In this document: positions 1-64,000 of the stretch, piece by piece
Layout: every line of letters starts with the position of its first letter
Numbering within the stretch: position 1 is the stretch's first letter
DNA from: Afipia sp. 64-13
GTDB lineage: Bacteria > Pseudomonadota > Alphaproteobacteria > Rhizobiales > Xanthobacteraceae
Direction of reading: 5' to 3'
DNA: 64,000 bases
NCBI GenBank assembly: GCA_001897755.1
Contig: MKUJ01000009.1
Span: 145,378-209,377, forward strand
Notes under the pieces: generated by a model
Told to the model about the DNA's origin: nothing
What the model saw: only the letters and a program-made list of their open reading frames with translations
Databases searched by the model: none
Program-made: the position numbers and the translations under genes

Positions 1-1026
1 GCGGCTGACGGAGAAAGGGTTTTCTCCGGGCCATACCGCCTGGATGATCTCCATCCCCGGATCGTGGCCATAGGAGTGAATTCCGATCAGCCGCCCGCCG
101 GCCCGCAGCGCCCGCGCCAGCGGCGCGATGATCCGCTTGGCGCGGAAGGCGAGCGAGGATTTGGCCCGGTAGGGCTGGGAGGCGATCACGAGGTCGAAAT
201 TGGCCTCCACCTTGCCGGCGCGGGGGATCACCGAATCCAGCAGGAAACGGTGGTCCTCGCGGTAGAGCACGATCACGATCGGCCGCTCATAGACCGGCAT
301 GCCCGAGCGCGGCGAGACGCTGGCGCGCCAGTTCTCTTCCAGAAACGGCTCCAGCGCCGCGATCTGGGCCTCGAACTCCCCGGAGGACGAGCCGGTCAGC
401 GCCACCTCGCGCCAGATCGTAGCGGCGGCGGCGGCCGGCGATTTCGGGGTCAGCCAGGGCGCCTCGGCGTAGTGCATGTTGGTGAGCACGAACACCGTGG
501 CGGGGTGCTCGAACAGCCGGTCGGGCACCTTGTCGAGGGTCAGCTTGACGTCCTCGAGGCTGATCTCCTTGCCGGCGACATAGAACGGCATGTGCGGGAA
601 CCGGCTGTGCATCGAGCGCATCACCCGCGCCAGCACCGTGCCGTCCCCCACCCCGGCGTCGAACAGCCGCAATGCCGGTGGGCGAGGATGGATGGACGAC
701 AGTTCCAACGCAACACGTTGGGCAATCACCCGTTTCTCGCTGCAAGTATGGACGAACAGCAGATATTTTTGCCGGTTCTCGAAAAACCGGAAATTGCCGG
801 TGGGATCGCGCCGCTCCAGCGGCGGCTCCGGCGGGCGCGGCAGCGGCGCCCCGTCGGCCAGAAAGGCCTTGATCCGGTCAAGCGTATCGACCGTGATGCG
901 CTTGCCCTCGCGCAGCCGCTGCACCAGCTTGCCGTCATTGACGGCGCGGCGGCCAAAGGTCGATTCGGCCATGCCCACCTCGCGGCAGTAGCCCGAAATC
1001 TCGGCCAGCAGTGCGTCGTTTTTCAT
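1..1026 (-). CDS. SAM-dependent methyltransferase-like protein (3' end outside window)
   Basis: Manual minus-strand translation from ATG at 1026 (MKNDALLAEISGYCREVGMAESTFGRRAVNDGKLVQRL...) with motif-I-like LFDAGVGDGT. Open to the window edge, so absent from the ORF track. Confidence 0.7.
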   Translation of the reverse strand, partial: MKNDALLAEISGYCREVGMAESTFGRRAVNDGKLVQRLREGKRITVDTLDRIKAFLADGAPLPRPPEPPLERRDPTGNFRFFENRQKYLLFVHTCSEKRVIAQRVALELSSIHPRPPALRLFDAGVGDGTVLARVMRSMHSRFPHMPFYVAGKEISLEDVKLTLDKVPDRLFEHPATVFVLTNMHYAEAPWLTPKSPAAAAATIWREVALTGSSSGEFEAQIAALEPFLEENWRASVSPRSGMPVYERPIVIVLYREDHRFLLDSVIPRAGKVEANFDLVIASQPYRAKSSLAFRAKRIIAPLARALRAGGRLIGIHSYGHDPGMEIIQAVWPGENPFSVSR

Positions 1027-1236
1027 GAAATGGGCAGCTTCAGGGTGTGGGCAGAGCGCCTTAACGGTGTCCCGTCTACCACGCCTTTCCCACGATTAAA
1101 ATGACCGAAAACGCCGCGCCGGGGCAGAATCAATCAAATCCTGTGGGCCCGAGGCCGAAGGGAGCCGAGGAGCGTCATCCGGCCAGCCGCAGACAGGAAG
1201 CCCTGTGGGACCTTGAGCAAAGCCCCGGCAAGGGGG

Positions 1237-2412
1237 TCAGCCCGCAGCCAGCCCCAGAACCTCGTCAGCCACCGCACAGGTCCGGGCGACCTCGGCATCG
1301 GTCAGGGTGGGATGGACCAGGAAGGCCAGGCCGGTCTCGCCAAGCTCTCGCGCTACCGGCAGCCGCTGCGCCGGCCGCCAGCCGGTGCCCTCGAATGCCG
1401 CCTCCAGATACACCTCCGACTGCGAGCCGTGCAGGCAGGGAACGCCCCGCGCCACGATCTCGTCGATGATCCGGTCGCGGCTCCAGCCGGAGGCAAGACG
1501 CTCCGGCCTCACGAACGCATAGAGACGATAATAAGCGTGACCAGCATCGGCAGGCACCTCCGGCACCCGGACCGTGTCGTGGCGCCGCAGCGCCGCCGCG
1601 ATCCGGCCGGCGATCTCGCCGCGCCGCGCCAGCCATTGCGGCATCCGCTTAAGCTGCACGAGGCCGATCGCCGCCTGCATTTCCAGCATGCGCGCATTGG
1701 TGCCGAAGCTGTCATGGACCAGGCGCGGCCCGGCGGGATGCGCGCGCTCGTAGACCCCTTGCCAGCTTTTGCCGTGATCCTTGAACGACCACATTGCCGA
1801 CCATAGCGCCTGCGAGTTGGTGGTCACCATGCCGCCCTCGCCGCCCGTCGTCATGATCTTGTCCTGACAGAACGACCACGCGCCGATATCGCCGATCGCG
1901 CCGACGCTGCGACCCTTGTAGGTCGCGCCGTGCGCCTGGGCGCAATCCTCGATCACGAACAGGCCGCGCTCGCGCGCCAGCGCCATGATCGGATCCATGT
2001 CGCAGGGCAGGCCCGCCAGATGCACCGGGATCACGGCTTTGGTCCGCGGCGTCAGCACCGCAGCGATGGTTGCGGCGGTGATGGTCTGCGTCTCGCGATC
2101 CACATCGGCGAAGACCGGCCGCGCGCCGGCCAGCGCGACGGATGACACCGAGGCGATGAAGGTGCGCGGCGTCACGATCACATCGTCGCCCGGACCGATC
2201 CCCAGCGCCTTCAGCGCAACGTCGAGCGCCAGCGTGCCGTTGGCCAGTGCAACCGCATAACGGGTGCCGACATAGGCCGCAAATTCCTCTTCGAAACGGC
2301 GGCACAGATCGCCGGTCCAGTAGTTCACCCGCCCCGAGGCGAGCACCTCGGACACCGCGGCGATCTCTTCGGGCGAATAGCTCGGCCAGGGGGAAAAGGG
2401 GGTGTTGAGCAC
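1237..2412 (-). CDS. DegT/DnrJ/EryC1/StrS family PLP aminotransferase
   Basis: Translation has FIEDCAQAHGATYKGRSVGAIGDIGAWSFCQDKIMTTGGEGGM, typical of DegT. Likely GTG start at 2412 (VLNTPFSPWPSYSPEE); the upstream part of the ORF-track entry is spurious. Confidence 0.88.
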   Translation of the reverse strand: MLNTPFSPWPSYSPEEIAAVSEVLASGRVNYWTGDLCRRFEEEFAAYVGTRYAVALANGTLALDVALKALGIGPGDDVIVTPRTFIASVSSVALAGARPVFADVDRETQTITAATIAAVLTPRTKAVIPVHLAGLPCDMDPIMALARERGLFVIEDCAQAHGATYKGRSVGAIGDIGAWSFCQDKIMTTGGEGGMVTTNSQALWSAMWSFKDHGKSWQGVYERAHPAGPRLVHDSFGTNARMLEMQAAIGLVQLKRMPQWLARRGEIAGRIAAALRRHDTVRVPEVPADAGHAYYRLYAFVRPERLASGWSRDRIIDEIVARGVPCLHGSQSEVYLEAAFEGTGWRPAQRLPVARELGETGLAFLVHPTLTDAEVARTCAVADEVLGLAAG

Positions 2413-3032
2413 TATGGTTTTTCCATCGGGCGCGCGGGTACGCCGATCACAACGCAGCCGTCCTCGACATCCTTGACGATCACGCTGCCGACCCCGGCGA
2501 TCACATTGGCGCCAATCCGGATGTTGTGACGGACCGAGCTGCCGGTCCCAAGCCAACTGCACGCGCCAATCTCGACCGTGCCCGACAAATGCACGCCGGG
2601 CGACAGATGGACGCCCTCGCCGATCCGGCAATCGTGATCGACGCTCGCCCCGGTGTTGATGATGCAGCCCGCACCGATGTCCGCGGCAACATTGACGATA
2701 CTACCGGCGGCCAGAAACGAACCCTCGCCGATCATGGCGCGGCGACTGACACGAGCCGTGGGATCGATGATCGTCACCAGCGGCGCAGAAACGCCGCGCA
2801 GCCGGTTGAGACAGTCCATGCGTGTTCGATTGTCGCCGAGCGCGACGATGACACCATCAAACTCTTGCGCACGCTGCAGCAAATTCGCAAACTTGCCGAC
2901 CACATCCCAGTCGCGAACGCGCCCCGTGCGGGTCTCGTCGAAAAATTCGACCGACCAGCCGAGCTCGGTGGCGCTATCGGCCACCACGCGACCATGCCCC
3001 CCGGCGCCAACAATCGCGAGTCGTCCGCTCAC
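2412..3032 (-). CDS. NeuD/PglD-like sugar O-/N-acyltransferase (left-handed beta-helix)
   Basis: VSGRLAIVGAGGHGRVVADSA N-terminus and hexapeptide-repeat C-terminus; GTG start at 3032 inferred from N-terminal homology pattern. Confidence 0.82.
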   Translation of the reverse strand: MSGRLAIVGAGGHGRVVADSATELGWSVEFFDETRTGRVRDWDVVGKFANLLQRAQEFDGVIVALGDNRTRMDCLNRLRGVSAPLVTIIDPTARVSRRAMIGEGSFLAAGSIVNVAADIGAGCIINTGASVDHDCRIGEGVHLSPGVHLSGTVEIGACSWLGTGSSVRHNIRIGANVIAGVGSVIVKDVEDGCVVIGVPARPMEKP

Positions 3033-3640
3033 TTGCCCGTAAACCTCTCGACCGTGGCCGCATTCTCGGCCGTTATGCCCTGACGCCGCAAGGCCGTCAT
3101 CACGGTGCGCGCAAGAATTCGCAGATCGAGCGTCAGCGAGCGATGATCGACATACCACACGTCGAGCCGGAATTTCTCCTCCCAGGAAATGGCGTTGCGG
3201 CCGTTGACCTGAGCCCAGCCGGTGATGCCCGGCCGCACCTCGTGCCGGCGCATCTGCTGCGCCGAATAAAGCGGCAGATACTCCATCAGCAGCGGGCGCG
3301 GCCCGACCAGCGACATCTCGCCCTTCAGCACGTTCCACAATTCCGGCAATTCGTCGAGACTGGTGGAGCGCAGCAGCTTGCCGAACTCGGTCAGCCGCTC
3401 GGCATCGGGCAGCGGCTCGCCATCCGGCCCCCGTGCATCGCCCATGGTGCGGAATTTCAGCATCTCAAAGGGCTTGCCATGCAGGCCCGGTCGGATCTGG
3501 CGAAACAGGACCGGACGGCCAAGCTTTACGCCCACCAGCACGGCGATGAAGAGAATGGCCGGACACAGCAGGACAAGCCCCAGGAGCGCCGCCGTCACGT
3601 CCAGCGCCCGTTTCATCGGGCCCTCTCCTGCATCACCCAA
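3029..3640 (-). CDS. Undecaprenyl-phosphate sugar-1-phosphate transferase (bacterial sugar transferase)
   Basis: MKRALDVTAALLGL...FRQIRPGLHGKPFEMLKFRTM...SLVGPRPLLMEYLPLY...RPGITGWAQVNGRN, classic family motifs. Initiation may be at 3616. Confidence 0.92.
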   Translation of the reverse strand: MGDAGEGPMKRALDVTAALLGLVLLCPAILFIAVLVGVKLGRPVLFRQIRPGLHGKPFEMLKFRTMGDARGPDGEPLPDAERLTEFGKLLRSTSLDELPELWNVLKGEMSLVGPRPLLMEYLPLYSAQQMRRHEVRPGITGWAQVNGRNAISWEEKFRLDVWYVDHRSLTLDLRILARTVMTALRRQGITAENAATVERFTGK

Positions 3641-3770
3641 TCACTTAGACACATGCGGTTCATGGCGACTATTTCGGGATCACGGCCGGCCCGGGATCCG
3701 GCCAGCCTCTCCCGGTCCGTCTACTCTGCCCGGTTGCCCGCGGCAACCCTGCGGGGCTTTGCGGACCTGC

Positions 3771-5087
3771 CTAACGATGCCCGCCCTCGTCCCGGTCCGG
3801 GTCCTTCACATGCGCCACGGTGGCGAATTCGATATTGCGGTTCTCACCGCGCTCCACGGCGACCTTGCGCAGATAGATGTTCTGGATCACCTCGCGGGTC
3901 TGCGGATCGATCTCGACCGGCCCGCGCGGGCTTTCCCACGCCATGCCCTTCATCGCCGCGAGCAGCGCCGCGCCGTCCGTCCTGCCGCGGGTCTTGCGCA
4001 GCGCCTGACAGATCAGGTGCATGCCGTCATAGCCCGCCACCGCCATGTAGCCCGGCCGGTCGCCATAGGCCGCCCGATAGGCGGCAACGAAATTGCGGTT
4101 CTCCTGCGAGGGATGCGCCGCCGAATAGAAATGCGCGGTGATGACGCCGAGCATGTCCTCGCCCATATTGGCCAGCGCATCGTCGTCGGTGAGCTCGCCG
4201 GTGCCGATCACCTGAATCTTGAGACCGCTGGCGCGGAACTGCTCCATGAAGAGACGGCTCTGCCGCGTCGGCACGAACACGAATAGCGCATCGGCGGCGG
4301 CTTCCTTGATTTGCTCAAGCAGCGGTGCGAAGTCCGGCTCGGACAATGGCGCTTTCCATTCGCCGGCGATCTCGCCGCCCGCCGCCCTGAAATGCCTGCC
4401 GAACACGGCGAGCGCATCGTTTCCGGGCGCGTAGTCCGCGATCAGGATCGCGACCTTCTTCAACTCGTGCCCTGCCGCCCAGTGCGCCAGCGTCGCGGCG
4501 GATTGCGCCAGCGTGCCACCGCTGCGCACGATGAAAGGCGAGCGATCGGTGATCAGCGAGGTGCCCGCCCCCATCACCACCTGCGGAATGGCGGCCTCGG
4601 TGGCGAGCGGCGCGGCAATCGCGGCCGCCGGCGACGTGCCGAAGCCGGCCAGCAGCGCCACCTTGTCGTCCGCGATCAATTCCTTCGCCGCCTGCCTTGT
4701 CTCGTCCGGCACGGCGCGATCGTCGCGCAGCACGATCTCGATTTTCCTGCCGTCGATGGTGTCGCCGTTCTGCTCGAGATAAAGCCGCACCGCGTTGTCG
4801 ATCTGCTCGCCGGTCGCCGCCTCGGGACCGGTCATCGGCAGGATGAGACCGATCCTGATGATCTCCTGCTCCTGCGCCCTGCCGGGCGCGACTGCGAAGC
4901 CAAGCGATGCGGCAAGAACGCCGAGCAGCACGCACCTCGACAAACGACCCGCCGTCCGGCGGGACTGGCTCGATTTGGCAAGCGGGTCTGGTTCACCCCG
5001 CCGCGATGGAATGTGGCTCATGGCCGTCACATGCCGCAGACACTGCAATGCCCGACCGATACCGGCTTTGCGCAGGCTTTGCATCAT
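3771..5087 (-). CDS. ABC transporter substrate-binding protein, Leu/Ile/Val-binding-like (Peripla_BP_6)
   Basis: Signal-like segment then EIIRIGLILPMTGPEAATGEQIDNAVRLYLEQNGDTIDGRKIEIVLRDD. True start may be internal. Confidence 0.85.
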   Translation of the reverse strand: MMQSLRKAGIGRALQCLRHVTAMSHIPSRRGEPDPLAKSSQSRRTAGRLSRCVLLGVLAASLGFAVAPGRAQEQEIIRIGLILPMTGPEAATGEQIDNAVRLYLEQNGDTIDGRKIEIVLRDDRAVPDETRQAAKELIADDKVALLAGFGTSPAAAIAAPLATEAAIPQVVMGAGTSLITDRSPFIVRSGGTLAQSAATLAHWAAGHELKKVAILIADYAPGNDALAVFGRHFRAAGGEIAGEWKAPLSEPDFAPLLEQIKEAAADALFVFVPTRQSRLFMEQFRASGLKIQVIGTGELTDDDALANMGEDMLGVITAHFYSAAHPSQENRNFVAAYRAAYGDRPGYMAVAGYDGMHLICQALRKTRGRTDGAALLAAMKGMAWESPRGPVEIDPQTREVIQNIYLRKVAVERGENRNIEFATVAHVKDPDRDEGGHR

Positions 5088-5134
5088 TTATTGCAGCCGC
5101 TGAAAGCCCGGACTGCGACCGGCTCCCATGCCGG

Positions 5135-5277
5135 CCCTCATGGTGAGGAGGCGCCTCCAGCGCGTTTACGCGTCTTCCGACGCGCTATGGCGCCGTCTCG
5201 AACCATGAGGCCACAGATCAGCCCCAATGGCCTCATCCTTGGAGACGCAGCCCAAGGCCGCTCCTCAGGATGAGGGT
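5135..5277. repeat. Dispersed intergenic repeat, inverted copy of 17325-17473
   Basis: Contains ctcatggtgaggaggcgcctccagcgcgtttacgcgtcttccgacgcgctatggcgccgtctcgaaccatgaggcc. Confidence 0.8.
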
Positions 5278-5444
5278 CATGCCTGCATACCGCGCCCGGT
5301 TTCCTTATCTCTCCGCACGCGAGAAACAGGCGCAACCTGCGGCAACGGCTTCAAACAAAATCCGAAATACTTTAAGGTCCGCGCGGGCATCCGATCCCGG
5401 CACGGCCCGTCCTCACCACATGACCACCGTCGCGGGAGAGCTTC

Positions 5445-6509
5445 ATGGGATTGCTCAGGGTGTTTCTTGCCCTCGCAGTCGTCGCCGCCCACCAGCCTCC
5501 CCCGACCGGCCTGCTGCGTTTCGTCGGCGGCCAGATGGCCGTGGAAATCTTCTTCGTCATCTCCGGCTTCTACATGCAGATGGTGATGAGCTCCGGCCGC
5601 TATGCGACGGTGCGCGACTTCTACATCAGCCGCGCCCTGCGTATCTTTCCAGCCTATTGGCTGATCGCCGGCGCGGTGCTGCTGGCCACGCCGGGCTGGC
5701 TCACGCAGGTGACGCAACTCGGCGTCGGCCCCGCCGTCGCGCTGCTGCTCTCGAACGCGATCCTTTTGCTGCAGGACACGACCCTGTTCCTGTCGGGCAA
5801 CGGCGGCAGTCTGTCGTTCACTGCAAACGTCTTCGCCGACCCGTTGCCGCTCTATCCCTATCTGCTGATCCCGGTGGCGTGGACGCTGGCGCTGGAATTG
5901 TACTTCTACCTGCTGGTGCCGCTGCTGGCGAAACGTAGCGACCGGTTTCTCGTCGCGCTCATCGCCATCGCGACCGTCGCGCGCATCGTCACCTATCTCG
6001 CCGGCCTCAACAGCGATCCGTGGACCTACCGGTTCTTCCCGTTCGAGATCGCGCTGTTCCTGTGCGGCATGCTGGCCCAGCGCTTCCATGCACGCACCGA
6101 CTGGCAGGCGTTTCCGCGAGAAAAACTGTCGCGGATCGGCTGGATCTGTCTTGCGGTGTTCTGCCTGTCGGGCCCGTTCCGCGCGTCGCGCATAGCGGTC
6201 TTTCTGGTCGCGATGGCGTGGACCTTCGCTATTCCCTATCTTTTCGAACTTACCCGGCGCTCACGGATCGACCGCATCATCGGCGAACTGTCCTATCCGG
6301 TCTATCTCGTGCACGTGCCGCTGCTGTCTTTGGTGATGCCGCATATCAAGCAGGCATTGCCGGCGCTCGGCATCATTCCCGACTATTTCGTGCTGGCGGC
6401 GCTATCGCTCGCCACCGCCTTCGCGATCTGGTGGCTGATCGATCGCCCGATCGATCACCTGCGCCACAAGATGCTCGCCAATCCGCGCGCGACGCCGCCG
6501 GAGATCTGA
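5445..6509 (+). CDS. Acyltransferase family 3 membrane protein
   Basis: MGLLRVFLALAVVAAHQPPP...VEIFFVISGFYMQMVMSS...FYISRALRIFPAYW; multiple TM segments. Confidence 0.88.
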   Translation: MGLLRVFLALAVVAAHQPPPTGLLRFVGGQMAVEIFFVISGFYMQMVMSSGRYATVRDFYISRALRIFPAYWLIAGAVLLATPGWLTQVTQLGVGPAVALLLSNAILLLQDTTLFLSGNGGSLSFTANVFADPLPLYPYLLIPVAWTLALELYFYLLVPLLAKRSDRFLVALIAIATVARIVTYLAGLNSDPWTYRFFPFEIALFLCGMLAQRFHARTDWQAFPREKLSRIGWICLAVFCLSGPFRASRIAVFLVAMAWTFAIPYLFELTRRSRIDRIIGELSYPVYLVHVPLLSLVMPHIKQALPALGIIPDYFVLAALSLATAFAIWWLIDRPIDHLRHKMLANPRATPPEI

Positions 6510-6550
6510 CCGCGGCCTGCGCCGCCAGTTCGACTCCTGACGGTGATTTT

Positions 6551-7645
6551 TCACGGATTGACCGGTTCTGCCCTGTTCCGGAAATAACGCGATGAAATCG
6601 CTTTTCCCATTTTAATGAAGCGGCTTTCGATCAGCGGCGTCGTCACATAATAGCTCACCCAGAACGACAGCAGGGCAACCAGCGGCACCGCAAGCTCTGC
6701 GGGCACGAAGATCACCGAGCGCAGCCGCGCCGGAATCCCTGCAAAATCGAAATGGAACAGATAGATCGAATACGAATGCTGTCCCAGGGTTTCGAGCACT
6801 GAGTTTTTCAATCCGACCGACAGAACCAGAAACGAGAAAAGAAACAGGAATGCCACAACCTTTCCAAACTGGAACGGCAGCGCGCATGCCAGCATCAACA
6901 GGATGCCGACGACAGGCACCCGCTTCTGCTCCAGAATCTCGAACAGGATGAAACCGAAGCCAAAACAAATGATCTGGTTTGGCAGCCAGAAGATGCAAAA
7001 CAGATCGACAAGATATTTCTGGGATTCCGGATAGTGCGGATAGAGCGCAGGCAACACGAGGTTCTGCGCCGCGTATTGGCCGGCCAGATAGATCACCGCC
7101 ACGAGCACGTAAGGCGCGATCGCCTGACGGTTCCTCGCCCGTCTGAACAAATAGATGAACAGCGGAAAGATAAAATAGAATTGCAGCTCGACGGCAATAC
7201 TCCAGCCACCAGGCACCACCGAGTTGAACGCGGTGGGAGAGAGCCACTGCAGAAGCGAGAACGTCAGCAGGATATCGGTCAGGCTGACGCCGTCGGGCGC
7301 GAAATAGTTCGCATGAAACCCCTTCCTGATAACGTACATCAGGGCAACGACCCAGAACAGCGGCACGATCCTGAAAAATCGCCGGGTGTAGAATGCGAAG
7401 ATCGCGTTTGCGGAGACATCCTTCCCGAACGTCAACATCATCGTGTAACCGCTGATGATGAAGAACAACTGGACACCGTACGGCCCATAGCCGACGAAAT
7501 TATTCGTGACGGTGAAATATCCCGGCGAAGCCTGCCACGTATGAACCAGGATGACGAGAAGGATCGCCACCCCTCTCAGCAGATCAAGCGATTCATTGCG
7601 GTTTGATGCTGGAGCCACGCCGGCGATCTCTCCCAGTCCCATCAA
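6551..7645 (-). CDS. Acyltransferase family 3 membrane protein
   Basis: [20 protein letters not shown]...[17 protein letters not shown]...[14 protein letters not shown]. Confidence 0.9.
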
Positions 7646-8505
7646 TCCGTGAACACGATGGTCTTGCGGCCGTTGAGAATAACGCGATCCTCCAGATGGT
7701 AGCGCAGGGCACGCGCCAGCACGCGGCGCTCGATATCGCTGCCCTTGCGCACCAGCGCCTCGGCGGAATCGCGATGGCTGATGCGTTCGACATCCTGCTC
7801 GATGATCGGACCTTCGTCGAGGTCGCCGGTGACATAATGCGCGGTGGCGCCGATCAGCTTGACGCCGCGCTCATGCGCCTGATGGTAAGGCTTGGCGCCC
7901 TTGAAGCCCGGCAGGAACGAGTGGTGGATGTTGATGCAGCGGCCTGACAGCTTCGCTGAAAGATCGTCCGACAGCACCTGCATGTAGCGCGCCAGCACCA
8001 CGAGATCGGACTTGGTTTCCTGAATGAGAGTCCAGACCGCCGCCTCCTGCTCCGCCTTGGTCGCCTTGGTGATCGGCAGATAATGGAACGGAATGTCGCC
8101 GAATTCGACGCCCTGATAGGCCTCGCGCGGATGGTTGGAGACGATCGCGGTCGGGATCATCGGCAGTTGCCGGTGCCGCCAGCGATACAGGATATCGACC
8201 AGACAATGATCGAATTTCGAGACCATCAGCAGCACGCGGTGCGGCACGGCGCGGTCACGGATTTGCCATGTCATGTTGAAAGGCTCGGCGATGGCGCGGA
8301 ATCCGCCCCGGATCACCGAAAGGTCGGACGAGCCATTGGTCGGCGTGAACATCACCCGCATGAAGAAATGACTGGTCTCGGTGTCGTCGTATTGCTGAGC
8401 GTCGAGAATGTTCTGACCGCTGGCGAACAGGAAGGTCGAGACCGCGGAGACGATGCCGGGACGATCGAGGCACGACAGAGTGAGGACGAATTGCTGTTCG
8501 GACAT
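7642..8505 (-). CDS. purU: Formyltetrahydrofolate deformylase
   Basis: [26 protein letters not shown] domain plus [49 protein letters not shown]. Start at 8505 preferred over 8562. Confidence 0.95.
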
Positions 8506-8702
8506 GGTGACGATCTTTGCTGGTGATGGCCGGCGGGGCGAAAATCCGCCCTGCTCTAGCATCGCTTCGACCGCCCCGCCAAGCGCAGGCGTCCCGACCT
8601 TAGGCTAAATTTGGCGGACGCGCGGAACACCGGCCGGTCCCGCACACTTTTGAGATATGATTTCAACTGCAACAGCTAAAAATATCACGAGCGGGTTCTT
8701 CC

Positions 8703-9542
8703 ATGACGGACAGGCTGAACGGCTATCGCATTCTGATTCTGGAAAGCCGCGAGGAAGCGCAGTTCTCGCGCCTGCTGCGCGATCAGGGCGCTGCAGTGGT
8801 GCAATGCCCGATGTTCACCATCCATGACGCGCCAGACTCCGCGGCGGTGGAAGCCTGGATCCGGCGCGCGGTCGAAACCCCGTTCGACGATCTCGTCCTC
8901 ACCACCGGCGAGGGCCTGCGGCGGCTGATCGGGCTTGCGAAGGCACGCGGCCTCGATCAGGCGTTCGTCGCCGCGATCGGGCAATCGCGCACGGTGGCGC
9001 GCGGGCCCAAGCCCGGCAAGGCGCTGCGTGAGATCAGGCTTGCGCCGCAGGTCACGACCGAAACGCCGACCTCGGAGGGTATCGCGCAGACCATGGCGGG
9101 CTTCGATCTCACGTGCCATCGCGTCGGCATCCAGCTTTATCCCGAGAAGGATCACACCAAGCTGCTGAACGCGCTGCGTCAGCAAGGCGCGAGCGTCGAT
9201 CCGGTGCTGCCTTACGTTTACGACGCGGAAGCCGCCGATCCTCATATCGTGGCGGCGATCGACGAGATGGTTGCCGGACGGATCGACGCCATCGCACTGA
9301 CAAGCTCCGGCCAGGTCCGCCGCCTGGTCGACGCGGCGCGCAAGCATGGCTGCGAGGAGCGTCTGCGGCAGGGCCTTGCGATGACGCGCGTCGCATCGGT
9401 CGGCCCGGTGGTGTCGGACGAACTGAAGGCGCACGGTTTTCAGACCGACATCATGCCCGCCGATGGCGCGTTCTTCATGAAGCCGCTGATCAGCGCAATG
9501 GCTGCGAGACTGGCAACGATGCCGCGTCGGGCACAGGCTTAA
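8703..9542 (+). CDS. Uroporphyrinogen-III synthase (HemD-like)
   Basis: Two-lobed HemD-like layout ([21 protein letters not shown]...[35 protein letters not shown]...[16 protein letters not shown]). Confidence 0.75.
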
Positions 9543-10492
9543 GCGATCGCCACCTGCTCGGTGAGAAACGCCTGATAGGCGCGCGCGATGCCGTCTTCCA
9601 GCCCGGTCGAGGCGCGCCAGCCCAGCGCGGCAAGACGGCCGACATCGAGCAATTTGCGCGGCGTGCCGTCTGGCTTCGAGGGATCGAACACAATCTCGCC
9701 GCGATAGCCGACCGCCTTCGCCACCATGCGGGCGAATTCACCGATGGTGATGTCCTCGCCGGTGCCGATATTGATCAGGTCCGCGCCGGAATAATGGCGC
9801 ATCAGATGCACGCAGGCGTCCGCCATGTCGTCCACGAACAGGAATTCACGGCGCGGCGTTCCGGTGCCCCACACCGTGACGCCCGGCGCATTCGCGACTT
9901 TCGCTTCATGAAAGCGGCGGATCAGCGCGGCGACCACGTGGCTGTATTCGGGATGATAATTATCGCCCGAACCGTAAAGATTGGTCGGCATCACGCTGAT
10001 GAAGTCGCTGCCGTACTGGGCGCGATAGGCTTCGATCATCTTGATGCCGGCGATCTTGGCGATCGCATACGGCTCGTTGGTCGGCTCCAGCGGCCCGGTG
10101 AGCAGCGAATCCTCGCGCAGCGGCTGCTCCGCAAGACGCGGATAGATGCAGGACGAGCCGAGAAACAGCAGCTTCTCCGTGCCGTTCGCATGCGCCGCAT
10201 GGATCACATTGGCAGCGATGACAAGGTTGTCGTAGATGAATTCGGCGCGCAGCGTGTTGTTGGCGACGATGCCGCCAACCTTCGCGCCGGCATGAAACAC
10301 CACCTGCGGCCGGTTCGCCGCGAACCAGCGGTTAACCGCGGCCTGATCGCGCAGATCGACCTCGCTGCGCGGCACGGTGAGAATTTTCACATCCTCACTT
10401 TTCAGCCGCCGCACCAGCGCGCTGCCGACCATGCCGCGATGTCCCGCGACATAGACGCTCTTGCCTTTCAGTTCGAAGGGAACGGAGGTCAT
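9539..10492 (-). CDS. fcl: GDP-L-fucose synthase
   Basis: [20 protein letters not shown]...[10 protein letters not shown]...[23 protein letters not shown]...[31 protein letters not shown]. Confidence 0.95.
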
Positions 10493-10496
10493 CGTG

Positions 10497-13379
10497 TCAA
10501 CCGCTGTTGCGCAGACCGGCGGAGATGCCGTTGATGGTGATCTGGATGCCACGCAGCACCTGCGGATCGGGATCGTTGGCGCGATACGCCTTCAGGAATT
10601 CGACCTGCACATGGTTGAGCGGATCGAGATACGGGAAGCGGTTGCGGATCGAACGCTCCAATAGCGGATTGCCGGCCAGCAGGCGATCCTGCTGCATGAT
10701 CTCGAGCAGCACGTCGATCGAGGTCCGCCATTCGACGCGGATGCGGCGGAAGATGATCTCGCGCAGCTTCTTGTCGGCGACGAGATCGGCATAGCGCGAG
10801 GCGATCGCGATGCTGCTTTTCGACAGCACCATGTCCATGTTCGACAGCAGCATGCGGAAGAACGGCCACTCGCGATAAAGCTCCTGCAGGAACGCGATGC
10901 CCTTGTCCGGATGCCTGGCGACCCATTCCTTCACCGCCGTGCCGAAGCCGTACCAGCCCGGCAGCATCAGGCGGCACTGCGCCCAGCTGAACACCCACGG
11001 AATCGCGCGCAGATCCTCGATCTTGCGCGTCTTGGTGCGCGAGGCCGGGCGGCTGCCGATGTTGAGGGTCGCGATCTCGTTGATCACGGTGGAGGACCAG
11101 AAATATTCCTCGAAGCCGTCGGTTTCGTAGACCAGGCTGCGATAGGCCTTGTAGGCAAGCTCCGACAGCTCTTCCATCGCGGCGAGATATTCCGGACGCG
11201 GCGCGGCCTGCTGCGGCTGCAACAGGCTGGCCTCCAGCGTCGCCGCCGCGAGGATTTCCAGATTCTCGCGGCCGACGTCCGGGTTGGAATATTTCGAGGA
11301 GATGATCTCGCCCTGCTCGGTGATCCTGATCTGGCCGTTCACGGCGCCGCCGGGCTGGGCGAGGATCGCCTCGTAGCTCGGTCCGCCGCCGCGGCCGACC
11401 GAACCGCCGCGACCGTGGAACAGGCGCAGCCGCACACCGTGCTTCTTGAACACTTCGACGAGGCTGATCTCGGCCTTGTAAAGCTCCCAGCCCGAGGTGA
11501 CGAAGCCGCCATCCTTGTTGCTGTCGGAATAGCCGAGCATCACTTCCTGCACGCCGCCGCGGCTGTCGACCAGCCGGCGATATTCCGGCAGCGACAGCAT
11601 GCGGTCCATGATGCCGGCGCAGTGCTGCAGATCCTCGATGGTCTCGAACAAAGGCACGATGTTGATGCGGGTGTGGCCGGCCGGATCGATCAGCCCGACC
11701 TCCTTGAGCAGCACGGCGATCTCCAGAAGATCGGACATACCCTCGGTCATCGAGACCACGCATTGCGGAATGGCATCGCCGCCGAACACGGCGTGAGCCT
11801 CGGCGGCGGCGCGGAGCACCGCAAGCTCGCTCGTCGTCTCCTCGCCATAGCTCGCGAACGGCGACACCAGCGGCCGCGCGGTGCACAGCTCCCTGGTCAA
11901 GAGCGCGCAACGCTCCTCCTCAGGCATCGCCTTGTAATCGAGGCCGGGCGTCACCGTCTCCAACAGCTCAGCGACGGTGCGCTCGTGCACCGCCGAGTTC
12001 TGCCGCAGATCGAGGCTGGCAAGGTGGAAGCCGAAGCAGTCCACCGCACGGCGCAGCAGCCGCAAGCGGCCGCGCGCGATGATGCCGGAATGGTTTTCGA
12101 TCAGCGAGCGGCTGATGGTTTCAAGATCGCCCTTGAACTCCTCGACGCTGGCATAGGGCTCGGCCTTGCCGACCGGCGCGCGACGGGTGGCGACGCCAAG
12201 CGTGGCCGCGCTCGCCGCCAGACGCGCATAGATGCCGGATACCGCGCGGCGGTACGGCTCGGTGCTGCGATGGGCGGAGACGTCGGGCGAGCGCTCCGCC
12301 AGCATCTGCAATTGCGGCGAGACATGCACAAGCTGGACCGCCAGCGACACTTCGCTGCCGAGCGCGTGCAATTCATCGAGATAAAAGCTCATGATCTGCT
12401 CGCACTGCATGTGCAGCGTTCCGCGCAACACGTCGGCGGTGACGAACGGATTGCCGTCGCGATCGCCGCCGATCCAGCTTCCGGTGCGCAGGAACGAGGC
12501 GAGCGGCGCATCGCCCTCACGATCGTTCAGCTTGCGGTCCGGTTGCAGGCGGTCTTCCAGCGCGCAAAGCAGGCGCGGCAATTGCCGCAGGAAGGTGTAT
12601 TCGTAGAACGCCAGCCCGTTCGCCACCTCGTCGAACACGGTGAGCTTGGTCCGGCGCAGAATGTTGGTCTGCCACAGCGTCAGCACGGCGCGGCGCAACT
12701 GCTCGTCATTGGCCTCGAGCTCGTCCGCCACCATCAAGGTGCGATCGCGCTGCTCCAGCAGCATCGCGATTTCCATTTCGCGATCGATCGTGCTCTTGCG
12801 GCGCACTTCGGTCGGATGGGCGGTGAGCACCGGCACCACCAGCGCGGTCTTGAAGAAAGCGCGCAGGTCATCGAAGCTGAAGCCGGCGGCCCGCGCCCGC
12901 GCGATGGCGCCAGCAAGGTTGCCCTCCTGCCGCTCGGCTTCCGCCGGGGTCTGACTGCGGGTCTGGCGGATATTGTGCTGGTCCTCGGCGATATTGGCGA
13001 GGTGCGAGAAATAGCTGAAGGCGCGGACGATGCGCACCGTCTCGCGCGTCGGCATGCCGTCGAGCATCTTTTCCAGTTCGCGGCGGGCGTTCTTGTCCTC
13101 GTCGCGATGGAAGCGCACCGAGGTCTGGCGAATCTGCTCGACGATGTCGAACACGTCCTCGCCTTCCTGATCGCGCACGGTATCGCCGAGAACGCGCCCG
13201 AGCAGGCGGATGTCGGCGCGCAGTTGCGCATCGTCGTCCTGACCGGAAGCCGCACTCTCCGCCCCGCGATTGAGCACATTGTCGGCGCGGCCCGCCGGCA
13301 TTGCGGCGGGGTCCGCGCCGGCTGCGGCGGGTTCGGACGCGGCTCCGGCGGCACCGGCGAAAGTCTGGGTTGACGACAT
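10497..13379 (-). CDS. ppc: Phosphoenolpyruvate carboxylase
   Basis: 960 aa; [57 protein letters not shown]. Confidence 0.97.
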
Positions 13380-13530
13380 GGCTCACTCTGAAAAACGGGC
13401 TGGCATTCAGTCGCAATTTTTCCGGGCAAGCGCAAGGCATTAGGGCCGGCCTTCGGCCGTCATCCGCCCCTCGCGGCGGGATCGATGCGTTGTCAGGTTA
13501 ACGCGGCATGGCGTCGCTCAAGCGCGCCTC

Positions 13531-13761
<231 letters not shown>

Positions 13762-13902
13762 TCAATCGACCGGACCGCGAAAAGTTCCACCCCAGAGAGT
13801 TGTGCGGTGTTTCACGGCTTCGTTTCACGCAGGCCGGAACCTTCGTCTCGCTCGCAGGTTGGCGCGATGACTTTTCACAGCCTCATTGCATGGAGCACCA
13901 TC

Positions 13903-14271
13903 ATGAATACCGATCGCCTCACCGGCGCCGCCAAATCCGCAGCCGGCAAGGCCGAAGACGCCCTTCAGCGCGCCACTGACGACGCAGCCAACGAAGCCTC
14001 GGCGCGGCTGCGCAAGGCGGAAGGTGTCGCGCGAACCGTCTATGGCCAGGCGGCCGACGCGGCGAACGAGATCGGCGAGAACGCCGCCGATCTGACCCGG
14101 CAGGCGCTCGATGCCGGCAGCGCCTATTATCGCCAGGGCAGTCGCGCCATCGCCTCCACCATCCGGCATCAGCCGCTGGGTACGCTGCTGGCGGCCGGCG
14201 CGGTCGGCTTCGCGCTGGCGCTGATGCTGAACCGTCCGTCGCGACGGCGACACTGGAGCGCGTATCGCTGA
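13903..14271 (+). CDS. CsbD/DUF883-like stress-associated membrane-anchored protein
   Basis: MNTDRLTGAAKSAAGKAEDALQRATDDAANEAS... with C-terminal TM (PLGTLLAAGAVGFALALML) and basic tail; start at 13903. Confidence 0.7.
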   Translation: MNTDRLTGAAKSAAGKAEDALQRATDDAANEASARLRKAEGVARTVYGQAADAANEIGENAADLTRQALDAGSAYYRQGSRAIASTIRHQPLGTLLAAGAVGFALALMLNRPSRRRHWSAYR

Positions 14272-14404
14272 GGAATGCGAGACCGAAAGCAACCGCCGCG
14301 ACCGGATTTCCGGCAGCGGCGGTCGCATCGGTCTTGACGCTGACGACCCCGGGCACGCGCCCGGTCGACCCCGGCAGTTCCGGCCATTTGCGAAAGAAAC
14401 AGCC

Positions 14405-14701
14405 ATGCCCCGTTTTCTCGCTCCGGTTCTCGCATGCCTTGCCGTGGTCATGATCACGGCCGGCGCGTCGGCGCAGACCGGCGGATCATCGAGCGGCGGC
14501 ACGGGCTCCGCCGGCGGCACATCCGGCACCGGCCTCGGCGGCGGGCCGCCCGCCGCGCCGCCGCCCGGCACCAACAGCCTCGGCACCGCACAATCATCCG
14601 GAGGTAGCGCGCGCGGCAACACCTCCGCGGCCCCGCCTCGGGACGATGCGCGTGACAAGGCCGTCGACAAGAAAATCAAGAGCATCTGCAAAGGCTGCTA
14701 G
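14405..14701 (+). CDS. Small secreted Gly/Ser/Pro-rich hypothetical protein
   Basis: Signal peptide MPRFLAPVLACLAVVMITAGASAQ followed by low-complexity sequence. Confidence 0.6.
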   Translation: MPRFLAPVLACLAVVMITAGASAQTGGSSSGGTGSAGGTSGTGLGGGPPAAPPPGTNSLGTAQSSGGSARGNTSAAPPRDDARDKAVDKKIKSICKGC

Positions 14702-14727
14702 GCGCGATCAGGCCCAAGCTCAATCAG

Positions 14728-14818
14728 CGTCATTGCGAGGAGCGAAGCGACGAAGCAATCCGACCTTGTATCAGTCGGAAACTTTGTCGGGATTGCTTCG
14801 CTCCGCTCGCAACGACGG
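14728..14818. repeat. Intergenic palindromic repeat (REP-like)
   Basis: cattgcgaggagcgaagcgacgaagcaatcc ... ggattgcttcgctccgctcgcaacgac form inverted arms. Confidence 0.7.
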
Positions 14819-14863
14819 CGAAATGACCCTGAAACGTCGCGAAACGGCGTACGGCGCGACGAA

Positions 14864-15985
14864 TTGTCTGCAAGTGCGATGGTCAAGCGCGAGCCTGCGG
14901 TGTATCAGGAGCGGCATTGCCGCTCTCCCTCCGCACGGATATCCGTCTTGACACAGACCCCGCCCTCCAAACCGTTCATCGATGTTCTTGCCGGCAGCAG
15001 GCAGGCCGTGCCGCCGCTCTGGATGATGCGTCAGGCCGGCCGCTATCTGCCGGAGTATCGCGAGGTACGGGCGAAAGCGGGCGGCTTCCTCGATCTGTGC
15101 TTCAATCCGGACTTCGCCGCCGAGGTGACGCTGCAACCGATCCGCCGTTTCGGCTTCGACGCCGCGATCATCTTTTCCGACATTCTGGTGGTGCCCTACG
15201 CCCTCGGCCGCAACGTGCGCTTCGAAGTCGGCGAAGGCCCGCGGCTCGATCCGCTCGACACGCCGGAGAAAATCGCCACGCTGCCACCGCGCGCAGACGG
15301 CGCAAAATTTGCGCCGGTCTACGAGGCGCTGCGCCGCGTTCGCGCCGAGCTCGATCCGAAGGTGGCGCTGATCGGCTTCTGCGGCGCGCCGTGGACGGTC
15401 GCGACCTATATGGTCGCCGGGCAAGGCACGCCGGATCAGGCTCCTGCCCGCATGCTGGCCTATCGCGAGCCGGCTGCATTCGCCAAGATTATTGACGCAC
15501 TGGTGGAAAGCTCGATCGGCTATCTGCTCGGTCAACTGGAGGCCGGCGCCGACGCGCTGCAAATCTTCGACACCTGGGCCGGCGTGCTGCCGCCGCGCGA
15601 ATTTCAGCGCTGGTCGGTCGAGCCGACGCGGCGCATCATCGCGGGCGTGCGCGCGAAGGCGCCGAGTGCAAAGATCATCGGCTTTCCGCGCGGCGCGGGG
15701 GCGCTGCTGCCCGGCTATGTCGAAGCCACCGGCGTCAACGGCGTCAGCATCGACTGGACCGCCGAGCCGGCCTTGATGCGCGAGCGCGTGCAGAGCAAGG
15801 TCGCGCTGCAGGGCAATCTCGATCCGCTGGCGCTGATCGCAGGCGGCGACGCGCTCGACCGCGCGGTCGACGACGTGCTGGAAAACTACGCGCAGGGCCG
15901 GCTGATCTTCAATCTCGGCCACGGCATCCAGCCGGAAACGCCGATCGCGCATGTCGAGCGCATGGTGAAGCGCGTGCGCGGGTAG
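14864..15985 (+). CDS. hemE: Uroporphyrinogen decarboxylase
   Basis: [66 protein letters not shown]. True start probably near 14948 ([17 protein letters not shown]). Confidence 0.96.
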
Positions 15986-16034
15986 AATTATTTCATAATG
16001 AGTTGAAGCGCAGCCATAAGCACCGGGCTGCTCC

Positions 16035-16165
16035 ATCTCCCCGTCGGGGAGAGGGGGTTACGGGATCCTCGATAGATCATAGCCCCTCACCCGGATTGCC
16101 ATCGCGCGCAAACGCGCTTATGGCAATCCGACCTCTCCCCATGGGAGAGGTGAACAGCACATCGC
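16035..16165. repeat. Intergenic inverted repeat element
   Basis: ctccccgtcggggagagggggtta ... cctctccccatgggagagg, with cgcgcaaacgcgc hairpin core. Confidence 0.5.
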
Positions 16166-16200
16166 CGCTGTCACGCGTCATCGATCGACAAAATAGCTAC

Positions 16201-17184
16201 TCACACCGGCCGGGTGCGTTCGATGATCGCCGCCGCGCCCTTGCCCAGCAGATCCATTGCCACGGCGCGGCCAAGTTCGCGCGGACGGTCCGCAGGCCCG
16301 GTCCGTGTCGCCTCGATGAAGCGGTCGCCGGCCTCGTCGAGCACCGAGGCGGTGAGCGACATCACCGATCCCTCGATGGTGGAGAACGCGGCGATCGGCG
16401 AATTGCAATGGCCGTTGAGCACCCACAGCACTTCATGCTCGGCCTCGGCGCTGGCGCGCGATACCGGATCGTCGATGGTCGCGAGCAGGCCGCGGGTCTG
16501 CCAGTCATGTGCGGCGCACTCCACCGCGACGATACCCTGCCCCGCCGCCGGCAGCATTTCCTGCGGCGTGAACGCATGCACCATGCGCTCAATCAGGCCG
16601 ACGCGCTCGAGACCCGAGCGCGCCATGATCAGCGCATCGGCGGGACCGACCTCGCCGCCATCCGGCAGGCGCTGCATCTCGCGGCCGTCGAGCTTGCGGA
16701 TGCGGGTATCGGCGGCACCGCGAAAATGGATCACCTCGATTTCGGGAAACAGCCGCCGCGCATAGGCGGCGCGGCGCACCGCGTTGGTGCCGATCTTGTA
16801 GCCCTTGCCGCGCGTGCGCTTGAGATCGTCGAACGTCACGCCGGGACGCATTACCAAGGCATCGCCCGGCGGATCGCGCGTCAGCGTGGCGCCGATCACG
16901 AGACCCGGCGTGTCCTCATTGCCCGGCATGTCCTTGAGCGAATGCATCGCCGCATGCAGCGTGCCATTGCGCACCGCCTCGCGAATCTGGGCGACGAACG
17001 CGCCGCCCTTGCCGCCATGGTTCAGCAGCTTGCTGGTCTGGTCCTGATCGCCGACCGTCTCGAATTTGACGATCTCGACCTCAAGCTCGGGAACGGCGCG
17101 ATTGAGATGCCGGGCGATCTGCTCGGTCTGCGCCAGCGCCATGGTGCTCTTTCGCGTCCCGATCCGCATCGCAATTGTCACCAC
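16201..17184 (-). CDS. hemC: Hydroxymethylbilane synthase (porphobilinogen deaminase)
   Basis: MRIGTRKSTMALAQTEQIARHL...GGKGGAFVAQIREAV...HSLKDMPG...AAGQGIVAVECA. Confidence 0.96.
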   Translation of the reverse strand: MVTIAMRIGTRKSTMALAQTEQIARHLNRAVPELEVEIVKFETVGDQDQTSKLLNHGGKGGAFVAQIREAVRNGTLHAAMHSLKDMPGNEDTPGLVIGATLTRDPPGDALVMRPGVTFDDLKRTRGKGYKIGTNAVRRAAYARRLFPEIEVIHFRGAADTRIRKLDGREMQRLPDGGEVGPADALIMARSGLERVGLIERMVHAFTPQEMLPAAGQGIVAVECAAHDWQTRGLLATIDDPVSRASAEAEHEVLWVLNGHCNSPIAAFSTIEGSVMSLTASVLDEAGDRFIEATRTGPADRPRELGRAVAMDLLGKGAAAIIERTRPV

Positions 17185-17324
17185 GCCCGCTCCATCCCGC
17201 GCCGCGGAACACCGCCGCGGCTGGGCCTGTCATAGAGGCTCAGTGCAGATGGATCAATGGCGTGAACCGGGTGGCCGTCATTGCGGAGAGCGCCAGCGAC
17301 GAAGCAACCCGGTCAGGAACTAAC

Positions 17325-17473
17325 TCCTCATCGTGAGGAGCATTGCGCAGCAATGCGTCTCGAAGGATGAGGCCATAATGTGAGGCATCCCCGGCCTCAT
17401 GGTTCGAGACGGCGCCATAGCGCGTCGAAAGACGCGCGTAAACGCGCTAATGGCGCCTCCTCACCATGAGGGG
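17325..17473. repeat. Dispersed intergenic repeat, inverted copy of 5135-5277
   Basis: Reverse complement contains ctcatggtgaggaggcgcc..agcgcgtttacgcg..cgacgcgctatggcgccgtctcgaaccatgaggcc, as at 5135-5215. Confidence 0.8.
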
Positions 17474-17503
17474 CGGGATTGTCAAATCCCCGCCAATTCC
17501 AGC

Positions 17504-18733
17504 CTAGCTGTAGGCGAGGCTCGGCGCGCCGACCTCCTCCGGGTCGAGCCCGGTCAGATCGCGATAGATCTTCGGCGCGGTCGCACCCTCGGTGTTGAAC
17601 AACAGCACGCGCGAGGAGGAATCGAGGCCGAGTCGCGCGGCGGCGTCCTTATCGCGGGCCAGCGCGATCAGGCCGGCGAGTCCGGCCCCGCCGCTTTCGC
17701 CGGCGACCACGCCCGCGTCGCCGGAACTCGGCCGCGCAAGCTGCTTCATCACCGCGATCGCTTCTTCGTCGGTCACGGTCATATAGGCATCGACGACGCG
17801 GCTCAGGATTCCCCAGGCCAGCAGCGAGGGCTCGTAGCATTCGAGCATCGCCATCACCGTCGGCTCATGCGCCTCGATCTTCACCGGCTTGCCGACGCGG
17901 TTGCTCTCGAACAGGCACGCGGCGCGATCCGGCTCGACGATGATGAATTTCGGCCGGGCCTTGCCGAATGTCGCGGTGAGATTGGCGGCGACCGCGGCGG
18001 CAAAGCCGCCGACGCCCGCCTGCAGGAAAACATGGGTCGGCGGCTGCGGAATCTGCGCCAGCACTTCGGACACCATCGCGGTGTAGCCCTGCATCACCAG
18101 ACGCGGAGTGGTCTCATATCCCGGCCATGAGGTGTCGGACACGATGATCCAGCCTTCGGCGTGGCACATCCGCTCGGCCTCGGCGACGGCGTCGTCGTAA
18201 TTGCCGGGAACGTGGATCAGCCGCGCGCCGAACCGCGCGATGGCCTCGACCCGCTCCTGATTGACGTTGTCATGCACGAAGATGCTGGCCTTGCAGCCGA
18301 CCAGGTTGGCGCCCGCCGCGACCGAGCGGCCATGATTGCCGTCGGTGGCGCAGCCCACCGTCATCTGCGCAACCAGCGCGCGGATCGTCGGGTTCAGCAG
18401 TTCGGACGGCGAGACCTCGCGCTCCAGCAGACGGCTCACCTCCGCCAGCACGAGGCGCACCACCGCATAGGCGCCGCCCAGCGCCTTGAAGCTGCCGAGC
18501 CCCAGGCGGCTGCTCTCGTCCTTGATATGGACGGACTGCACGCCGAGCGAGGCCGCCACCTCGCGCAACTCGCGCAGCGGCGTGGCGCGGTGGGTCGGCA
18601 ACATCGAAAGCATCCGGGTGACCCCGGCCGCGGCCTCGGGGCCCAGCATGTCGCGGTCGATCGCCAGCAGGTCCTTGCCGAAATCGGGATGGTGGTTCGC
18701 TTCAATCATTGAGAAATCCTCTGGTTTATGCAA
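17504..18733 (-). CDS. dpaL: Diaminopropionate ammonia-lyase (YgeX-like PLP enzyme)
   Basis: THRATPLRELREVAASLGVQSVHIKDESSRLGLGSFKALGGAYAV...CATDGNHGRSVAAGANLVGCKASIFVHDNV; layout of the DpaL/YgeX family. Confidence 0.85.
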   Translation of the reverse strand: MHKPEDFSMIEANHHPDFGKDLLAIDRDMLGPEAAAGVTRMLSMLPTHRATPLRELREVAASLGVQSVHIKDESSRLGLGSFKALGGAYAVVRLVLAEVSRLLEREVSPSELLNPTIRALVAQMTVGCATDGNHGRSVAAGANLVGCKASIFVHDNVNQERVEAIARFGARLIHVPGNYDDAVAEAERMCHAEGWIIVSDTSWPGYETTPRLVMQGYTAMVSEVLAQIPQPPTHVFLQAGVGGFAAAVAANLTATFGKARPKFIIVEPDRAACLFESNRVGKPVKIEAHEPTVMAMLECYEPSLLAWGILSRVVDAYMTVTDEEAIAVMKQLARPSSGDAGVVAGESGGAGLAGLIALARDKDAAARLGLDSSSRVLLFNTEGATAPKIYRDLTGLDPEEVGAPSLAYS

Positions 18734-18782
18734 ATTTATCCCAGAGCTACCGGATTTTCTCGGCTATCTTGCCGGGTCTCTC

Positions 18783-18795
18783 GCAAAATTTTTGC
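18783..18795. promoter_or_regulatory. Candidate Lrp-type operator between dpaL and the Lrp/AsnC gene
   Basis: Perfect odd dyad GCAAAA-T-TTTTGC in the divergent intergenic region, plus nearby ATGCAAATTTAT. Confidence 0.45.
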
Positions 18796-18816
18796 ATTTT
18801 ATTGGGACGACGGGCA

Positions 18817-19305
18817 ATGAAGGCTTATGAACTCGATGCATTCGACCTGAAGATCCTGGAGCACCTGCAAATCAACAACCGCACCTCGCTTCAGGACATC
18901 GGCCAGGCCGTCAATCTGTCGGCGGCGGCGGTGCAACGGCGGGTCCGCCGCATGGAGGATGCCAAGGTCATCCTGTCCAACGCCGCGGTGGTGGACCCGC
19001 GCGCGGTGGGGCGTCCGATCACGCTGATCGTCGAAGTGCAGCTCGACAGCGAACAGGCCGATATCCTCGACGCGGCGCGCATCGAATTCGCCTCGGTCCC
19101 CGAAGTGCAGCAATGCTATTACGTCACCGGCGACGCGGACTTCATCCTCATCATCACCGTCAGCAGCATGGAGGAATACGCCACGCTCAGCCATCGGCTG
19201 TTCCTGGCGAACCCGAACGTCAAGCACTTCAGCACCAATGTCGCGATGAACCGCGTCAAGGTCAGCCTCAACGTGCCGGTCGGTCGCGCCAGCGCGCTGC
19301 GCTGA
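18817..19305 (+). CDS. Lrp/AsnC family transcriptional regulator
   Basis: MKAYELDAFDLKILEHLQINNRTSLQDIGQAVNLSAAAVQRRVRRMEDAKVI...; start at 18817. Confidence 0.93.
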   Translation: MKAYELDAFDLKILEHLQINNRTSLQDIGQAVNLSAAAVQRRVRRMEDAKVILSNAAVVDPRAVGRPITLIVEVQLDSEQADILDAARIEFASVPEVQQCYYVTGDADFILIITVSSMEEYATLSHRLFLANPNVKHFSTNVAMNRVKVSLNVPVGRASALR

Positions 19306-19332
19306 CGCGGCGCACGGATTCGAGAGCCGGGA

Positions 19333-20037
19333 TCAGCCGCCGAGATAAGCCTGCCGGACGTGATCGTTGTCGATCAGATCGCTACCCTTGCCGGACAACA
19401 CGATCGAGCCTGCTTCCATCAGATAGGCATAGTCGCACATCTCGAGCGCGGAATAGGCGTTCTGCTCGACCATCAGCACCGTGGTGCCGGAGGCGCGGAT
19501 GCCGTCGATGATCTCGAACACCTGCTCGACGATATTGGGCGCGAGGCCGAGCGAAGGCTCGTCGAACATCACCAGCTTGGGCTTCGACATGATGGCGCGG
19601 CCGATCGCCAGCATCTGCTGCTCGCCGCCGGACATCGTGCCCGCGACCTGACGACGGCGCTCGGCAAGACGGGGAAACTGCGCGAAGATGCGCTCCTTAT
19701 CCGCTTCCATGGCGTCGGTGTCCGAGCGCAGATAGGCGCCCATGTCGAGATTCTCCTCCACCGTCATGTCGGGGAAGACGCGGCGGCCTTCGGGACAATG
19801 CGCGATGCCCCGCGCCAGGATGTCCCGCGCCGAACAGCGCGTGATGTCCTCGCCCTCGAACACGATGCGGCCGGAAGCCGAAGCCAGCACGCCGGAAATG
19901 GAGCGCAGCGTCGTGCTCTTGCCGGCGCCGTTGGCGCCGATCAATGCAACGAGCTGCCCCTTCTCGATGGACAGCGACATGCCCTTGATCGCTTCGACCT
20001 TGCCGTAGCGGCAAACAAGATTACTAATCTCTAGCAC
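19333..20037 (-). CDS. livF: Branched-chain amino acid-type ABC transporter ATP-binding protein (LivF)
   Basis: Walker A GANGAGKST, signature MSGGEQQMLAIGRA, Walker B KLVMFDEPSLGLAP. Confidence 0.93.
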   Translation of the reverse strand: MLEISNLVCRYGKVEAIKGMSLSIEKGQLVALIGANGAGKSTTLRSISGVLASASGRIVFEGEDITRCSARDILARGIAHCPEGRRVFPDMTVEENLDMGAYLRSDTDAMEADKERIFAQFPRLAERRRQVAGTMSGGEQQMLAIGRAIMSKPKLVMFDEPSLGLAPNIVEQVFEIIDGIRASGTTVLMVEQNAYSALEMCDYAYLMEAGSIVLSGKGSDLIDNDHVRQAYLGG

Positions 20038-20848
20038 GCTTCTTGGCTCCCTGGCCGAGATAGGCCTGAATGACTTCCGGATTGCCCTGGATGGCCGCAG
20101 GCGGACCTTCCGCGATGATGCGGCCGTAGTTCAACACCACGATGCGGTCGGAAATGCCCATCACCATCGGCATGTCGTGCTCGACCAGCAGGATGGTGAC
20201 GCCCATGCCGCGCACCCGATCGAGCACGCGCATGAAGGTCGCGGTCTCCGAGGCGTTCATGCCGGACACCGGCTCGTCGAGCAGCAGCATCGAGGGATTG
20301 GCCGCGAGCGCCAGCGCGACGCCGAGCAGGCGCTGGTCGCCGTAGGACAGACTGCCCGCAAGCTCCCGCGAACGGTGCGCGATGCCGACCAGTTGGAGGA
20401 TCTCGGCGGCCTGCGCACGCAATTCCTCCTCGGACCGCCGCTCGCGCGGCAGCGCCAGCAGCGTGTCCCACAGCCGCGAGCGGCCGCGCAGATGCAGGCC
20501 GGTCAGCACGTTCTGGAACACGCTGATCGACTGAAACACACTGGTGCGCTGGAAGGTACGCACGAGGCCCAGCGCAGTGACCTGATGCGGCTTGAGGCCG
20601 TTGAGCGACGTACCGCGATAGCGCACCTCGCCCTTGGTCGGCTTCAGAAAGCCGGTGATGATGTTGAACGCCGTGGTCTTGCCGGCGCCGTTCGGGCCGA
20701 TCAGACTCAGCACTTCGCCCTCGTTGACCACGAAGTTGAGATCCGAGATCGCGACCAGACCGCCGAAATGCACGGCGATGTGCTCGATCGTCAGCGCCGG
20801 CATCTTCGGTTCGGCGACCTTGTCCGCCGCCAGTTGTAAGACGTTCAT
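20024..20848 (-). CDS. livG: Branched-chain amino acid-type ABC transporter ATP-binding protein (LivG)
   Basis: GPNGAGKTTAFNIITGFLKPTKG...SLSYGDQRLLGVALALAANPSMLLLDEPVSGMN; start MNVLQLAADK at 20848. Confidence 0.93.
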   Translation of the reverse strand: MNVLQLAADKVAEPKMPALTIEHIAVHFGGLVAISDLNFVVNEGEVLSLIGPNGAGKTTAFNIITGFLKPTKGEVRYRGTSLNGLKPHQVTALGLVRTFQRTSVFQSISVFQNVLTGLHLRGRSRLWDTLLALPRERRSEEELRAQAAEILQLVGIAHRSRELAGSLSYGDQRLLGVALALAANPSMLLLDEPVSGMNASETATFMRVLDRVRGMGVTILLVEHDMPMVMGISDRIVVLNYGRIIAEGPPAAIQGNPEVIQAYLGQGAKKRARD

Positions 20849-21864
20849 GGCTTCACCGGCTCCAGCGTTGCGCTCTTGTCGTCGGTCACGCCGAACCACT
20901 TCTCGATCGCCGGCACGATGCCCTGCGGCAGCACGAAGACGATCAGGATCATCAGCGCGCCGTAGAGGATCCATTGCAGTTCAGGCGTTGCGAACGAGCG
21001 GGCGATCACCGGGATGAACCCGAAGATCAGGCCGCCCACGATCGGGCCCGCGAGCGTGCCCTTGCCGCCGGTGATCACCATGATCACCATGGTCACGGTG
21101 TAGAGGAACATGAACACATCCGGATCGATGATCCGCAGATAGTGCGCGTAGAGGCTGCCCGCCGCGCCGGCGATACCCGCGGAAATCACCGCCGCCAGGA
21201 TCAGATAGCGCGTGACGTCGATGCCGACGGAGACGGCCAGCGATTCATTTTCCTTCAGCGCCACCATCGCACGGCCGACCCGTGACTTGGTCAGACGGCT
21301 GATGACGAGCTGGCAGATCACGCCGACGCCGAGCACCAGATAGAAGTTCTCCACCTTGCCGTAGAGATCGACATAACCGAGGCCGGGCAACCCAAAGGTG
21401 AACGGCGGGATCGAGGTCAGCGCCAGCGGGCCTTGCGTCAATTCCACCCAGTTGAGCGCGACCAGGCGCACCACCTCGGCGAACGAGATCGTGACGATCA
21501 CGAAATAGGCGCCGCGGACCCGGAACGACAATTTGCCGACCAGATAGCCGAAGATGCCGGCGATCACGACGCCGAGCACGAAGCCCATCCAGACCGGCCA
21601 CGGCTCATGCACCACCCGGAAGCCGCCGATCAGCTCGACGTCCAAGCCGAGCGAGGTCAGAGCGCTGGCGTAGGCCCCGATGCCGAAGAAGGCGACATGG
21701 CCGAGGCTGAGCTGACCGGTATAGCCGAGCAGCAGATTGAGGCTCATCGCGGCAATGATGAAAATGCCGGTGGTGATGCAGGCGTTGAGCAGATACGGAT
21801 CGTGCAGCCAGAGCGGGATCGAGGCAAAGGCCAGCACGACAAGCCAGGGAAAAAGCCGTTTCAT
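20845..21864 (-). CDS. livM: Branched-chain amino acid-type ABC transporter permease (LivM)
   Basis: Polytopic; MSLNLLLGYTGQLSLGHVAFFGIGAYASALTSL; GAAGSLYAHYLRIIDPDVFMF. Confidence 0.93.
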   Translation of the reverse strand: MKRLFPWLVVLAFASIPLWLHDPYLLNACITTGIFIIAAMSLNLLLGYTGQLSLGHVAFFGIGAYASALTSLGLDVELIGGFRVVHEPWPVWMGFVLGVVIAGIFGYLVGKLSFRVRGAYFVIVTISFAEVVRLVALNWVELTQGPLALTSIPPFTFGLPGLGYVDLYGKVENFYLVLGVGVICQLVISRLTKSRVGRAMVALKENESLAVSVGIDVTRYLILAAVISAGIAGAAGSLYAHYLRIIDPDVFMFLYTVTMVIMVITGGKGTLAGPIVGGLIFGFIPVIARSFATPELQWILYGALMILIVFVLPQGIVPAIEKWFGVTDDKSATLEPVKP

Positions 21865-22742
21865 CCGATTCGCTCCGCACGCGCGAACAGACCGGTCGGC
21901 TTGAACATCAGCACCAGGATGATGATCAGGAATCCCATCGCATCGCGATAACCCGAGGAGATATAGCCGGCCCCGATTTCCTCGGCGAAAGCGAGGATGA
22001 AGCCGCCGATGGTGGCGCCGCCGATGCTGCCGAGGCCGCCGAGAATGACGATCGCGAACGCCTTGAGCGAGGCCAGATTGCCCATCTGCGGCGAGATCAC
22101 ATAGACCGGCCCGAGCAGCGCGCCCGCCGCAGCTGCGAGACTGGAGCCGAGCGCGAAGGTCGCCATGTAAATGAACTGGATGTTGACGCCCATCAGCGAG
22201 GCGGTGTCACGGTCCTGGAAGGTCGCGCGCATCGCCTTGCCGAGCTTGGTGCGATTGATCAGGAGATACGATCCCGCGATCAGCGCCAGAGCGGCGACAA
22301 ACACGAAGATCCGAAGCCACGACACCGAGATCGGCCCGAGCACCAGCGCGCTTTCGCCGAACGGGGTGTTGACCGACTTGGCGACGCCGCCCCAGACATA
22401 CTGCTCGGTGTTCTGCATGACGATCATCGCGCCGATCATCACCAGCATCGTGGTGTCGATATCGGCGCTGCGGATCGGCCGCAGCAGAATGAATTCGATC
22501 GCGGCGCCCAGCGCGCATCCGAACACGATGGCGATGACGAGCGATACGAAGAAATTCATGCCCAGCAATGCCGAGGCCAGATACACGAAGTAGGCGCCGA
22601 ACGTGTACAGCTCGCCATGCGCGAAATTCACCACGCGCATGATGCCGAAGATCAACGTCAGCCCGATCCCGAGCAGCGCATAGGTGCCGCCGAGGATGAA
22701 CATGTTGACGATATGCTGAAGAAACTGGTCCATTCCGTCCAC
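21861..22742 (-). CDS. livH: Branched-chain amino acid-type ABC transporter permease (LivH)
   Basis: GTYALLGIGLTLIFGIMRVVNFAHGELYTFGAYFVY; start probably 22733. Confidence 0.93.
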   Translation of the reverse strand: MDGMDQFLQHIVNMFILGGTYALLGIGLTLIFGIMRVVNFAHGELYTFGAYFVYLASALLGMNFFVSLVIAIVFGCALGAAIEFILLRPIRSADIDTTMLVMIGAMIVMQNTEQYVWGGVAKSVNTPFGESALVLGPISVSWLRIFVFVAALALIAGSYLLINRTKLGKAMRATFQDRDTASLMGVNIQFIYMATFALGSSLAAAAGALLGPVYVISPQMGNLASLKAFAIVILGGLGSIGGATIGGFILAFAEEIGAGYISSGYRDAMGFLIIILVLMFKPTGLFARAERIG

Positions 22743-22829
22743 GAAGCTTTTTGAGGGGTCTGTCGGGTCGAAGGCCCTTGCCGAAAGCAGGCAGGCGGAC
22801 GCCGACGCGCGGCGTCCGCCTGCAAGCCG

Positions 22830-23987
22830 TCAGAGCTTCGGATGCGTGACCTTGCCGTCGACGATCTTGACGAGATAGACGTTGGGCGTGCTCTGCGCGC
22901 TCTCCTTGCCCGCAGGCCCCACCTTCGCGAACTTCACGGTGCCGTTCAGGCCCTTGACCTCGACATGCCACAGCGCCTCGGTGATGGCGGCGGGCTCGGC
23001 CTTGCCGGCCTTCTCGATGCCGGCAACGATGGTGCGAATGCCGTCATAGCCACGGAAGCTTTCGGTGGTGCCGGCGAAGTTGAAGCCGCGCTTCTTCCAT
23101 TCGCTGATGAAATACTTCGTCGCGTCCGGATTTGGCGTATCTTCCGGCAGCCAGGGCAGGAACGTGGTCAGATGCATCGAGTTGTTGGCGGCGACGCCGG
23201 CCTGCTCAATGAGCTGATCCGGATTCTGCGACGCGCCGGTGGTGATGATCTGCTTCTTGAGGCCGAGCGCGTGCGCCTGCTTCAGCACCAGCGTCAACTG
23301 CTCGACCGCGGTGGTCACGATCAGGGTGTCGGCGTCCGACGCCTTGATCTTGGAGAGCTGCGCGGTCATGTCCTGAGCGGACTGGTCCATGATCTCGACC
23401 AGGCCTACACTGACACCCGAGTCCTTCAGCACCTTGCCGAAGTCGGCGGATGCACCGCGACCCCAGTCGTTGTTGATGACCAGGAAGTCGGCCTTCTTGA
23501 TGCCGAGCTTCGGCAGCATCGGCTTGAACGCCTCAGCCTCGATCGCCGAGGGCGGCGAAATGCGGAAGATGTAGGGATTGCCGCTGGTGGTGATCTTGCC
23601 GGACGATGACGTCTCGACCACCATCGGCACCTTGTATTCCATCAGCTTCGGCATCACCGCGAGGGTGAGGCTGGAGCCCCAGGCGCCCATCATCACCGGC
23701 ACCTTGTCGCCGGTGATCAGCTTCTCGGCCACCGCCGCAGCTTCGGTCGGGTTGCTCTTGTTGTCCTCGATGACAAGCTCGATCTTCTTGCCGAGCACGC
23801 CGCCCTTGGCGTTGATCTCGTCGGCAGCGATCTTCGCGCCGTTGACGACGTAAGTGCCGGAAGCCGCGAACGGTCCGGTCAGCGGCTGGTTGACGCCGAT
23901 CTTGATCGTCTGCGCGGATGCCTGCGTGACAAGACCCGCGGCAAAAGCGAGGGGAAGAATTAATTTGATTGTGCGGTCGATACTCAT
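22830..23987 (-). CDS. Branched-chain amino acid-type ABC transporter substrate-binding protein
   Basis: MSIDRTIKLILPLAFAAGLVTQASAQTIKIGVNQPLTGPFAASGTYVVNGAKIAADEINAKGGVLGKKIELVIEDN; start at 23987 behind a ggaggag RBS. Confidence 0.92.
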   Translation of the reverse strand: MSIDRTIKLILPLAFAAGLVTQASAQTIKIGVNQPLTGPFAASGTYVVNGAKIAADEINAKGGVLGKKIELVIEDNKSNPTEAAAVAEKLITGDKVPVMMGAWGSSLTLAVMPKLMEYKVPMVVETSSSGKITTSGNPYIFRISPPSAIEAEAFKPMLPKLGIKKADFLVINNDWGRGASADFGKVLKDSGVSVGLVEIMDQSAQDMTAQLSKIKASDADTLIVTTAVEQLTLVLKQAHALGLKKQIITTGASQNPDQLIEQAGVAANNSMHLTTFLPWLPEDTPNPDATKYFISEWKKRGFNFAGTTESFRGYDGIRTIVAGIEKAGKAEPAAITEALWHVEVKGLNGTVKFAKVGPAGKESAQSTPNVYLVKIVDGKVTHPKL

Positions 23988-24090
23988 TGAAGCCTCCTCC
24001 AATTTATTCGTTATGCGCTGAGCAAGCACCGTGCCAACTTCTTGCGGTCGGCGTTGACTCGTGGGCAACGGGTCTGACGGTTACTCCAAG

Positions 24091-24110
24091 TCATACTAAC
24101 TTTAGAATGA
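24091..24110. promoter_or_regulatory. Candidate shared operator, transporter operon
   Basis: TCATACTA-ACTT-TAGAATGA (7 of 8 arm pairs), 8+4+8 layout, about 100 bp upstream of the start at 23987. Confidence 0.6.
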
Positions 24111-24123
24111 TAGAATATCATTC
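24105..24123. promoter_or_regulatory. Second, overlapping perfect dyad at the transporter promoter
   Basis: GAATGATA-GAA-TATCATTC, 8-bp perfect arms. Confidence 0.5.
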
Positions 24124-24145
24124 GTAAAGCGAAAAGATGCCGGGC

Positions 24146-25522
24146 TCAGCAATTCGGCACGTTCACTGCCAGCCCGCCGCGTGATGTCTCCTTGTATTTT
24201 GCCTGCATGTCCGCGCCGGTTTCCATCATTGTCTTGATCACCTGATCGAGGGTGACATGGTGCGAGCCATCGCCGCTTTGCGCAAGGGATGTCGCGTTGA
24301 TGGCCTTCACCGCGCCGAACGCATTGCGCTCGATACAGGGAATTTGCACAAGCCCGCCAACGGGATCGCATGTCATCCCGAGATGGTGTTCCATGCCTAT
24401 TTCCGCGGCATTCTCGATCTGCCGGCTGGAGCCGCCGAGCGCGGCGGTCAACCCCGCCGCCGCCATCGAACAGGCCACCCCCACCTCGCCCTGGCAGCCG
24501 ACCTCGGCGCCGGAGATCGATCCGTTCATCTTGAACAGCATGCCGATCGCGGCCGCCGTCAGCAGGAAGGTCCGCAAGCCCTCATGCGAAGCGCCGGGGC
24601 AATGATCGCGATAATAACGCAGCACCGCGGGGATCACCCCGGCGGCGCCATTGGTCGGCGCCGTCACCACGCGGCCGCCGGCCGCATTCTCCTCATTCAC
24701 GGCGATGGCGAACAGGCTGACGAGGTCCATCGCCTCGATCGACCATCCGGTGTTGCGCTGGCGCGCCGCCTCATACCTCGCCTTCAGCGCGCGGGCCCGC
24801 CGCTTCACCTTCAGCCCGCCGGGCAGTTCGCCCTCGGCGTGCAGGCCGCGCTCGATACACTCGAACATCACGTCCACGATGGCGTCGAGCCGCGCCAGCA
24901 CGCTGTCGCGGTTCGCCCGCGCGCTTTCATTGGCGAGCACGAGCTCGGCGATTGACAGGCCGGTGCGATCCGACAGCGCGATCAGTTCCGCCGCGCTGCC
25001 AAAGGGAAACGGCACCGCGACACCGGATGTCTGCGTTGCGGGATCATCGCCTTCCCGATGGATGAAACCGCCGCCCAGCGAGTACCAGGTTTCCTCGCGC
25101 AGCGTGGCGCCCGCGGCGTCCAGCGCGATGAACCGCATGGTATTGGGGTGGGACGGCGGCACGGTGTCGAAATCGAACACGATGTCGCGCGCCGGATCGA
25201 AAGCGATGGTCTCGCCGCCCGGCAACTTCAGCTGGCGGGTTCGCGCGATGGTCGCCACGGCCTCATCCGCCTGATCGGGATCGAGCGTGTCCGGCAATCG
25301 TCCCGACAGGCCGAGAACGATCGCCTTGTCGGTGGCGTGGCCCCGGCCGGTCCAGGCCAGCGAGCCGAGCAGGATGGCGCGCAGATCTTTGATCCGGCCG
25401 CGCGCCTCCTCATCGAGTCCCGCCACGAACGCCGCGGCGGCCTTCATCGGCGCGGTCGTGTGCGACGACGAAGGGCCGATGCCGACTTTGAAAACGTCAA
25501 AAACGCTGATCATCGCCGGCAC
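24146..25522 (-). CDS. sdaA: L-serine ammonia-lyase (iron-sulfur-dependent, single chain)
   Basis: ISVFDVFKVGIGPSSSHTTAPMKAA...APTNGAAGVIPAVLRYY...MNGSISGAEVGCQGEVGVACSMAAAGL...MTCDPVGGLVQIPCIERNA. Confidence 0.96.
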   Translation of the reverse strand: MPAMISVFDVFKVGIGPSSSHTTAPMKAAAAFVAGLDEEARGRIKDLRAILLGSLAWTGRGHATDKAIVLGLSGRLPDTLDPDQADEAVATIARTRQLKLPGGETIAFDPARDIVFDFDTVPPSHPNTMRFIALDAAGATLREETWYSLGGGFIHREGDDPATQTSGVAVPFPFGSAAELIALSDRTGLSIAELVLANESARANRDSVLARLDAIVDVMFECIERGLHAEGELPGGLKVKRRARALKARYEAARQRNTGWSIEAMDLVSLFAIAVNEENAAGGRVVTAPTNGAAGVIPAVLRYYRDHCPGASHEGLRTFLLTAAAIGMLFKMNGSISGAEVGCQGEVGVACSMAAAGLTAALGGSSRQIENAAEIGMEHHLGMTCDPVGGLVQIPCIERNAFGAVKAINATSLAQSGDGSHHVTLDQVIKTMMETGADMQAKYKETSRGGLAVNVPNC

Positions 25523-25538
25523 CGGAATGAATGTGCGG

Positions 25539-26504
25539 TTACTTCTTCTTGTAGGCCCTGAGCTGCGGAATGACTTCCTTCGCGATCAGCTCGACCTGAT
25601 CCATCTGATACTTGTAAGGCACGAAGATGATCTTCTGCACGCCCGCGTCGATATGCGCCTTGAGCTGTTCGACGCACTCGTCCACCGAGCCCATGACGGC
25701 TGCGTCGCGCGAGCAGTCGCTGTTCTCGGGGAAGTCCCATTCCTTGTTCAGCCAGTCGAGCATGTCGGCCTTCACCGCGTCCTTCGACTTGCCGATCATG
25801 ACCGGGAGCTGCGAGCCGTTCAACAGCTTGTCGGGATCCTTGCCGCCTTCCTTGGCGAAGTTGCGGATTTTCGTCCACGATTTCGTGAACGCCTCGGGGG
25901 TGTAGAAATAGGTCAGCCAGCCGTCGCCGACGGTGGCGGCGCGCTGCAGCACCTTGTCGACGTAGCCGCCGATCAGGATCGGAATGCCCGGCTTCTGCAC
26001 CGGCTTCGGATACATCACGGCAGCGGAAATGTTGTGCTGCATGTACTTGCCGTCAACCATGTGCTCCGACCAGAGCCGGTTGAGGATTTCCAGGTTCTCG
26101 TCCATCAGCTTGCCGCGCTTCTCGAACGGAATGCCCATGGCGTCGAATTCGCGCTTGTACCAGCCGGACGCCATGCCCATGACCAGGCGGCCGCCGGAAA
26201 GCTGGTCCATGCTCGAAAGCTGCTTGGCGAGCGCGACCGGGTTGCGCAGCGGCAGCACCAGAATGCCGGTGCCGAGCTTGATCCTGGACGTGCGCGCGGC
26301 GATCGCCGTCAGCGTGGTCAGCGAATCCAGGATCGGGAAGTTCGGATCGACGCCCAGCAGCATGTGGTCCCAGACCCACAACGAATCGTAGCCGAGTTCC
26401 TCGACGCGCACGCCGTAGTCCACCAATCCCTTCGGATCCGGCATGTTCGGATAGGCGACGAAATTGCGCGCGGCGATGCCGAACGTGTTCGAGAGCATTG
26501 TCAT
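25539..26504 (-). CDS. LLM-class (bacterial luciferase-like) F420-dependent-type oxidoreductase
   Basis: DSLWVWDHMLLG...RIKLGTGILVLPLRNPVALAKQLSSMDQLSGGRLVMGMASGWYKREFDAMGIPFEKRGKLMDENLEILNRLW...IPILIGGYVDKVLQRAATVGDGWLTYF. Use of F420 rather than FMN is inferred from the adjacent operon. Confidence 0.88.
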   Translation of the reverse strand: MTMLSNTFGIAARNFVAYPNMPDPKGLVDYGVRVEELGYDSLWVWDHMLLGVDPNFPILDSLTTLTAIAARTSRIKLGTGILVLPLRNPVALAKQLSSMDQLSGGRLVMGMASGWYKREFDAMGIPFEKRGKLMDENLEILNRLWSEHMVDGKYMQHNISAAVMYPKPVQKPGIPILIGGYVDKVLQRAATVGDGWLTYFYTPEAFTKSWTKIRNFAKEGGKDPDKLLNGSQLPVMIGKSKDAVKADMLDWLNKEWDFPENSDCSRDAAVMGSVDECVEQLKAHIDAGVQKIIFVPYKYQMDQVELIAKEVIPQLRAYKKK

Positions 26505-26522
26505 TTTTGTTCTCCCCTAGAA

Positions 26523-27293
26523 TTACGCAATGAAAAGACGATCAGGGTCGAGCATCCTGAGCGTGGTCAGTTCCTGGATGGATGGCGGCTCGGTGACGCT
26601 GACGTCGTCGTCGAACGCAACATCGAAGCCGGTGTTGTCCTGCAGCTCTTCCCGCGTCACGCCGGGATTGAGCGCCAGCACCTTCATCTCGCGGCTCTTG
26701 TCGTCGAACGAGAACACCGCAAGCTCGGTGATGACGCGGAACATGCCGCCTTCCGGCAGCCCGCTCTCGGCGCGACTGTTGCCGCCGCGAATGAAGCCGG
26801 GACTGGTGATGAAATCGACCTTCTCGACGAAGCGCCGCTTCTCGTGCTTCATCGCCACGATCATGTTAGTGAGGCTGGAGATGTCGTTGCCGCCGCCGGT
26901 GCCCGGCAGACGGGTCTTGGGCTTGGCCGGATCGCCGATATAGGACGAATTCAAATTGCCGTAGCGATCGATCTGCGCGCCGCCCATGAAGCCGACATCG
27001 ACATAACCGCGCTGCAACAGCAGCAGCACGTCGGCGCTGCCCAGCACCATGTTGGCGCGCTTGGTGCAGCGCTGGTCGTTGGTGGACGGCGGCAACTTGC
27101 CCGGCTCGACGAAGGCGCCGACCACGCCGCCCTCGAACAGGATGGTGAGGCCGGGACAATGCAGGCGCTGCGCCAGCGTGGCGGCCAGCAGCGGCGTCCC
27201 GATGCCGGCGAACACGATCTGCCCATCCTTGAGCAGGCGTGCGCTCAAGACCGTGATGATCTCGGATGCGGTGTAGGTGGGTGCTTCAGTCAT
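26523..27293 (-). CDS. CoA-transferase family, beta subunit (GctB/IpdB-like)
   Basis: LKDGQIVFAGIGTPLLAATLAQRLHCPGLTILFEGGVVGAF...YVDVGFMGGAQIDRYGNLNSSYIGD...LPGTGGGNDISSL. Preferred start MTEAPTYTAS at 27293. Confidence 0.85.
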   Translation of the reverse strand: MTEAPTYTASEIITVLSARLLKDGQIVFAGIGTPLLAATLAQRLHCPGLTILFEGGVVGAFVEPGKLPPSTNDQRCTKRANMVLGSADVLLLLQRGYVDVGFMGGAQIDRYGNLNSSYIGDPAKPKTRLPGTGGGNDISSLTNMIVAMKHEKRRFVEKVDFITSPGFIRGGNSRAESGLPEGGMFRVITELAVFSFDDKSREMKVLALNPGVTREELQDNTGFDVAFDDDVSVTEPPSIQELTTLRMLDPDRLFIA

Positions 27294-28251
27294 CGAAAAT
27301 GCTCCGGCCACGACGGCTTGCGGTCACGATCTCATCGACGCCGATCATCGACAGGAATTCGTTCCACGACTTCGGCCCGTAGACGTAGTCGTCGAGATAC
27401 TTCTTCATGCCGCCGACCGGGTCGCCGTTGACCTGCGCGACATACTTTTCCATGTGCTGCATCATCGGCTCGTAGACGCCAAAGCACTCGTGCGGCGCGG
27501 AGCCGTAAGGCACTTCGACCACCGCATCGACGCAGAAGAACGGGATCTTGGTGTGGTCGGGCGCGCGGCGGATCTGGTCGTTGGAAACGATCCGCTCGGT
27601 GGTCAGGATCACGCGGTTGGCGGCCATCGCCAGGTCGATGTCCATGAACTGCAAGCCGTCCATCTGCGCGTTGCCATAGGCATCGCAGCGCTGGACATGG
27701 ATCAGCGCGACATCGGGATTGAGCGCCGGCACCAGCAGCAGCTTCTCGCCGGTGAACGGGCAATCGAATTCCTTGGCCTCGGGCCGCTGCGTGGCGACAT
27801 TCGAGCCCAGCATCGAGCGGATCGGAAGAAACGGCACGCCCATGCCGCCGGCACGGTAACGCATGCCCATCGCCATGTGGCTCCATTCGTCGTAGCGGCA
27901 GGCGCCGCTTTCGACGTGATGGCGCATCACCTTGGACAGTCCCCAGAGGATGCCCTGCGCGAACCAGCTCGTCTCGATGTGGTTCGCCGCGCCCGAGCCG
28001 AACAGCAGATCGCCATCGGTCGAGATGATGCAGCGCGAGCAGGACAGGTCCTTCTTGCGGGCACGGATCAACTGCCAGATCATCGCCATCGGCGTGCGCG
28101 ACATGGTCGAGCCGCCGATACCGACCGACATGCCGTCGCTGACGAACGATGCCGCCTGCTCCAGCGTCACCACTTTTTCGCGCAGACTGCGATCGCGGCG
28201 TGCCAGCCGACTGCGCAGTTCCTTGTATGGTTGGACCTTCCCGGGCTCCAC
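27286..28251 (-). CDS. CoA-transferase family, alpha subunit (GctA/IpdA-like)
   Basis: VVTLEQAASFVSDGMSVGIGGSTMSRTPMAMIWQLIRARKKDL...NPDVALIHVQRCDAYGNAQMDGLQFMDIDLAMAANRVILTTERIV. Confidence 0.87.
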   Translation of the reverse strand: MEPGKVQPYKELRSRLARRDRSLREKVVTLEQAASFVSDGMSVGIGGSTMSRTPMAMIWQLIRARKKDLSCSRCIISTDGDLLFGSGAANHIETSWFAQGILWGLSKVMRHHVESGACRYDEWSHMAMGMRYRAGGMGVPFLPIRSMLGSNVATQRPEAKEFDCPFTGEKLLLVPALNPDVALIHVQRCDAYGNAQMDGLQFMDIDLAMAANRVILTTERIVSNDQIRRAPDHTKIPFFCVDAVVEVPYGSAPHECFGVYEPMMQHMEKYVAQVNGDPVGGMKKYLDDYVYGPKSWNEFLSMIGVDEIVTASRRGRSIFDD

Positions 28252-28283
28252 GTTGCTTCCCTCGTTTTTCGTTCGAATTTGCG

Positions 28284-29765
<1,482 letters not shown>

Positions 29766-29786
29766 GCGAGCCCCCTCTCTCTTAAG

Positions 29787-29806
29787 AGATACTATCATTA
29801 GTATCT
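29787..29806. promoter_or_regulatory. Candidate shared operator, PLP/CoA-transferase/LLM/sdaA operon
   Basis: AGATACTA-TCAT-TAGTATCT, perfect 8-bp arms, about 20 bp upstream of the GTG start at 29765. Confidence 0.75.
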
Positions 29807-29849
29807 TAGGATGTCGAGCGGGCGGCGGAGAGTTTTCCCGCGCGATAAA

Positions 29850-32261
29850 CTAGTGGCAGGGCGCCGCCTGGGCCGGCGCCTGCCACGCGCCCGAGGCCGC
29901 GGCGAACGCGCGATCCCGCAGGGCGGCCGCTGCAGTGCCGTAAAGCGTGGTGCGCTGGCGCGGCACGCGGCCGGCGGCATAGATGATCGCCTCCATCGCC
30001 TGCGGCGTCATCTCCTGCCCGTGCGAAGCGCCGGCCGAGCGCGAGATGGTCTCATCCATCAAAGTACCGCCGAGATCGTTGACGCCGGCCGACAGGCAGC
30101 GCCGCACGCCTTCGGCGCCGAGCTTGACCCAGGACGCCTGGATGTTCGGGATGTGCGGATGCAGCACCAGCCGCGCCACCGCATGCATCAGAATCACTTC
30201 GCGGAAGGTCGGCCCGCGCCGCGCGCGCCCCTTGAGATAGATCGGCGCTTCCATGTGCACGAAGGGCAGCGGCACGAATTCGGTGAAGCCGCCGGTCTCG
30301 ATCTGCAGATCGCGGATGCGGATCAGATGCCGCGCCCAGTGCTCGTAGCGCTCGATGTGTCCGAACATGATGGTCGAGGTCGAGCGAAAGCCGAGCCGAT
30401 GCGCGGTGCGCATCACGTCCAGCCATTCGTCGGTGCGGATCTTGTCGTGGCACAGCGTGTCGCGCACCTCGTCGTCGAGAATTTCCGCCGCCGTGCCCGG
30501 CAAGGTGCCGAGCCCGGCCTCCTTGAGCCGCGACAGGAATTCGCCGACCGGCACGCCGAGCGTCTGCGCGCCCTGATGGATTTCGAGCGGCGAGAACGCA
30601 TGCACATGCATCTGCGGCACCGCCGCCTTCACCGCGCGGCAGATCTCCAGATATTTCTCGCCGGTGTAGGACGGATGGATGCCGCCCTGCATGCAGACCT
30701 CGGATCCTCCGCGTGCCCACGCCTCGCTCACCCGCCGCGTGATCTCGTCCATGGCGAGATCGTAGGGCTTGCCGCGCAGGTTCTCGCTCATCTTGCCTTT
30801 CGAGAAGGCGCAGAACTGGCACTTGAACGAACAGATGTTGGTGTAGTTGATGTTGCGGGTGACGACATAGCTCACGGTGTCGCCGTTCATCTGGCGGCGC
30901 AGATCGTCCGCTGCGCGGCAGATCGCGGCGAAATCGTCGCCGCGCGCGCGGAACAACTCCACGATCTCGCTTTCGCCGAGCGCGATACCGCGCTCCACTT
31001 TCGCCAGCGCCGGCGCGATGCGCGAGGACGCCACGACCTGCGGCGCCTTGTCGAGCAGAGCGGCCTCACGCGCCGGCAAAGCCGTCACGCTGCCCGGACA
31101 CCAGTCGTCGATGCGCGGCGCGCCTTCGCCGTCGACCAGATCGTACACCGCCTTGCGCAGACCCTGATCGATCCAGCGCACGGGATATTGCGCGTAGGAC
31201 GGATAGATCGCGAGACGTTCGGTCAGGGTCTTGCCGGCGGCGCGGGTCGCGGCGTCCAGCACGCGCAGATGCGGCCACGGCGCTTCGGGATTGACGTGAT
31301 CGGGCGTCACCGGAGAGACGCCGCCCCAGTCGTTGATGCCGGCGGCGACCAGACGGCCGAGCGCGCCGGGGCTGAGATTGGGCGGCGCCTGAATGTTCAT
31401 CGCCGGTTCGAAGATCAGCCGCGCGACGGCGATAGTCCACAGATGATCGTCAAGGTCGGGCGCGGCGGCATCCGCCATCCGCGTGCCGGGCTTGGGCCGG
31501 AAGTTCTGCACGATCACCTCCTGAAGGTGACCGTAGAGATCGTTGAGATCGCGCAGCGCCAGCAGCGAGTCGATGCGCTCCTCGCGCGTCTCGCCGATGC
31601 CGATCAGAATGCCGGAGGTGAACGGCACCGCATATTCGCCGGCAAGACGAATGGTCTCGATCCGCGCCGCGGGCTGTTTGTCGGGCGAGCCGTGATGCGC
31701 CGCGCCCTTCTGCATCAAGCGCTCGGACACGCTCTCCAGCATGATGCCCTGCGACACCGAGACCCGGCGCAGCGCGGCGATATCCTCGCCGCTCATCAGG
31801 CCGGGATTGATATGCGGCAGCAGTCCGGTACGCCGGAACACTTCGCGCGCGGCTTCGGCGAGATAGGACAGCGTGGTGGGATGGCCGAGCGCCTCAAGCT
31901 CCTCGCGCGCGACGCGGTAGCGCAGTTCGGGCTTGTCGCCGAGCGTAAACAGCGCCTCCTTGCAGCCGGCCGCCTTGCCCGCCTCGGCGATCGCGACCAT
32001 CTCGTCGATCGACAGGAACGCCTTCTCGCCGGCGCGCGGCGGATGGGCGAAGGTGCAGTAGTGGCAGACGTCGCGGCAAAGCTGCGTCAGCGGAATGAAC
32101 ACCTTGCGCGAATAGGAGACCTGATCGCCATGAGCGAGATCGCGCCGCGCGGCGGCGGCCTGCATCAGGGTCGCGAGATCGGCGTCGATCAGCGCCAGCG
32201 CTTCGTGGCGGGTCAGACGGCGGTCCGGCGAGAAATCCGGCAACATCGATGAAGCGGTCAT
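29850..32261 (-). CDS. fbiC: FO synthase, fused CofH-CofG (FbiC); coenzyme F420 biosynthesis
   Basis: 803 aa with two radical-SAM CX3CX2C motifs (CRDVCHYC, CSFKCQFC) and FbiC-like flanks (VSYSRKVFIPLTQLCRDVCHYCTFAHPP; CMQGGIHPSYTGEKYLEICRAVK). Confidence 0.96.
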   Translation of the reverse strand: MTASSMLPDFSPDRRLTRHEALALIDADLATLMQAAAARRDLAHGDQVSYSRKVFIPLTQLCRDVCHYCTFAHPPRAGEKAFLSIDEMVAIAEAGKAAGCKEALFTLGDKPELRYRVAREELEALGHPTTLSYLAEAAREVFRRTGLLPHINPGLMSGEDIAALRRVSVSQGIMLESVSERLMQKGAAHHGSPDKQPAARIETIRLAGEYAVPFTSGILIGIGETREERIDSLLALRDLNDLYGHLQEVIVQNFRPKPGTRMADAAAPDLDDHLWTIAVARLIFEPAMNIQAPPNLSPGALGRLVAAGINDWGGVSPVTPDHVNPEAPWPHLRVLDAATRAAGKTLTERLAIYPSYAQYPVRWIDQGLRKAVYDLVDGEGAPRIDDWCPGSVTALPAREAALLDKAPQVVASSRIAPALAKVERGIALGESEIVELFRARGDDFAAICRAADDLRRQMNGDTVSYVVTRNINYTNICSFKCQFCAFSKGKMSENLRGKPYDLAMDEITRRVSEAWARGGSEVCMQGGIHPSYTGEKYLEICRAVKAAVPQMHVHAFSPLEIHQGAQTLGVPVGEFLSRLKEAGLGTLPGTAAEILDDEVRDTLCHDKIRTDEWLDVMRTAHRLGFRSTSTIMFGHIERYEHWARHLIRIRDLQIETGGFTEFVPLPFVHMEAPIYLKGRARRGPTFREVILMHAVARLVLHPHIPNIQASWVKLGAEGVRRCLSAGVNDLGGTLMDETISRSAGASHGQEMTPQAMEAIIYAAGRVPRQRTTLYGTAAAALRDRAFAAASGAWQAPAQAAPCH

Positions 32262-32962
32262 ATCGCCCCTCCCTGGCTTTGCAGGACGGGCTGTCCCAAT
32301 CGTGCGTTGATATTGAGTTCGTCAAGCAAGGCCGACGTCCGCGATCCGAACCGTCGCGGCGCGGACACCAGATCGTCGGGCCGGTCCACATCGTGGCCGA
32401 GACCCTCGAGATGACACACCGCAGGAGCGATGCCGGCGCGGCGCGCGGCCGCCCGATGCGCGTGAAAGCTGCCATCGCCGAAGCATGGCGCGATCGCGAA
32501 CGGATCGGTCATCGCAAGACAATTGGTGCCGCCATCGCGCAAGGCCGGCACCAGCACCATCGGCTGGCCGACCATTACGCGAAGCACGCTCTGCACGTCC
32601 GCCACTGTGGCGAACGGCACGTCGCCGGGCACGACCATCGCGCCGGCATCACTGTCGCGGGCGACCGCGTGAAGGCCTTCGCGCACCGCGTCGTTGACGC
32701 CGGTCTCGGCGATGTCGGTGACCAGCCGCGCGCCGAACGGCCGCGCCACGCGCGCGACCGACGGATCGCCGCTGACCACGACGATGCCGGCCAGTTCATC
32801 GACGGCGCTGAGCACGCTCATCACGTCATGCAGCATCGCCTGCGCAAGCTGCGCCCGTTCGGCGCGTGTCAGCACCGAGGCGAGCCGCATCTTGGCGCGG
32901 CTGAAACGCTTGGCCGGCACCACGGCCCAGACCTGATCTTCGCTGTCGCGCGGCAAGGTCAT
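32258..32962 (-). CDS. cofC: 2-phospho-L-lactate/PEP/3-PG guanylyltransferase (CofC/FbiD family)
   Basis: WAVVPAKRFSRAKMRLASVLTRAERAQLAQAMLHDVMSVLSAVDELAGIVVVSGD; 4-nt overlap with neighbouring F420 genes. Confidence 0.92.
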   Translation of the reverse strand: MTLPRDSEDQVWAVVPAKRFSRAKMRLASVLTRAERAQLAQAMLHDVMSVLSAVDELAGIVVVSGDPSVARVARPFGARLVTDIAETGVNDAVREGLHAVARDSDAGAMVVPGDVPFATVADVQSVLRVMVGQPMVLVPALRDGGTNCLAMTDPFAIAPCFGDGSFHAHRAAARRAGIAPAVCHLEGLGHDVDRPDDLVSAPRRFGSRTSALLDELNINARLGQPVLQSQGGAI

Positions 32963-33954
32963 CGGCCGGCTCCTTCGGCGCGCGCAGACTGATCGCGCAG
33001 TTGCATGGCGAAATCGGCGCAGGTCCGCGCCAGCCGGACGCGATCCTCCAGCGTCCGCATCAAGGTCGGCGCGACACAGACCGGAATGTCGAGCGCGGCT
33101 GCATCGGCGCGGTCCGATTCATCGATCACCATGCCGTCGATCAGCCCGGCGTAATGCGCGGCCAGCGCGCGCGAATCCGCGGGCACGCCGAGCTCGGCCA
33201 TGATCTTCGCGGTCGGCCCCTTCACCGCCTGACCGCCGATCAGCGGCGAGACGACGATCACCGGCACCTCGGCTGCCTTCAGCGCGGCGCGCATCCCCGG
33301 CACCGCGAGAATCGGATCGATGCTCAGATATGGATTGGACGGACAGACGATGATCGCATCCAGTCCCGGATTGCGCAGCGCCGCGGCGACCGCATCCGAC
33401 ATCCGCGCCCGCTCCGCACCGCGGAATTCCAGCCGCCGCACCACCGGGATGCACTGTTTCTCGACGAAGTAGCGCTGGAACGACAGCGCGCCGGCCGGCG
33501 TGATCACCGTGGTCTCGACCCGCTCGTCCGACATCGGCAGGATGGTGGCGGCGATGCCGAAACGCTCGGCGACATTGCGGGTGAATTCGGTAAGCGAAAT
33601 GCCGGCGCGCAACTGGCGGGTCCGCTCGACATGCATCGCCAGATCGCGGTCGCCGAGCTGAAACCAGGTCTCGCCGCCGAGTTCGTGCAGCGCCTTCATG
33701 AACTGCCAGGTGTCGCCGGCGCGGCCCCAGCCGCGTTCGAGATCGCTGCGGCCACCCAGCGTATAGAGCACGGTGTCGATGTCGGGCGAGACATGCAGCC
33801 CGAGATGTTCGAAATCGTCGCCGGTGTTGACCACCACGCTCACCGCGCCGCCATAGGCGCGTTCGAGCCCGAGCGCGAGCTTGGCGCCGCCGACGCCGCC
33901 GCACAGCGCCACCAGGCGCGGCGCGCAGGAGGATGCCGGACGGGTCGCGCTCAT
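32959..33954 (-). CDS. cofD: 2-phospho-L-lactate transferase (CofD/FbiA family)
   Basis: LVALCGGVGGAKLALGLERAYGGAVSVVVNTGDDFEHLGLHVSPDIDTVLYTLGG...ERGWGRAGDTWQFMKALHELGGETWFQLGDRDLAMH. Confidence 0.96.
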   Translation of the reverse strand: MSATRPASSCAPRLVALCGGVGGAKLALGLERAYGGAVSVVVNTGDDFEHLGLHVSPDIDTVLYTLGGRSDLERGWGRAGDTWQFMKALHELGGETWFQLGDRDLAMHVERTRQLRAGISLTEFTRNVAERFGIAATILPMSDERVETTVITPAGALSFQRYFVEKQCIPVVRRLEFRGAERARMSDAVAAALRNPGLDAIIVCPSNPYLSIDPILAVPGMRAALKAAEVPVIVVSPLIGGQAVKGPTAKIMAELGVPADSRALAAHYAGLIDGMVIDESDRADAAALDIPVCVAPTLMRTLEDRVRLARTCADFAMQLRDQSARAEGAGR

Positions 33955-34718
33955 CGGAATTTGTCCTTGTCGCGGGGGCGCACCAGCGCCGATGCCGGCC
34001 GCTCCGGCGCATCGAACCGAAGGCCGCGCACGATCACGACCGGCAGGCCTTCGGCCGCCTGCCCCATCACCAGCGAGGCGCCCGCCGCGATCTCGTCGGC
34101 GGCGGCGATCTCGGTCACCTGCATCGGCCGGCCGAACATGTCCGGCGCGCCGATCATGTCGATCAGCGCCGGCACGCCGGCCGCGCCGAGCGCGACGCCG
34201 ACCACGCCATTGCGCCAGGGACGGCCGAAACTGTCATTGATGATCACGCCGACGCGGGCGCCGAATGCCTTGCCGAGACGCTCGCGCAGCGCGGCCGCCG
34301 AACCGTCGGGGTCCTTCGGCAGCAGCAGCACGCGCTCGCCATCGCCGGACTGACTGATGTTGGAATGATCGACGCCGGCATTGGCCATGACGTAGCCGAG
34401 GCGGTGCGTGACGATCAGAACGTTGGTCCAGGACCGCACCACATCGACCGATTCCGACAGCACCACCTCGACGTATCGCGGATCCTTCTCGATCTGCGCG
34501 CCGATCTCCAGCGCCTTTCCGGATGGCACCACGTCCTTGAGCGCGACGTAGCGCCCCTCCGCCTTGGAGACGATCTTCTGGGCGAGAACGAGGATGTCGC
34601 CGTCCTCGAGCGTCAGCCCCACCGCCTTGACCGCATCGACGATCACGCCCGCGAGATCGTCGCCGGGCTCGATCTGCGGAATTCCAGGAACGGCGAGATA
34701 GCTGACGCTCTTGATCAT
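33951..34718 (-). CDS. cofE: Coenzyme F420-0:L-glutamate ligase (CofE), single-domain
   Basis: VPGIPQIEPGDDLAGVIVDAVKAVGLTLEDGDILVLAQKIVSKAEGR...VVRSWTNVLIVTHRLGYVMANAGVDHSNI...VIINDSFGRPWRNGVVGVALGAAG; start MIKSVSYLAVPG at 34718. No C-terminal nitroreductase-like domain. Confidence 0.95.
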   Translation of the reverse strand: MIKSVSYLAVPGIPQIEPGDDLAGVIVDAVKAVGLTLEDGDILVLAQKIVSKAEGRYVALKDVVPSGKALEIGAQIEKDPRYVEVVLSESVDVVRSWTNVLIVTHRLGYVMANAGVDHSNISQSGDGERVLLLPKDPDGSAAALRERLGKAFGARVGVIINDSFGRPWRNGVVGVALGAAGVPALIDMIGAPDMFGRPMQVTEIAAADEIAAGASLVMGQAAEGLPVVIVRGLRFDAPERPASALVRPRDKDKFR

Positions 34719-34734
34719 GTATCCACGACGCAGG

Positions 34735-35385
34735 TTACGGCAGGCCGGTGATCCGGATGCCGGCACCGGGCACCTTGTACTTGCGATTGATGCCGATGAG
34801 AATAGAGGTCAGCGCCTCGGCCGCCGCCGAATTCGCCAGCACGCCGCCATCGACGCCGCGCGTCGCGACCACATCGGCAAGCCCGATCACCAGTTCGCGC
34901 GCCTCCTTGTCATTGCTGAACACCAGCACGTCGCAATCGGCGCGGTCGCCGGCATGCAGCTTGCTCGCGCCGACATTGTGGAACGCGGAGACCACGCGCA
35001 CGCCCTCGCCGAGCAGCTGCTGCGCGATCTGCGCCGCCGAACCTTCCGGCGGCAACTGCACGGTGGAAACCTTCGGCGGCACCAGCGGCACCGCGGCATC
35101 GACCACGATCTTGCCCTGCGCCGCATCCTTGATCTCGAGCAGCGAGGCTTCGTGGTTCGAAAACGGAACGGCGAGCACGATCACGTCGGCCGCCTTGGCG
35201 GCGTCGGCATTGCTCTGGCCCGAGGCGCTGCCGCCGAGTTCGGATGCGAACGCCTGCGCCTTTTCGGCGGAGCGCGAGCCGATCACCACCTGATAGCCCG
35301 CGGCAAGCCAGCGCTTCGCCAGTCCGGAGCCGAGGTCGCCGGTGCCGCCCAGGATCGCGATGATCGGTTTCGATGTCTCAGCCAT
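34735..35385 (-). CDS. npdG: NADPH-dependent F420 reductase-like protein
   Basis: IAILGGTGDLGSGLAKRWLAAGYQVVIGSRSAEKAQAFASEL...VIVLAVPFSNHEASLLEI...VVSAFHNVGASKLHAGDRADCDVLVFSNDKEAR. Confidence 0.88.
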   Translation of the reverse strand: MAETSKPIIAILGGTGDLGSGLAKRWLAAGYQVVIGSRSAEKAQAFASELGGSASGQSNADAAKAADVIVLAVPFSNHEASLLEIKDAAQGKIVVDAAVPLVPPKVSTVQLPPEGSAAQIAQQLLGEGVRVVSAFHNVGASKLHAGDRADCDVLVFSNDKEARELVIGLADVVATRGVDGGVLANSAAAEALTSILIGINRKYKVPGAGIRITGLP

Positions 35386-35421
35386 GCTCTTTCTGCTTCC
35401 CGTTCTATCAGTGGAGTATCA

Positions 35422-36189
35422 TCAGTCGAATGTCATGTCCGGCAGCGGCACCAGCCTGACGCCGGACAGATCCAGCGCCTCGCGCACATGCCTTGCCAGC
35501 GCGATCGCGGTCGGCTCGTCGCCATGGACGCAGAGCGTGTCGACCTTGCAGGGGATCGTCTTGCCGCTCCGCGAGGTGATGGTGCGGTGAACGACCATGT
35601 CGACCACCTGCTTCGCCGCCACTTCCGGATTCTTGATCACCGCGCCGGCCAGCTTGCGCGAGGTCAGATTGCCGTCGTCCTCGTAGAGACGATCGCAGAA
35701 ACCTTCGCGCGCGACCTTGAGACCGAGCGCGCGGCCGGCCTTCTCCATCTCCGAGCCCGCCAGCGCGACGTAGATGATGTCGCGATCCACCGTCTTGATG
35801 GCGCGGCCGATCGCCATGGCGTAATCGCTGTTCTCGGCGGCCATGTTGTTGAGCGCGCCGTGCGGCTTCAGATGCGTCACCTTGACGGCCGAATACGCCG
35901 CCAGCGCCTGCAGCGCGCCGATCTGATAGGCCACCATGTATTCGAGGTCGTCGGGCCGCATGTCGATGCGGCGGCGGCCGAAGCCCCACAGATCGTTGAA
36001 GCCCGGATGCGCGCCGACCGATACGCCCTCGCGCTTGGCGTCGGCGACCACCCTGCGCATGGTCAGGGGATCGCCGGCATGAAAGCCGCAGGCGATGCTG
36101 GCGGAATTGATGATCTTCAGGATGCTGGTGTCGTCGCCGATGTCATAGGCGCCGAAGCCTTCCGCCATATCCGCATTCAGATTGACCAT
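35422..36189 (-). CDS. pxpA: LamB/YcsF family protein (5-oxoprolinase subunit PxpA-like)
   Basis: VNLNADMAEGFGAYDIGDDTSILKIINSASIACGFHAGDPLTMRRVVADAKREGVSVGAHPGFNDLWGFGRR...HLKPHGALNNMA...VDTLCVHGD. Confidence 0.93.
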   Translation of the reverse strand: MVNLNADMAEGFGAYDIGDDTSILKIINSASIACGFHAGDPLTMRRVVADAKREGVSVGAHPGFNDLWGFGRRRIDMRPDDLEYMVAYQIGALQALAAYSAVKVTHLKPHGALNNMAAENSDYAMAIGRAIKTVDRDIIYVALAGSEMEKAGRALGLKVAREGFCDRLYEDDGNLTSRKLAGAVIKNPEVAAKQVVDMVVHRTITSRSGKTIPCKVDTLCVHGDEPTAIALARHVREALDLSGVRLVPLPDMTFD

Positions 36190-36259
36190 CATCGACATTC
36201 GGCCCTCATCGTCCTTTCAGGGGCGCCGCCGCAGCCCGTTTCCGGGCTCATTCGTCGCA

Positions 36260-36281
36260 AAGGTACTATCATTAGTACCTT
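36260..36281. promoter_or_regulatory. Candidate shared operator, pxpA-F420 operon
   Basis: AAGGTACTA-TCAT-TAGTACCTT, perfect 9-bp arms, about 70 bp upstream of the pxpA ATG. Confidence 0.78.
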
Positions 36282-36325
36282 AATACAACTGCGATCTGCG
36301 GGACGTCCTGCGATTCCCCCGGACG

Positions 36326-37558
36326 TTAAGCCCGGCCGGTGATCTTGGCCCATAACATCTTGAAGCGCGAGATGATCACCGAAAACACCAGCGAGCCGGC
36401 ATCCAGTTCCGTGACCACCGGCGCCGCGCCGCTGCCGCCCGACGCCTGATGCGACAGCTTGGCTTCGAGGTTCTGCACGAAGGCGCCGATCAGCCGGCCG
36501 GCGACGTCCTCGACCAGTCCCGAACGGCTGAACTGCGCCAGCATGCCGGTCAGCGTGAAGCCGATATTGACGTCGACTCGCGTCTGGTCGGGATTGTCGC
36601 CCGGCTTGACGGCGTAGCCGATCAGGCCGCGGGTCGCCGAATTGCTGCGCTTGTCCTTGCCGGCGCCGTCGATGGTGCCGGTGCGGGTGGCCTCGTCGCG
36701 CGCCACATCGGCGACGCCCTGGAATTCGGCCGAGATCGGCCCGACCTTGACCTTGATCTGCCCCTCGACATGGCCGTCCACCGGATCGCCCGCGAGCGAG
36801 GCGCCGGGCAGACACGAAGCCACCTCGGGAATGTTGCCGAAGAAGTCCCACACCACATCGGCGGGATGCGAGACCGTGAAGCTCTGGGTGAAGTTGGTCT
36901 GCGGTTTCCAGTTGGCGTCCTTGCGCGGCGCGGCGGATGCCGCGGCGGCGGCTTCCTTCGCGGCGGCAGGCTTGTTCGTCGCGGCGGGTACCGCCGCACG
37001 CGCCGTCGCGGTGGCGGCGACCGGCACGGCATGACCCGAGCCGGACGGGCCGAGCGACGTGCGGTTGCCGTTCGGAACGGCGGCGATGCCACGGGCGCGG
37101 CGCGCTTCGATGACCCGCTGGATCGCGCGGGTGATGCCGACATAGCCGGTGCAGCGGCACAGATTGCCGCTCATCGCGACGCGGATGTCGTGCTCGGACG
37201 GCGCGTCCAGACGCAGCACCACGTCGCGCGCCGAGACGATCATGCCTGGCGTGCAATAGCCGCATTGCAGCCCGTGCTCGGCGGAAAACGCCGCACGCAA
37301 TTCGCGCGCGATCTCGTCATCGTCGAGCCCCTCGATCGTGGTCACCTCGGCCTGCTGGCAGGCGACTGCGAAGGTGATGCAGGAGCGCGTCGGCACGCCA
37401 TCCACCAAAAGCGTGCAGGCGCCGCAGACGCCGTGCTCGCAGCCGATATGGGTGCCGGTGAGATTCTGCGTCTCGCGCAGGAAGTCGGCGAGATGGGTCC
37501 GCGGCTGGATGTCGGCACTGACCGGCTTGCCGTTGACGATGAGATTGACCGTGCTCAT
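36326..37558 (-). CDS. Molybdenum hydroxylase [2Fe-2S] subunit fused to a CoxG/SRPBCC domain
   Basis: N-terminal GCEHGVCGACTLLVDG and CGYCTPGMIVSA...GNLCRCTGYVGI; Ala-rich linker; C-terminal FTQSFTVSHPADVVWDFFGNIPEVASCLPGASL (CoxG-like). Confidence 0.93.
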   Translation of the reverse strand: MSTVNLIVNGKPVSADIQPRTHLADFLRETQNLTGTHIGCEHGVCGACTLLVDGVPTRSCITFAVACQQAEVTTIEGLDDDEIARELRAAFSAEHGLQCGYCTPGMIVSARDVVLRLDAPSEHDIRVAMSGNLCRCTGYVGITRAIQRVIEARRARGIAAVPNGNRTSLGPSGSGHAVPVAATATARAAVPAATNKPAAAKEAAAAASAAPRKDANWKPQTNFTQSFTVSHPADVVWDFFGNIPEVASCLPGASLAGDPVDGHVEGQIKVKVGPISAEFQGVADVARDEATRTGTIDGAGKDKRSNSATRGLIGYAVKPGDNPDQTRVDVNIGFTLTGMLAQFSRSGLVEDVAGRLIGAFVQNLEAKLSHQASGGSGAAPVVTELDAGSLVFSVIISRFKMLWAKITGRA

Positions 37559-38394
37559 GCTGACTGCGCTTGTTCGAGGGCCCGCCGCAACGCGGTGATG
37601 TGAGTCTGTCTGTCGATCGGGTCGGTCATGCCGGAGGCCTTGATCACCTCGTCGACGGCCTTGCTGTCGAACGCGGCGTCCATCCGCTCCGCGCGGCCGT
37701 CGCCGATAATGTTGCCGGCCTCGGCGACGACGATCGGCCGCGTCTCGGTGGCGCCGATCACCACGCGGCTGACACCGCGCTCCGGATCGGCCAGGAACGC
37801 GCCGATGGCATGGGCGAACTCGCCGGTCTTGCGGCAGGTTTTATAGTAACCCCAGCGCGCCGCGCCGCTCAGCTTCGGCACGCGCACCGCCACCAGCATC
37901 TCGCCGGGCTGCAGATCGGCCTCGAGCGCGCCGAGCATATAATCCTCGACCGGGATGACCCGTTCGCCGCCCGGTCCGCGCAGCACCACCTTGGCGCCGA
38001 CCGCCGCCATGATCGAATGCCAGTCGGCGGACGGATCGGCATGGGTGAGACTGCCGCCGATGGTGCCGCGATTGCGCACCGCGCGATAGGCGATGCCCTT
38101 CGCTACCGCGGGCAACGCGCCGCGCGTCACATCGGGCACGCGGCGATCCTCGATATCGGCGTGGGTGATGCACGCGCCGAGCACGATCTCCTCGCCGCGA
38201 TCCTCGAAACGGCGCAGCTCCTCGATGCCGGTGATATCGACCAGCAGGTCCGGCTGCACCAGACGCATGTTCAGCATCGGGCCGAGCGACTGGCTGCCCG
38301 CCATGATCTTCACCATCAGGCTGTCGTCGGCGATCAGCTTGATGGCCGCGGCAACGTCGCCCGGACGGGCGTAATCGAAATTGACCGGTTTCAC
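37555..38394 (-). CDS. Molybdenum hydroxylase FAD-binding subunit (CoxM-like)
   Basis: MKPVNFDYARPGDVAAAIKLIADDSLMVKIMAGSQSLGPMLNMRLVQPDLLVDI...AYRAVRNRGTIGGSLTHADPSADW. Confidence 0.95.
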   Translation of the reverse strand: MKPVNFDYARPGDVAAAIKLIADDSLMVKIMAGSQSLGPMLNMRLVQPDLLVDITGIEELRRFEDRGEEIVLGACITHADIEDRRVPDVTRGALPAVAKGIAYRAVRNRGTIGGSLTHADPSADWHSIMAAVGAKVVLRGPGGERVIPVEDYMLGALEADLQPGEMLVAVRVPKLSGAARWGYYKTCRKTGEFAHAIGAFLADPERGVSRVVIGATETRPIVVAEAGNIIGDGRAERMDAAFDSKAVDEVIKASGMTDPIDRQTHITALRRALEQAQSA

Positions 38395-40754
38395 GCCGAC
38401 ACTCCCTCGGCGGCCTGCGCACGCTTGTTGTTTTTCGCTTCCTCGATGGCTTCGAGCACCCGGCGCGGCGTCATCGGCGAATGCAGCAGTTCGACGCCGA
38501 ACGACTTGAGCGCATCGTTCACCGCGTTGCCGATCGCGCCGGGCGGTGCGATCGCCCCGCCCTCGCCGAGCCCCTTGACGCCGAACTGCGTGTAGGGCGC
38601 CAGCGTCTCCATATGGCCGAGCCGCGGCGCCGGCACTTCGGTCGGGCCGGGCAACAAATAATCGGCGAAGGTCGATGCCAGCGGCTGGCCGGAGGCGTCG
38701 AAATTCATTTCCTCATAGAGCGCGGTGCCGATGCCCTGCGCGAGACCGCCATAGATCTGGCCATCCACCACCATCGGATTGATCAGCTTGCCGCCGTCCT
38801 CGACGATGACGTAGTCGAGAATCTCGATGTCGCCCATCTCCGGATCGACGGCGACGACGGCGACATGCGTCGCGTAGCTGAACGTCCCGGAATCGCGCAC
38901 CGGCTTGTAGCCGATCGTCACTTCGAGGCCGCGCGGATCGACCGACGGCGGCAGGTCCTGCGGGCGCCGATACCAGGTGTGCGCGATCTCCTGCAGCGTC
39001 ACGCTGCTGGAGGGACCGACCACCGCACCATCCACAAGCTCGACATGCGCGACATCGGTCTGCAGCAGATGCGCGCCGATCGCCTTGGCGAGCCGGGCGA
39101 TCTCCTGCGACGCCGTCGCCACCGCGCCGCCCGCCATCACCGCGCAGCGCGAGCCCCAGCTTCCGGTGGAATACGGCGTGTATTCGGTGTCGCCATGCAC
39201 CAGCTTGATCCTGGCGACATCGATGCCGAGAATCTCGTGCGCGACCTGCGGCAGCGTGGTCTCCATGCCCTGGCCATGGGAATGAACGCCGACCCGCAGT
39301 TCCAGCCCGCCGTCCGGCGTCATCCGCGCCGTCGCCTGCTCATGGCCCGGCACCATCGGAATGCCCCAGCCGGCATAGACCGAGGTGCCGTGCGCGCCCT
39401 GCTCGCAATAGACGGAAAGACCGACACCGATCAGCCGCCCGTCCGGCTCCGGATTCTTCTGCCGCTCGCGGAGCGCCGGCAGATCGATCTTCGCCAGCGC
39501 CTGACGCAGCGATTCCGGATAGTCGCCGCTGTCGAAATGCTTGCGGGTGATATTGTCGAACGGCATCTGCTCGGGACGCACCAGATTGCGCAGGCGCACC
39601 TCGTAAGGCTCGAGCCCGGTCTCGCGCGCGATGGCGTCCATCATCAGTTCGATGGCGTAGCACACGCCGGTGCGGGCGACGCCGCGATAGGGCAGAATCG
39701 GACATTTGTTGGTCGCAACCGACCAGGTCCGACAGCGATAGGACGGAAAGTCGTAAGGGCCCGGCAGAATACTCGCGACCTGCGCGGCTTCGAGGCAGGC
39801 GGAGAACGGATAGGACGAATACGCGCCGGAATCGACCGTCGCCTCGCATTCGACCCCGCGCAGCTTGCCGTCGCGGTCGGCATAGACCGTGATCTTGTAG
39901 TGATGCTCGCGGCAATTGGCGCCCGCGGTCAGATGCTCGCGGCGATCCTCCAGCCAGCGCACCGGATGGCCGCGATGCATCGCGAGCCAGCCGAGGCAGA
40001 CATCCTCGGTGAGCAGAATGCCCTTGTAGCCGAAGCCGCCGCCGACATCCGGCGAGACGATCCGCACCTGGACCTGTTCGAGCCCGAGGCATTCGGCGAG
40101 GCCGTTGCGCACGATATGCGGCAACTGGCTGCCGGTGTGGAGCACGAGCTGCTCCATGCGGTTGTGCCACACCGCGACCGTGCCCCGCCCTTCCATCGGC
40201 GCCATGCATTGCCGGGCCGTGGAGATTTCGCGGCTGATCTTGATCGGGGCGTCGTAGGCCGCCTCCATGTTGACGTCGACGAACGTCTCCAGAAAGACGT
40301 TGTCGCCCCAGTGCTCGTGCAACAACGCCGAGCCGGGCTGCCTTGCCAGCAGCATGTCGTGAACCGCCGGCAGTTCCTCGAAATCGACCTCGACCGCGGC
40401 GGCGATGTCCTCGGCCTCCGCCCTGGTGTCGGCCACACACATCGCGATCAGTTCGCCGACCTGACGCACCTTGTCGGAGGCGAGGATCGGCTGATCTGAG
40501 GCCTTGAAGCCCGTTAGCCCCGACACCGCGCGGATCGGCTTGACGTCCTTGAGATCGGCGGCGACGAAAACGGAATCCCTGTATTGCGGCGGAATGCGGA
40601 TGGCGCGAATACGCGCATGCGCGAGCGGGCTGCGGACGAAGGCGACATCGCGCATGCCGGGCAAGCGAATGTCGCCGACAAACTCGCCACGCCCGCGCAG
40701 AAGACGGTCGTCCTCCTTGCGCAGAAGACTTACGCCGATGCCCTGGCCCGCCAT
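38391..40754 (-). CDS. Molybdenum hydroxylase large (Mo-pterin) subunit, xanthine dehydrogenase/aldehyde oxidase family
   Basis: 787 aa; GVSLLRKEDDRLLRGRGEFVGDI...VVSPDVGGGFGYKG...PYRGVARTGVCYAIELMMD...GSWGSRCAVMAGGA...GVKGLGEGGAIAPPGAIGNAVNDAL. Confidence 0.95.
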   Translation of the reverse strand: MAGQGIGVSLLRKEDDRLLRGRGEFVGDIRLPGMRDVAFVRSPLAHARIRAIRIPPQYRDSVFVAADLKDVKPIRAVSGLTGFKASDQPILASDKVRQVGELIAMCVADTRAEAEDIAAAVEVDFEELPAVHDMLLARQPGSALLHEHWGDNVFLETFVDVNMEAAYDAPIKISREISTARQCMAPMEGRGTVAVWHNRMEQLVLHTGSQLPHIVRNGLAECLGLEQVQVRIVSPDVGGGFGYKGILLTEDVCLGWLAMHRGHPVRWLEDRREHLTAGANCREHHYKITVYADRDGKLRGVECEATVDSGAYSSYPFSACLEAAQVASILPGPYDFPSYRCRTWSVATNKCPILPYRGVARTGVCYAIELMMDAIARETGLEPYEVRLRNLVRPEQMPFDNITRKHFDSGDYPESLRQALAKIDLPALRERQKNPEPDGRLIGVGLSVYCEQGAHGTSVYAGWGIPMVPGHEQATARMTPDGGLELRVGVHSHGQGMETTLPQVAHEILGIDVARIKLVHGDTEYTPYSTGSWGSRCAVMAGGAVATASQEIARLAKAIGAHLLQTDVAHVELVDGAVVGPSSSVTLQEIAHTWYRRPQDLPPSVDPRGLEVTIGYKPVRDSGTFSYATHVAVVAVDPEMGDIEILDYVIVEDGGKLINPMVVDGQIYGGLAQGIGTALYEEMNFDASGQPLASTFADYLLPGPTEVPAPRLGHMETLAPYTQFGVKGLGEGGAIAPPGAIGNAVNDALKSFGVELLHSPMTPRRVLEAIEEAKNNKRAQAAEGVSA

Positions 40755-40787
40755 GTCGCGCTCCCGCCGAATATCACTTCCGGGAAT

Positions 40788-40807
40788 TCATCCTATTTTT
40801 AGGATGA
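40788..40807. promoter_or_regulatory. Candidate shared operator (variant), Mo-hydroxylase operon
   Basis: TCATCCTA-TTTT-TAGGATGA, perfect 8-bp arms, 33 bp upstream of the large-subunit ATG. Confidence 0.65.
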
Positions 40808-40842
40808 TAGCAAGAGTTCGTTTCGACCGAACTGTCGAAAGC

Positions 40843-40866
40843 CAAAAAACCGCCGCAATGCGGCGT
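40843..40866 (-). terminator. Rho-independent terminator downstream of the GntR gene
   Basis: Minus strand reads CGCCGCATTGCGGCG followed by GTTTTTTGG. Confidence 0.55.
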
Positions 40867-40888
40867 TCCGAAGCCTTAAGTCCGAACC

Positions 40889-41707
40889 TCAATGCGCCTT
40901 GCGGGACTTGCGTCCCATGAGCTTCACGGGAGCAGACTCACCATCGGCCCGCTTCTTGCGATCGGCCTTGGCGCCCAACAGATCGATCCGCAACTTGATG
41001 CAGTCGCTCCGATAGATGATGTCGGCAACGTAGATCGCAATGTCCCTGTCGTCGGTCACGATGCAGCGGCACTGCATGGTCGGCGATCCGAGCGGGATTT
41101 TCATCAGATCGGCGATCTCGGGATCGGCGCTGCCGACCACCAGGGTCTCATGCGCTTCGCCGAGCAGGATGTCGTCCATCGCATCGATGGTCGGCAACGC
41201 CGCGGCGACCATGAACCGCTTGGCGTTCTTGTCGAAAATATAGCGCGCCAGATGCAGATGCACCACCGAATAGGGCTCGTCGTTGCGATACTGCACGCTG
41301 CACAGCCGGACATATTCGGGTGCGAGCTGGCCGTCGCCATCTTCGAGCTGCGGCGGCGGACAGTTCTTCTCCACCGTGATGGTCTCGGGGACGTTATCTT
41401 CCAGCGACGCCACGAGGCTGCTCCAGCTCGTCGCAAGCTGCAGCCAGTGGCGGTCCTGGGTGTGTTTCGACACGAAGGTCCCGCGCCCCTGACGGACGTC
41501 GAGCAGCCCCTCCTCGTTCAGCACTTCGACCGCCTGACGCACGGTGACGCGCGCCACCTCGAACTCGCGTTCCAGCTCCTCGAGGGTGGAGATCTTCTGC
41601 CCCGGACTCCATTGTCCCGACTGAATCCGGTGCCGCATGATCGAGGCAACCTGGATGTAAAGCGGAACCCTGCTCCTGTCGTATGATTTGAGAAGTTTGG
41701 AGGCCAT
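40889..41707 (-). CDS. GntR family regulator with UTRA-like effector domain (HutC subfamily)
   Basis: SRVPLYIQVASIMRHRIQSGQWSPGQKISTLEELEREFEVARVTVRQAVEVLNEEGLLDVRQGRGTFVSKH; start MASKLLKSYDR at 41707. Confidence 0.92.
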   Translation of the reverse strand: MASKLLKSYDRSRVPLYIQVASIMRHRIQSGQWSPGQKISTLEELEREFEVARVTVRQAVEVLNEEGLLDVRQGRGTFVSKHTQDRHWLQLATSWSSLVASLEDNVPETITVEKNCPPPQLEDGDGQLAPEYVRLCSVQYRNDEPYSVVHLHLARYIFDKNAKRFMVAAALPTIDAMDDILLGEAHETLVVGSADPEIADLMKIPLGSPTMQCRCIVTDDRDIAIYVADIIYRSDCIKLRIDLLGAKADRKKRADGESAPVKLMGRKSRKAH

Positions 41708-41869
41708 GAAAAATATCTTCAAGTGAATGCGAATGACACCGGCGGCAACCTGAAGCGAACCAACCGTCATGATTGATCCGGGCGGCCGCGGCAGTCGATC
41801 AGGCCGTTCATACAACGAAAGGCCGCGATGACGAAGGAAAAATCAGATCCGGCTCGCTTTATGAACCGA

Positions 41870-42110
41870 TCCCGATCTCCTCGCCCAGCGCCGCACCATG
41901 TCGTTCTTCAGGCCGAACAGATCGAGCGCGACTTGTAGAGACGATCGCGTTCGAAGATCGTCGAGGTCATCTTCAGTTGCTGGTTGACCGGCTCACTGAT
42001 CCTGAGAACTCTTCGGATTCGCCCTTTCCGTACTCTCGATGAATCCACGCAGGCTTTAATTGTCTCCGCCAAGCGCCGCCTCCGTCTTTTCATCCTCATG
42101 TCTTCAGCTT
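41870..42110 (-). pseudogene. Possible decayed coding remnant
   Basis: Minus-strand coding-like segments in different frames (TIFERDRL / LQVALDLFGLKNDMVRRW / GEEIGIGS*), as if frameshifted. Very tentative. Confidence 0.2.
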
Positions 42111-42284
42111 ATATGCTAAGTTGAGGACGACAAGCAGATGGCCGCTCAAAATTCTTGCTTATTTGCGCCAGTTTGCGCAAAGCATCGGTATCGCAGTGCA
42201 AACACAAATCGCCGCCGCGGCGTGGCAAGATGATATCCCGCGTTGTGGCGAGCGCGCAGGAAAACCAATGAAATCAGGAGATGC

Positions 42285-42779
42285 TTACGAGACGCGCGGA
42301 AGGGAGCGCAGCAGCGTAACGAGATGATGATCGGGAAACTCGCTGCCCAAAATTTGCGCATAGGTTTTAAGACCGAATGTCGCGGCGGCGTCCGCAGCCT
42401 CCGGCGCACCGAGATCGCCGAGCGCGGATTGCATCGTGATGTGCTGCAGCCGCTCGGCCTCCAGCTCCTGCGCCTTGATGCGCTGGCGAAGTTGCTCGAC
42501 ATCGGCGGCAGGCCACGCCGTATCCGGAGTCTTGAGAAAGCGGCGCACGCCGCGCAGCGGCCGGACAACGTTCTCTTGCCAAGCCGCGATCAAATCGATC
42601 ACACTGGTTATATCGTCGGCACTCAAGCGCCGCCCGCAATGCGCTCGCCAGAGCAGATAGAGCACCAGATTGACGTCCATCCCCAGCCGATCCTGCAGAT
42701 CGAGACAAGTCTCGGCGACCGATGGCGCGGCGTAAAATGACAGCGAAAAATGCCAGAACGACGTTGCGGGGGTTTGCAT
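42285..42779 (-). CDS. TIGR02444-like conserved hypothetical protein
   Basis: FWHFSLSFYAAPSVAETCLDLQDRLGMDVNLVLYLLWRA... Confidence 0.65.
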   Translation of the reverse strand: MQTPATSFWHFSLSFYAAPSVAETCLDLQDRLGMDVNLVLYLLWRAHCGRRLSADDITSVIDLIAAWQENVVRPLRGVRRFLKTPDTAWPAADVEQLRQRIKAQELEAERLQHITMQSALGDLGAPEAADAAATFGLKTYAQILGSEFPDHHLVTLLRSLPRVS

Positions 42780-42958
42780 ATGGCGGCTTTCGGCTCACAG
42801 GCGGCGGCGACAGGTTATTTTGCGGACATCCCGGCACACAACATGATTTTTCCGGGCGCGGATTGACAGACACCATGGCCGCGATACGGCACACTGTCTT
42901 TCCGCAGGGCCTCGTCCCGTTCGAGCCTCGCACTCCAAGATAAGACCGCGGTACCGCC

Positions 42959-43672
42959 ATGACGTACAGACAGGTTCAGCCTAGCGCCCCTTCCGAAAAC
43001 CTGACGGATCGCATCACCGCGATGCTGCGGCAGGACATCATCGGCGGCAAATACGAGCCGGGCATGCAGCTTCCGGCCGGCAAGGATCTCAGCCAGTCCT
43101 TCGGCGTCAGCATCACCGTGGTCCGGGAGGCGCTGTCGCGGCTGAAATCCGACGGGCTGATCGCCTCGCGCCAGGGCAAGGGCGTGTTCGTCGAGAACGA
43201 TGCCAAGGCGCGGCCGTTCCGCCTTGCGCCGGCGGGCTCGCCGAACGCCCTGTCTCATATCTTCGAACTGCGCATGGGCGTCGAGGTGCAGGCAGCCGGA
43301 CTCGCCGCCATGCGGCGCACGTCGCGCGACCTGAAGCAAATGCAGAAACATCTCAAGCAGATGGAGCCATCCAAGAATAGCTTCGAGCAGGCGCTGACCT
43401 CCGACCTCGCCTTCCATCGCTCGATCGCCGAGGCAACGCAAAATCCGCTGATTGTCTCCTTCGTCGAGTTCCTGCAGCCGCATCTGAAGGAATCGATCGC
43501 CACCGCGCGCGCCAATTCGGCCAGAAAGCCGGCCACCCAGGCGACGGTCTACAAGGATCATTGCGATATCTACGAGGCGATCGCCGCCTGCGACGAGCGA
43601 CAGGCGCGCATCGCCGCGCGACGCGTGCTGGAACGAAGCGTACGCCGCCTCCGTGCGACACCGGAGCGCTGA
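42959..43672 (+). CDS. GntR family regulator with FCD domain (FadR subfamily)
   Basis: ENLTDRITAMLRQDIIGGKYEPGMQLPAGKDLSQSFGVSITVVREALSRLKSDGLIASRQGKGVFVEND and FCD-like HRSIAEATQNPLIVSF. Confidence 0.93.
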   Translation: MTYRQVQPSAPSENLTDRITAMLRQDIIGGKYEPGMQLPAGKDLSQSFGVSITVVREALSRLKSDGLIASRQGKGVFVENDAKARPFRLAPAGSPNALSHIFELRMGVEVQAAGLAAMRRTSRDLKQMQKHLKQMEPSKNSFEQALTSDLAFHRSIAEATQNPLIVSFVEFLQPHLKESIATARANSARKPATQATVYKDHCDIYEAIAACDERQARIAARRVLERSVRRLRATPER

Positions 43673-43702
43673 GCGATTCCCCACGAAATTATCGTCATCG
43701 TG

Positions 43703-43726
43703 ATACTATCATTCCTATTATAGTAT
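43703..43726. promoter_or_regulatory. Candidate shared operator (divergent spacing), M20 hydrolase promoter
   Basis: GATACTATCATT at 43702-43713 is identical to part of the 29787-29806 element; ATACTAT-N10-ATAGTAT dyad, about 80 bp upstream of the ATG at 43805. Confidence 0.55.
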
Positions 43727-43804
43727 GATATGGTCCGAGCCCTGTCCGCAGCAGGGGCAAGCTCCGCCGCGGCACACAAACACACCAGCCCGGGGCCGCG
43801 CCAC

Positions 43805-45076
43805 ATGACCGATACCAACCGTCAAAAGATCCTCGACGCCATCGACAAGAATCGCGACAAGGCGATCGAATTCCTGCGCGACATGGTGCGCATTCCGAGC
43901 GTCACCGGCGACGAGGCCGCCATCCAGAAATTCCTCAACAACTACCTGAGCAAGATCGGCCTCAAGGTCGATATGTGGGAAACCGACTGGGAAGAGCTGA
44001 AGAAGCACCCGGGCTATCGTCCGGTGGATCGCGGCTATGAGGGTCGGCCCAACATCGTCGCCACGCTGAAGGGCACCGGCGGCGGCAAGTCGCTGCTGCT
44101 CAACGGCCATACCGACGTCATCCCGGTCGGCGACGGCGCGGGCTGGAGCGACGATCCGTGGTCGGCGCAGATCAAGGACGGCCGCATCTACGGCCGCGGC
44201 TCCTGCGACATGAAAAGCGGCGTCGCCAGCCACATCCTCGCGGTGGAATTCCTCAAGGAGCTCGGCCTCACGCCGAAGGGCGACGTGCTCATCAACATCG
44301 TGATCGACGAGGAAGTCAGCGGCCACGGCACGCTCGACACCGTCGCCCGCGGCTACAAGGCGGACGCCGGCATTTCCGGCGAGACCAGCGACCTTGCCGT
44401 GCAGCCCGCCTGCATCGGCCGCATCTGGTTCGAAATCGAAATCCAGGGCAAACCCGCCGGCATCCAGCAGCGCTATCTCGGCGTCAGCGCCATCGAGCTC
44501 GGCTACAAGATCGTCAAGGCCGTGCAGGAGCTCGAGGATCACCGTGTCGCCACCGTGCGCCACCCGCTGTATCCGAAGCCGCTGGATTCGCTGCCCTGCA
44601 TCATCGGCAGCTTCCAGGCCGGCAACTATCCGAGCGCCTTCCCGGCGACGGCGCTGCTCAAGGGCTCGATCGGCACCGTGCCGAGCGAGGACCACGAGGG
44701 CGTCAAGCAGAGCCTGGTCGATCAGATCGCGCGCGTCGCGGCGGCCGATCCGTGGATGAAGGATCATCCGCCGAAGGTGCGCTTCGTCGGCTACGACGCG
44801 CAGGCCTCCGAGATTCCGCGCGATCACTCGATCGTGCAGACGGTGTCGCGGACCTACACCGAAATCACCGGCAAGCAACCGGAGATCAGCGGACGTCAGG
44901 GCGCGGCCGACACCCGCTTCCTCAATCTGTACGCCGATACGCCGACCGTGATCTTCGGACCCGGCTCGACCGCCGTGATGCACTCCGACGACGAATACGT
45001 CTCGATCGAGGATTACATCACCGCGATCAAGGTGATGGCGCTCAGCATCTACGACTGGTGCAATACGGCCAAGTAA
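43805..45076 (+). CDS. M20 family metallohydrolase (ArgE/DapE/ACY1-like)
   Basis: SLLLNGHTDVIPVGDGAGWSDDPWSAQIKDGRIYGRGSCDMKSGVASHILA...IDEEVSGHGTLDTV; start MTDTNRQKIL at 43805. Confidence 0.92.
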   Translation: MTDTNRQKILDAIDKNRDKAIEFLRDMVRIPSVTGDEAAIQKFLNNYLSKIGLKVDMWETDWEELKKHPGYRPVDRGYEGRPNIVATLKGTGGGKSLLLNGHTDVIPVGDGAGWSDDPWSAQIKDGRIYGRGSCDMKSGVASHILAVEFLKELGLTPKGDVLINIVIDEEVSGHGTLDTVARGYKADAGISGETSDLAVQPACIGRIWFEIEIQGKPAGIQQRYLGVSAIELGYKIVKAVQELEDHRVATVRHPLYPKPLDSLPCIIGSFQAGNYPSAFPATALLKGSIGTVPSEDHEGVKQSLVDQIARVAAADPWMKDHPPKVRFVGYDAQASEIPRDHSIVQTVSRTYTEITGKQPEISGRQGAADTRFLNLYADTPTVIFGPGSTAVMHSDDEYVSIEDYITAIKVMALSIYDWCNTAK

Positions 45077-45167
45077 AATGGGTCACGTCAAATTGGCCAG
45101 ATGAGTCCCGGTGCCGGCCTGCCCTCGACGGGCATGCCGCTCCTCCTCTCCCAAGAGAGGCACCTGC

Positions 45168-45199
45168 GGCGCGGACCTCAAAGTCCGCGCCTTTTTTTT
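45168..45199 (+). terminator. Rho-independent terminator after the M20 hydrolase gene
   Basis: GGCGCGGAC-CTCAAA-GTCCGCGCC-TTTTTTTT. Confidence 0.9.
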
Positions 45200-45313
45200 G
45201 CGCCGCTCCCGCGCCGCAAGCAAGCATCGCCGTTGCGGGAACACGGGCGGATCGCTATCGGCAAATCCGGCTGCGGTGCTAGAGTGGCGGCCCAAAGGGA
45301 ACCCACGCTTTCC

Positions 45314-47410
45314 ATGCTGCGCATCGCCCGACAACTGACCTGGCGCGAAGGCCTGTTCTCGATCAAGACCTTCGTCGCCGCGATGCTGGCGCTGTACATC
45401 GCGTTCCATCTCAATTTGTCGCAGCCGAGCTGGAGCGTCACCACCGTCTATATCGTCTCGCAGCCGCTCGCCGGCATGGTGCTGGCGAAATCGATCTACC
45501 GCGTGCTCGGCACCCTGATCGGGGCGACGATGTCGCTGGTGTTCGTGGCGCTGTTCTCGAACTCGCGCGAGCTGTTCTGCCTTGTGCTGGCGCTGTGGAT
45601 CGGGCTCGGCGTGTTCGTCTCGATCTATCTGCGCGACGCGCCGCAGGCCTATGCCGGCATGCTGTCGGGTTATTCGGCGGCGATCATCGGCCTGCCCGCC
45701 GTGCTGGCGCCGGACACCGCGTTCGATTTCGCGGTGGCGCGCTGCCTCGAGATCATGCTCGGCATCGGTTGCGGCACGCTGATCCATCACGTCGTGTTCC
45801 CGCAGCGCGCCGGCGATACGCTCCGCAAGGCGCTCGACGCCACGCTGCCGACCATGGCGCGCTGGGTCGGCGACGCGCTGCGCGGTCAGGAGGGCGAAGC
45901 CAAGGGCCTCGTCGACCGCCGTCAGGTGATCTCCTCGGTGGTCGCGCTGGATTCGCTGCGCACCTTCGCCATTCTCGACACGCCCGAAATCCGGGCGATC
46001 GACCGTCCGATTCGGCAATATCAGGGCAAGCTGCTCTCGCTGCTGGCACTGCTGGTGTCGATCTACGACCGCTTCGCCCTGCTCACCCGCACGCAGCCGG
46101 CCACCGCGTCGCGGCTGCGCCCGCTGCTGGAGCGGGCCGCGACCCATATCGCCGCCTCCGCCGCCGATGCGCAATTCGGCCTCACATCCGACTCGGCTGC
46201 GGAACGCGAGCGCCTCGCGGCCGACATCGCCCGCCATCTGCCCTCGCAACACGATCTTCGCGCCGATCCGCGCGCGTTCCTGGCGCGCTCGATCCTGCTG
46301 CGGCTGCGCGACACCATCGTGCTATGGCACGAGACCGTGCTGTTGCGCATGCATATGACCAGCGGCTTTCATCCGCTGCAATCGACCCCGGCACCGGCGC
46401 AGCTTCCCTATCGCGACATCCAGTTCGCCCTGATCGCCGGCGGCATCGCAGCCGCGACGGTGCTGATCGCCAGCGTGTTCTGGATCGCGACCGCCTGGCC
46501 GAACGGCCCGACCGCGGTGACCTTCGCCGGCATCGTCTGCGCCATCATGGGCGCGCGCGACGACCCCACCGCCGCCACCATGATCTTCCTGAAGATGAGC
46601 GTGGTCGGCGGCGCGATCGCGGCGGTCTATCTGTTCGGCGTGCTGCCGACCCTCAACACCTTTCCGGCGCTGGTCGTCGCGCTCGCGCCGTTCTATCTGG
46701 TCAGCGGCCTGTTCCTGGCCGTGCCCTCCGCCATCGGCTATGCGCTGCCGCTGATTCTCAACGGCGGTGCGCTGATCGGCGTCTCCAACGAGATGAACTA
46801 CGACTTCGCCACCTTCATCAACAGCTTCATCGGCTATCTGGTCGGCATCGGCATCGGCGCGGTGGCGCTGCGGCTGCTGCGTCCGCTCAGCGCCGAATGG
46901 GCGGTGCAGCGCCTGACGCGCGGCATGATGCGCGATCTGGCGCAGATCGCGGCGGGCAACGCCACCTTCGACCAGCGCACCACCTTCGAGAGCCGAATGT
47001 TCGACCGCATCAACGCGCTGTTCGTGCGGCTCGATCCGATGATCGGCGAACAGCGCGCCGCCATGCAGGGCGGCCTCGGCGCCCTGCGCATCGGCCTCAA
47101 CATCCTTGCGCTCAAGAGCTTCCGCGCCAGCCTGCCCGCCATCCCCGATGCCGCCGTCGCCAGCGCGCTGGAAGCTCTGGCGGATCACTTCGAGCGCCTG
47201 GCACGGCATAATGCGGGCGGCATGCCGCTGCCGGTTTTGCGCGCGGCGCGCGAGCGCATCCTTACGCTCGACGAGGACACTTTGCTGACCCAGAGCGCCG
47301 AAGCGCTCTATAGTATCGAGATGACCCTCGCGCAGCATGCCGCGTTCTTCGGCCTCGTCCCGGCGGATGATCCCGTCGCCGCGACCGAATCCGATCCGGT
47401 GCCGACATGA
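45314..47410 (+). CDS. FUSC family inner-membrane efflux protein (AaeB/YccS-like)
   Basis: MLRIARQLTWREGLFSIKTFVAAMLALYIAFHLNLSQPSWSVTTVYIVSQPLAGMVLAKSIYRVLGTLIGA; start at 45314 because the ORF-track start lies upstream of the terminator. Confidence 0.9.
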   Translation: MLRIARQLTWREGLFSIKTFVAAMLALYIAFHLNLSQPSWSVTTVYIVSQPLAGMVLAKSIYRVLGTLIGATMSLVFVALFSNSRELFCLVLALWIGLGVFVSIYLRDAPQAYAGMLSGYSAAIIGLPAVLAPDTAFDFAVARCLEIMLGIGCGTLIHHVVFPQRAGDTLRKALDATLPTMARWVGDALRGQEGEAKGLVDRRQVISSVVALDSLRTFAILDTPEIRAIDRPIRQYQGKLLSLLALLVSIYDRFALLTRTQPATASRLRPLLERAATHIAASAADAQFGLTSDSAAERERLAADIARHLPSQHDLRADPRAFLARSILLRLRDTIVLWHETVLLRMHMTSGFHPLQSTPAPAQLPYRDIQFALIAGGIAAATVLIASVFWIATAWPNGPTAVTFAGIVCAIMGARDDPTAATMIFLKMSVVGGAIAAVYLFGVLPTLNTFPALVVALAPFYLVSGLFLAVPSAIGYALPLILNGGALIGVSNEMNYDFATFINSFIGYLVGIGIGAVALRLLRPLSAEWAVQRLTRGMMRDLAQIAAGNATFDQRTTFESRMFDRINALFVRLDPMIGEQRAAMQGGLGALRIGLNILALKSFRASLPAIPDAAVASALEALADHFERLARHNAGGMPLPVLRAARERILTLDEDTLLTQSAEALYSIEMTLAQHAAFFGLVPADDPVAATESDPVPT

Positions 47411-47604
47411 TCAAGGAAATCAGTCTCGATGGCGTGTTCCTGCCGCCGCTGCTCGGCTATTTCCTCGTCGCGGCGCTGGCGTGGTATGCCCTGCGCTATC
47501 TGTTGCAGCAGGCCGGCGCCTACCGCTTCATTTGGCATCCGCCTTTGTTCAACACCGCGCTGTTCGTGATCGTACTGAGCGCGTTCGTCGCTTTGATGTT
47601 GTGA
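47407..47604 (+). CDS. DUF1656 family small membrane protein
   Basis: [59 protein letters not shown]; between FUSC and HlyD genes. Confidence 0.9.
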
Positions 47605-47618
47605 CGCCGGGACCTCTC

Positions 47619-48515
47619 ATGCCAAGCAAAATGTCGATCCTTCGCGTTCTCGTCACCGTCACCGCGGTGCTCATCGCCAGCATCGCCGGCTGGTACCTGT
47701 GGCGGGTCTACGAGGAAAGCCCATGGACCCGCGACGGCCGGGTGCGCGCCAATGTGGTGATGGTGGCGCCGGACGTCGCGGGCGCGGTGATCGACATCCG
47801 CGTCAAGGACAATCAGGAGGTGAAGCTCGGCGACGTGCTGTTCACGATCGATCCGGCGCGCTACCGGCTTGCGCTGGCGGCGGCCGAGGCCGCGCTCGCC
47901 GGCGCGAAAAGCGTGCTCGACCAGCGCAAGGAAGAGCAGGACCGGCGCGAGCATCTGAGTTCGGCCTCGATCTCGGCGGAGGCGCTCAATCAGGCCCGCA
48001 GCGCGGCGCTGGCGGCGCAGGCGAATTACGATCAGGCAGTCGCGGCCCTCGGCGTCGCCAAGCTCAACCTCGTCCGCACCGAAGTGCGCGCGCCGGTCAA
48101 CGGCCACGTCACCAATCTTCTGGTGGATCGCGGCGACTACGCCACCGCCGGCCATGCCATGGTCGCGGTGGTCGACAGCGATTCCTATTACGTCGCCGGC
48201 TATTTCGAGGAAACCAAGCTGCGCAGCATCAAGATCGGCGATCCGGCATCGATCCGGCTGCTCGGCTTCAGCGCGCCGCTGCAGGGCCATGTCCAGAGCG
48301 TCGCCCGCGCCATCACCGATCGCGACAACGCCATCGGCAACGACCTGATCGCCAACGTCAACCCGACCTTCAGCTGGGTCCGCCTCGCCCAGCGCATTCC
48401 GGTGCGCATCGCCATCGACCGGATTCCGGACGGGATCACCCTCAGCGCCGGCATGACCGCGACCGTGGTGGTGACCGCGCCCGGCAACGACCGCTCGGTC
48501 AAGCCGCCGCGGTGA
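47619..48515 (+). CDS. HlyD family periplasmic adaptor (AaeA/EmrA-like)
   Basis: [78 protein letters not shown]. Confidence 0.93.
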
Positions 48516-48628
48516 GCGCATCGCATGACAGACCGGCGCGGCAATTGGCGGCCGCCGAACCGGGTTTGTCCTCCGGGCCAGTTGTTGTAGAACAGGCCCC
48601 GCAACAGCCGGCGAGAATATTCAGGCCC

Positions 48629-50164
48629 GTGACCCGCACGCCTTCGTCCACGTCCGACGACTATTCCTACGATGACCGCCTGCGGCTGGGCATCGAGGGC
48701 TCCGGTATCGGCACCTGGGATCTCAATCTGTCCACCCGCGAACTGATCTGGTCGCCGGTCACCCGCCGGCTGTTCGGGCTGCCGCCCGGCCAGAACATCG
48801 ATTATCCGCTTTTCATGTCGCTGCTCGCCCCGATGGATCGGACGCGCACCGAGCAGGCGATCGAGCGCGTCGTCACCGGGGGGCGCAATTTCGATCTGCA
48901 GTACCGCATCGCCTCGCCGCGCGGACCGGCGCACTGGCTGCGCGCGCGCTCCAGCCTCGTCACCGGCGCCGACGGCGTCCCGCATCTGTGCGGCATCGTC
49001 ATCGACATCGACGAGCAGAAGCAACTCGAGGAGGCGCTGCGCACCCGCGAGGGCCATCTGCGCTCGATCCTCGACACCATTCCCGACGCCATGATCGTGA
49101 TCGACGGGCGCGGCGTCATGCAGTTCTTCTCCAGCGCCGCGGTGCGCCAGTTCGGCTACACCGAGCAGGAGGCGATCGGCCAGAATGTCAGCATCCTGAT
49201 GCCGCAGCCCGACAGCGGGCGTCACGACGGCTACATGGAGCGCTATCTGCGCACCGGCGAGCGCCACATCATCGGCATCGGCCGCATCGTCTCCGGCAAG
49301 CGCAAGGACGGCACCATCTTCCCGATGCATCTGGCGATCGGCGAAACCCGCTCCGGCGGCGAGCCCTATTTCACCGGCTTCGTGCGCGACCTCACCGAAT
49401 ACCAGCAGACCCAGGCGCGGGTGCAGGAGTTGCAGTCCGAACTGGTCCACGTCTCGCGTCTCACCGCGATGGGCGAGATGGCCTCCGCGCTTGCCCACGA
49501 GCTCAACCAGCCGCTCGCTGCGATCAGCAACTACATGAAGGGCTGCCGCCGCCTGCTCGCCGCCGAAAACGACGATCCCGCCCGGCAGAAGATCGAATCG
49601 GCGATGGACCGCGCCGCCGAACAGGCGCTGCGCGCCGGCCAGATCATCCGGCGGCTGCGCGATTTCGTCTCGCGCGGCGAATCCGAAAAGCGCGTCGAGC
49701 GCATCTCCAAGCTGATCGAGGAAGCCGGCGCGCTCGGCTTCACCGGCGCACGCGAACAGGGCGTGTCGCTGCACTTCAACCTCGATCCGGATCACGACCT
49801 CGTGCTGGTCGATCGTGTGCAGATCCAGCAGGTGCTGGTCAATCTGTTCCGCAACGCGCTGGAGGCGATGGCGCACTCGGAGCAGCGCACCCTGGTCGTG
49901 ACCAACGTCAAGGTCGCCGACGACATGATCGAGATTTCGGTCTCCGACACCGGCCACGGCATCGGCAAGGAGAACGAGGCCAATCTGTTCCAGACCTTCT
50001 TCACCACCAAGGAGACCGGCATGGGCGTCGGTCTTTCGATCAGCCGGACCATCGTCGAAGCCCATGGCGGGCGGATGTGGGCCGAAACCAATGCCTCCGG
50101 CGGCGCGACATTCCGCTTCACGCTGCCGGCGGCGACGAGCGAAGAGTTGAGCGATGCCACCTGA
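48629..50164 (+). CDS. fixL: Oxygen-sensor histidine kinase FixL
   Basis: Two PAS domains; heme-PAS signature [35 protein letters not shown]; kinase H-box [27 protein letters not shown]. Start uncertain (GTG 48629 proposed). Confidence 0.93.
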
Positions 50165-50771
50165 ACCCACCGTGTATGTCATCGATGACGATCCCGCGAT
50201 GCGGGACTCGCTGGATTTCCTGCTCGATGCGGCCGGCTTCCGCGTCAAGCTGTTCGACTCGGCAATCAGCTTTCTCGACGCCCTGCCCGATCTCGGCGTC
50301 GGCTGCGTGGTGTCCGACGTACGGATGCCCGGCCTCGACGGCCTCGAACTGCTGAAACGGCTGAAGAACGACAACAAGACGCTGCCGATCATCATCATGA
50401 CCGGTCATGGCGACATCCCGCTCGCGGTCGAGGCGATGAAGCTCGGCGCCATCGATTTCCTCGAAAAGCCGTTCGAGGACGAGCGGCTGATCGGCACCGT
50501 GAAGGCGGCGCTGAGCAAGGCGGCGGACCGGCACGAGGACGAGGCGGTGACCGCGGACATCGCGGCACGGATCGCCAGCCTGTCGCCGCGCGAGCGTCAG
50601 GTGATGGAAGGGCTGGCCGCCGGCCTGTCCAACAAACTGATCGCGCGCGAATACGATATCAGCCCGCGCACCATCGAGGTCTACCGCGCCAACGTGATGA
50701 CCAAGATGCAGGCTGGAAGTATTTCAGAACTGGTGCGGCTCGCCGTGCGTGGAGGACTGCTCAAGGATTGA
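50154..50771 (+). CDS. fixJ: Response regulator FixJ (REC-LuxR)
   Basis: [24 protein letters not shown]...[18 protein letters not shown]...[43 protein letters not shown]. Confidence 0.95.
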
Positions 50772-50846
50772 CCCAGGTCAACGCCTCGGCGGCGAAAACC
50801 TCTAGTTTCGCCCGATGTTTGTGCAGCCGAACATCCCGAAGCGTCC

Positions 50847-51239
50847 ATGAGCTCACCGATTTACAAATCGACGATCTACGTGATCGATGACGATCCCGAC
50901 GTGCTCGGCTCGTTGCGCTTTTTGCTCGAGGCCGAGGGCTTCGAGGTGCTGACCTTCCGCACGCCGACCGCGTTGCTCGACCGCAATACGCCGCGGCACG
51001 CCGACTGTTTCGTGATCGACTACAAGATGCCGGCGATGAACGGCATCGATCTCGCCCTGCATCTGCGCGATCAGGACATCACCACCCCGATCATCCTGAT
51101 CACCGGCTATCAGGACGAAAACATCGAGAAAAGGGCCGAAGCGGCCGGCCTGCATCACGTTCTGCGCAAGCCGCATCTGGAGGAAAGCCTCGTCTCCCAC
51201 ATTTTGCAGGCGATCGAAGGTCCGACGCTCGGCCTCTGA
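50847..51239 (+). CDS. Single-domain response regulator
   Basis: REC domain only, phospho-acceptor context DCFVIDYKMPAMNG; directly after fixJ. Confidence 0.92.
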   Translation: MSSPIYKSTIYVIDDDPDVLGSLRFLLEAEGFEVLTFRTPTALLDRNTPRHADCFVIDYKMPAMNGIDLALHLRDQDITTPIILITGYQDENIEKRAEAAGLHHVLRKPHLEESLVSHILQAIEGPTLGL

Positions 51240-51320
51240 CGCCCGGCTCCTGACACCCGGCCTCTGCCCCTGGCTTTTTCTACATCCGGCCCGACCTTGG
51301 CCGGCGTCCGGGCGACCTCC

Positions 51321-51352
51321 GGTAAACCCCTTAGGGGGCCTCCCTTAAGGCA
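51321..51352 (+). promoter_or_regulatory. Possible FixJ-responsive promoter region of fixK
   Basis: ggtaaaccccttagggggcctcccttaagg upstream of fixK; assignment inferred from FixLJ-FixK context only. Confidence 0.3.
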
Positions 51353-51420
51353 TGTGGCCAAATACCGCCCTCGAAAAAATTGGAGCACAGTCCCGCCGTC
51401 CGAAGCACAGGAGACGGCAC

Positions 51421-52131
51421 ATGCTCGCACCTTCCACCAGCACCATCGCTCCCGCCCTCCCCCCGCTTGGTTCCATCGCGGGCAAGTGCACCGCTCCCGC
51501 CCTCGCCACCGACAAGTTCGGCGCGATCCTCGGACGGGCCGGCATGGTCGGTACCGATTTCTGCTACCGCAAGGACGAGGAAATCTACGGCGAAGGCGAG
51601 CCTTCGGAATACGTCTATCAGGTGGTGAAGGGCGCGGTGCGCACCTACAAGCTGCTGTCGGACGGCCGCCGCCAGATCGACTCCTTCCATCTGCCCGGCG
51701 ACGTGTTCGGCCTCGAATCCAGCCCGACCTGCCGCCTGACCGCCGAAGCCATCGTCGACACCACCATCCGCCTCGCCAAGCGCAGCAGCCTGGAACAGGC
51801 CGCCGAGGTCGACGTGCAGGTTGCGCTGCATCTGTGGTCGCTGACCGCGGGCCATCTGCGCCATGCCGAGGACCACATGCTGCTGCTCGGCCGCAAGACC
51901 GCGATGGAAAAGGTCGCGACCTTCCTTCTGGAAATGGACCGCCGCCTCACCGTGGCCGGCATGATGGCGCTGCCGATGACCCGTCGCGACATCGCGGACT
52001 ATCTCGGCCTGACGCTGGAGACCGTGTCGCGCACCTTCTCGCAGTTGCAGAGCCAGGGCGTACTCGGACTGACCGGCGCACGTCAGGTGGCGCTGCGCAA
52101 CCGCCAGTGCCTGCGCAACATGGACGCGTGA
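51421..52131 (+). CDS. fixK: Crp/Fnr family transcription factor FixK
   Basis: CYRKDEEIYGEGEPSEYVYQVVKGAVRTYKLLSDGRRQIDSFHLPGDVFGLE...LPMTRRDIADYLGLTLETVSRTFSQLQ; start at 51421. Confidence 0.92.
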   Translation: MLAPSTSTIAPALPPLGSIAGKCTAPALATDKFGAILGRAGMVGTDFCYRKDEEIYGEGEPSEYVYQVVKGAVRTYKLLSDGRRQIDSFHLPGDVFGLESSPTCRLTAEAIVDTTIRLAKRSSLEQAAEVDVQVALHLWSLTAGHLRHAEDHMLLLGRKTAMEKVATFLLEMDRRLTVAGMMALPMTRRDIADYLGLTLETVSRTFSQLQSQGVLGLTGARQVALRNRQCLRNMDA

Positions 52132-52165
52132 GGCTCACGCAGAGCCGAGACCTCATTGTAACGCG

Positions 52166-52265
52166 CGTTTTCGTCATGGCCGGGCTTGTCCCGGCCATCC
52201 ACGTCTTTCTTGCTCTTTTGTCGCAAAGTCGTGGATGCGTGAATCCAGTCCGCGCAGGACGAGTC
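52166..52265. repeat. Intergenic palindromic repeat
   Basis: atggccgggcttgtcccggccat dyad followed by cgtggatgcgtgaatcca segment. Confidence 0.5.
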
Positions 52266-52556
52266 TTGATTTCATCAAAACCATAACTGCGTTAGAACGC
52301 ACGCCATTTCGGCTTGTTGAGGCCGAGCTTCGGCGCGGGCGCCGGCAGGCCGGCCCAGATCCGCGCGCTGACGACCAGCAGCGCCACTGCCGCCGCAACA
52401 ATCAGGATTCCCGCCCAGATGGACATGGCAATCACCTCCGTCTGACCGCAACATCGATGATTTGCCGGGAGCGGTCGTTGCGACGGATCAAGATCCCGTC
52501 AAACCGGCCGGTCACACGTTGCCGCACCCCCACCCGCCTCCTGTCCGCAGCGTGGT

Positions 52557-52576
52557 TGATTGCGCCAGATCAAGGT
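52557..52576 (+). promoter_or_regulatory. Possible FNR/FixK-type box
   Basis: TTGCGCCAGATCAA (near match to TTGAT-N4-ATCAA) upstream of the 52592-53053 gene. Confidence 0.4.
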
Positions 52577-52591
52577 GCAGTGTCCTGAAAT

Positions 52592-53053
52592 GTGTCATCA
52601 GTAAAACTTATAGATGAGATCGTGGACACGGCGATGATGATGCAGTGGTACGCGCGATGGCGGGCCCGGCGGGAACAGAGAGCCCTTGAGCGACGGCAGC
52701 GCGCCGAGCTCGCTGCCGAGATCGGATTGCCGGAGGACTTTCTCGCGCGCCTCATGAGCTATCGCGAGCGCCGCGCCGACGAGCTCTATCAGATGCTCGC
52801 CGCGCTCGGCCTCGACGTGCCGGATCTCAAATTGCACCATGCGGCGCGGCTGCGCATGAGCGTGCCCTGCTCCGAATGCAAGACCCTTCAGCGCTGCCGT
52901 CTCGAACTGGCGGCCGGCACCGCGCGCGCGAACTATCACGCCTTCTGCCCGAATGCGGCGGCGCTCGACGACTTGCAGGGCGACATCTGGCGCGAGCTCA
53001 AGGAGCGCCGGCGCAAGCGCCTCCATCCGATCGTGCGCCATTCCAGCGTGTGA
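52592..53053 (+). CDS. DUF6455-like cysteine-containing conserved protein
   Basis: VPCSECKTLQRCRLELAAGTARANYHAFCPNAAALDDLQ. Start uncertain. Confidence 0.65.
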   Translation: MSSVKLIDEIVDTAMMMQWYARWRARREQRALERRQRAELAAEIGLPEDFLARLMSYRERRADELYQMLAALGLDVPDLKLHHAARLRMSVPCSECKTLQRCRLELAAGTARANYHAFCPNAAALDDLQGDIWRELKERRRKRLHPIVRHSSV

Positions 53054-53172
53054 TCGCGGGACCGCGACGAAGCGTCCGCCGCGGCGATGGCTGCGACCAG
53101 AGCATTTCGTTCAGATTGAATCATGGCGTCGCGCTGCGACCCAGCGCGACTCTTTTAGATGAAAAGCTCTAG

Positions 53173-53302
53173 GTTATTCGTCGTCCCGGCGCAGGCCGCG
53201 ATCCAAACCATCAGCCTTTGCAAGAAGATTCAAAAATCCACGGTTTCAAAATATCGACCGGGATGATGGGTCCCGGCCTGCGCCGGGACGACCAGAACCA
53301 GC
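53173..53302. repeat. Intergenic inverted repeat element
   Basis: cgtcgtcccggcgcaggccg ... cggcctgcgccgggacgacc arms. Confidence 0.65.
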
Positions 53303-53375
53303 GCTTCAACTCAAAACGATAGCGCTATAGCTGATTCCGGCTTGCTGACCGCCGCTTGGCGGCCGGGCGCGGTGC

Positions 53376-53963
53376 TCAGGCGACCGCGTCCATCCGGCCG
53401 GCCGACGCCGTCACCTTGGCGAGCCAGCGATTGATCGTCTCCAGATCGTCGGGCAGCTCGAGGGCGAATTCGCCGGCGAAATTGCGCCACGCCGGCAGAT
53501 GACGCAGCGGCACGCCGATCAGCACGGGAATGCCGCGCTCCAGCGCACTCGCCACCAGATCGCACATGCCGCCGCCATCGACCTCGATCTTGCCGAACTT
53601 GTTGAGAACCACCAGCGCGGTGTCCTCGCCCAGCGTCGCCTCCACCTTGGTCGCCGCCTGGATCAGCGCGCCGACATCGAGACGGCAGCCCTGCGCCATC
53701 GCGCCGCGATCCTCGAAGATCACGGTGCGGTCGCCGGTGACGAGATTCTCCAGCAGCACATCGCATTCCTGACCCGGCGCGGGATCTTCGACCACCGGCC
53801 GCTGCACCACGCCGGCAAGCGCGAGGCCGCGGTCGCGATGAGCCGCCACGATGGCGTCGAACAGCGCCTCGGGGAATTCCTCGTCGGGATAAACCACCGC
53901 GCCAACCGTGGGGATGGTGTCCTGATCGAGATCAGGTGCCGGGACGGTATGCCTTGCAAACAT
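53376..53963 (-). CDS. DUF2478 family protein
   Basis: VGAVVYPDEEFPEALFDAIVAAHRDRGLALAGVVQRP...DVLLENLVTGDRTVIFEDRGAMAQGCRLD; next to moaB-like gene. Confidence 0.75.
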   Translation of the reverse strand: MFARHTVPAPDLDQDTIPTVGAVVYPDEEFPEALFDAIVAAHRDRGLALAGVVQRPVVEDPAPGQECDVLLENLVTGDRTVIFEDRGAMAQGCRLDVGALIQAATKVEATLGEDTALVVLNKFGKIEVDGGGMCDLVASALERGIPVLIGVPLRHLPAWRNFAGEFALELPDDLETINRWLAKVTASAGRMDAVA

Positions 53964-54510
53964 CTGTGTTGACCTCGATGGGATGCGCGCCGATCAGATC
54001 GAGACAATAAGGGATCGCGGGAAAAATTGCACCCAGGCAGACGTCGATCGAGGACGGTCGTCCCGGCAGGTTGACGATCAGGCAGCGGCCGCGCGTACCG
54101 GCCATCTGGCGCGACAGGATCGCGGTCGGAACCTGCGCCAGGCTGACCTGCCGCATCAATTCGCCGAAACCGTCGAGTTCGCGCTCGATCACCGCGCGCG
54201 TGCCCTCGGGGGTCTGGTCGCGCGGCGCAGGGCCGGTGCCGCCGCTGGTGAGGATCAGATCGCACCCCTCGTTGTCCACCAGATCGGTCAGCGCCGCCGC
54301 CACGCTGCCGGCGCCGTCCGGAACGACCCGCAAAATCGCCGTCCAGCCCGTGCGGATCACCCGCTCGAGAAACCCGTTCACCGCCGGTCCGCTGATATCT
54401 TCATAGAGGCCCTGGCTGGCGCGGTCGGACACCACGAGAATGCCGATCCGCGTCACCTCACTGGTGACTGCGGGCGCTGCCGAGGCGTCCGCCGCGACGT
54501 TCACGAGCAA
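53932..54510 (-). CDS. Molybdenum cofactor biosynthesis MoaB/Mog family protein
   Basis: RIGILVVSDRASQGLYEDISGPAVNGFLERV...LILTSGGTGPAPRDQTPEGTRAVIERELDGFGELMRQVSL...RGRCLIVNLPGRPSSI. Confidence 0.93.
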   Translation of the reverse strand: MLVNVAADASAAPAVTSEVTRIGILVVSDRASQGLYEDISGPAVNGFLERVIRTGWTAILRVVPDGAGSVAAALTDLVDNEGCDLILTSGGTGPAPRDQTPEGTRAVIERELDGFGELMRQVSLAQVPTAILSRQMAGTRGRCLIVNLPGRPSSIDVCLGAIFPAIPYCLDLIGAHPIEVNTDVCKAYRPGT

Positions 54511-54845
54511 CCTCCGCCGCCGCCGCAGGTGCAGCCTTCGTGAGGCTCCGCGGGCGCGAGGGTCGCCTCGTCGCGCTTGAGCGACCAGTCCACCATGTAG
54601 ACAAGGCAGCCCGCGCCGGGATCGGACGCGCGCTCCAGCACGTTCATCAGCCCGAGCCAGTCCTCGCTGCCGGCAAGTCCGGCGAAGCGGCGCACCGCGC
54701 CGGAGGCGTATTCGCCGAGCGTCTCGTCGAAACGGCCGGTCATGGCGTTGACCCGCGCCAGGAGCACGATGTCGCCGCAGGCGACCAGCGCCTCGGCGGC
54801 TCTCGCCTCGTCATCGAAATCGCGGATCAGTGTGCCGAGCTGCAT
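54501..54845 (-). CDS. Conserved hypothetical protein of the nar operon with Cys/Gly-rich C-terminus
   Basis: 114 aa, ends HEGCTCGGGGGCS; co-directional with narI and ppiase. Confidence 0.65.
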   Translation of the reverse strand: MQLGTLIRDFDDEARAAEALVACGDIVLLARVNAMTGRFDETLGEYASGAVRRFAGLAGSEDWLGLMNVLERASDPGAGCLVYMVDWSLKRDEATLAPAEPHEGCTCGGGGGCS

Positions 54846-54854
54846 GCCGCCCTC

Positions 54855-55679
54855 CTACTGGACCAGAGGCGAATCCGCCGCCACCAGCGAGATGCCCTTG
54901 ATGTCGGCGCGCCCGGCGAGGATCGAAATGTATTGCGCCAGCGCGCGATGCTCGACGCAGGCGGTGAGATAACCTGAGATCCGCTCCCTGGCGAGTTCGA
55001 ACGGCATCGTCTGGCCTTCGGCGCGGCGATCCATCCGCACCACATGGTAGCCGTAGCGCGTCTCCGCGATCGTCAGTTCGCCCGGCAGCATCCGCTCCAG
55101 CACGGCCTCGAATTCCGGCACGGTCTGGCCGCGTCCGATCTGGCCGAGCCGCCCGCCTTCCACCGCCGAGGTCGAGCACGCCGAATGGTTCGACGCGAGG
55201 TCGGAAAAGACACGCGGATCCGCCTTCACCGCCGCGAGGACGGTTTCGGCCTGTTCGCGCGCCGCGGTCCGCGCCGCCTGATCGCCGCGCGGGGCCGCGA
55301 TCAGGATATGCGCCACCTCGTAGAGATCGCCGCTGCGGAAGCGTTGCAGGTTCTGCTGATAGAAACGCAGACAGGCCTTCTCGTCCGGCTCCGGCGTCTT
55401 CACCTCGCGCTCGACCAGCGCGCGCATCGCCGCTTCTTCCGCGGTCTCGCGCCGCCCTTCCGGATCGCACAGCGCTTCGGTTTCGATTCCGAGCCGCGCC
55501 GCCTCCTGCAGCAGCAGTTCGCGCACCACGAGAGCTCGCGCCGCCGCCTGCCAGGCGAGGATCGGCTTTTCGGCCGGATGGTTCTGCACCTCCTGCGCGA
55601 TGGCCTCGCGCGGGATCACGACGCCGTTGACGCTGATCGCCTTGGGTTTCGGCAGGGTATTGGAGACCGAGCAATCCAT
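54855..55679 (-). CDS. Peptidylprolyl isomerase, parvulin type (NifM-like), nar-associated
   Basis: LYEVAHILIAAPRGDQAART...FSDLASNHSACSTSAVEGGRLGQIGRGQTVPEFEAVLERMLPGELTIAETRYGYHVVRMDRRAEGQ. Confidence 0.88.
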   Translation of the reverse strand: MDCSVSNTLPKPKAISVNGVVIPREAIAQEVQNHPAEKPILAWQAAARALVVRELLLQEAARLGIETEALCDPEGRRETAEEAAMRALVEREVKTPEPDEKACLRFYQQNLQRFRSGDLYEVAHILIAAPRGDQAARTAAREQAETVLAAVKADPRVFSDLASNHSACSTSAVEGGRLGQIGRGQTVPEFEAVLERMLPGELTIAETRYGYHVVRMDRRAEGQTMPFELARERISGYLTACVEHRALAQYISILAGRADIKGISLVAADSPLVQ

Positions 55680-55690
55680 GATCTCTCCTC

Positions 55691-56437
55691 CTACTCCGCG
55701 GGCTGGATCGGCGGCGAGGACGGCATCCGGGTCGCAACGGCCTGCGCGGCGCCGGGACGCGCCCGCACCACCTGATAGCCGCGGCGGCCGAGATACCAGA
55801 TCGGCGCGCTCCAGATGTGGACGAGGCGCGTGAACGGAAAGACGAGGAACAACGTCATGCCGAGCATCAGATGCGCCTTGAAGATCGGATTCACGTCGAG
55901 CACATAGTTCGCCGCACCCGGCTGCAAGGTGACGATGGCCTGCGCCCAGTTCATGAACTTCACCATCTCATGACCGTCGAGATGGCCGGCCGACACCGGA
56001 ATGGTGGCGAGGCCGAGCAGAAGCTGCGCGAACAGAAGAAGCAGGATCGCGGTGTCGCCGAACGAGGACGTCGCGCGGATCCGCGGATCGAACAGACGGC
56101 GATGGGTGAGCAGCGAAATGCCGACCAGGCACATCAGGCCGGCGACGCCGCCGGCGACCATCGCCAGCACCTGCTTGAAGCCGTGCGAGATGCCCATCAT
56201 GTCGAACACCCAGATCGGCGTCAGCAGGCCGACGAAGTGGCCGCCGAAAATCACCAGAATGCCGACATGGAACAGGTTCGAGCCCCACATCAACTGGCGG
56301 CGGCGCAAGAGCTGGCTCGATCCGCTGCGCCAGGTGTATTGCTCGCGGTCGAAGCGGACCAGGCTGCCGAACAGGCAGATGATCGCGCACAGATACGGAT
56401 ACCAGCCGAAGGCGATGGAATTGAGTGTCGTATACAT
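55691..56437 (-). CDS. narI: Respiratory nitrate reductase gamma subunit
   Basis: FGWYPYLCAIICLFGSLVRFDREQYTWRSGSSQLLRRRQLMWGSNLFHVGILVIFGGHFVGLL. Confidence 0.96.
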   Translation of the reverse strand: MYTTLNSIAFGWYPYLCAIICLFGSLVRFDREQYTWRSGSSQLLRRRQLMWGSNLFHVGILVIFGGHFVGLLTPIWVFDMMGISHGFKQVLAMVAGGVAGLMCLVGISLLTHRRLFDPRIRATSSFGDTAILLLLFAQLLLGLATIPVSAGHLDGHEMVKFMNWAQAIVTLQPGAANYVLDVNPIFKAHLMLGMTLFLVFPFTRLVHIWSAPIWYLGRRGYQVVRARPGAAQAVATRMPSSPPIQPAE

Positions 56438-56450
56438 CCGTTCCTCCTGC

Positions 56451-57152
56451 TCAGGCTGCCGGCGTCTTGATGGCGCGCGAGGCGTGGCGCATCCGCGACT
56501 GCAATCCGTCGCGGCCGCATGATGACGTGCTCTGCGCGGTGGGGCCGAACTTGACCTCCTCCTCCTCCCAGGCTTCGTCGAGCGCGGCGAAGTCCATCGG
56601 ATCGGGGTCCGGTCCCTTCAGCAGTTCCTCGACCGCCTCGCGCTCGGGCTTGGCCTCGGCGATGGCGACCAGCGCGTCGAACACCGCCCGGTAGCTCGAC
56701 GAGCGTCGCTCCAGCCGCTCGGCGATGGCGGCGAGGATATGCGCAGGCTGCGCCAGAAGTTCGCGCGCCGCCTCCACCGGCTGGGTGGAAAGGAATTCGA
56801 GGAACAGTGGAATGAAGTCCGGCAGGTCGTTGGCGGTGATGACAAAGCCGGCGTTTTCATAAAGCGTCTTCAGATCGACCATGGCCTGGCCGCGGTCGCG
56901 GCTCTCGCCATGGACATGCTCGAACAGATGCAGCGCCAGCGAGCGGCTGCGGTCGAACAACAGGCCGTAGCGCTCCTGCAGATCGTACAGATCGCCGGTC
57001 GCGAGCTCCTCGATCAGCACGTCGAGCCGCTCGCGCGCAGCCACCGGCACCAGCCCCTCCTCGTCGAGCACGACGCAGAACAGCGGCGCGGCGGCAACGA
57101 GGTCCTCCGAGGGATAGGTCAGGAGCGCGGACAGAACCTTGAACGTTTTCAT
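56451..57152 (-). CDS. narJ: Nitrate reductase molybdenum cofactor assembly chaperone
   Basis: MKTFKVLSALLTYPSEDLVAAAP...DLYDLQERYGLLFDRSRSLALHLFEHVHGESRDRGQAMVDL; start at 57152. Confidence 0.95.
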   Translation of the reverse strand: MKTFKVLSALLTYPSEDLVAAAPLFCVVLDEEGLVPVAARERLDVLIEELATGDLYDLQERYGLLFDRSRSLALHLFEHVHGESRDRGQAMVDLKTLYENAGFVITANDLPDFIPLFLEFLSTQPVEAARELLAQPAHILAAIAERLERRSSSYRAVFDALVAIAEAKPEREAVEELLKGPDPDPMDFAALDEAWEEEEVKFGPTAQSTSSCGRDGLQSRMRHASRAIKTPAA

Positions 57153-58672
57153 GACGCAATCTCCATCGGGTTCTTGGGCTTGCGCGGCGCACCGAACAGA
57201 TTGGTTTCGGTCTCGCCGCCGCCGCAGCCATTGCCGAACGAGAAGCCGCAGGAGCCGCGCATGTCGTAGGCGTCGGCGCCAAGCTCGCGATGCGCGGTCG
57301 GGATCACGAAGCGGTCCTCGTAATTGGCCAGCGCCATGATCTTGTACATCTCGTCGATCTGCGCGCCCTTGAGGCCGACACGATTGGCAATCGCCTCGTC
57401 GATCACGCCGTCCACCGTCTTGGCGCGCATGTAGGTGCGCATTGCCAGCATGCGCTCGAGCGCCAGCGCCACCGGCTCCTCGTCGCCGGCGGTCAGGAGG
57501 TTGGCAAGATAGCGCATCGGAATCCGCAGCGAGCGGACGTCCGGCATCTCGCCGTCGAGACCGATCTTGCCGGCGGACGCCGCCGAGGTGATCGGCGACA
57601 GCGGCGGCACGTACCAGACCATCGGCAGCGTGCGATACTCCGGATGCAGCGGGAACGCGACCTTCCACTCCATCGCCATCTTCCAGATCGGCGAGGCCTT
57701 GGCGGCTTCCAGCCAGGCATGCGGGATGCCCTGACGCTCCGCCTCCGCGATCACCGACGGATCGTTCGGATTGAGGAACACGTCGAGCTGCGCCTGATAG
57801 AGATCGCGCTCGTCCGGCTTGCTGGCGGCTTCCGCGATGCGGTCGGCGTCATAGAGCACGACGCCGAGATAGCGGATGCGGCCGACGCAGGTCTCCGAGC
57901 ACACCGTCGGCTGGCCGGCCTCGATGCGCGGATAGCAGAAGATGCACTTCTCGGATTTGCCCGACGACCAGTTGTAATAGATCTTCTTGTAGGGGCAGCC
58001 CGACACGCACATGCGCCAGCCGCGGCACTTGTCCTGATCGATCAGAACGATGCCGTCTTCCTCGCGCTTGTAGATCGCGCCCGACGGACAGGAGGCGACA
58101 CAGGCCGGATTGAGGCAGTGTTCGCACAACCGCGGCAGGTACATCATGAAGGTGTTTTCGAACTGGCCGTAGATGTCCTTCTGCACGCCCTCGAAATTGT
58201 AGTCGTGCGAGCGCTTGGCGAACTCGCCGCCGAGAATCTCCTCCCAGTTCGGGCCCCACTGGATCTTCTCCAGCCGCTCGCCGGACACCAGCGAGCGCGG
58301 CCGCGCGGTCGGCATCGCCTTCATGTCCGGCGCGTTCTGCAGATGCTCGTAATCGTAGGTGAAGGGCTCGTAATAGTCGTCGATCTCCGGCAGATCGGGG
58401 TTGGCGAAGATGTTCGCCAGCACCCGCCACTTGCCGCCGATGCGCGGGGCGATCGAGCCGTCGCGCCGGCGCACCCAGCCGCCCTTCCAGCGCTTCTGGT
58501 TTTCCCAGTCCTTCGGATAGCCGATGCCGGGTTTGGTTTCGACGTTATTGAACCATGCGTATTCCATGCCTTCGCGGCTGGTCCACACGTTCTTGCAGGT
58601 CACGCTGCAGGTATGGCACCCGATGCACTTGTCGAGATTGAGCACCATGGCGATCTGGGCACGGATTTTCAT
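57149..58672 (-). CDS. narH: Respiratory nitrate reductase beta subunit
   Basis: MKIRAQIAMVLNLDKCIGCHTCSVTCKNVWTSREGMEYAWFNNVETKPG; multiple Fe-S Cys clusters. Confidence 0.97.
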   Translation of the reverse strand: MKIRAQIAMVLNLDKCIGCHTCSVTCKNVWTSREGMEYAWFNNVETKPGIGYPKDWENQKRWKGGWVRRRDGSIAPRIGGKWRVLANIFANPDLPEIDDYYEPFTYDYEHLQNAPDMKAMPTARPRSLVSGERLEKIQWGPNWEEILGGEFAKRSHDYNFEGVQKDIYGQFENTFMMYLPRLCEHCLNPACVASCPSGAIYKREEDGIVLIDQDKCRGWRMCVSGCPYKKIYYNWSSGKSEKCIFCYPRIEAGQPTVCSETCVGRIRYLGVVLYDADRIAEAASKPDERDLYQAQLDVFLNPNDPSVIAEAERQGIPHAWLEAAKASPIWKMAMEWKVAFPLHPEYRTLPMVWYVPPLSPITSAASAGKIGLDGEMPDVRSLRIPMRYLANLLTAGDEEPVALALERMLAMRTYMRAKTVDGVIDEAIANRVGLKGAQIDEMYKIMALANYEDRFVIPTAHRELGADAYDMRGSCGFSFGNGCGGGETETNLFGAPRKPKNPMEIAS

Positions 58673-61600
58673 TCTGCAGCCTCCAGGCTTGTGCTCGATG
58701 AGGTGAGCGGCTCGTCCAGCCAGTCCACCTTTGCCATCTTGCGAACGACGACAAATTCATCGCGGTTGGAACCCACGGTGCCGTAGTAATTGAAACCGTA
58801 GGCCTGCTGCGCATAGCCGCCGATCATATGGGTCGGCTTGAGCACGACGCGGGTCACCGAGTTGTGGATGCCGCCGCGGTGGCCGGTCTGCTCGGAGCCC
58901 GGCACGTTCACGATCTTCTCCTGCGCGTGATACATCATGCACATGCCCTGGCGGACGCGCTGCGACACCACCGCACGCGCCACCAGCGCGCCGTTGGTGT
59001 TGAACGCCTCGATCCAGTCGTTGTCGACGATGCCGGCATTCTTGGCGTCGGCCTCGCTGATCCAGACGATCGGGCCGCCGCGCGACAGCGTCAGCATCAG
59101 AAGGTTGTCGGTGTAGGTCGAGTGGATGCCCCACTTCTGATGCGGCGTCAGGAAGTTCAGCACGATCGGCTTGTTGCCGTTTGGCTTGCGGTCGATCACC
59201 GGGCGCACCGAATGGGTGTCGATCGGCGGTCGATAGACGCAGAAACCCTCGCCGAACGCCCGCATCCACAGATGATCCTGATAGAGCTGCTGACGGCCGG
59301 TCAGCGTGCGCCACGGGATCAGCTCGTGCACGTTGGTGTAGCAGGCGTTGTAGCAGACGCTCTCCGATTCAAGTCCCGACCAGATCGGCGAGGAGATGAT
59401 CTTGCGCGGCTGCGCGACCACGTCGCGGAAGCGGATCTTCTCGTCCTCTTTCGGGATCGCAAGATGGGTGTGGTCGCGGCCGGTGAAGGTGCCGAGCGAG
59501 GTCCATGCCTTCACCGCGACCTCGCCATTGGTCTCCGGCGCAAGCGAGAGCAGCACCTCGCAGGCATCGATATCGGTCTCGATCTTCGGCAGGCCCTTGG
59601 TCGGTCCCTCGTCGGTGACGACACCGTTGAGGCGCTTGAGCAGTTCGACCTCGTGCTCGGTGTTCCAGGTCATGCCCTTGCCGTTGTTGCCGAGCTTGCT
59701 CATCAACGGGCCGAGCGAGGTGTAGCGCTTGTAGAGGTTGGGATAGTCGCGCTCGACCACGGTGACCGTGGGCATGGTCTTGCCGGGGATCGGATCGACC
59801 TCGCCCTTCTTCCAGTCCTTGACGTCGAGCGGCTGCGCGATCTCGCCGGCCGAGTCGTGCATGATCGGCGTCAGCACCACGTCCTTCTCGACGCCGAGCA
59901 CTTCGGGCGCGATCTTCGAGAACGATTTCGCGATGCCCTTGTAGATGTCCCAGTCGGAACGCGACTCCCACACCGGATCGATCGCGGCGGTCAGCGGGTG
60001 GATGAAGGGATGCATGTCCGAGGTGTTGAGATCGTTTTTCTCGTACCAGGTCGCGGTCGGCAGCACGATGTCCGAATACATGCAGGTGGTGGACATGCGG
60101 AAGTCGAGCGTGACCAGCAGGTCGAGCTTTCCTTCCGGCGCCTCCTCGTGCCAGACCACGTCGGACGGCTTGCGGCCGCCGATATGGCCGAGATCCTTGC
60201 CGAGCACGCCGTGGGTGGTGCCGAGCAGGTGCTTGAGGAAATACTCGTGCCCCTTGCCCGACGCGCCGAGCAGGTTGGAGCGCCACACGAACAGATTGCG
60301 CGGCCAGTTCTTCGGGTTGTCCGGGTCCTCGCACGACATCTTCAATTCGCCGGACTTCAGCGCCTTGGCGACATAGTCCTTGGCCTCCATGCCGGACGCC
60401 GCCGCCTGCTTGGCGACTTCGAGCGGGTTGGTCTGAAGCTGCGGCGCCGAGGGCAGCCAGCCCATGCGTTCGGCGCGCGCGTTGTAATCGATCAGCGCGC
60501 CATCCCACGGCCCCATCGGTGCGGTCGGCGACAGCACGTCCTTGACGTCCAGCGTTTCGTAGCGCCACTGGTCGGTGTGGGCGTAGAACGCCGAGGTCGA
60601 GTTCATCTGCCGCGACGGCCGGCCCCAGTCGAGAGCGAAGGTGAGCGGCACCCAGCCGGATTGCGGCCGCAGCTTCTCCTGGCCGACATAATGCGACCAG
60701 CCGCCACCGGACTGGCCGACGCAACCGCACATCACCAGCATGTTGATGATGCCGCGGTAGTTCATGTCCATGTGGTACCAGTGATTGAGGCCGGCGCCGA
60801 CGATCACCATCGAGCGGCCCTTGGTCTTCTCGGCATTGCGCGCGAACTCGCGCGCCACCGTGATGATCTGATCGCGCGGCACGCCGGTGATCTGCTCCGC
60901 CCAGGCCGGCGTGTAGGGCTCGATCTCGTCGTAGCTCTTGGCGATGTTCTCGCCGCCGAGCCCGCGATCGACGCCGTAATTGGCGAGGAACAGGTCATAC
61001 ACCGAGGCGACCACCGTCTCCCCGTCGGCGAGCTGCAGCGTCTTCACCGGAATGTTACGGGCCAGCACGCTCGGATGATCGGTGCCGCGGAACTGATCGT
61101 GCTCGCGATTGCCGAAATACGGGAATCCGACCTTGGCGACATCGTCCTGAATCTCCATCAGCGACATGCGCAGCTTGATCTCGCGCGTGCCCGAGGCCTT
61201 CTCCTCGAGATTCCACTTGCCCTTCTCGCCCCAGCGGAAACCAATCGAGCCGTTCGGCGCGACGATCTCGCCGCTCGCCTCGTCATAGGCGACGGTCTTC
61301 CATTCCGGATTGTTGGCTTCGTCAAGGCCGCCGGCGAAATCGGAGGCACGCACGAAGCGGTCCGGCACGTAGTGCTCGCCCTGCTTCACCAGACGCACCA
61401 GCATCGGCATGTCGGTGTAGCGACGCACGTAGTCGTCGAAATACTCCGTCTTCTTGTCGATGTGGAATTCGCGCAGGATGACATGGCCCATCGCCATCGC
61501 CACCGCCGCGTCTGTGCCCTGCTTCGGCGACATCCACATGTCGGCGAATTTCGATGCCTCGGAATAATCCGGGCAGATCACCACGCTCTTGGCGCCCTTG

Positions 61601-62415
61601 TAGCGCGCCTCGGTGTAGAAGTGCGCGTCCGGCGTGCGCGTCTGCGGCACGTTGGAGCCCCACAGGATCAGGAAGCCCGCATTGTACCAGTCGGCGCTTT
61701 CCGGCACGTCGGTCTGCTCGCCCCAGGTCTGCGGCGAGGCCGGCGGCAGGTCGCAATACCAGTCGTAGAACGACATGCAGACGCCGCCGAGCAGCGACAG
61801 ATAGCGGGCGCCCGAAGCGTAGCTGACCATCGACATCGCCGGAATCGGCGAGAAGCCGAACACCCGGTCGGGTCCGTGGGCCTTCACCGTATAGGCGTTC
61901 GCCGCGCCGATGATCTCGTTGACCTCGTCCCAGCTCGCGCGAACGAAACCGCCGAGACCGCGACGCCTGGTGTAGGCGGCGCGCTTCTCGGGATTCTCGA
62001 CGATCGACTTCCACGCCGCGACCGGCGTCAACGTCGCCCGCGCCGCGCGCCACAGCTTGAGCAGCCGTGAGCGCACCAGCGGGTATTTCACGCGATTGCC
62101 GGAATACAGGTACCAGCTATAGCTCGCGCCGCGCGGACAGCCGCGCGGCTCGTGATTGGGCAGATCGGGCCGCGTGCGCGGATAGTCGGTCTGCTGGGTT
62201 TCCCAGGTGACGATGCCGCCCTTGACATAAACCTTCCACGAGCACGAGCCCGTGCAGTTCACGCCGTGCGTGGAGCGCACGATTTTGTCGTGCTGCCAGC
62301 GCTTGCGGTAACCGTCCTCCCACGTCCTGTCTTCGGTCGTGGTGATGCCGTGACCGCCGGCGAATTCGGTTTTGGTTTTCGTGAAGAACGAAAGCCTGTC
62401 AAGAAAATGGCTCAT
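58669..62415 (-). CDS. narG: Respiratory nitrate reductase alpha subunit
   Basis: STHGVNCTGSCSWKVYVKGGIVTWETQQTDYPRTRPDLPNHEPRGCPRGASYSWYLYSGNRVKYPLVR; start MSHFLDRLSFF at 62415. Confidence 0.98.
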   Translation of the reverse strand: MSHFLDRLSFFTKTKTEFAGGHGITTTEDRTWEDGYRKRWQHDKIVRSTHGVNCTGSCSWKVYVKGGIVTWETQQTDYPRTRPDLPNHEPRGCPRGASYSWYLYSGNRVKYPLVRSRLLKLWRAARATLTPVAAWKSIVENPEKRAAYTRRRGLGGFVRASWDEVNEIIGAANAYTVKAHGPDRVFGFSPIPAMSMVSYASGARYLSLLGGVCMSFYDWYCDLPPASPQTWGEQTDVPESADWYNAGFLILWGSNVPQTRTPDAHFYTEARYKGAKSVVICPDYSEASKFADMWMSPKQGTDAAVAMAMGHVILREFHIDKKTEYFDDYVRRYTDMPMLVRLVKQGEHYVPDRFVRASDFAGGLDEANNPEWKTVAYDEASGEIVAPNGSIGFRWGEKGKWNLEEKASGTREIKLRMSLMEIQDDVAKVGFPYFGNREHDQFRGTDHPSVLARNIPVKTLQLADGETVVASVYDLFLANYGVDRGLGGENIAKSYDEIEPYTPAWAEQITGVPRDQIITVAREFARNAEKTKGRSMVIVGAGLNHWYHMDMNYRGIINMLVMCGCVGQSGGGWSHYVGQEKLRPQSGWVPLTFALDWGRPSRQMNSTSAFYAHTDQWRYETLDVKDVLSPTAPMGPWDGALIDYNARAERMGWLPSAPQLQTNPLEVAKQAAASGMEAKDYVAKALKSGELKMSCEDPDNPKNWPRNLFVWRSNLLGASGKGHEYFLKHLLGTTHGVLGKDLGHIGGRKPSDVVWHEEAPEGKLDLLVTLDFRMSTTCMYSDIVLPTATWYEKNDLNTSDMHPFIHPLTAAIDPVWESRSDWDIYKGIAKSFSKIAPEVLGVEKDVVLTPIMHDSAGEIAQPLDVKDWKKGEVDPIPGKTMPTVTVVERDYPNLYKRYTSLGPLMSKLGNNGKGMTWNTEHEVELLKRLNGVVTDEGPTKGLPKIETDIDACEVLLSLAPETNGEVAVKAWTSLGTFTGRDHTHLAIPKEDEKIRFRDVVAQPRKIISSPIWSGLESESVCYNACYTNVHELIPWRTLTGRQQLYQDHLWMRAFGEGFCVYRPPIDTHSVRPVIDRKPNGNKPIVLNFLTPHQKWGIHSTYTDNLLMLTLSRGGPIVWISEADAKNAGIVDNDWIEAFNTNGALVARAVVSQRVRQGMCMMYHAQEKIVNVPGSEQTGHRGGIHNSVTRVVLKPTHMIGGYAQQAYGFNYYGTVGSNRDEFVVVRKMAKVDWLDEPLTSSSTSLEAAE

Positions 62416-62425
62416 CAGCCTCTCC

Positions 62426-64000
62426 TTACTGGGCGGGTTGAGCGAGCGGTGCCGTCGCACCTCGCCGCTCGATGTCATGAAGCAGGCCGCCCTTGCGGGT
62501 ATAAACGACCCAGGTGATCACTACGCAGGTGACGTAGAAGAAGAAGAAACCCCACAGCGCACCCTCGACGCCGCCGCTCAGATCGATCGACGTGCCGAAG
62601 GATTTCGGGATGAAGAAGGCGCCGAACGCCGCGATCGCCGAGGTGAATCCGGTGATCGCCGCCGATTCCTTCTCCGCCTGACGCACACGCGTGGCGGCAT
62701 CGGCCTGCGGCATCAGGCGATCCATCTCCTTGCGCATGATGTTGGGAATCATCTGGAAGGTCGATGCGTTGCCGACGCCGGTGGCGAAGAACAGCAACAG
62801 GAACATCGCGAAGAATCCCCAGAACGCGCCAGGCTGCTCCTTGATGCCGATGAAGTAGAGGATGCCGAGCACGCCGAGCATCATCACCACGAACACCCAC
62901 AGCGTGACGCGTCCGCCGCCCCATTTGTCCGAGATCCATCCGGTGGCAGAGCGCGACAGCGCGCCGACCAGCGGGCCGAGGAAGACGAACGGCAGCACGT
63001 TGACACTCGGGAACAGGATCTTCGCCAGCAGCGGGAAGCCCGCCGAATAGCCGATGAAGGAGCCGAAGGTGCCGGTGTAGAGCCAGCACATCACCCAGTT
63101 GTGCTTGCGCTGGAAGATCACCGCCTGATCGGCGAACGACGCCTTCGCCGAGGCGATGTCGTTCATACCGAACCACGCGGCAAAGGCGCTGACGGCAATG
63201 AACGGCACCCAGACGAAACCGGCGTTCTGCAGCCACAGCGGCACCTGGCGGCCGCCCTCCGTCACCATCAGCGGATCGCCACCGAACCAGCCGAGCACGC
63301 CGGCGGTGATGACGAGCGGCACCACGAACTGCACCGTGCTGACGCCGAGATTGCCGAGACCGGCATTGAGCGCAAGCGCGTTCCCCTTCTCCGAGCGTGG
63401 GAAGAAGAAGGAGATATTGGCCATCGACGAGGCGAAGTTGCCGCCGCCGAGGCCGCACAGCAGCGCCAGCCCCAGGAACACGGCGTAAGGCGTCGAGGGC
63501 GTTTGCACCGCGTAGCCGATGCCGACCGCCGGGATCATCAACGACCAGGTCGCCAGCGTGGTCCACAAACGGCCGCCAAAGATCGGCACCATGAACGAGT
63601 AGAACACCCGCAGCACGGCACCGGAGATGCCCGGCAACGCCGCCAGCCAGAACAGTTCAGACGTGGTGAACTTGAAACCGACTGACGGCAGCTTTGCCAC
63701 CACCACCGACCAGACCTGCCAGATGGCGAACGACAAGAGCAGCGCCGGGATCGAGATCCAAAGGTTGCGCCGCGCGATGGCGCGTCCCTTGGTCTCCCAG
63801 AACTCGCGATCTTCGGGCCTCCAGTCCGTGAGCACCGCGCCCGAAAGCGCACCGATGTGCTCGGGCTTGTGGATCTCCTCCATTTCCGGAAGCTGCGGCA
63901 GCTTCTTCAGCTGTTCGCCGACAACGCCCTGCTCCATCTGCCGGACCGCGAGGTGCATCCAGATCAGCGAGCCGGTGACGATCAGGAACAGCAGCATGAA
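62426..64000 (-). CDS. narK: NarK nitrate/nitrite transporter, partial (N-terminal part outside window); possibly the second half of a NarK1-NarK2 fusion
   Basis: NLWISIPALLLSFAIWQVWSVVVAKLP...GGGNFASSMANISFFFPRSEKGNALALNAGLGNLGVSTVQFVVPLV, preceded in frame by MLLFLIVTGSLIWMHLAVRQMEQGVVGEQLKKLPQLPEMEE; reading frame open to the window edge. Confidence 0.95.
   Translation of the reverse strand, partial: FMLLFLIVTGSLIWMHLAVRQMEQGVVGEQLKKLPQLPEMEEIHKPEHIGALSGAVLTDWRPEDREFWETKGRAIARRNLWISIPALLLSFAIWQVWSVVVAKLPSVGFKFTTSELFWLAALPGISGAVLRVFYSFMVPIFGGRLWTTLATWSLMIPAVGIGYAVQTPSTPYAVFLGLALLCGLGGGNFASSMANISFFFPRSEKGNALALNAGLGNLGVSTVQFVVPLVITAGVLGWFGGDPLMVTEGGRQVPLWLQNAGFVWVPFIAVSAFAAWFGMNDIASAKASFADQAVIFQRKHNWVMCWLYTGTFGSFIGYSAGFPLLAKILFPSVNVLPFVFLGPLVGALSRSATGWISDKWGGGRVTLWVFVVMMLGVLGILYFIGIKEQPGAFWGFFAMFLLLFFATGVGNASTFQMIPNIMRKEMDRLMPQADAATRVRQAEKESAAITGFTSAIAAFGAFFIPKSFGTSIDLSGGVEGALWGFFFFYVTCVVITWVVYTRKGGLLHDIERRGATAPLAQPAQ

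What the first reader, a model, noticed from the sequence alone, without database searches (positions are those of the whole stretch)
24091..43726. A shared palindromic operator ties five transcription units into a putative F420-linked catabolic regulon
Seen directly: AGATACTA-TCAT-TAGTATCT (29787-29806), AAGGTACTA-TCAT-TAGTACCTT (36260-36281), TCATCCTA-TTTT-TAGGATGA (40788-40807), TCATACTA-ACTT-TAGAATGA (24091-24110) and GATACTATCATT with ATACTAT-N10-ATAGTAT (43702-43726). The first four share an 8(-9)+4+8 dyad layout with CTA-N4-TAG at the centre. All five lie in intergenic DNA roughly 20-105 bp upstream of, respectively, the PLP/CoA-transferase/LLM/sdaA operon, the pxpA-F420 operon, the Mo-hydroxylase operon, the Liv-type transporter operon and the M20 hydrolase. 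These AT-rich dyads stand out in GC-rich DNA. Inference: one regulator co-controls cofactor synthesis, uptake and catabolism of one compound.
Basis: partly seen in the sequence, partly recalled or inferred. Interest (0 to 1): 0.93.

Follow-up and report, generated by a model that had tools for sequence, protein, structure and literature searches.

The report
Operator-linked inducible F420 catabolic regulon
One 20-base DNA switch site sits in front of five neighbouring gene groups, and its conservation across dozens of related soil bacteria indicates that one regulator turns on uptake, breakdown of a nitrogen-ring compound, and manufacture of the rare cofactor F420 needed to break it down.

Summary
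Four sites fit WSRTNCTA-N4-TAGNAYSW exactly (0.02 expected in the window); the genome has no convincing copy elsewhere. Site 5 is real, but its register is 43709-43728. A matrix built from only the four window sites, scanned over 1.10 Mb of 64 related loci, puts 75 of its top 80 hits upstream of the corresponding operon heads (6% of that sequence). In Sinorhizobium meliloti pSymA its top seven hits lie in front of the operons of the same cluster. Only spacer 4 works, and letters, not just pairing, are conserved, so this is a protein operator, not an RNA hairpin.

The two GntR candidates are not equal. The UTRA/HutC-type protein (40889-41815) is the only regulator seen to recur with the cluster, and in several relatives it carries the site itself. 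The FCD-type protein is confined to a close clade with M20. Most likely mechanism: a ligand-released repressor over promoter elements that co-induces uptake, a molybdenum hydroxylase, an F420-dependent reductase, downstream enzymes, F420 synthesis and F420 reduction (plus transhydrogenase in relatives).

Inferred, not shown: binding, direction of control, substrate. The operator does not have canonical HutC geometry.

The parts
24091..24110 (.). operator 1, TCATACTAACTTTAGAATGA, 103 bp upstream of the transporter SBP start codon (23987)
   Evidence: orthologous site at the same place in L020, L022, L066, L128, L131 and S. meliloti pSymA
29787..29806 (.). operator 2, AGATACTATCATTAGTATCT, 21 bp upstream of the PLP-enzyme start codon; its half-site is the -10 of a TCGACA-17-TAGTAT promoter-like site
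   Evidence: conserved at PALP/CoAA in most relatives
36261..36280 (.). operator 3, AGGTACTATCATTAGTACCT, 62 bp upstream of pxpA, head of the F420 operon
   Evidence: conserved at pxpA or fno in relatives
40788..40807 (.). operator 4, TCATCCTATTTTTAGGATGA, 33 bp upstream of the Mo-hydroxylase operon
   Evidence: conserved at MoCo in relatives
43709..43728 (.). operator 5 in corrected register, TCATTCCTATTATAGTATGA, 76 bp upstream of the M20 start; overlaps promoter-like hexamers TATTAT/TATGAT
   Evidence: degenerate here (score 15.7), better match in L136 (21.4)
19333..24068 (-). Liv-type ABC transporter operon: SBP, LivH, LivM, LivG, LivF
   Evidence: Pfam; NCBIfam
24146..29765 (-). PLP enzyme (28284-29765), CoA-transferase A and B (27286-28251, 26523-27311), F420-dependent LLM oxidoreductase (25539-26504), L-serine ammonia-lyase (24146-25522)
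29850..36198 (-). F420 operon: PxpA (35422-36198), NADPH:F420 reductase (34735-35385), CofE (33951-34766), CofD (32959-33954), CofC (32258-32962), CofGH (29850-32261)
   Evidence: NCBIfam equivalogs above cut-off for CofGH, CofC, CofD, CofE, npdG
36326..40754 (-). molybdenum hydroxylase: large subunit (38391-40754), FAD subunit (37555-38394), FeS subunit with a fused CoxG domain (36326-37558)
   Evidence: closest solved large subunit is quinoline 2-oxidoreductase 1t3q
40889..41815 (-). GntR/UTRA (HutC-subfamily) regulator, likely start 41707; candidate repressor of the regulon
42959..43672 (+). GntR/FCD regulator next to M20; not conserved with the regulon
43805..45076 (+). M20 ArgE/DapE-type hydrolase; in many relatives it is inside the LLM operon

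Best explanation
The five sites are operators of one dimeric transcription factor, most likely the UTRA-domain GntR (HutC-subfamily) protein encoded at 40889-41815. Without its ligand it sits over or just downstream of the promoters of five transcription units and represses them. The imported substrate or an early intermediate binds the UTRA domain and releases it, which co-induces (1) Liv-type uptake, (2) a quinoline-oxidoreductase-type molybdenum hydroxylase, (3) the CoA-transferase, F420-dependent LLM reductase, PLP enzyme and serine ammonia-lyase operon and the M20 hydrolase, and (4) a dedicated F420 supply: PxpA, NADPH:F420 reductase and CofE, CofD, CofC, CofGH. The pathway is probably a reductive route for an N-heteroaromatic compound: hydroxylation to a lactam, hydride transfer from F420H2, lactam opening (PxpA or PxpABC), M20 and CoA-ester steps. 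Shown: sites, their genome-wide confinement, conservation, spacer and letter specificity, co-occurrence with the LLM, F420 and HutC-type genes. Inferred: regulator identity, repression, ligand, reaction order.
For: Four exact sites where 0.02 are expected; confined to the cluster in the genome. The 4-site matrix puts 75 of its top 80 hits over 64 other loci into operon-head upstream windows, which are 6.1% of the sequence; scrambled palindromic matrices average 13.9; only spacer 4 gives many high scores, 113 against at most 21. Out-of-sample: the seven best hits in 42 kb of S. meliloti R28 pSymA lie upstream of CoAA (two), npdG, MoCo, pntAa, SBP and livH. Same-genus complete genomes have sites at the heads of these units. 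113 distinct sites: T4, C6, T7 and A8 at 93% or more. HutC-type gene: 30 of 31 loci that have it have a site; close homologues in 14 of 18 LLM genomes against 2 of 102 others, Fisher 5e-13; near-invariant recognition helix VARVT[VI]RQA; its own gene has sites in several clades. LLM never found without CofGH in the family sample, 18/18 against 13/102, 2e-13; LLM passes the F420-dependent subfamily model TIGR03619. Transhydrogenase pntAB joins the regulon in relatives, which fits NADPH supply for Fno. Operator 2 overlies the -10 of a promoter-like site.
Against: Published HutC-subfamily motifs have GT-N4-AC (PMC4494728); here the nearest GT and AC are 12 bp apart in some sites and absent in others, so the geometry is not canonical. 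The window's own HutC-type gene has no convincing site. Four LLM genomes lack a detected HutC-type gene (G015 by a contig end at that very place; G001, G100 and G118 are fragmented). The F420 operons of Rhodoplanes relatives lack the site, so coupling of F420 synthesis is not universal. Counts are not phylogenetically independent, and the loci were collected by LLM similarity. No binding or expression data.
Confidence: 0.76

Rival explanations
1. The sites form one regulon, but the regulator is the FCD-type GntR (42959-43672) or both GntR proteins share it.
For: It lies next to operator 5, and the FCD-M20 pair is kept in two relatives.
Against: No FCD or FUSC homologue was found in the other loci that carry the motif; FCD-type sites are TKGT-N3-ACMA (PMC4494728), which the motif does not contain.
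Confidence: 0.08
2. The regulon is real, but the regulator is another transcription factor encoded elsewhere in the genome.
For: Non-canonical operator for a HutC-subfamily protein; some loci have sites with no HutC-type gene within 10 kb.
Against: ORF clustering over the loci found no other recurrent regulator family among the conserved clusters examined; strong genome-level co-occurrence of the HutC-type gene; sites in front of the HutC-type gene in several clades.
Confidence: 0.14
3. The dyads are RNA hairpins (leader structures or terminators) or REP-like repeats.
For: 8-4-8 dyads in intergenic DNA near gene starts.
Against: Across 113 distinct sites pairing at position 5/16 is 0.43 against 0.38 expected, while T4, C6, T7, A8 are near-invariant; the arms are AT-rich, which makes a weak hairpin; sites are not scattered over the genome.
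Confidence: 0.02
4. Chance AT-rich palindromes in intergenic DNA.
For: AT-rich intergenic DNA favours such matches; site 5 alone is within the chance range.
Against:: specificity for letters, spacer and operon heads far above scrambled controls.
Confidence: 0.005

Closest known systems
HutC-subfamily (GntR/UTRA) catabolic regulons such as NagR/YvoA and DasR
   Same: GntR winged helix plus UTRA domain; palindromic operators near promoters of uptake and catabolic operons; closest solved relatives are YvoA and DasR
   Different: Operator is WSRTNCTA-N4-TAGNAYSW, not GT-N4-AC; the regulon includes a redox-cofactor biosynthesis operon
F420-dependent picrate (2,4,6-trinitrophenol) degradation in Rhodococcus and Nocardioides
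   Same: F420H2-dependent reductase of the luciferase-like superfamily used for catabolism (PMC8498797); an NADPH:F420 reductase belongs to that system (own knowledge)
   Different: Actinobacterial; nitroaromatic ring; here proteobacterial, with Mo-hydroxylase, CoA-transferase and the whole F420 synthesis operon under the catabolic operator
Reductive catabolism of N-heterocycles (nicotinate via 6-oxo-tetrahydronicotinate; reductive pyrimidine route), from own knowledge
   Same: Mo-hydroxylase (nicotinate), ring reduction, then amide-ring hydrolysis and further amidohydrolase or CoA steps
   Different: Ring reduction here is assigned to an F420H2-dependent LLM enzyme and lactam opening to PxpA/PxpABC; substrate not known

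Membership tests
Single-regulator regulon with a shared operator | Same motif upstream of several transcription units and rare elsewhere in the genome | tested here: met
Single-regulator regulon with a shared operator | Motif conserved in front of orthologous units in other genomes | tested here: met
Single-regulator regulon with a shared operator | Regulator binds the motif and controls expression | not testable with these tools
   needs EMSA/footprinting and RNA-seq
GntR HutC subfamily (regulator 40889-41815) | GntR winged helix plus UTRA domain | tested here: met
   Pfam PF00392 and PF07702 above cut-off
GntR HutC subfamily (regulator 40889-41815) | Canonical operator GT-N4-AC (GTMTAKAC) | tested here: not met
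   consensus against PMC4494728; exceptions such as FarR, NagQ and SdhR are listed in that paper, so this is typical of the subfamily rather than required
HutC equivalog (histidine utilization repressor) | Score above the TIGR02018 cut-off | tested here: not met
   67.9 bits against 220
F420 biosynthesis operon | CofGH/FbiC, CofC, CofD and CofE equivalogs | tested here: met
F420-dependent LLM oxidoreductase | Above cut-off of an F420-dependent LLM subfamily model | tested here: met
   TIGR03619 206.6 against 166.9
F420-dependent LLM oxidoreductase | Genomic dependence on F420 synthesis genes | tested here: met
   18/18 LLM genomes have CofGH; 14 of 16 further genomes too
F420-dependent LLM oxidoreductase | Activity with F420H2 | not testable with these tools
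   enzyme assay needed
5-oxoprolinase PxpABC | All three subunits PxpA, PxpB, PxpC | tested here: inconclusive
   PxpA only in the window; PxpB and PxpC near the HutC-type gene or PxpA in about 14 relatives

The most novel reading that the evidence does not exclude
A HutC-type regulator with a non-canonical 20-bp operator controls an F420H2-dependent reductive catabolic pathway for an N-heterocycle in Proteobacteria, in which the cell builds the whole cofactor supply chain (F420 synthesis, F420 reductase, in relatives also transhydrogenase) only when the substrate is present. This would explain why F420 is found only in traces in some Alphaproteobacteria.
Probability: 0.55. Interest if true: 0.8.

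Novelty: new variant of a known kind. Interest (0 to 1): 0.66.

Why it matters
The role of F420 outside Actinobacteria and Archaea is largely open; [quoted passage not shown] An F420 operon under a substrate-responsive catabolic operator gives a concrete, testable explanation and assigns F420 to one pathway. It also gives a candidate inducible system in tractable strains (Sinorhizobium meliloti pSymA) with which to find the substrate, and a non-canonical operator for a UTRA-type GntR protein.

Tried and rejected
RNA hairpin and chance explanations rejected. FCD GntR as master regulator judged unlikely. A short pattern (TACTANNNNTAGTA with one mismatch) over 120 genomes was too unspecific to separate genomes with and without the cluster. 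No site was found at the second F420 locus of the genome (L123, L127) or at the F420 operons of Rhodoplanes. Off-cluster matches near topA and in other coding DNA judged chance. Paper searches for an F420 catabolic regulon or an F420-linked pathway in Rhizobiales found nothing relevant in the held library. Substrate could not be fixed: solved relatives of the SBP are generic; pyrrole-2-carboxylate, pyridine carboxylates and pyrimidine-like rings were considered, without decisive evidence. The dihydroorotase gene beside the S. meliloti cluster passes the pyrC equivalog cut-off and is seen in only 3 loci, so it was not taken as a pathway gene.
Full report
OBSERVATION. Sites 1-4 match WSRTNCTA-N4-TAGNAYSW exactly; shuffles of the window give 0.02. 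The central CTA-N4-TAG occurs five times in the window, four of them these sites. In the 3.6 Mb genome the tighter form WSRTMCTA-N4-TAGKAYSW has three exact matches, all in this cluster, and of two one-mismatch matches one is site 1. Looser matches elsewhere that I inspected are in coding DNA or upstream of unrelated genes (topA and one other) with a broken half-site. Site 5 is better read at 43709-43728; it is degenerate here (score 15.7, within the range of chance hits), but the same place in front of M20 has the site in the 98% relative L135 and a better one, TCATTCTGATTATAGTATGA (21.4), in the 86% relative L136.

GENES. Domain searches give: Liv transporter (19333-24068); SdaA, F420-type LLM oxidoreductase, glutaconate-type CoA-transferase pair and a cysteine-synthase-like PLP enzyme (24146-29765); CofGH, CofC, CofD, CofE, NADPH:F420 reductase, PxpA (29850-36198); a molybdenum hydroxylase whose large subunit is closest, among solved structures, to quinoline 2-oxidoreductase, with a CoxG domain fused to the FeS subunit (36326-40754); a GntR/UTRA protein (40889-41815); a GntR/FCD protein, M20 hydrolase and FUSC exporter (42959-47410). 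The CoA-transferase B subunit keeps the glutamate that aligns with the residue known to me as catalytic in glutaconate CoA-transferase (alignment). N-terminal alignments move the starts of the PLP enzyme, M20 and SBP downstream, so every site lies 21-103 bp upstream of its start codon. Operator 2 contains the -10 of a TCGACA-17-TAGTAT promoter-like site, and two promoter-like matches overlap operator 5 (only 5 such matches in 19.9 kb against 2.7 expected, so this is suggestive only). Operators on the -10 suggest repression.

CONSERVATION. The LLM protein fetched 78 loci, about 64 of them orthologous clusters in Alpha- and Betaproteobacteria and a few others. Unbiased enumeration of perfect 8-4-8 dyads already showed the motif with other letters (TTGTTCTA..TAGAACAA, TCATACTA..TAGTATGA) upstream of PALP, Fno and MoCo. 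A clean test used a matrix from only the four window sites and left out the two closest relatives: of the best 80 hits in 1.10 Mb, 75 lie in windows upstream of PALP, CoAA, PxpA, Fno, MoCo/MoFAD, SBP, M20 or HutC, which make up 6.1% of the sequence. Palindromic matrices with permuted half-site columns average 13.9 of 80, and other spacers give at most 21 scores of 15 or more against 113 for spacer 4. The final 133 sites (113 distinct, 52 loci) have T4, C6, T7, A8 at 93-97%, whereas pairing at the variable position 5/16 is near expectation; two outer positions (2/19, 3/18) covary. This is the signature of a dimeric protein operator. 43 loci have sites at two or more operon heads and 25 at three or more. 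Same-genus genomes G065 and G107 carry sites at the heads of these units, weak at SBP and HutC in G107. In S. meliloti R28 pSymA, not part of the LLM locus set, the seven best hits of the four-site matrix in 42 kb are all intergenic, in front of CoAA (two), npdG, MoCo, pntAa, SBP and livH.

REGULATOR. FCD and FUSC have no homologue in the other loci; FCD is kept only with M20 in a close clade. The UTRA protein is found in 31 loci, 30 of which have a site; its recognition helix is nearly invariant, VARVT[VI]RQA. In 120 genomes of the family, close homologues (E below 1e-60) occur in 14 of 18 LLM genomes and 2 of 102 others. One of the two exceptions (G035) is a contig that holds the cluster and ends before the LLM, and in G015 the contig starts inside MoCo where the HutC-type gene would be expected. 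Sites occur in front of the HutC-type gene in several clades, and in G065 between it and divergent pxpBC. Against it stands the geometry: published HutC motifs have GT-N4-AC (PMC4494728), and this one does not, although that paper lists exceptions. I put the regulator assignment at about 0.75.

F420 LINK. The LLM passes the F420-dependent model TIGR03619. All 18 LLM genomes in the family sample have CofGH against 13 of 102 others; 14 of 16 genomes chosen mostly because F420 genes were not seen near their LLM also have it. In betaproteobacterial L114 and L115 the site precedes pxpA-fno-cofEDC-GH. In relatives the regulon includes the pntAB transhydrogenase, which would supply NADPH for the NADPH:F420 reductase. 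The genome has a second CofGH and a second CofD/CofE/Fno set without the operator, so the window operon looks like a dedicated inducible copy. [quoted passage not shown] In Rhodoplanes relatives the F420 operon has no site, so the coupling is not universal.

PATHWAY (inference). Recurrent parts are the Mo-hydroxylase, F420 LLM, CoA-transferase pair, M20, Liv transporter and often PxpA, with PxpBC in about 14 loci; the PLP enzyme and SdaA are variable, and Cupriavidus L064 adds a biotin-dependent carboxylase. The most economical reading is hydroxylation of an N-heteroaromatic ring to a lactam, hydride transfer from F420H2, ATP-dependent lactam opening by PxpA(BC), amide hydrolysis by M20 and CoA-ester degradation. 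The substrate is not determined.

LIMITS. Loci were collected by LLM similarity and are related to each other, so the P values are not those of independent events; the out-of-sample S. meliloti case and the letter and spacer specificity do not depend on them. No binding, expression or enzymatic data exist here.

Noticed in passing
G000:C1:1-8400 (L123): Second F420-linked cluster in the same genome: LLM oxidoreductase, FAA hydrolase, M20, CofGH (62% to the window's), HMGL-like protein and a divergent AraC regulator; no copy of the operator.
   Followed up: partly
G000:C21:4000-18000 (L127): A second set of Fno, CofE and CofD homologues near Mo-hydroxylase-type subunits, again without the operator.
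   Followed up: partly
L144 (S. meliloti R28 pSymA, CP130049.1 44-71 kb) and L145: The regulon with F420 synthesis genes sits on conjugative symbiotic megaplasmids of some S. meliloti and S. fredii strains (12 records).
   Followed up: partly
L038:12570-15644 and homologues in about 12 loci: pntAB transhydrogenase genes inside the cluster, with their own site TCTTACTATAAATAGGTTGA in several loci.
   Followed up: yes
L130, L133, L114, L115, L075: pxpB and pxpC are divergent from the HutC-type gene or from pxpA, with a site in the shared intergenic region in several loci; the window has pxpA alone.
   Followed up: partly
17504-19305: Diaminopropionate ammonia-lyase (above NCBIfam cut-off) divergent from an Lrp/AsnC regulator, next to the transporter; no operator there.
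   Followed up: no
36326-37558: Mo-hydroxylase FeS subunit carries a fused C-terminal CoxG domain.
   Followed up: no
L125 (G067): A close SBP homologue and a 47% HutC-type homologue with two motif-like sites, near Rieske oxygenase and amidase genes and without the LLM: possibly a variant regulon.
   Followed up: partly
L064:10970-14535: In Cupriavidus numazuensis the LLM is followed by a biotin-dependent acyl-CoA carboxylase pair.
   Followed up: no
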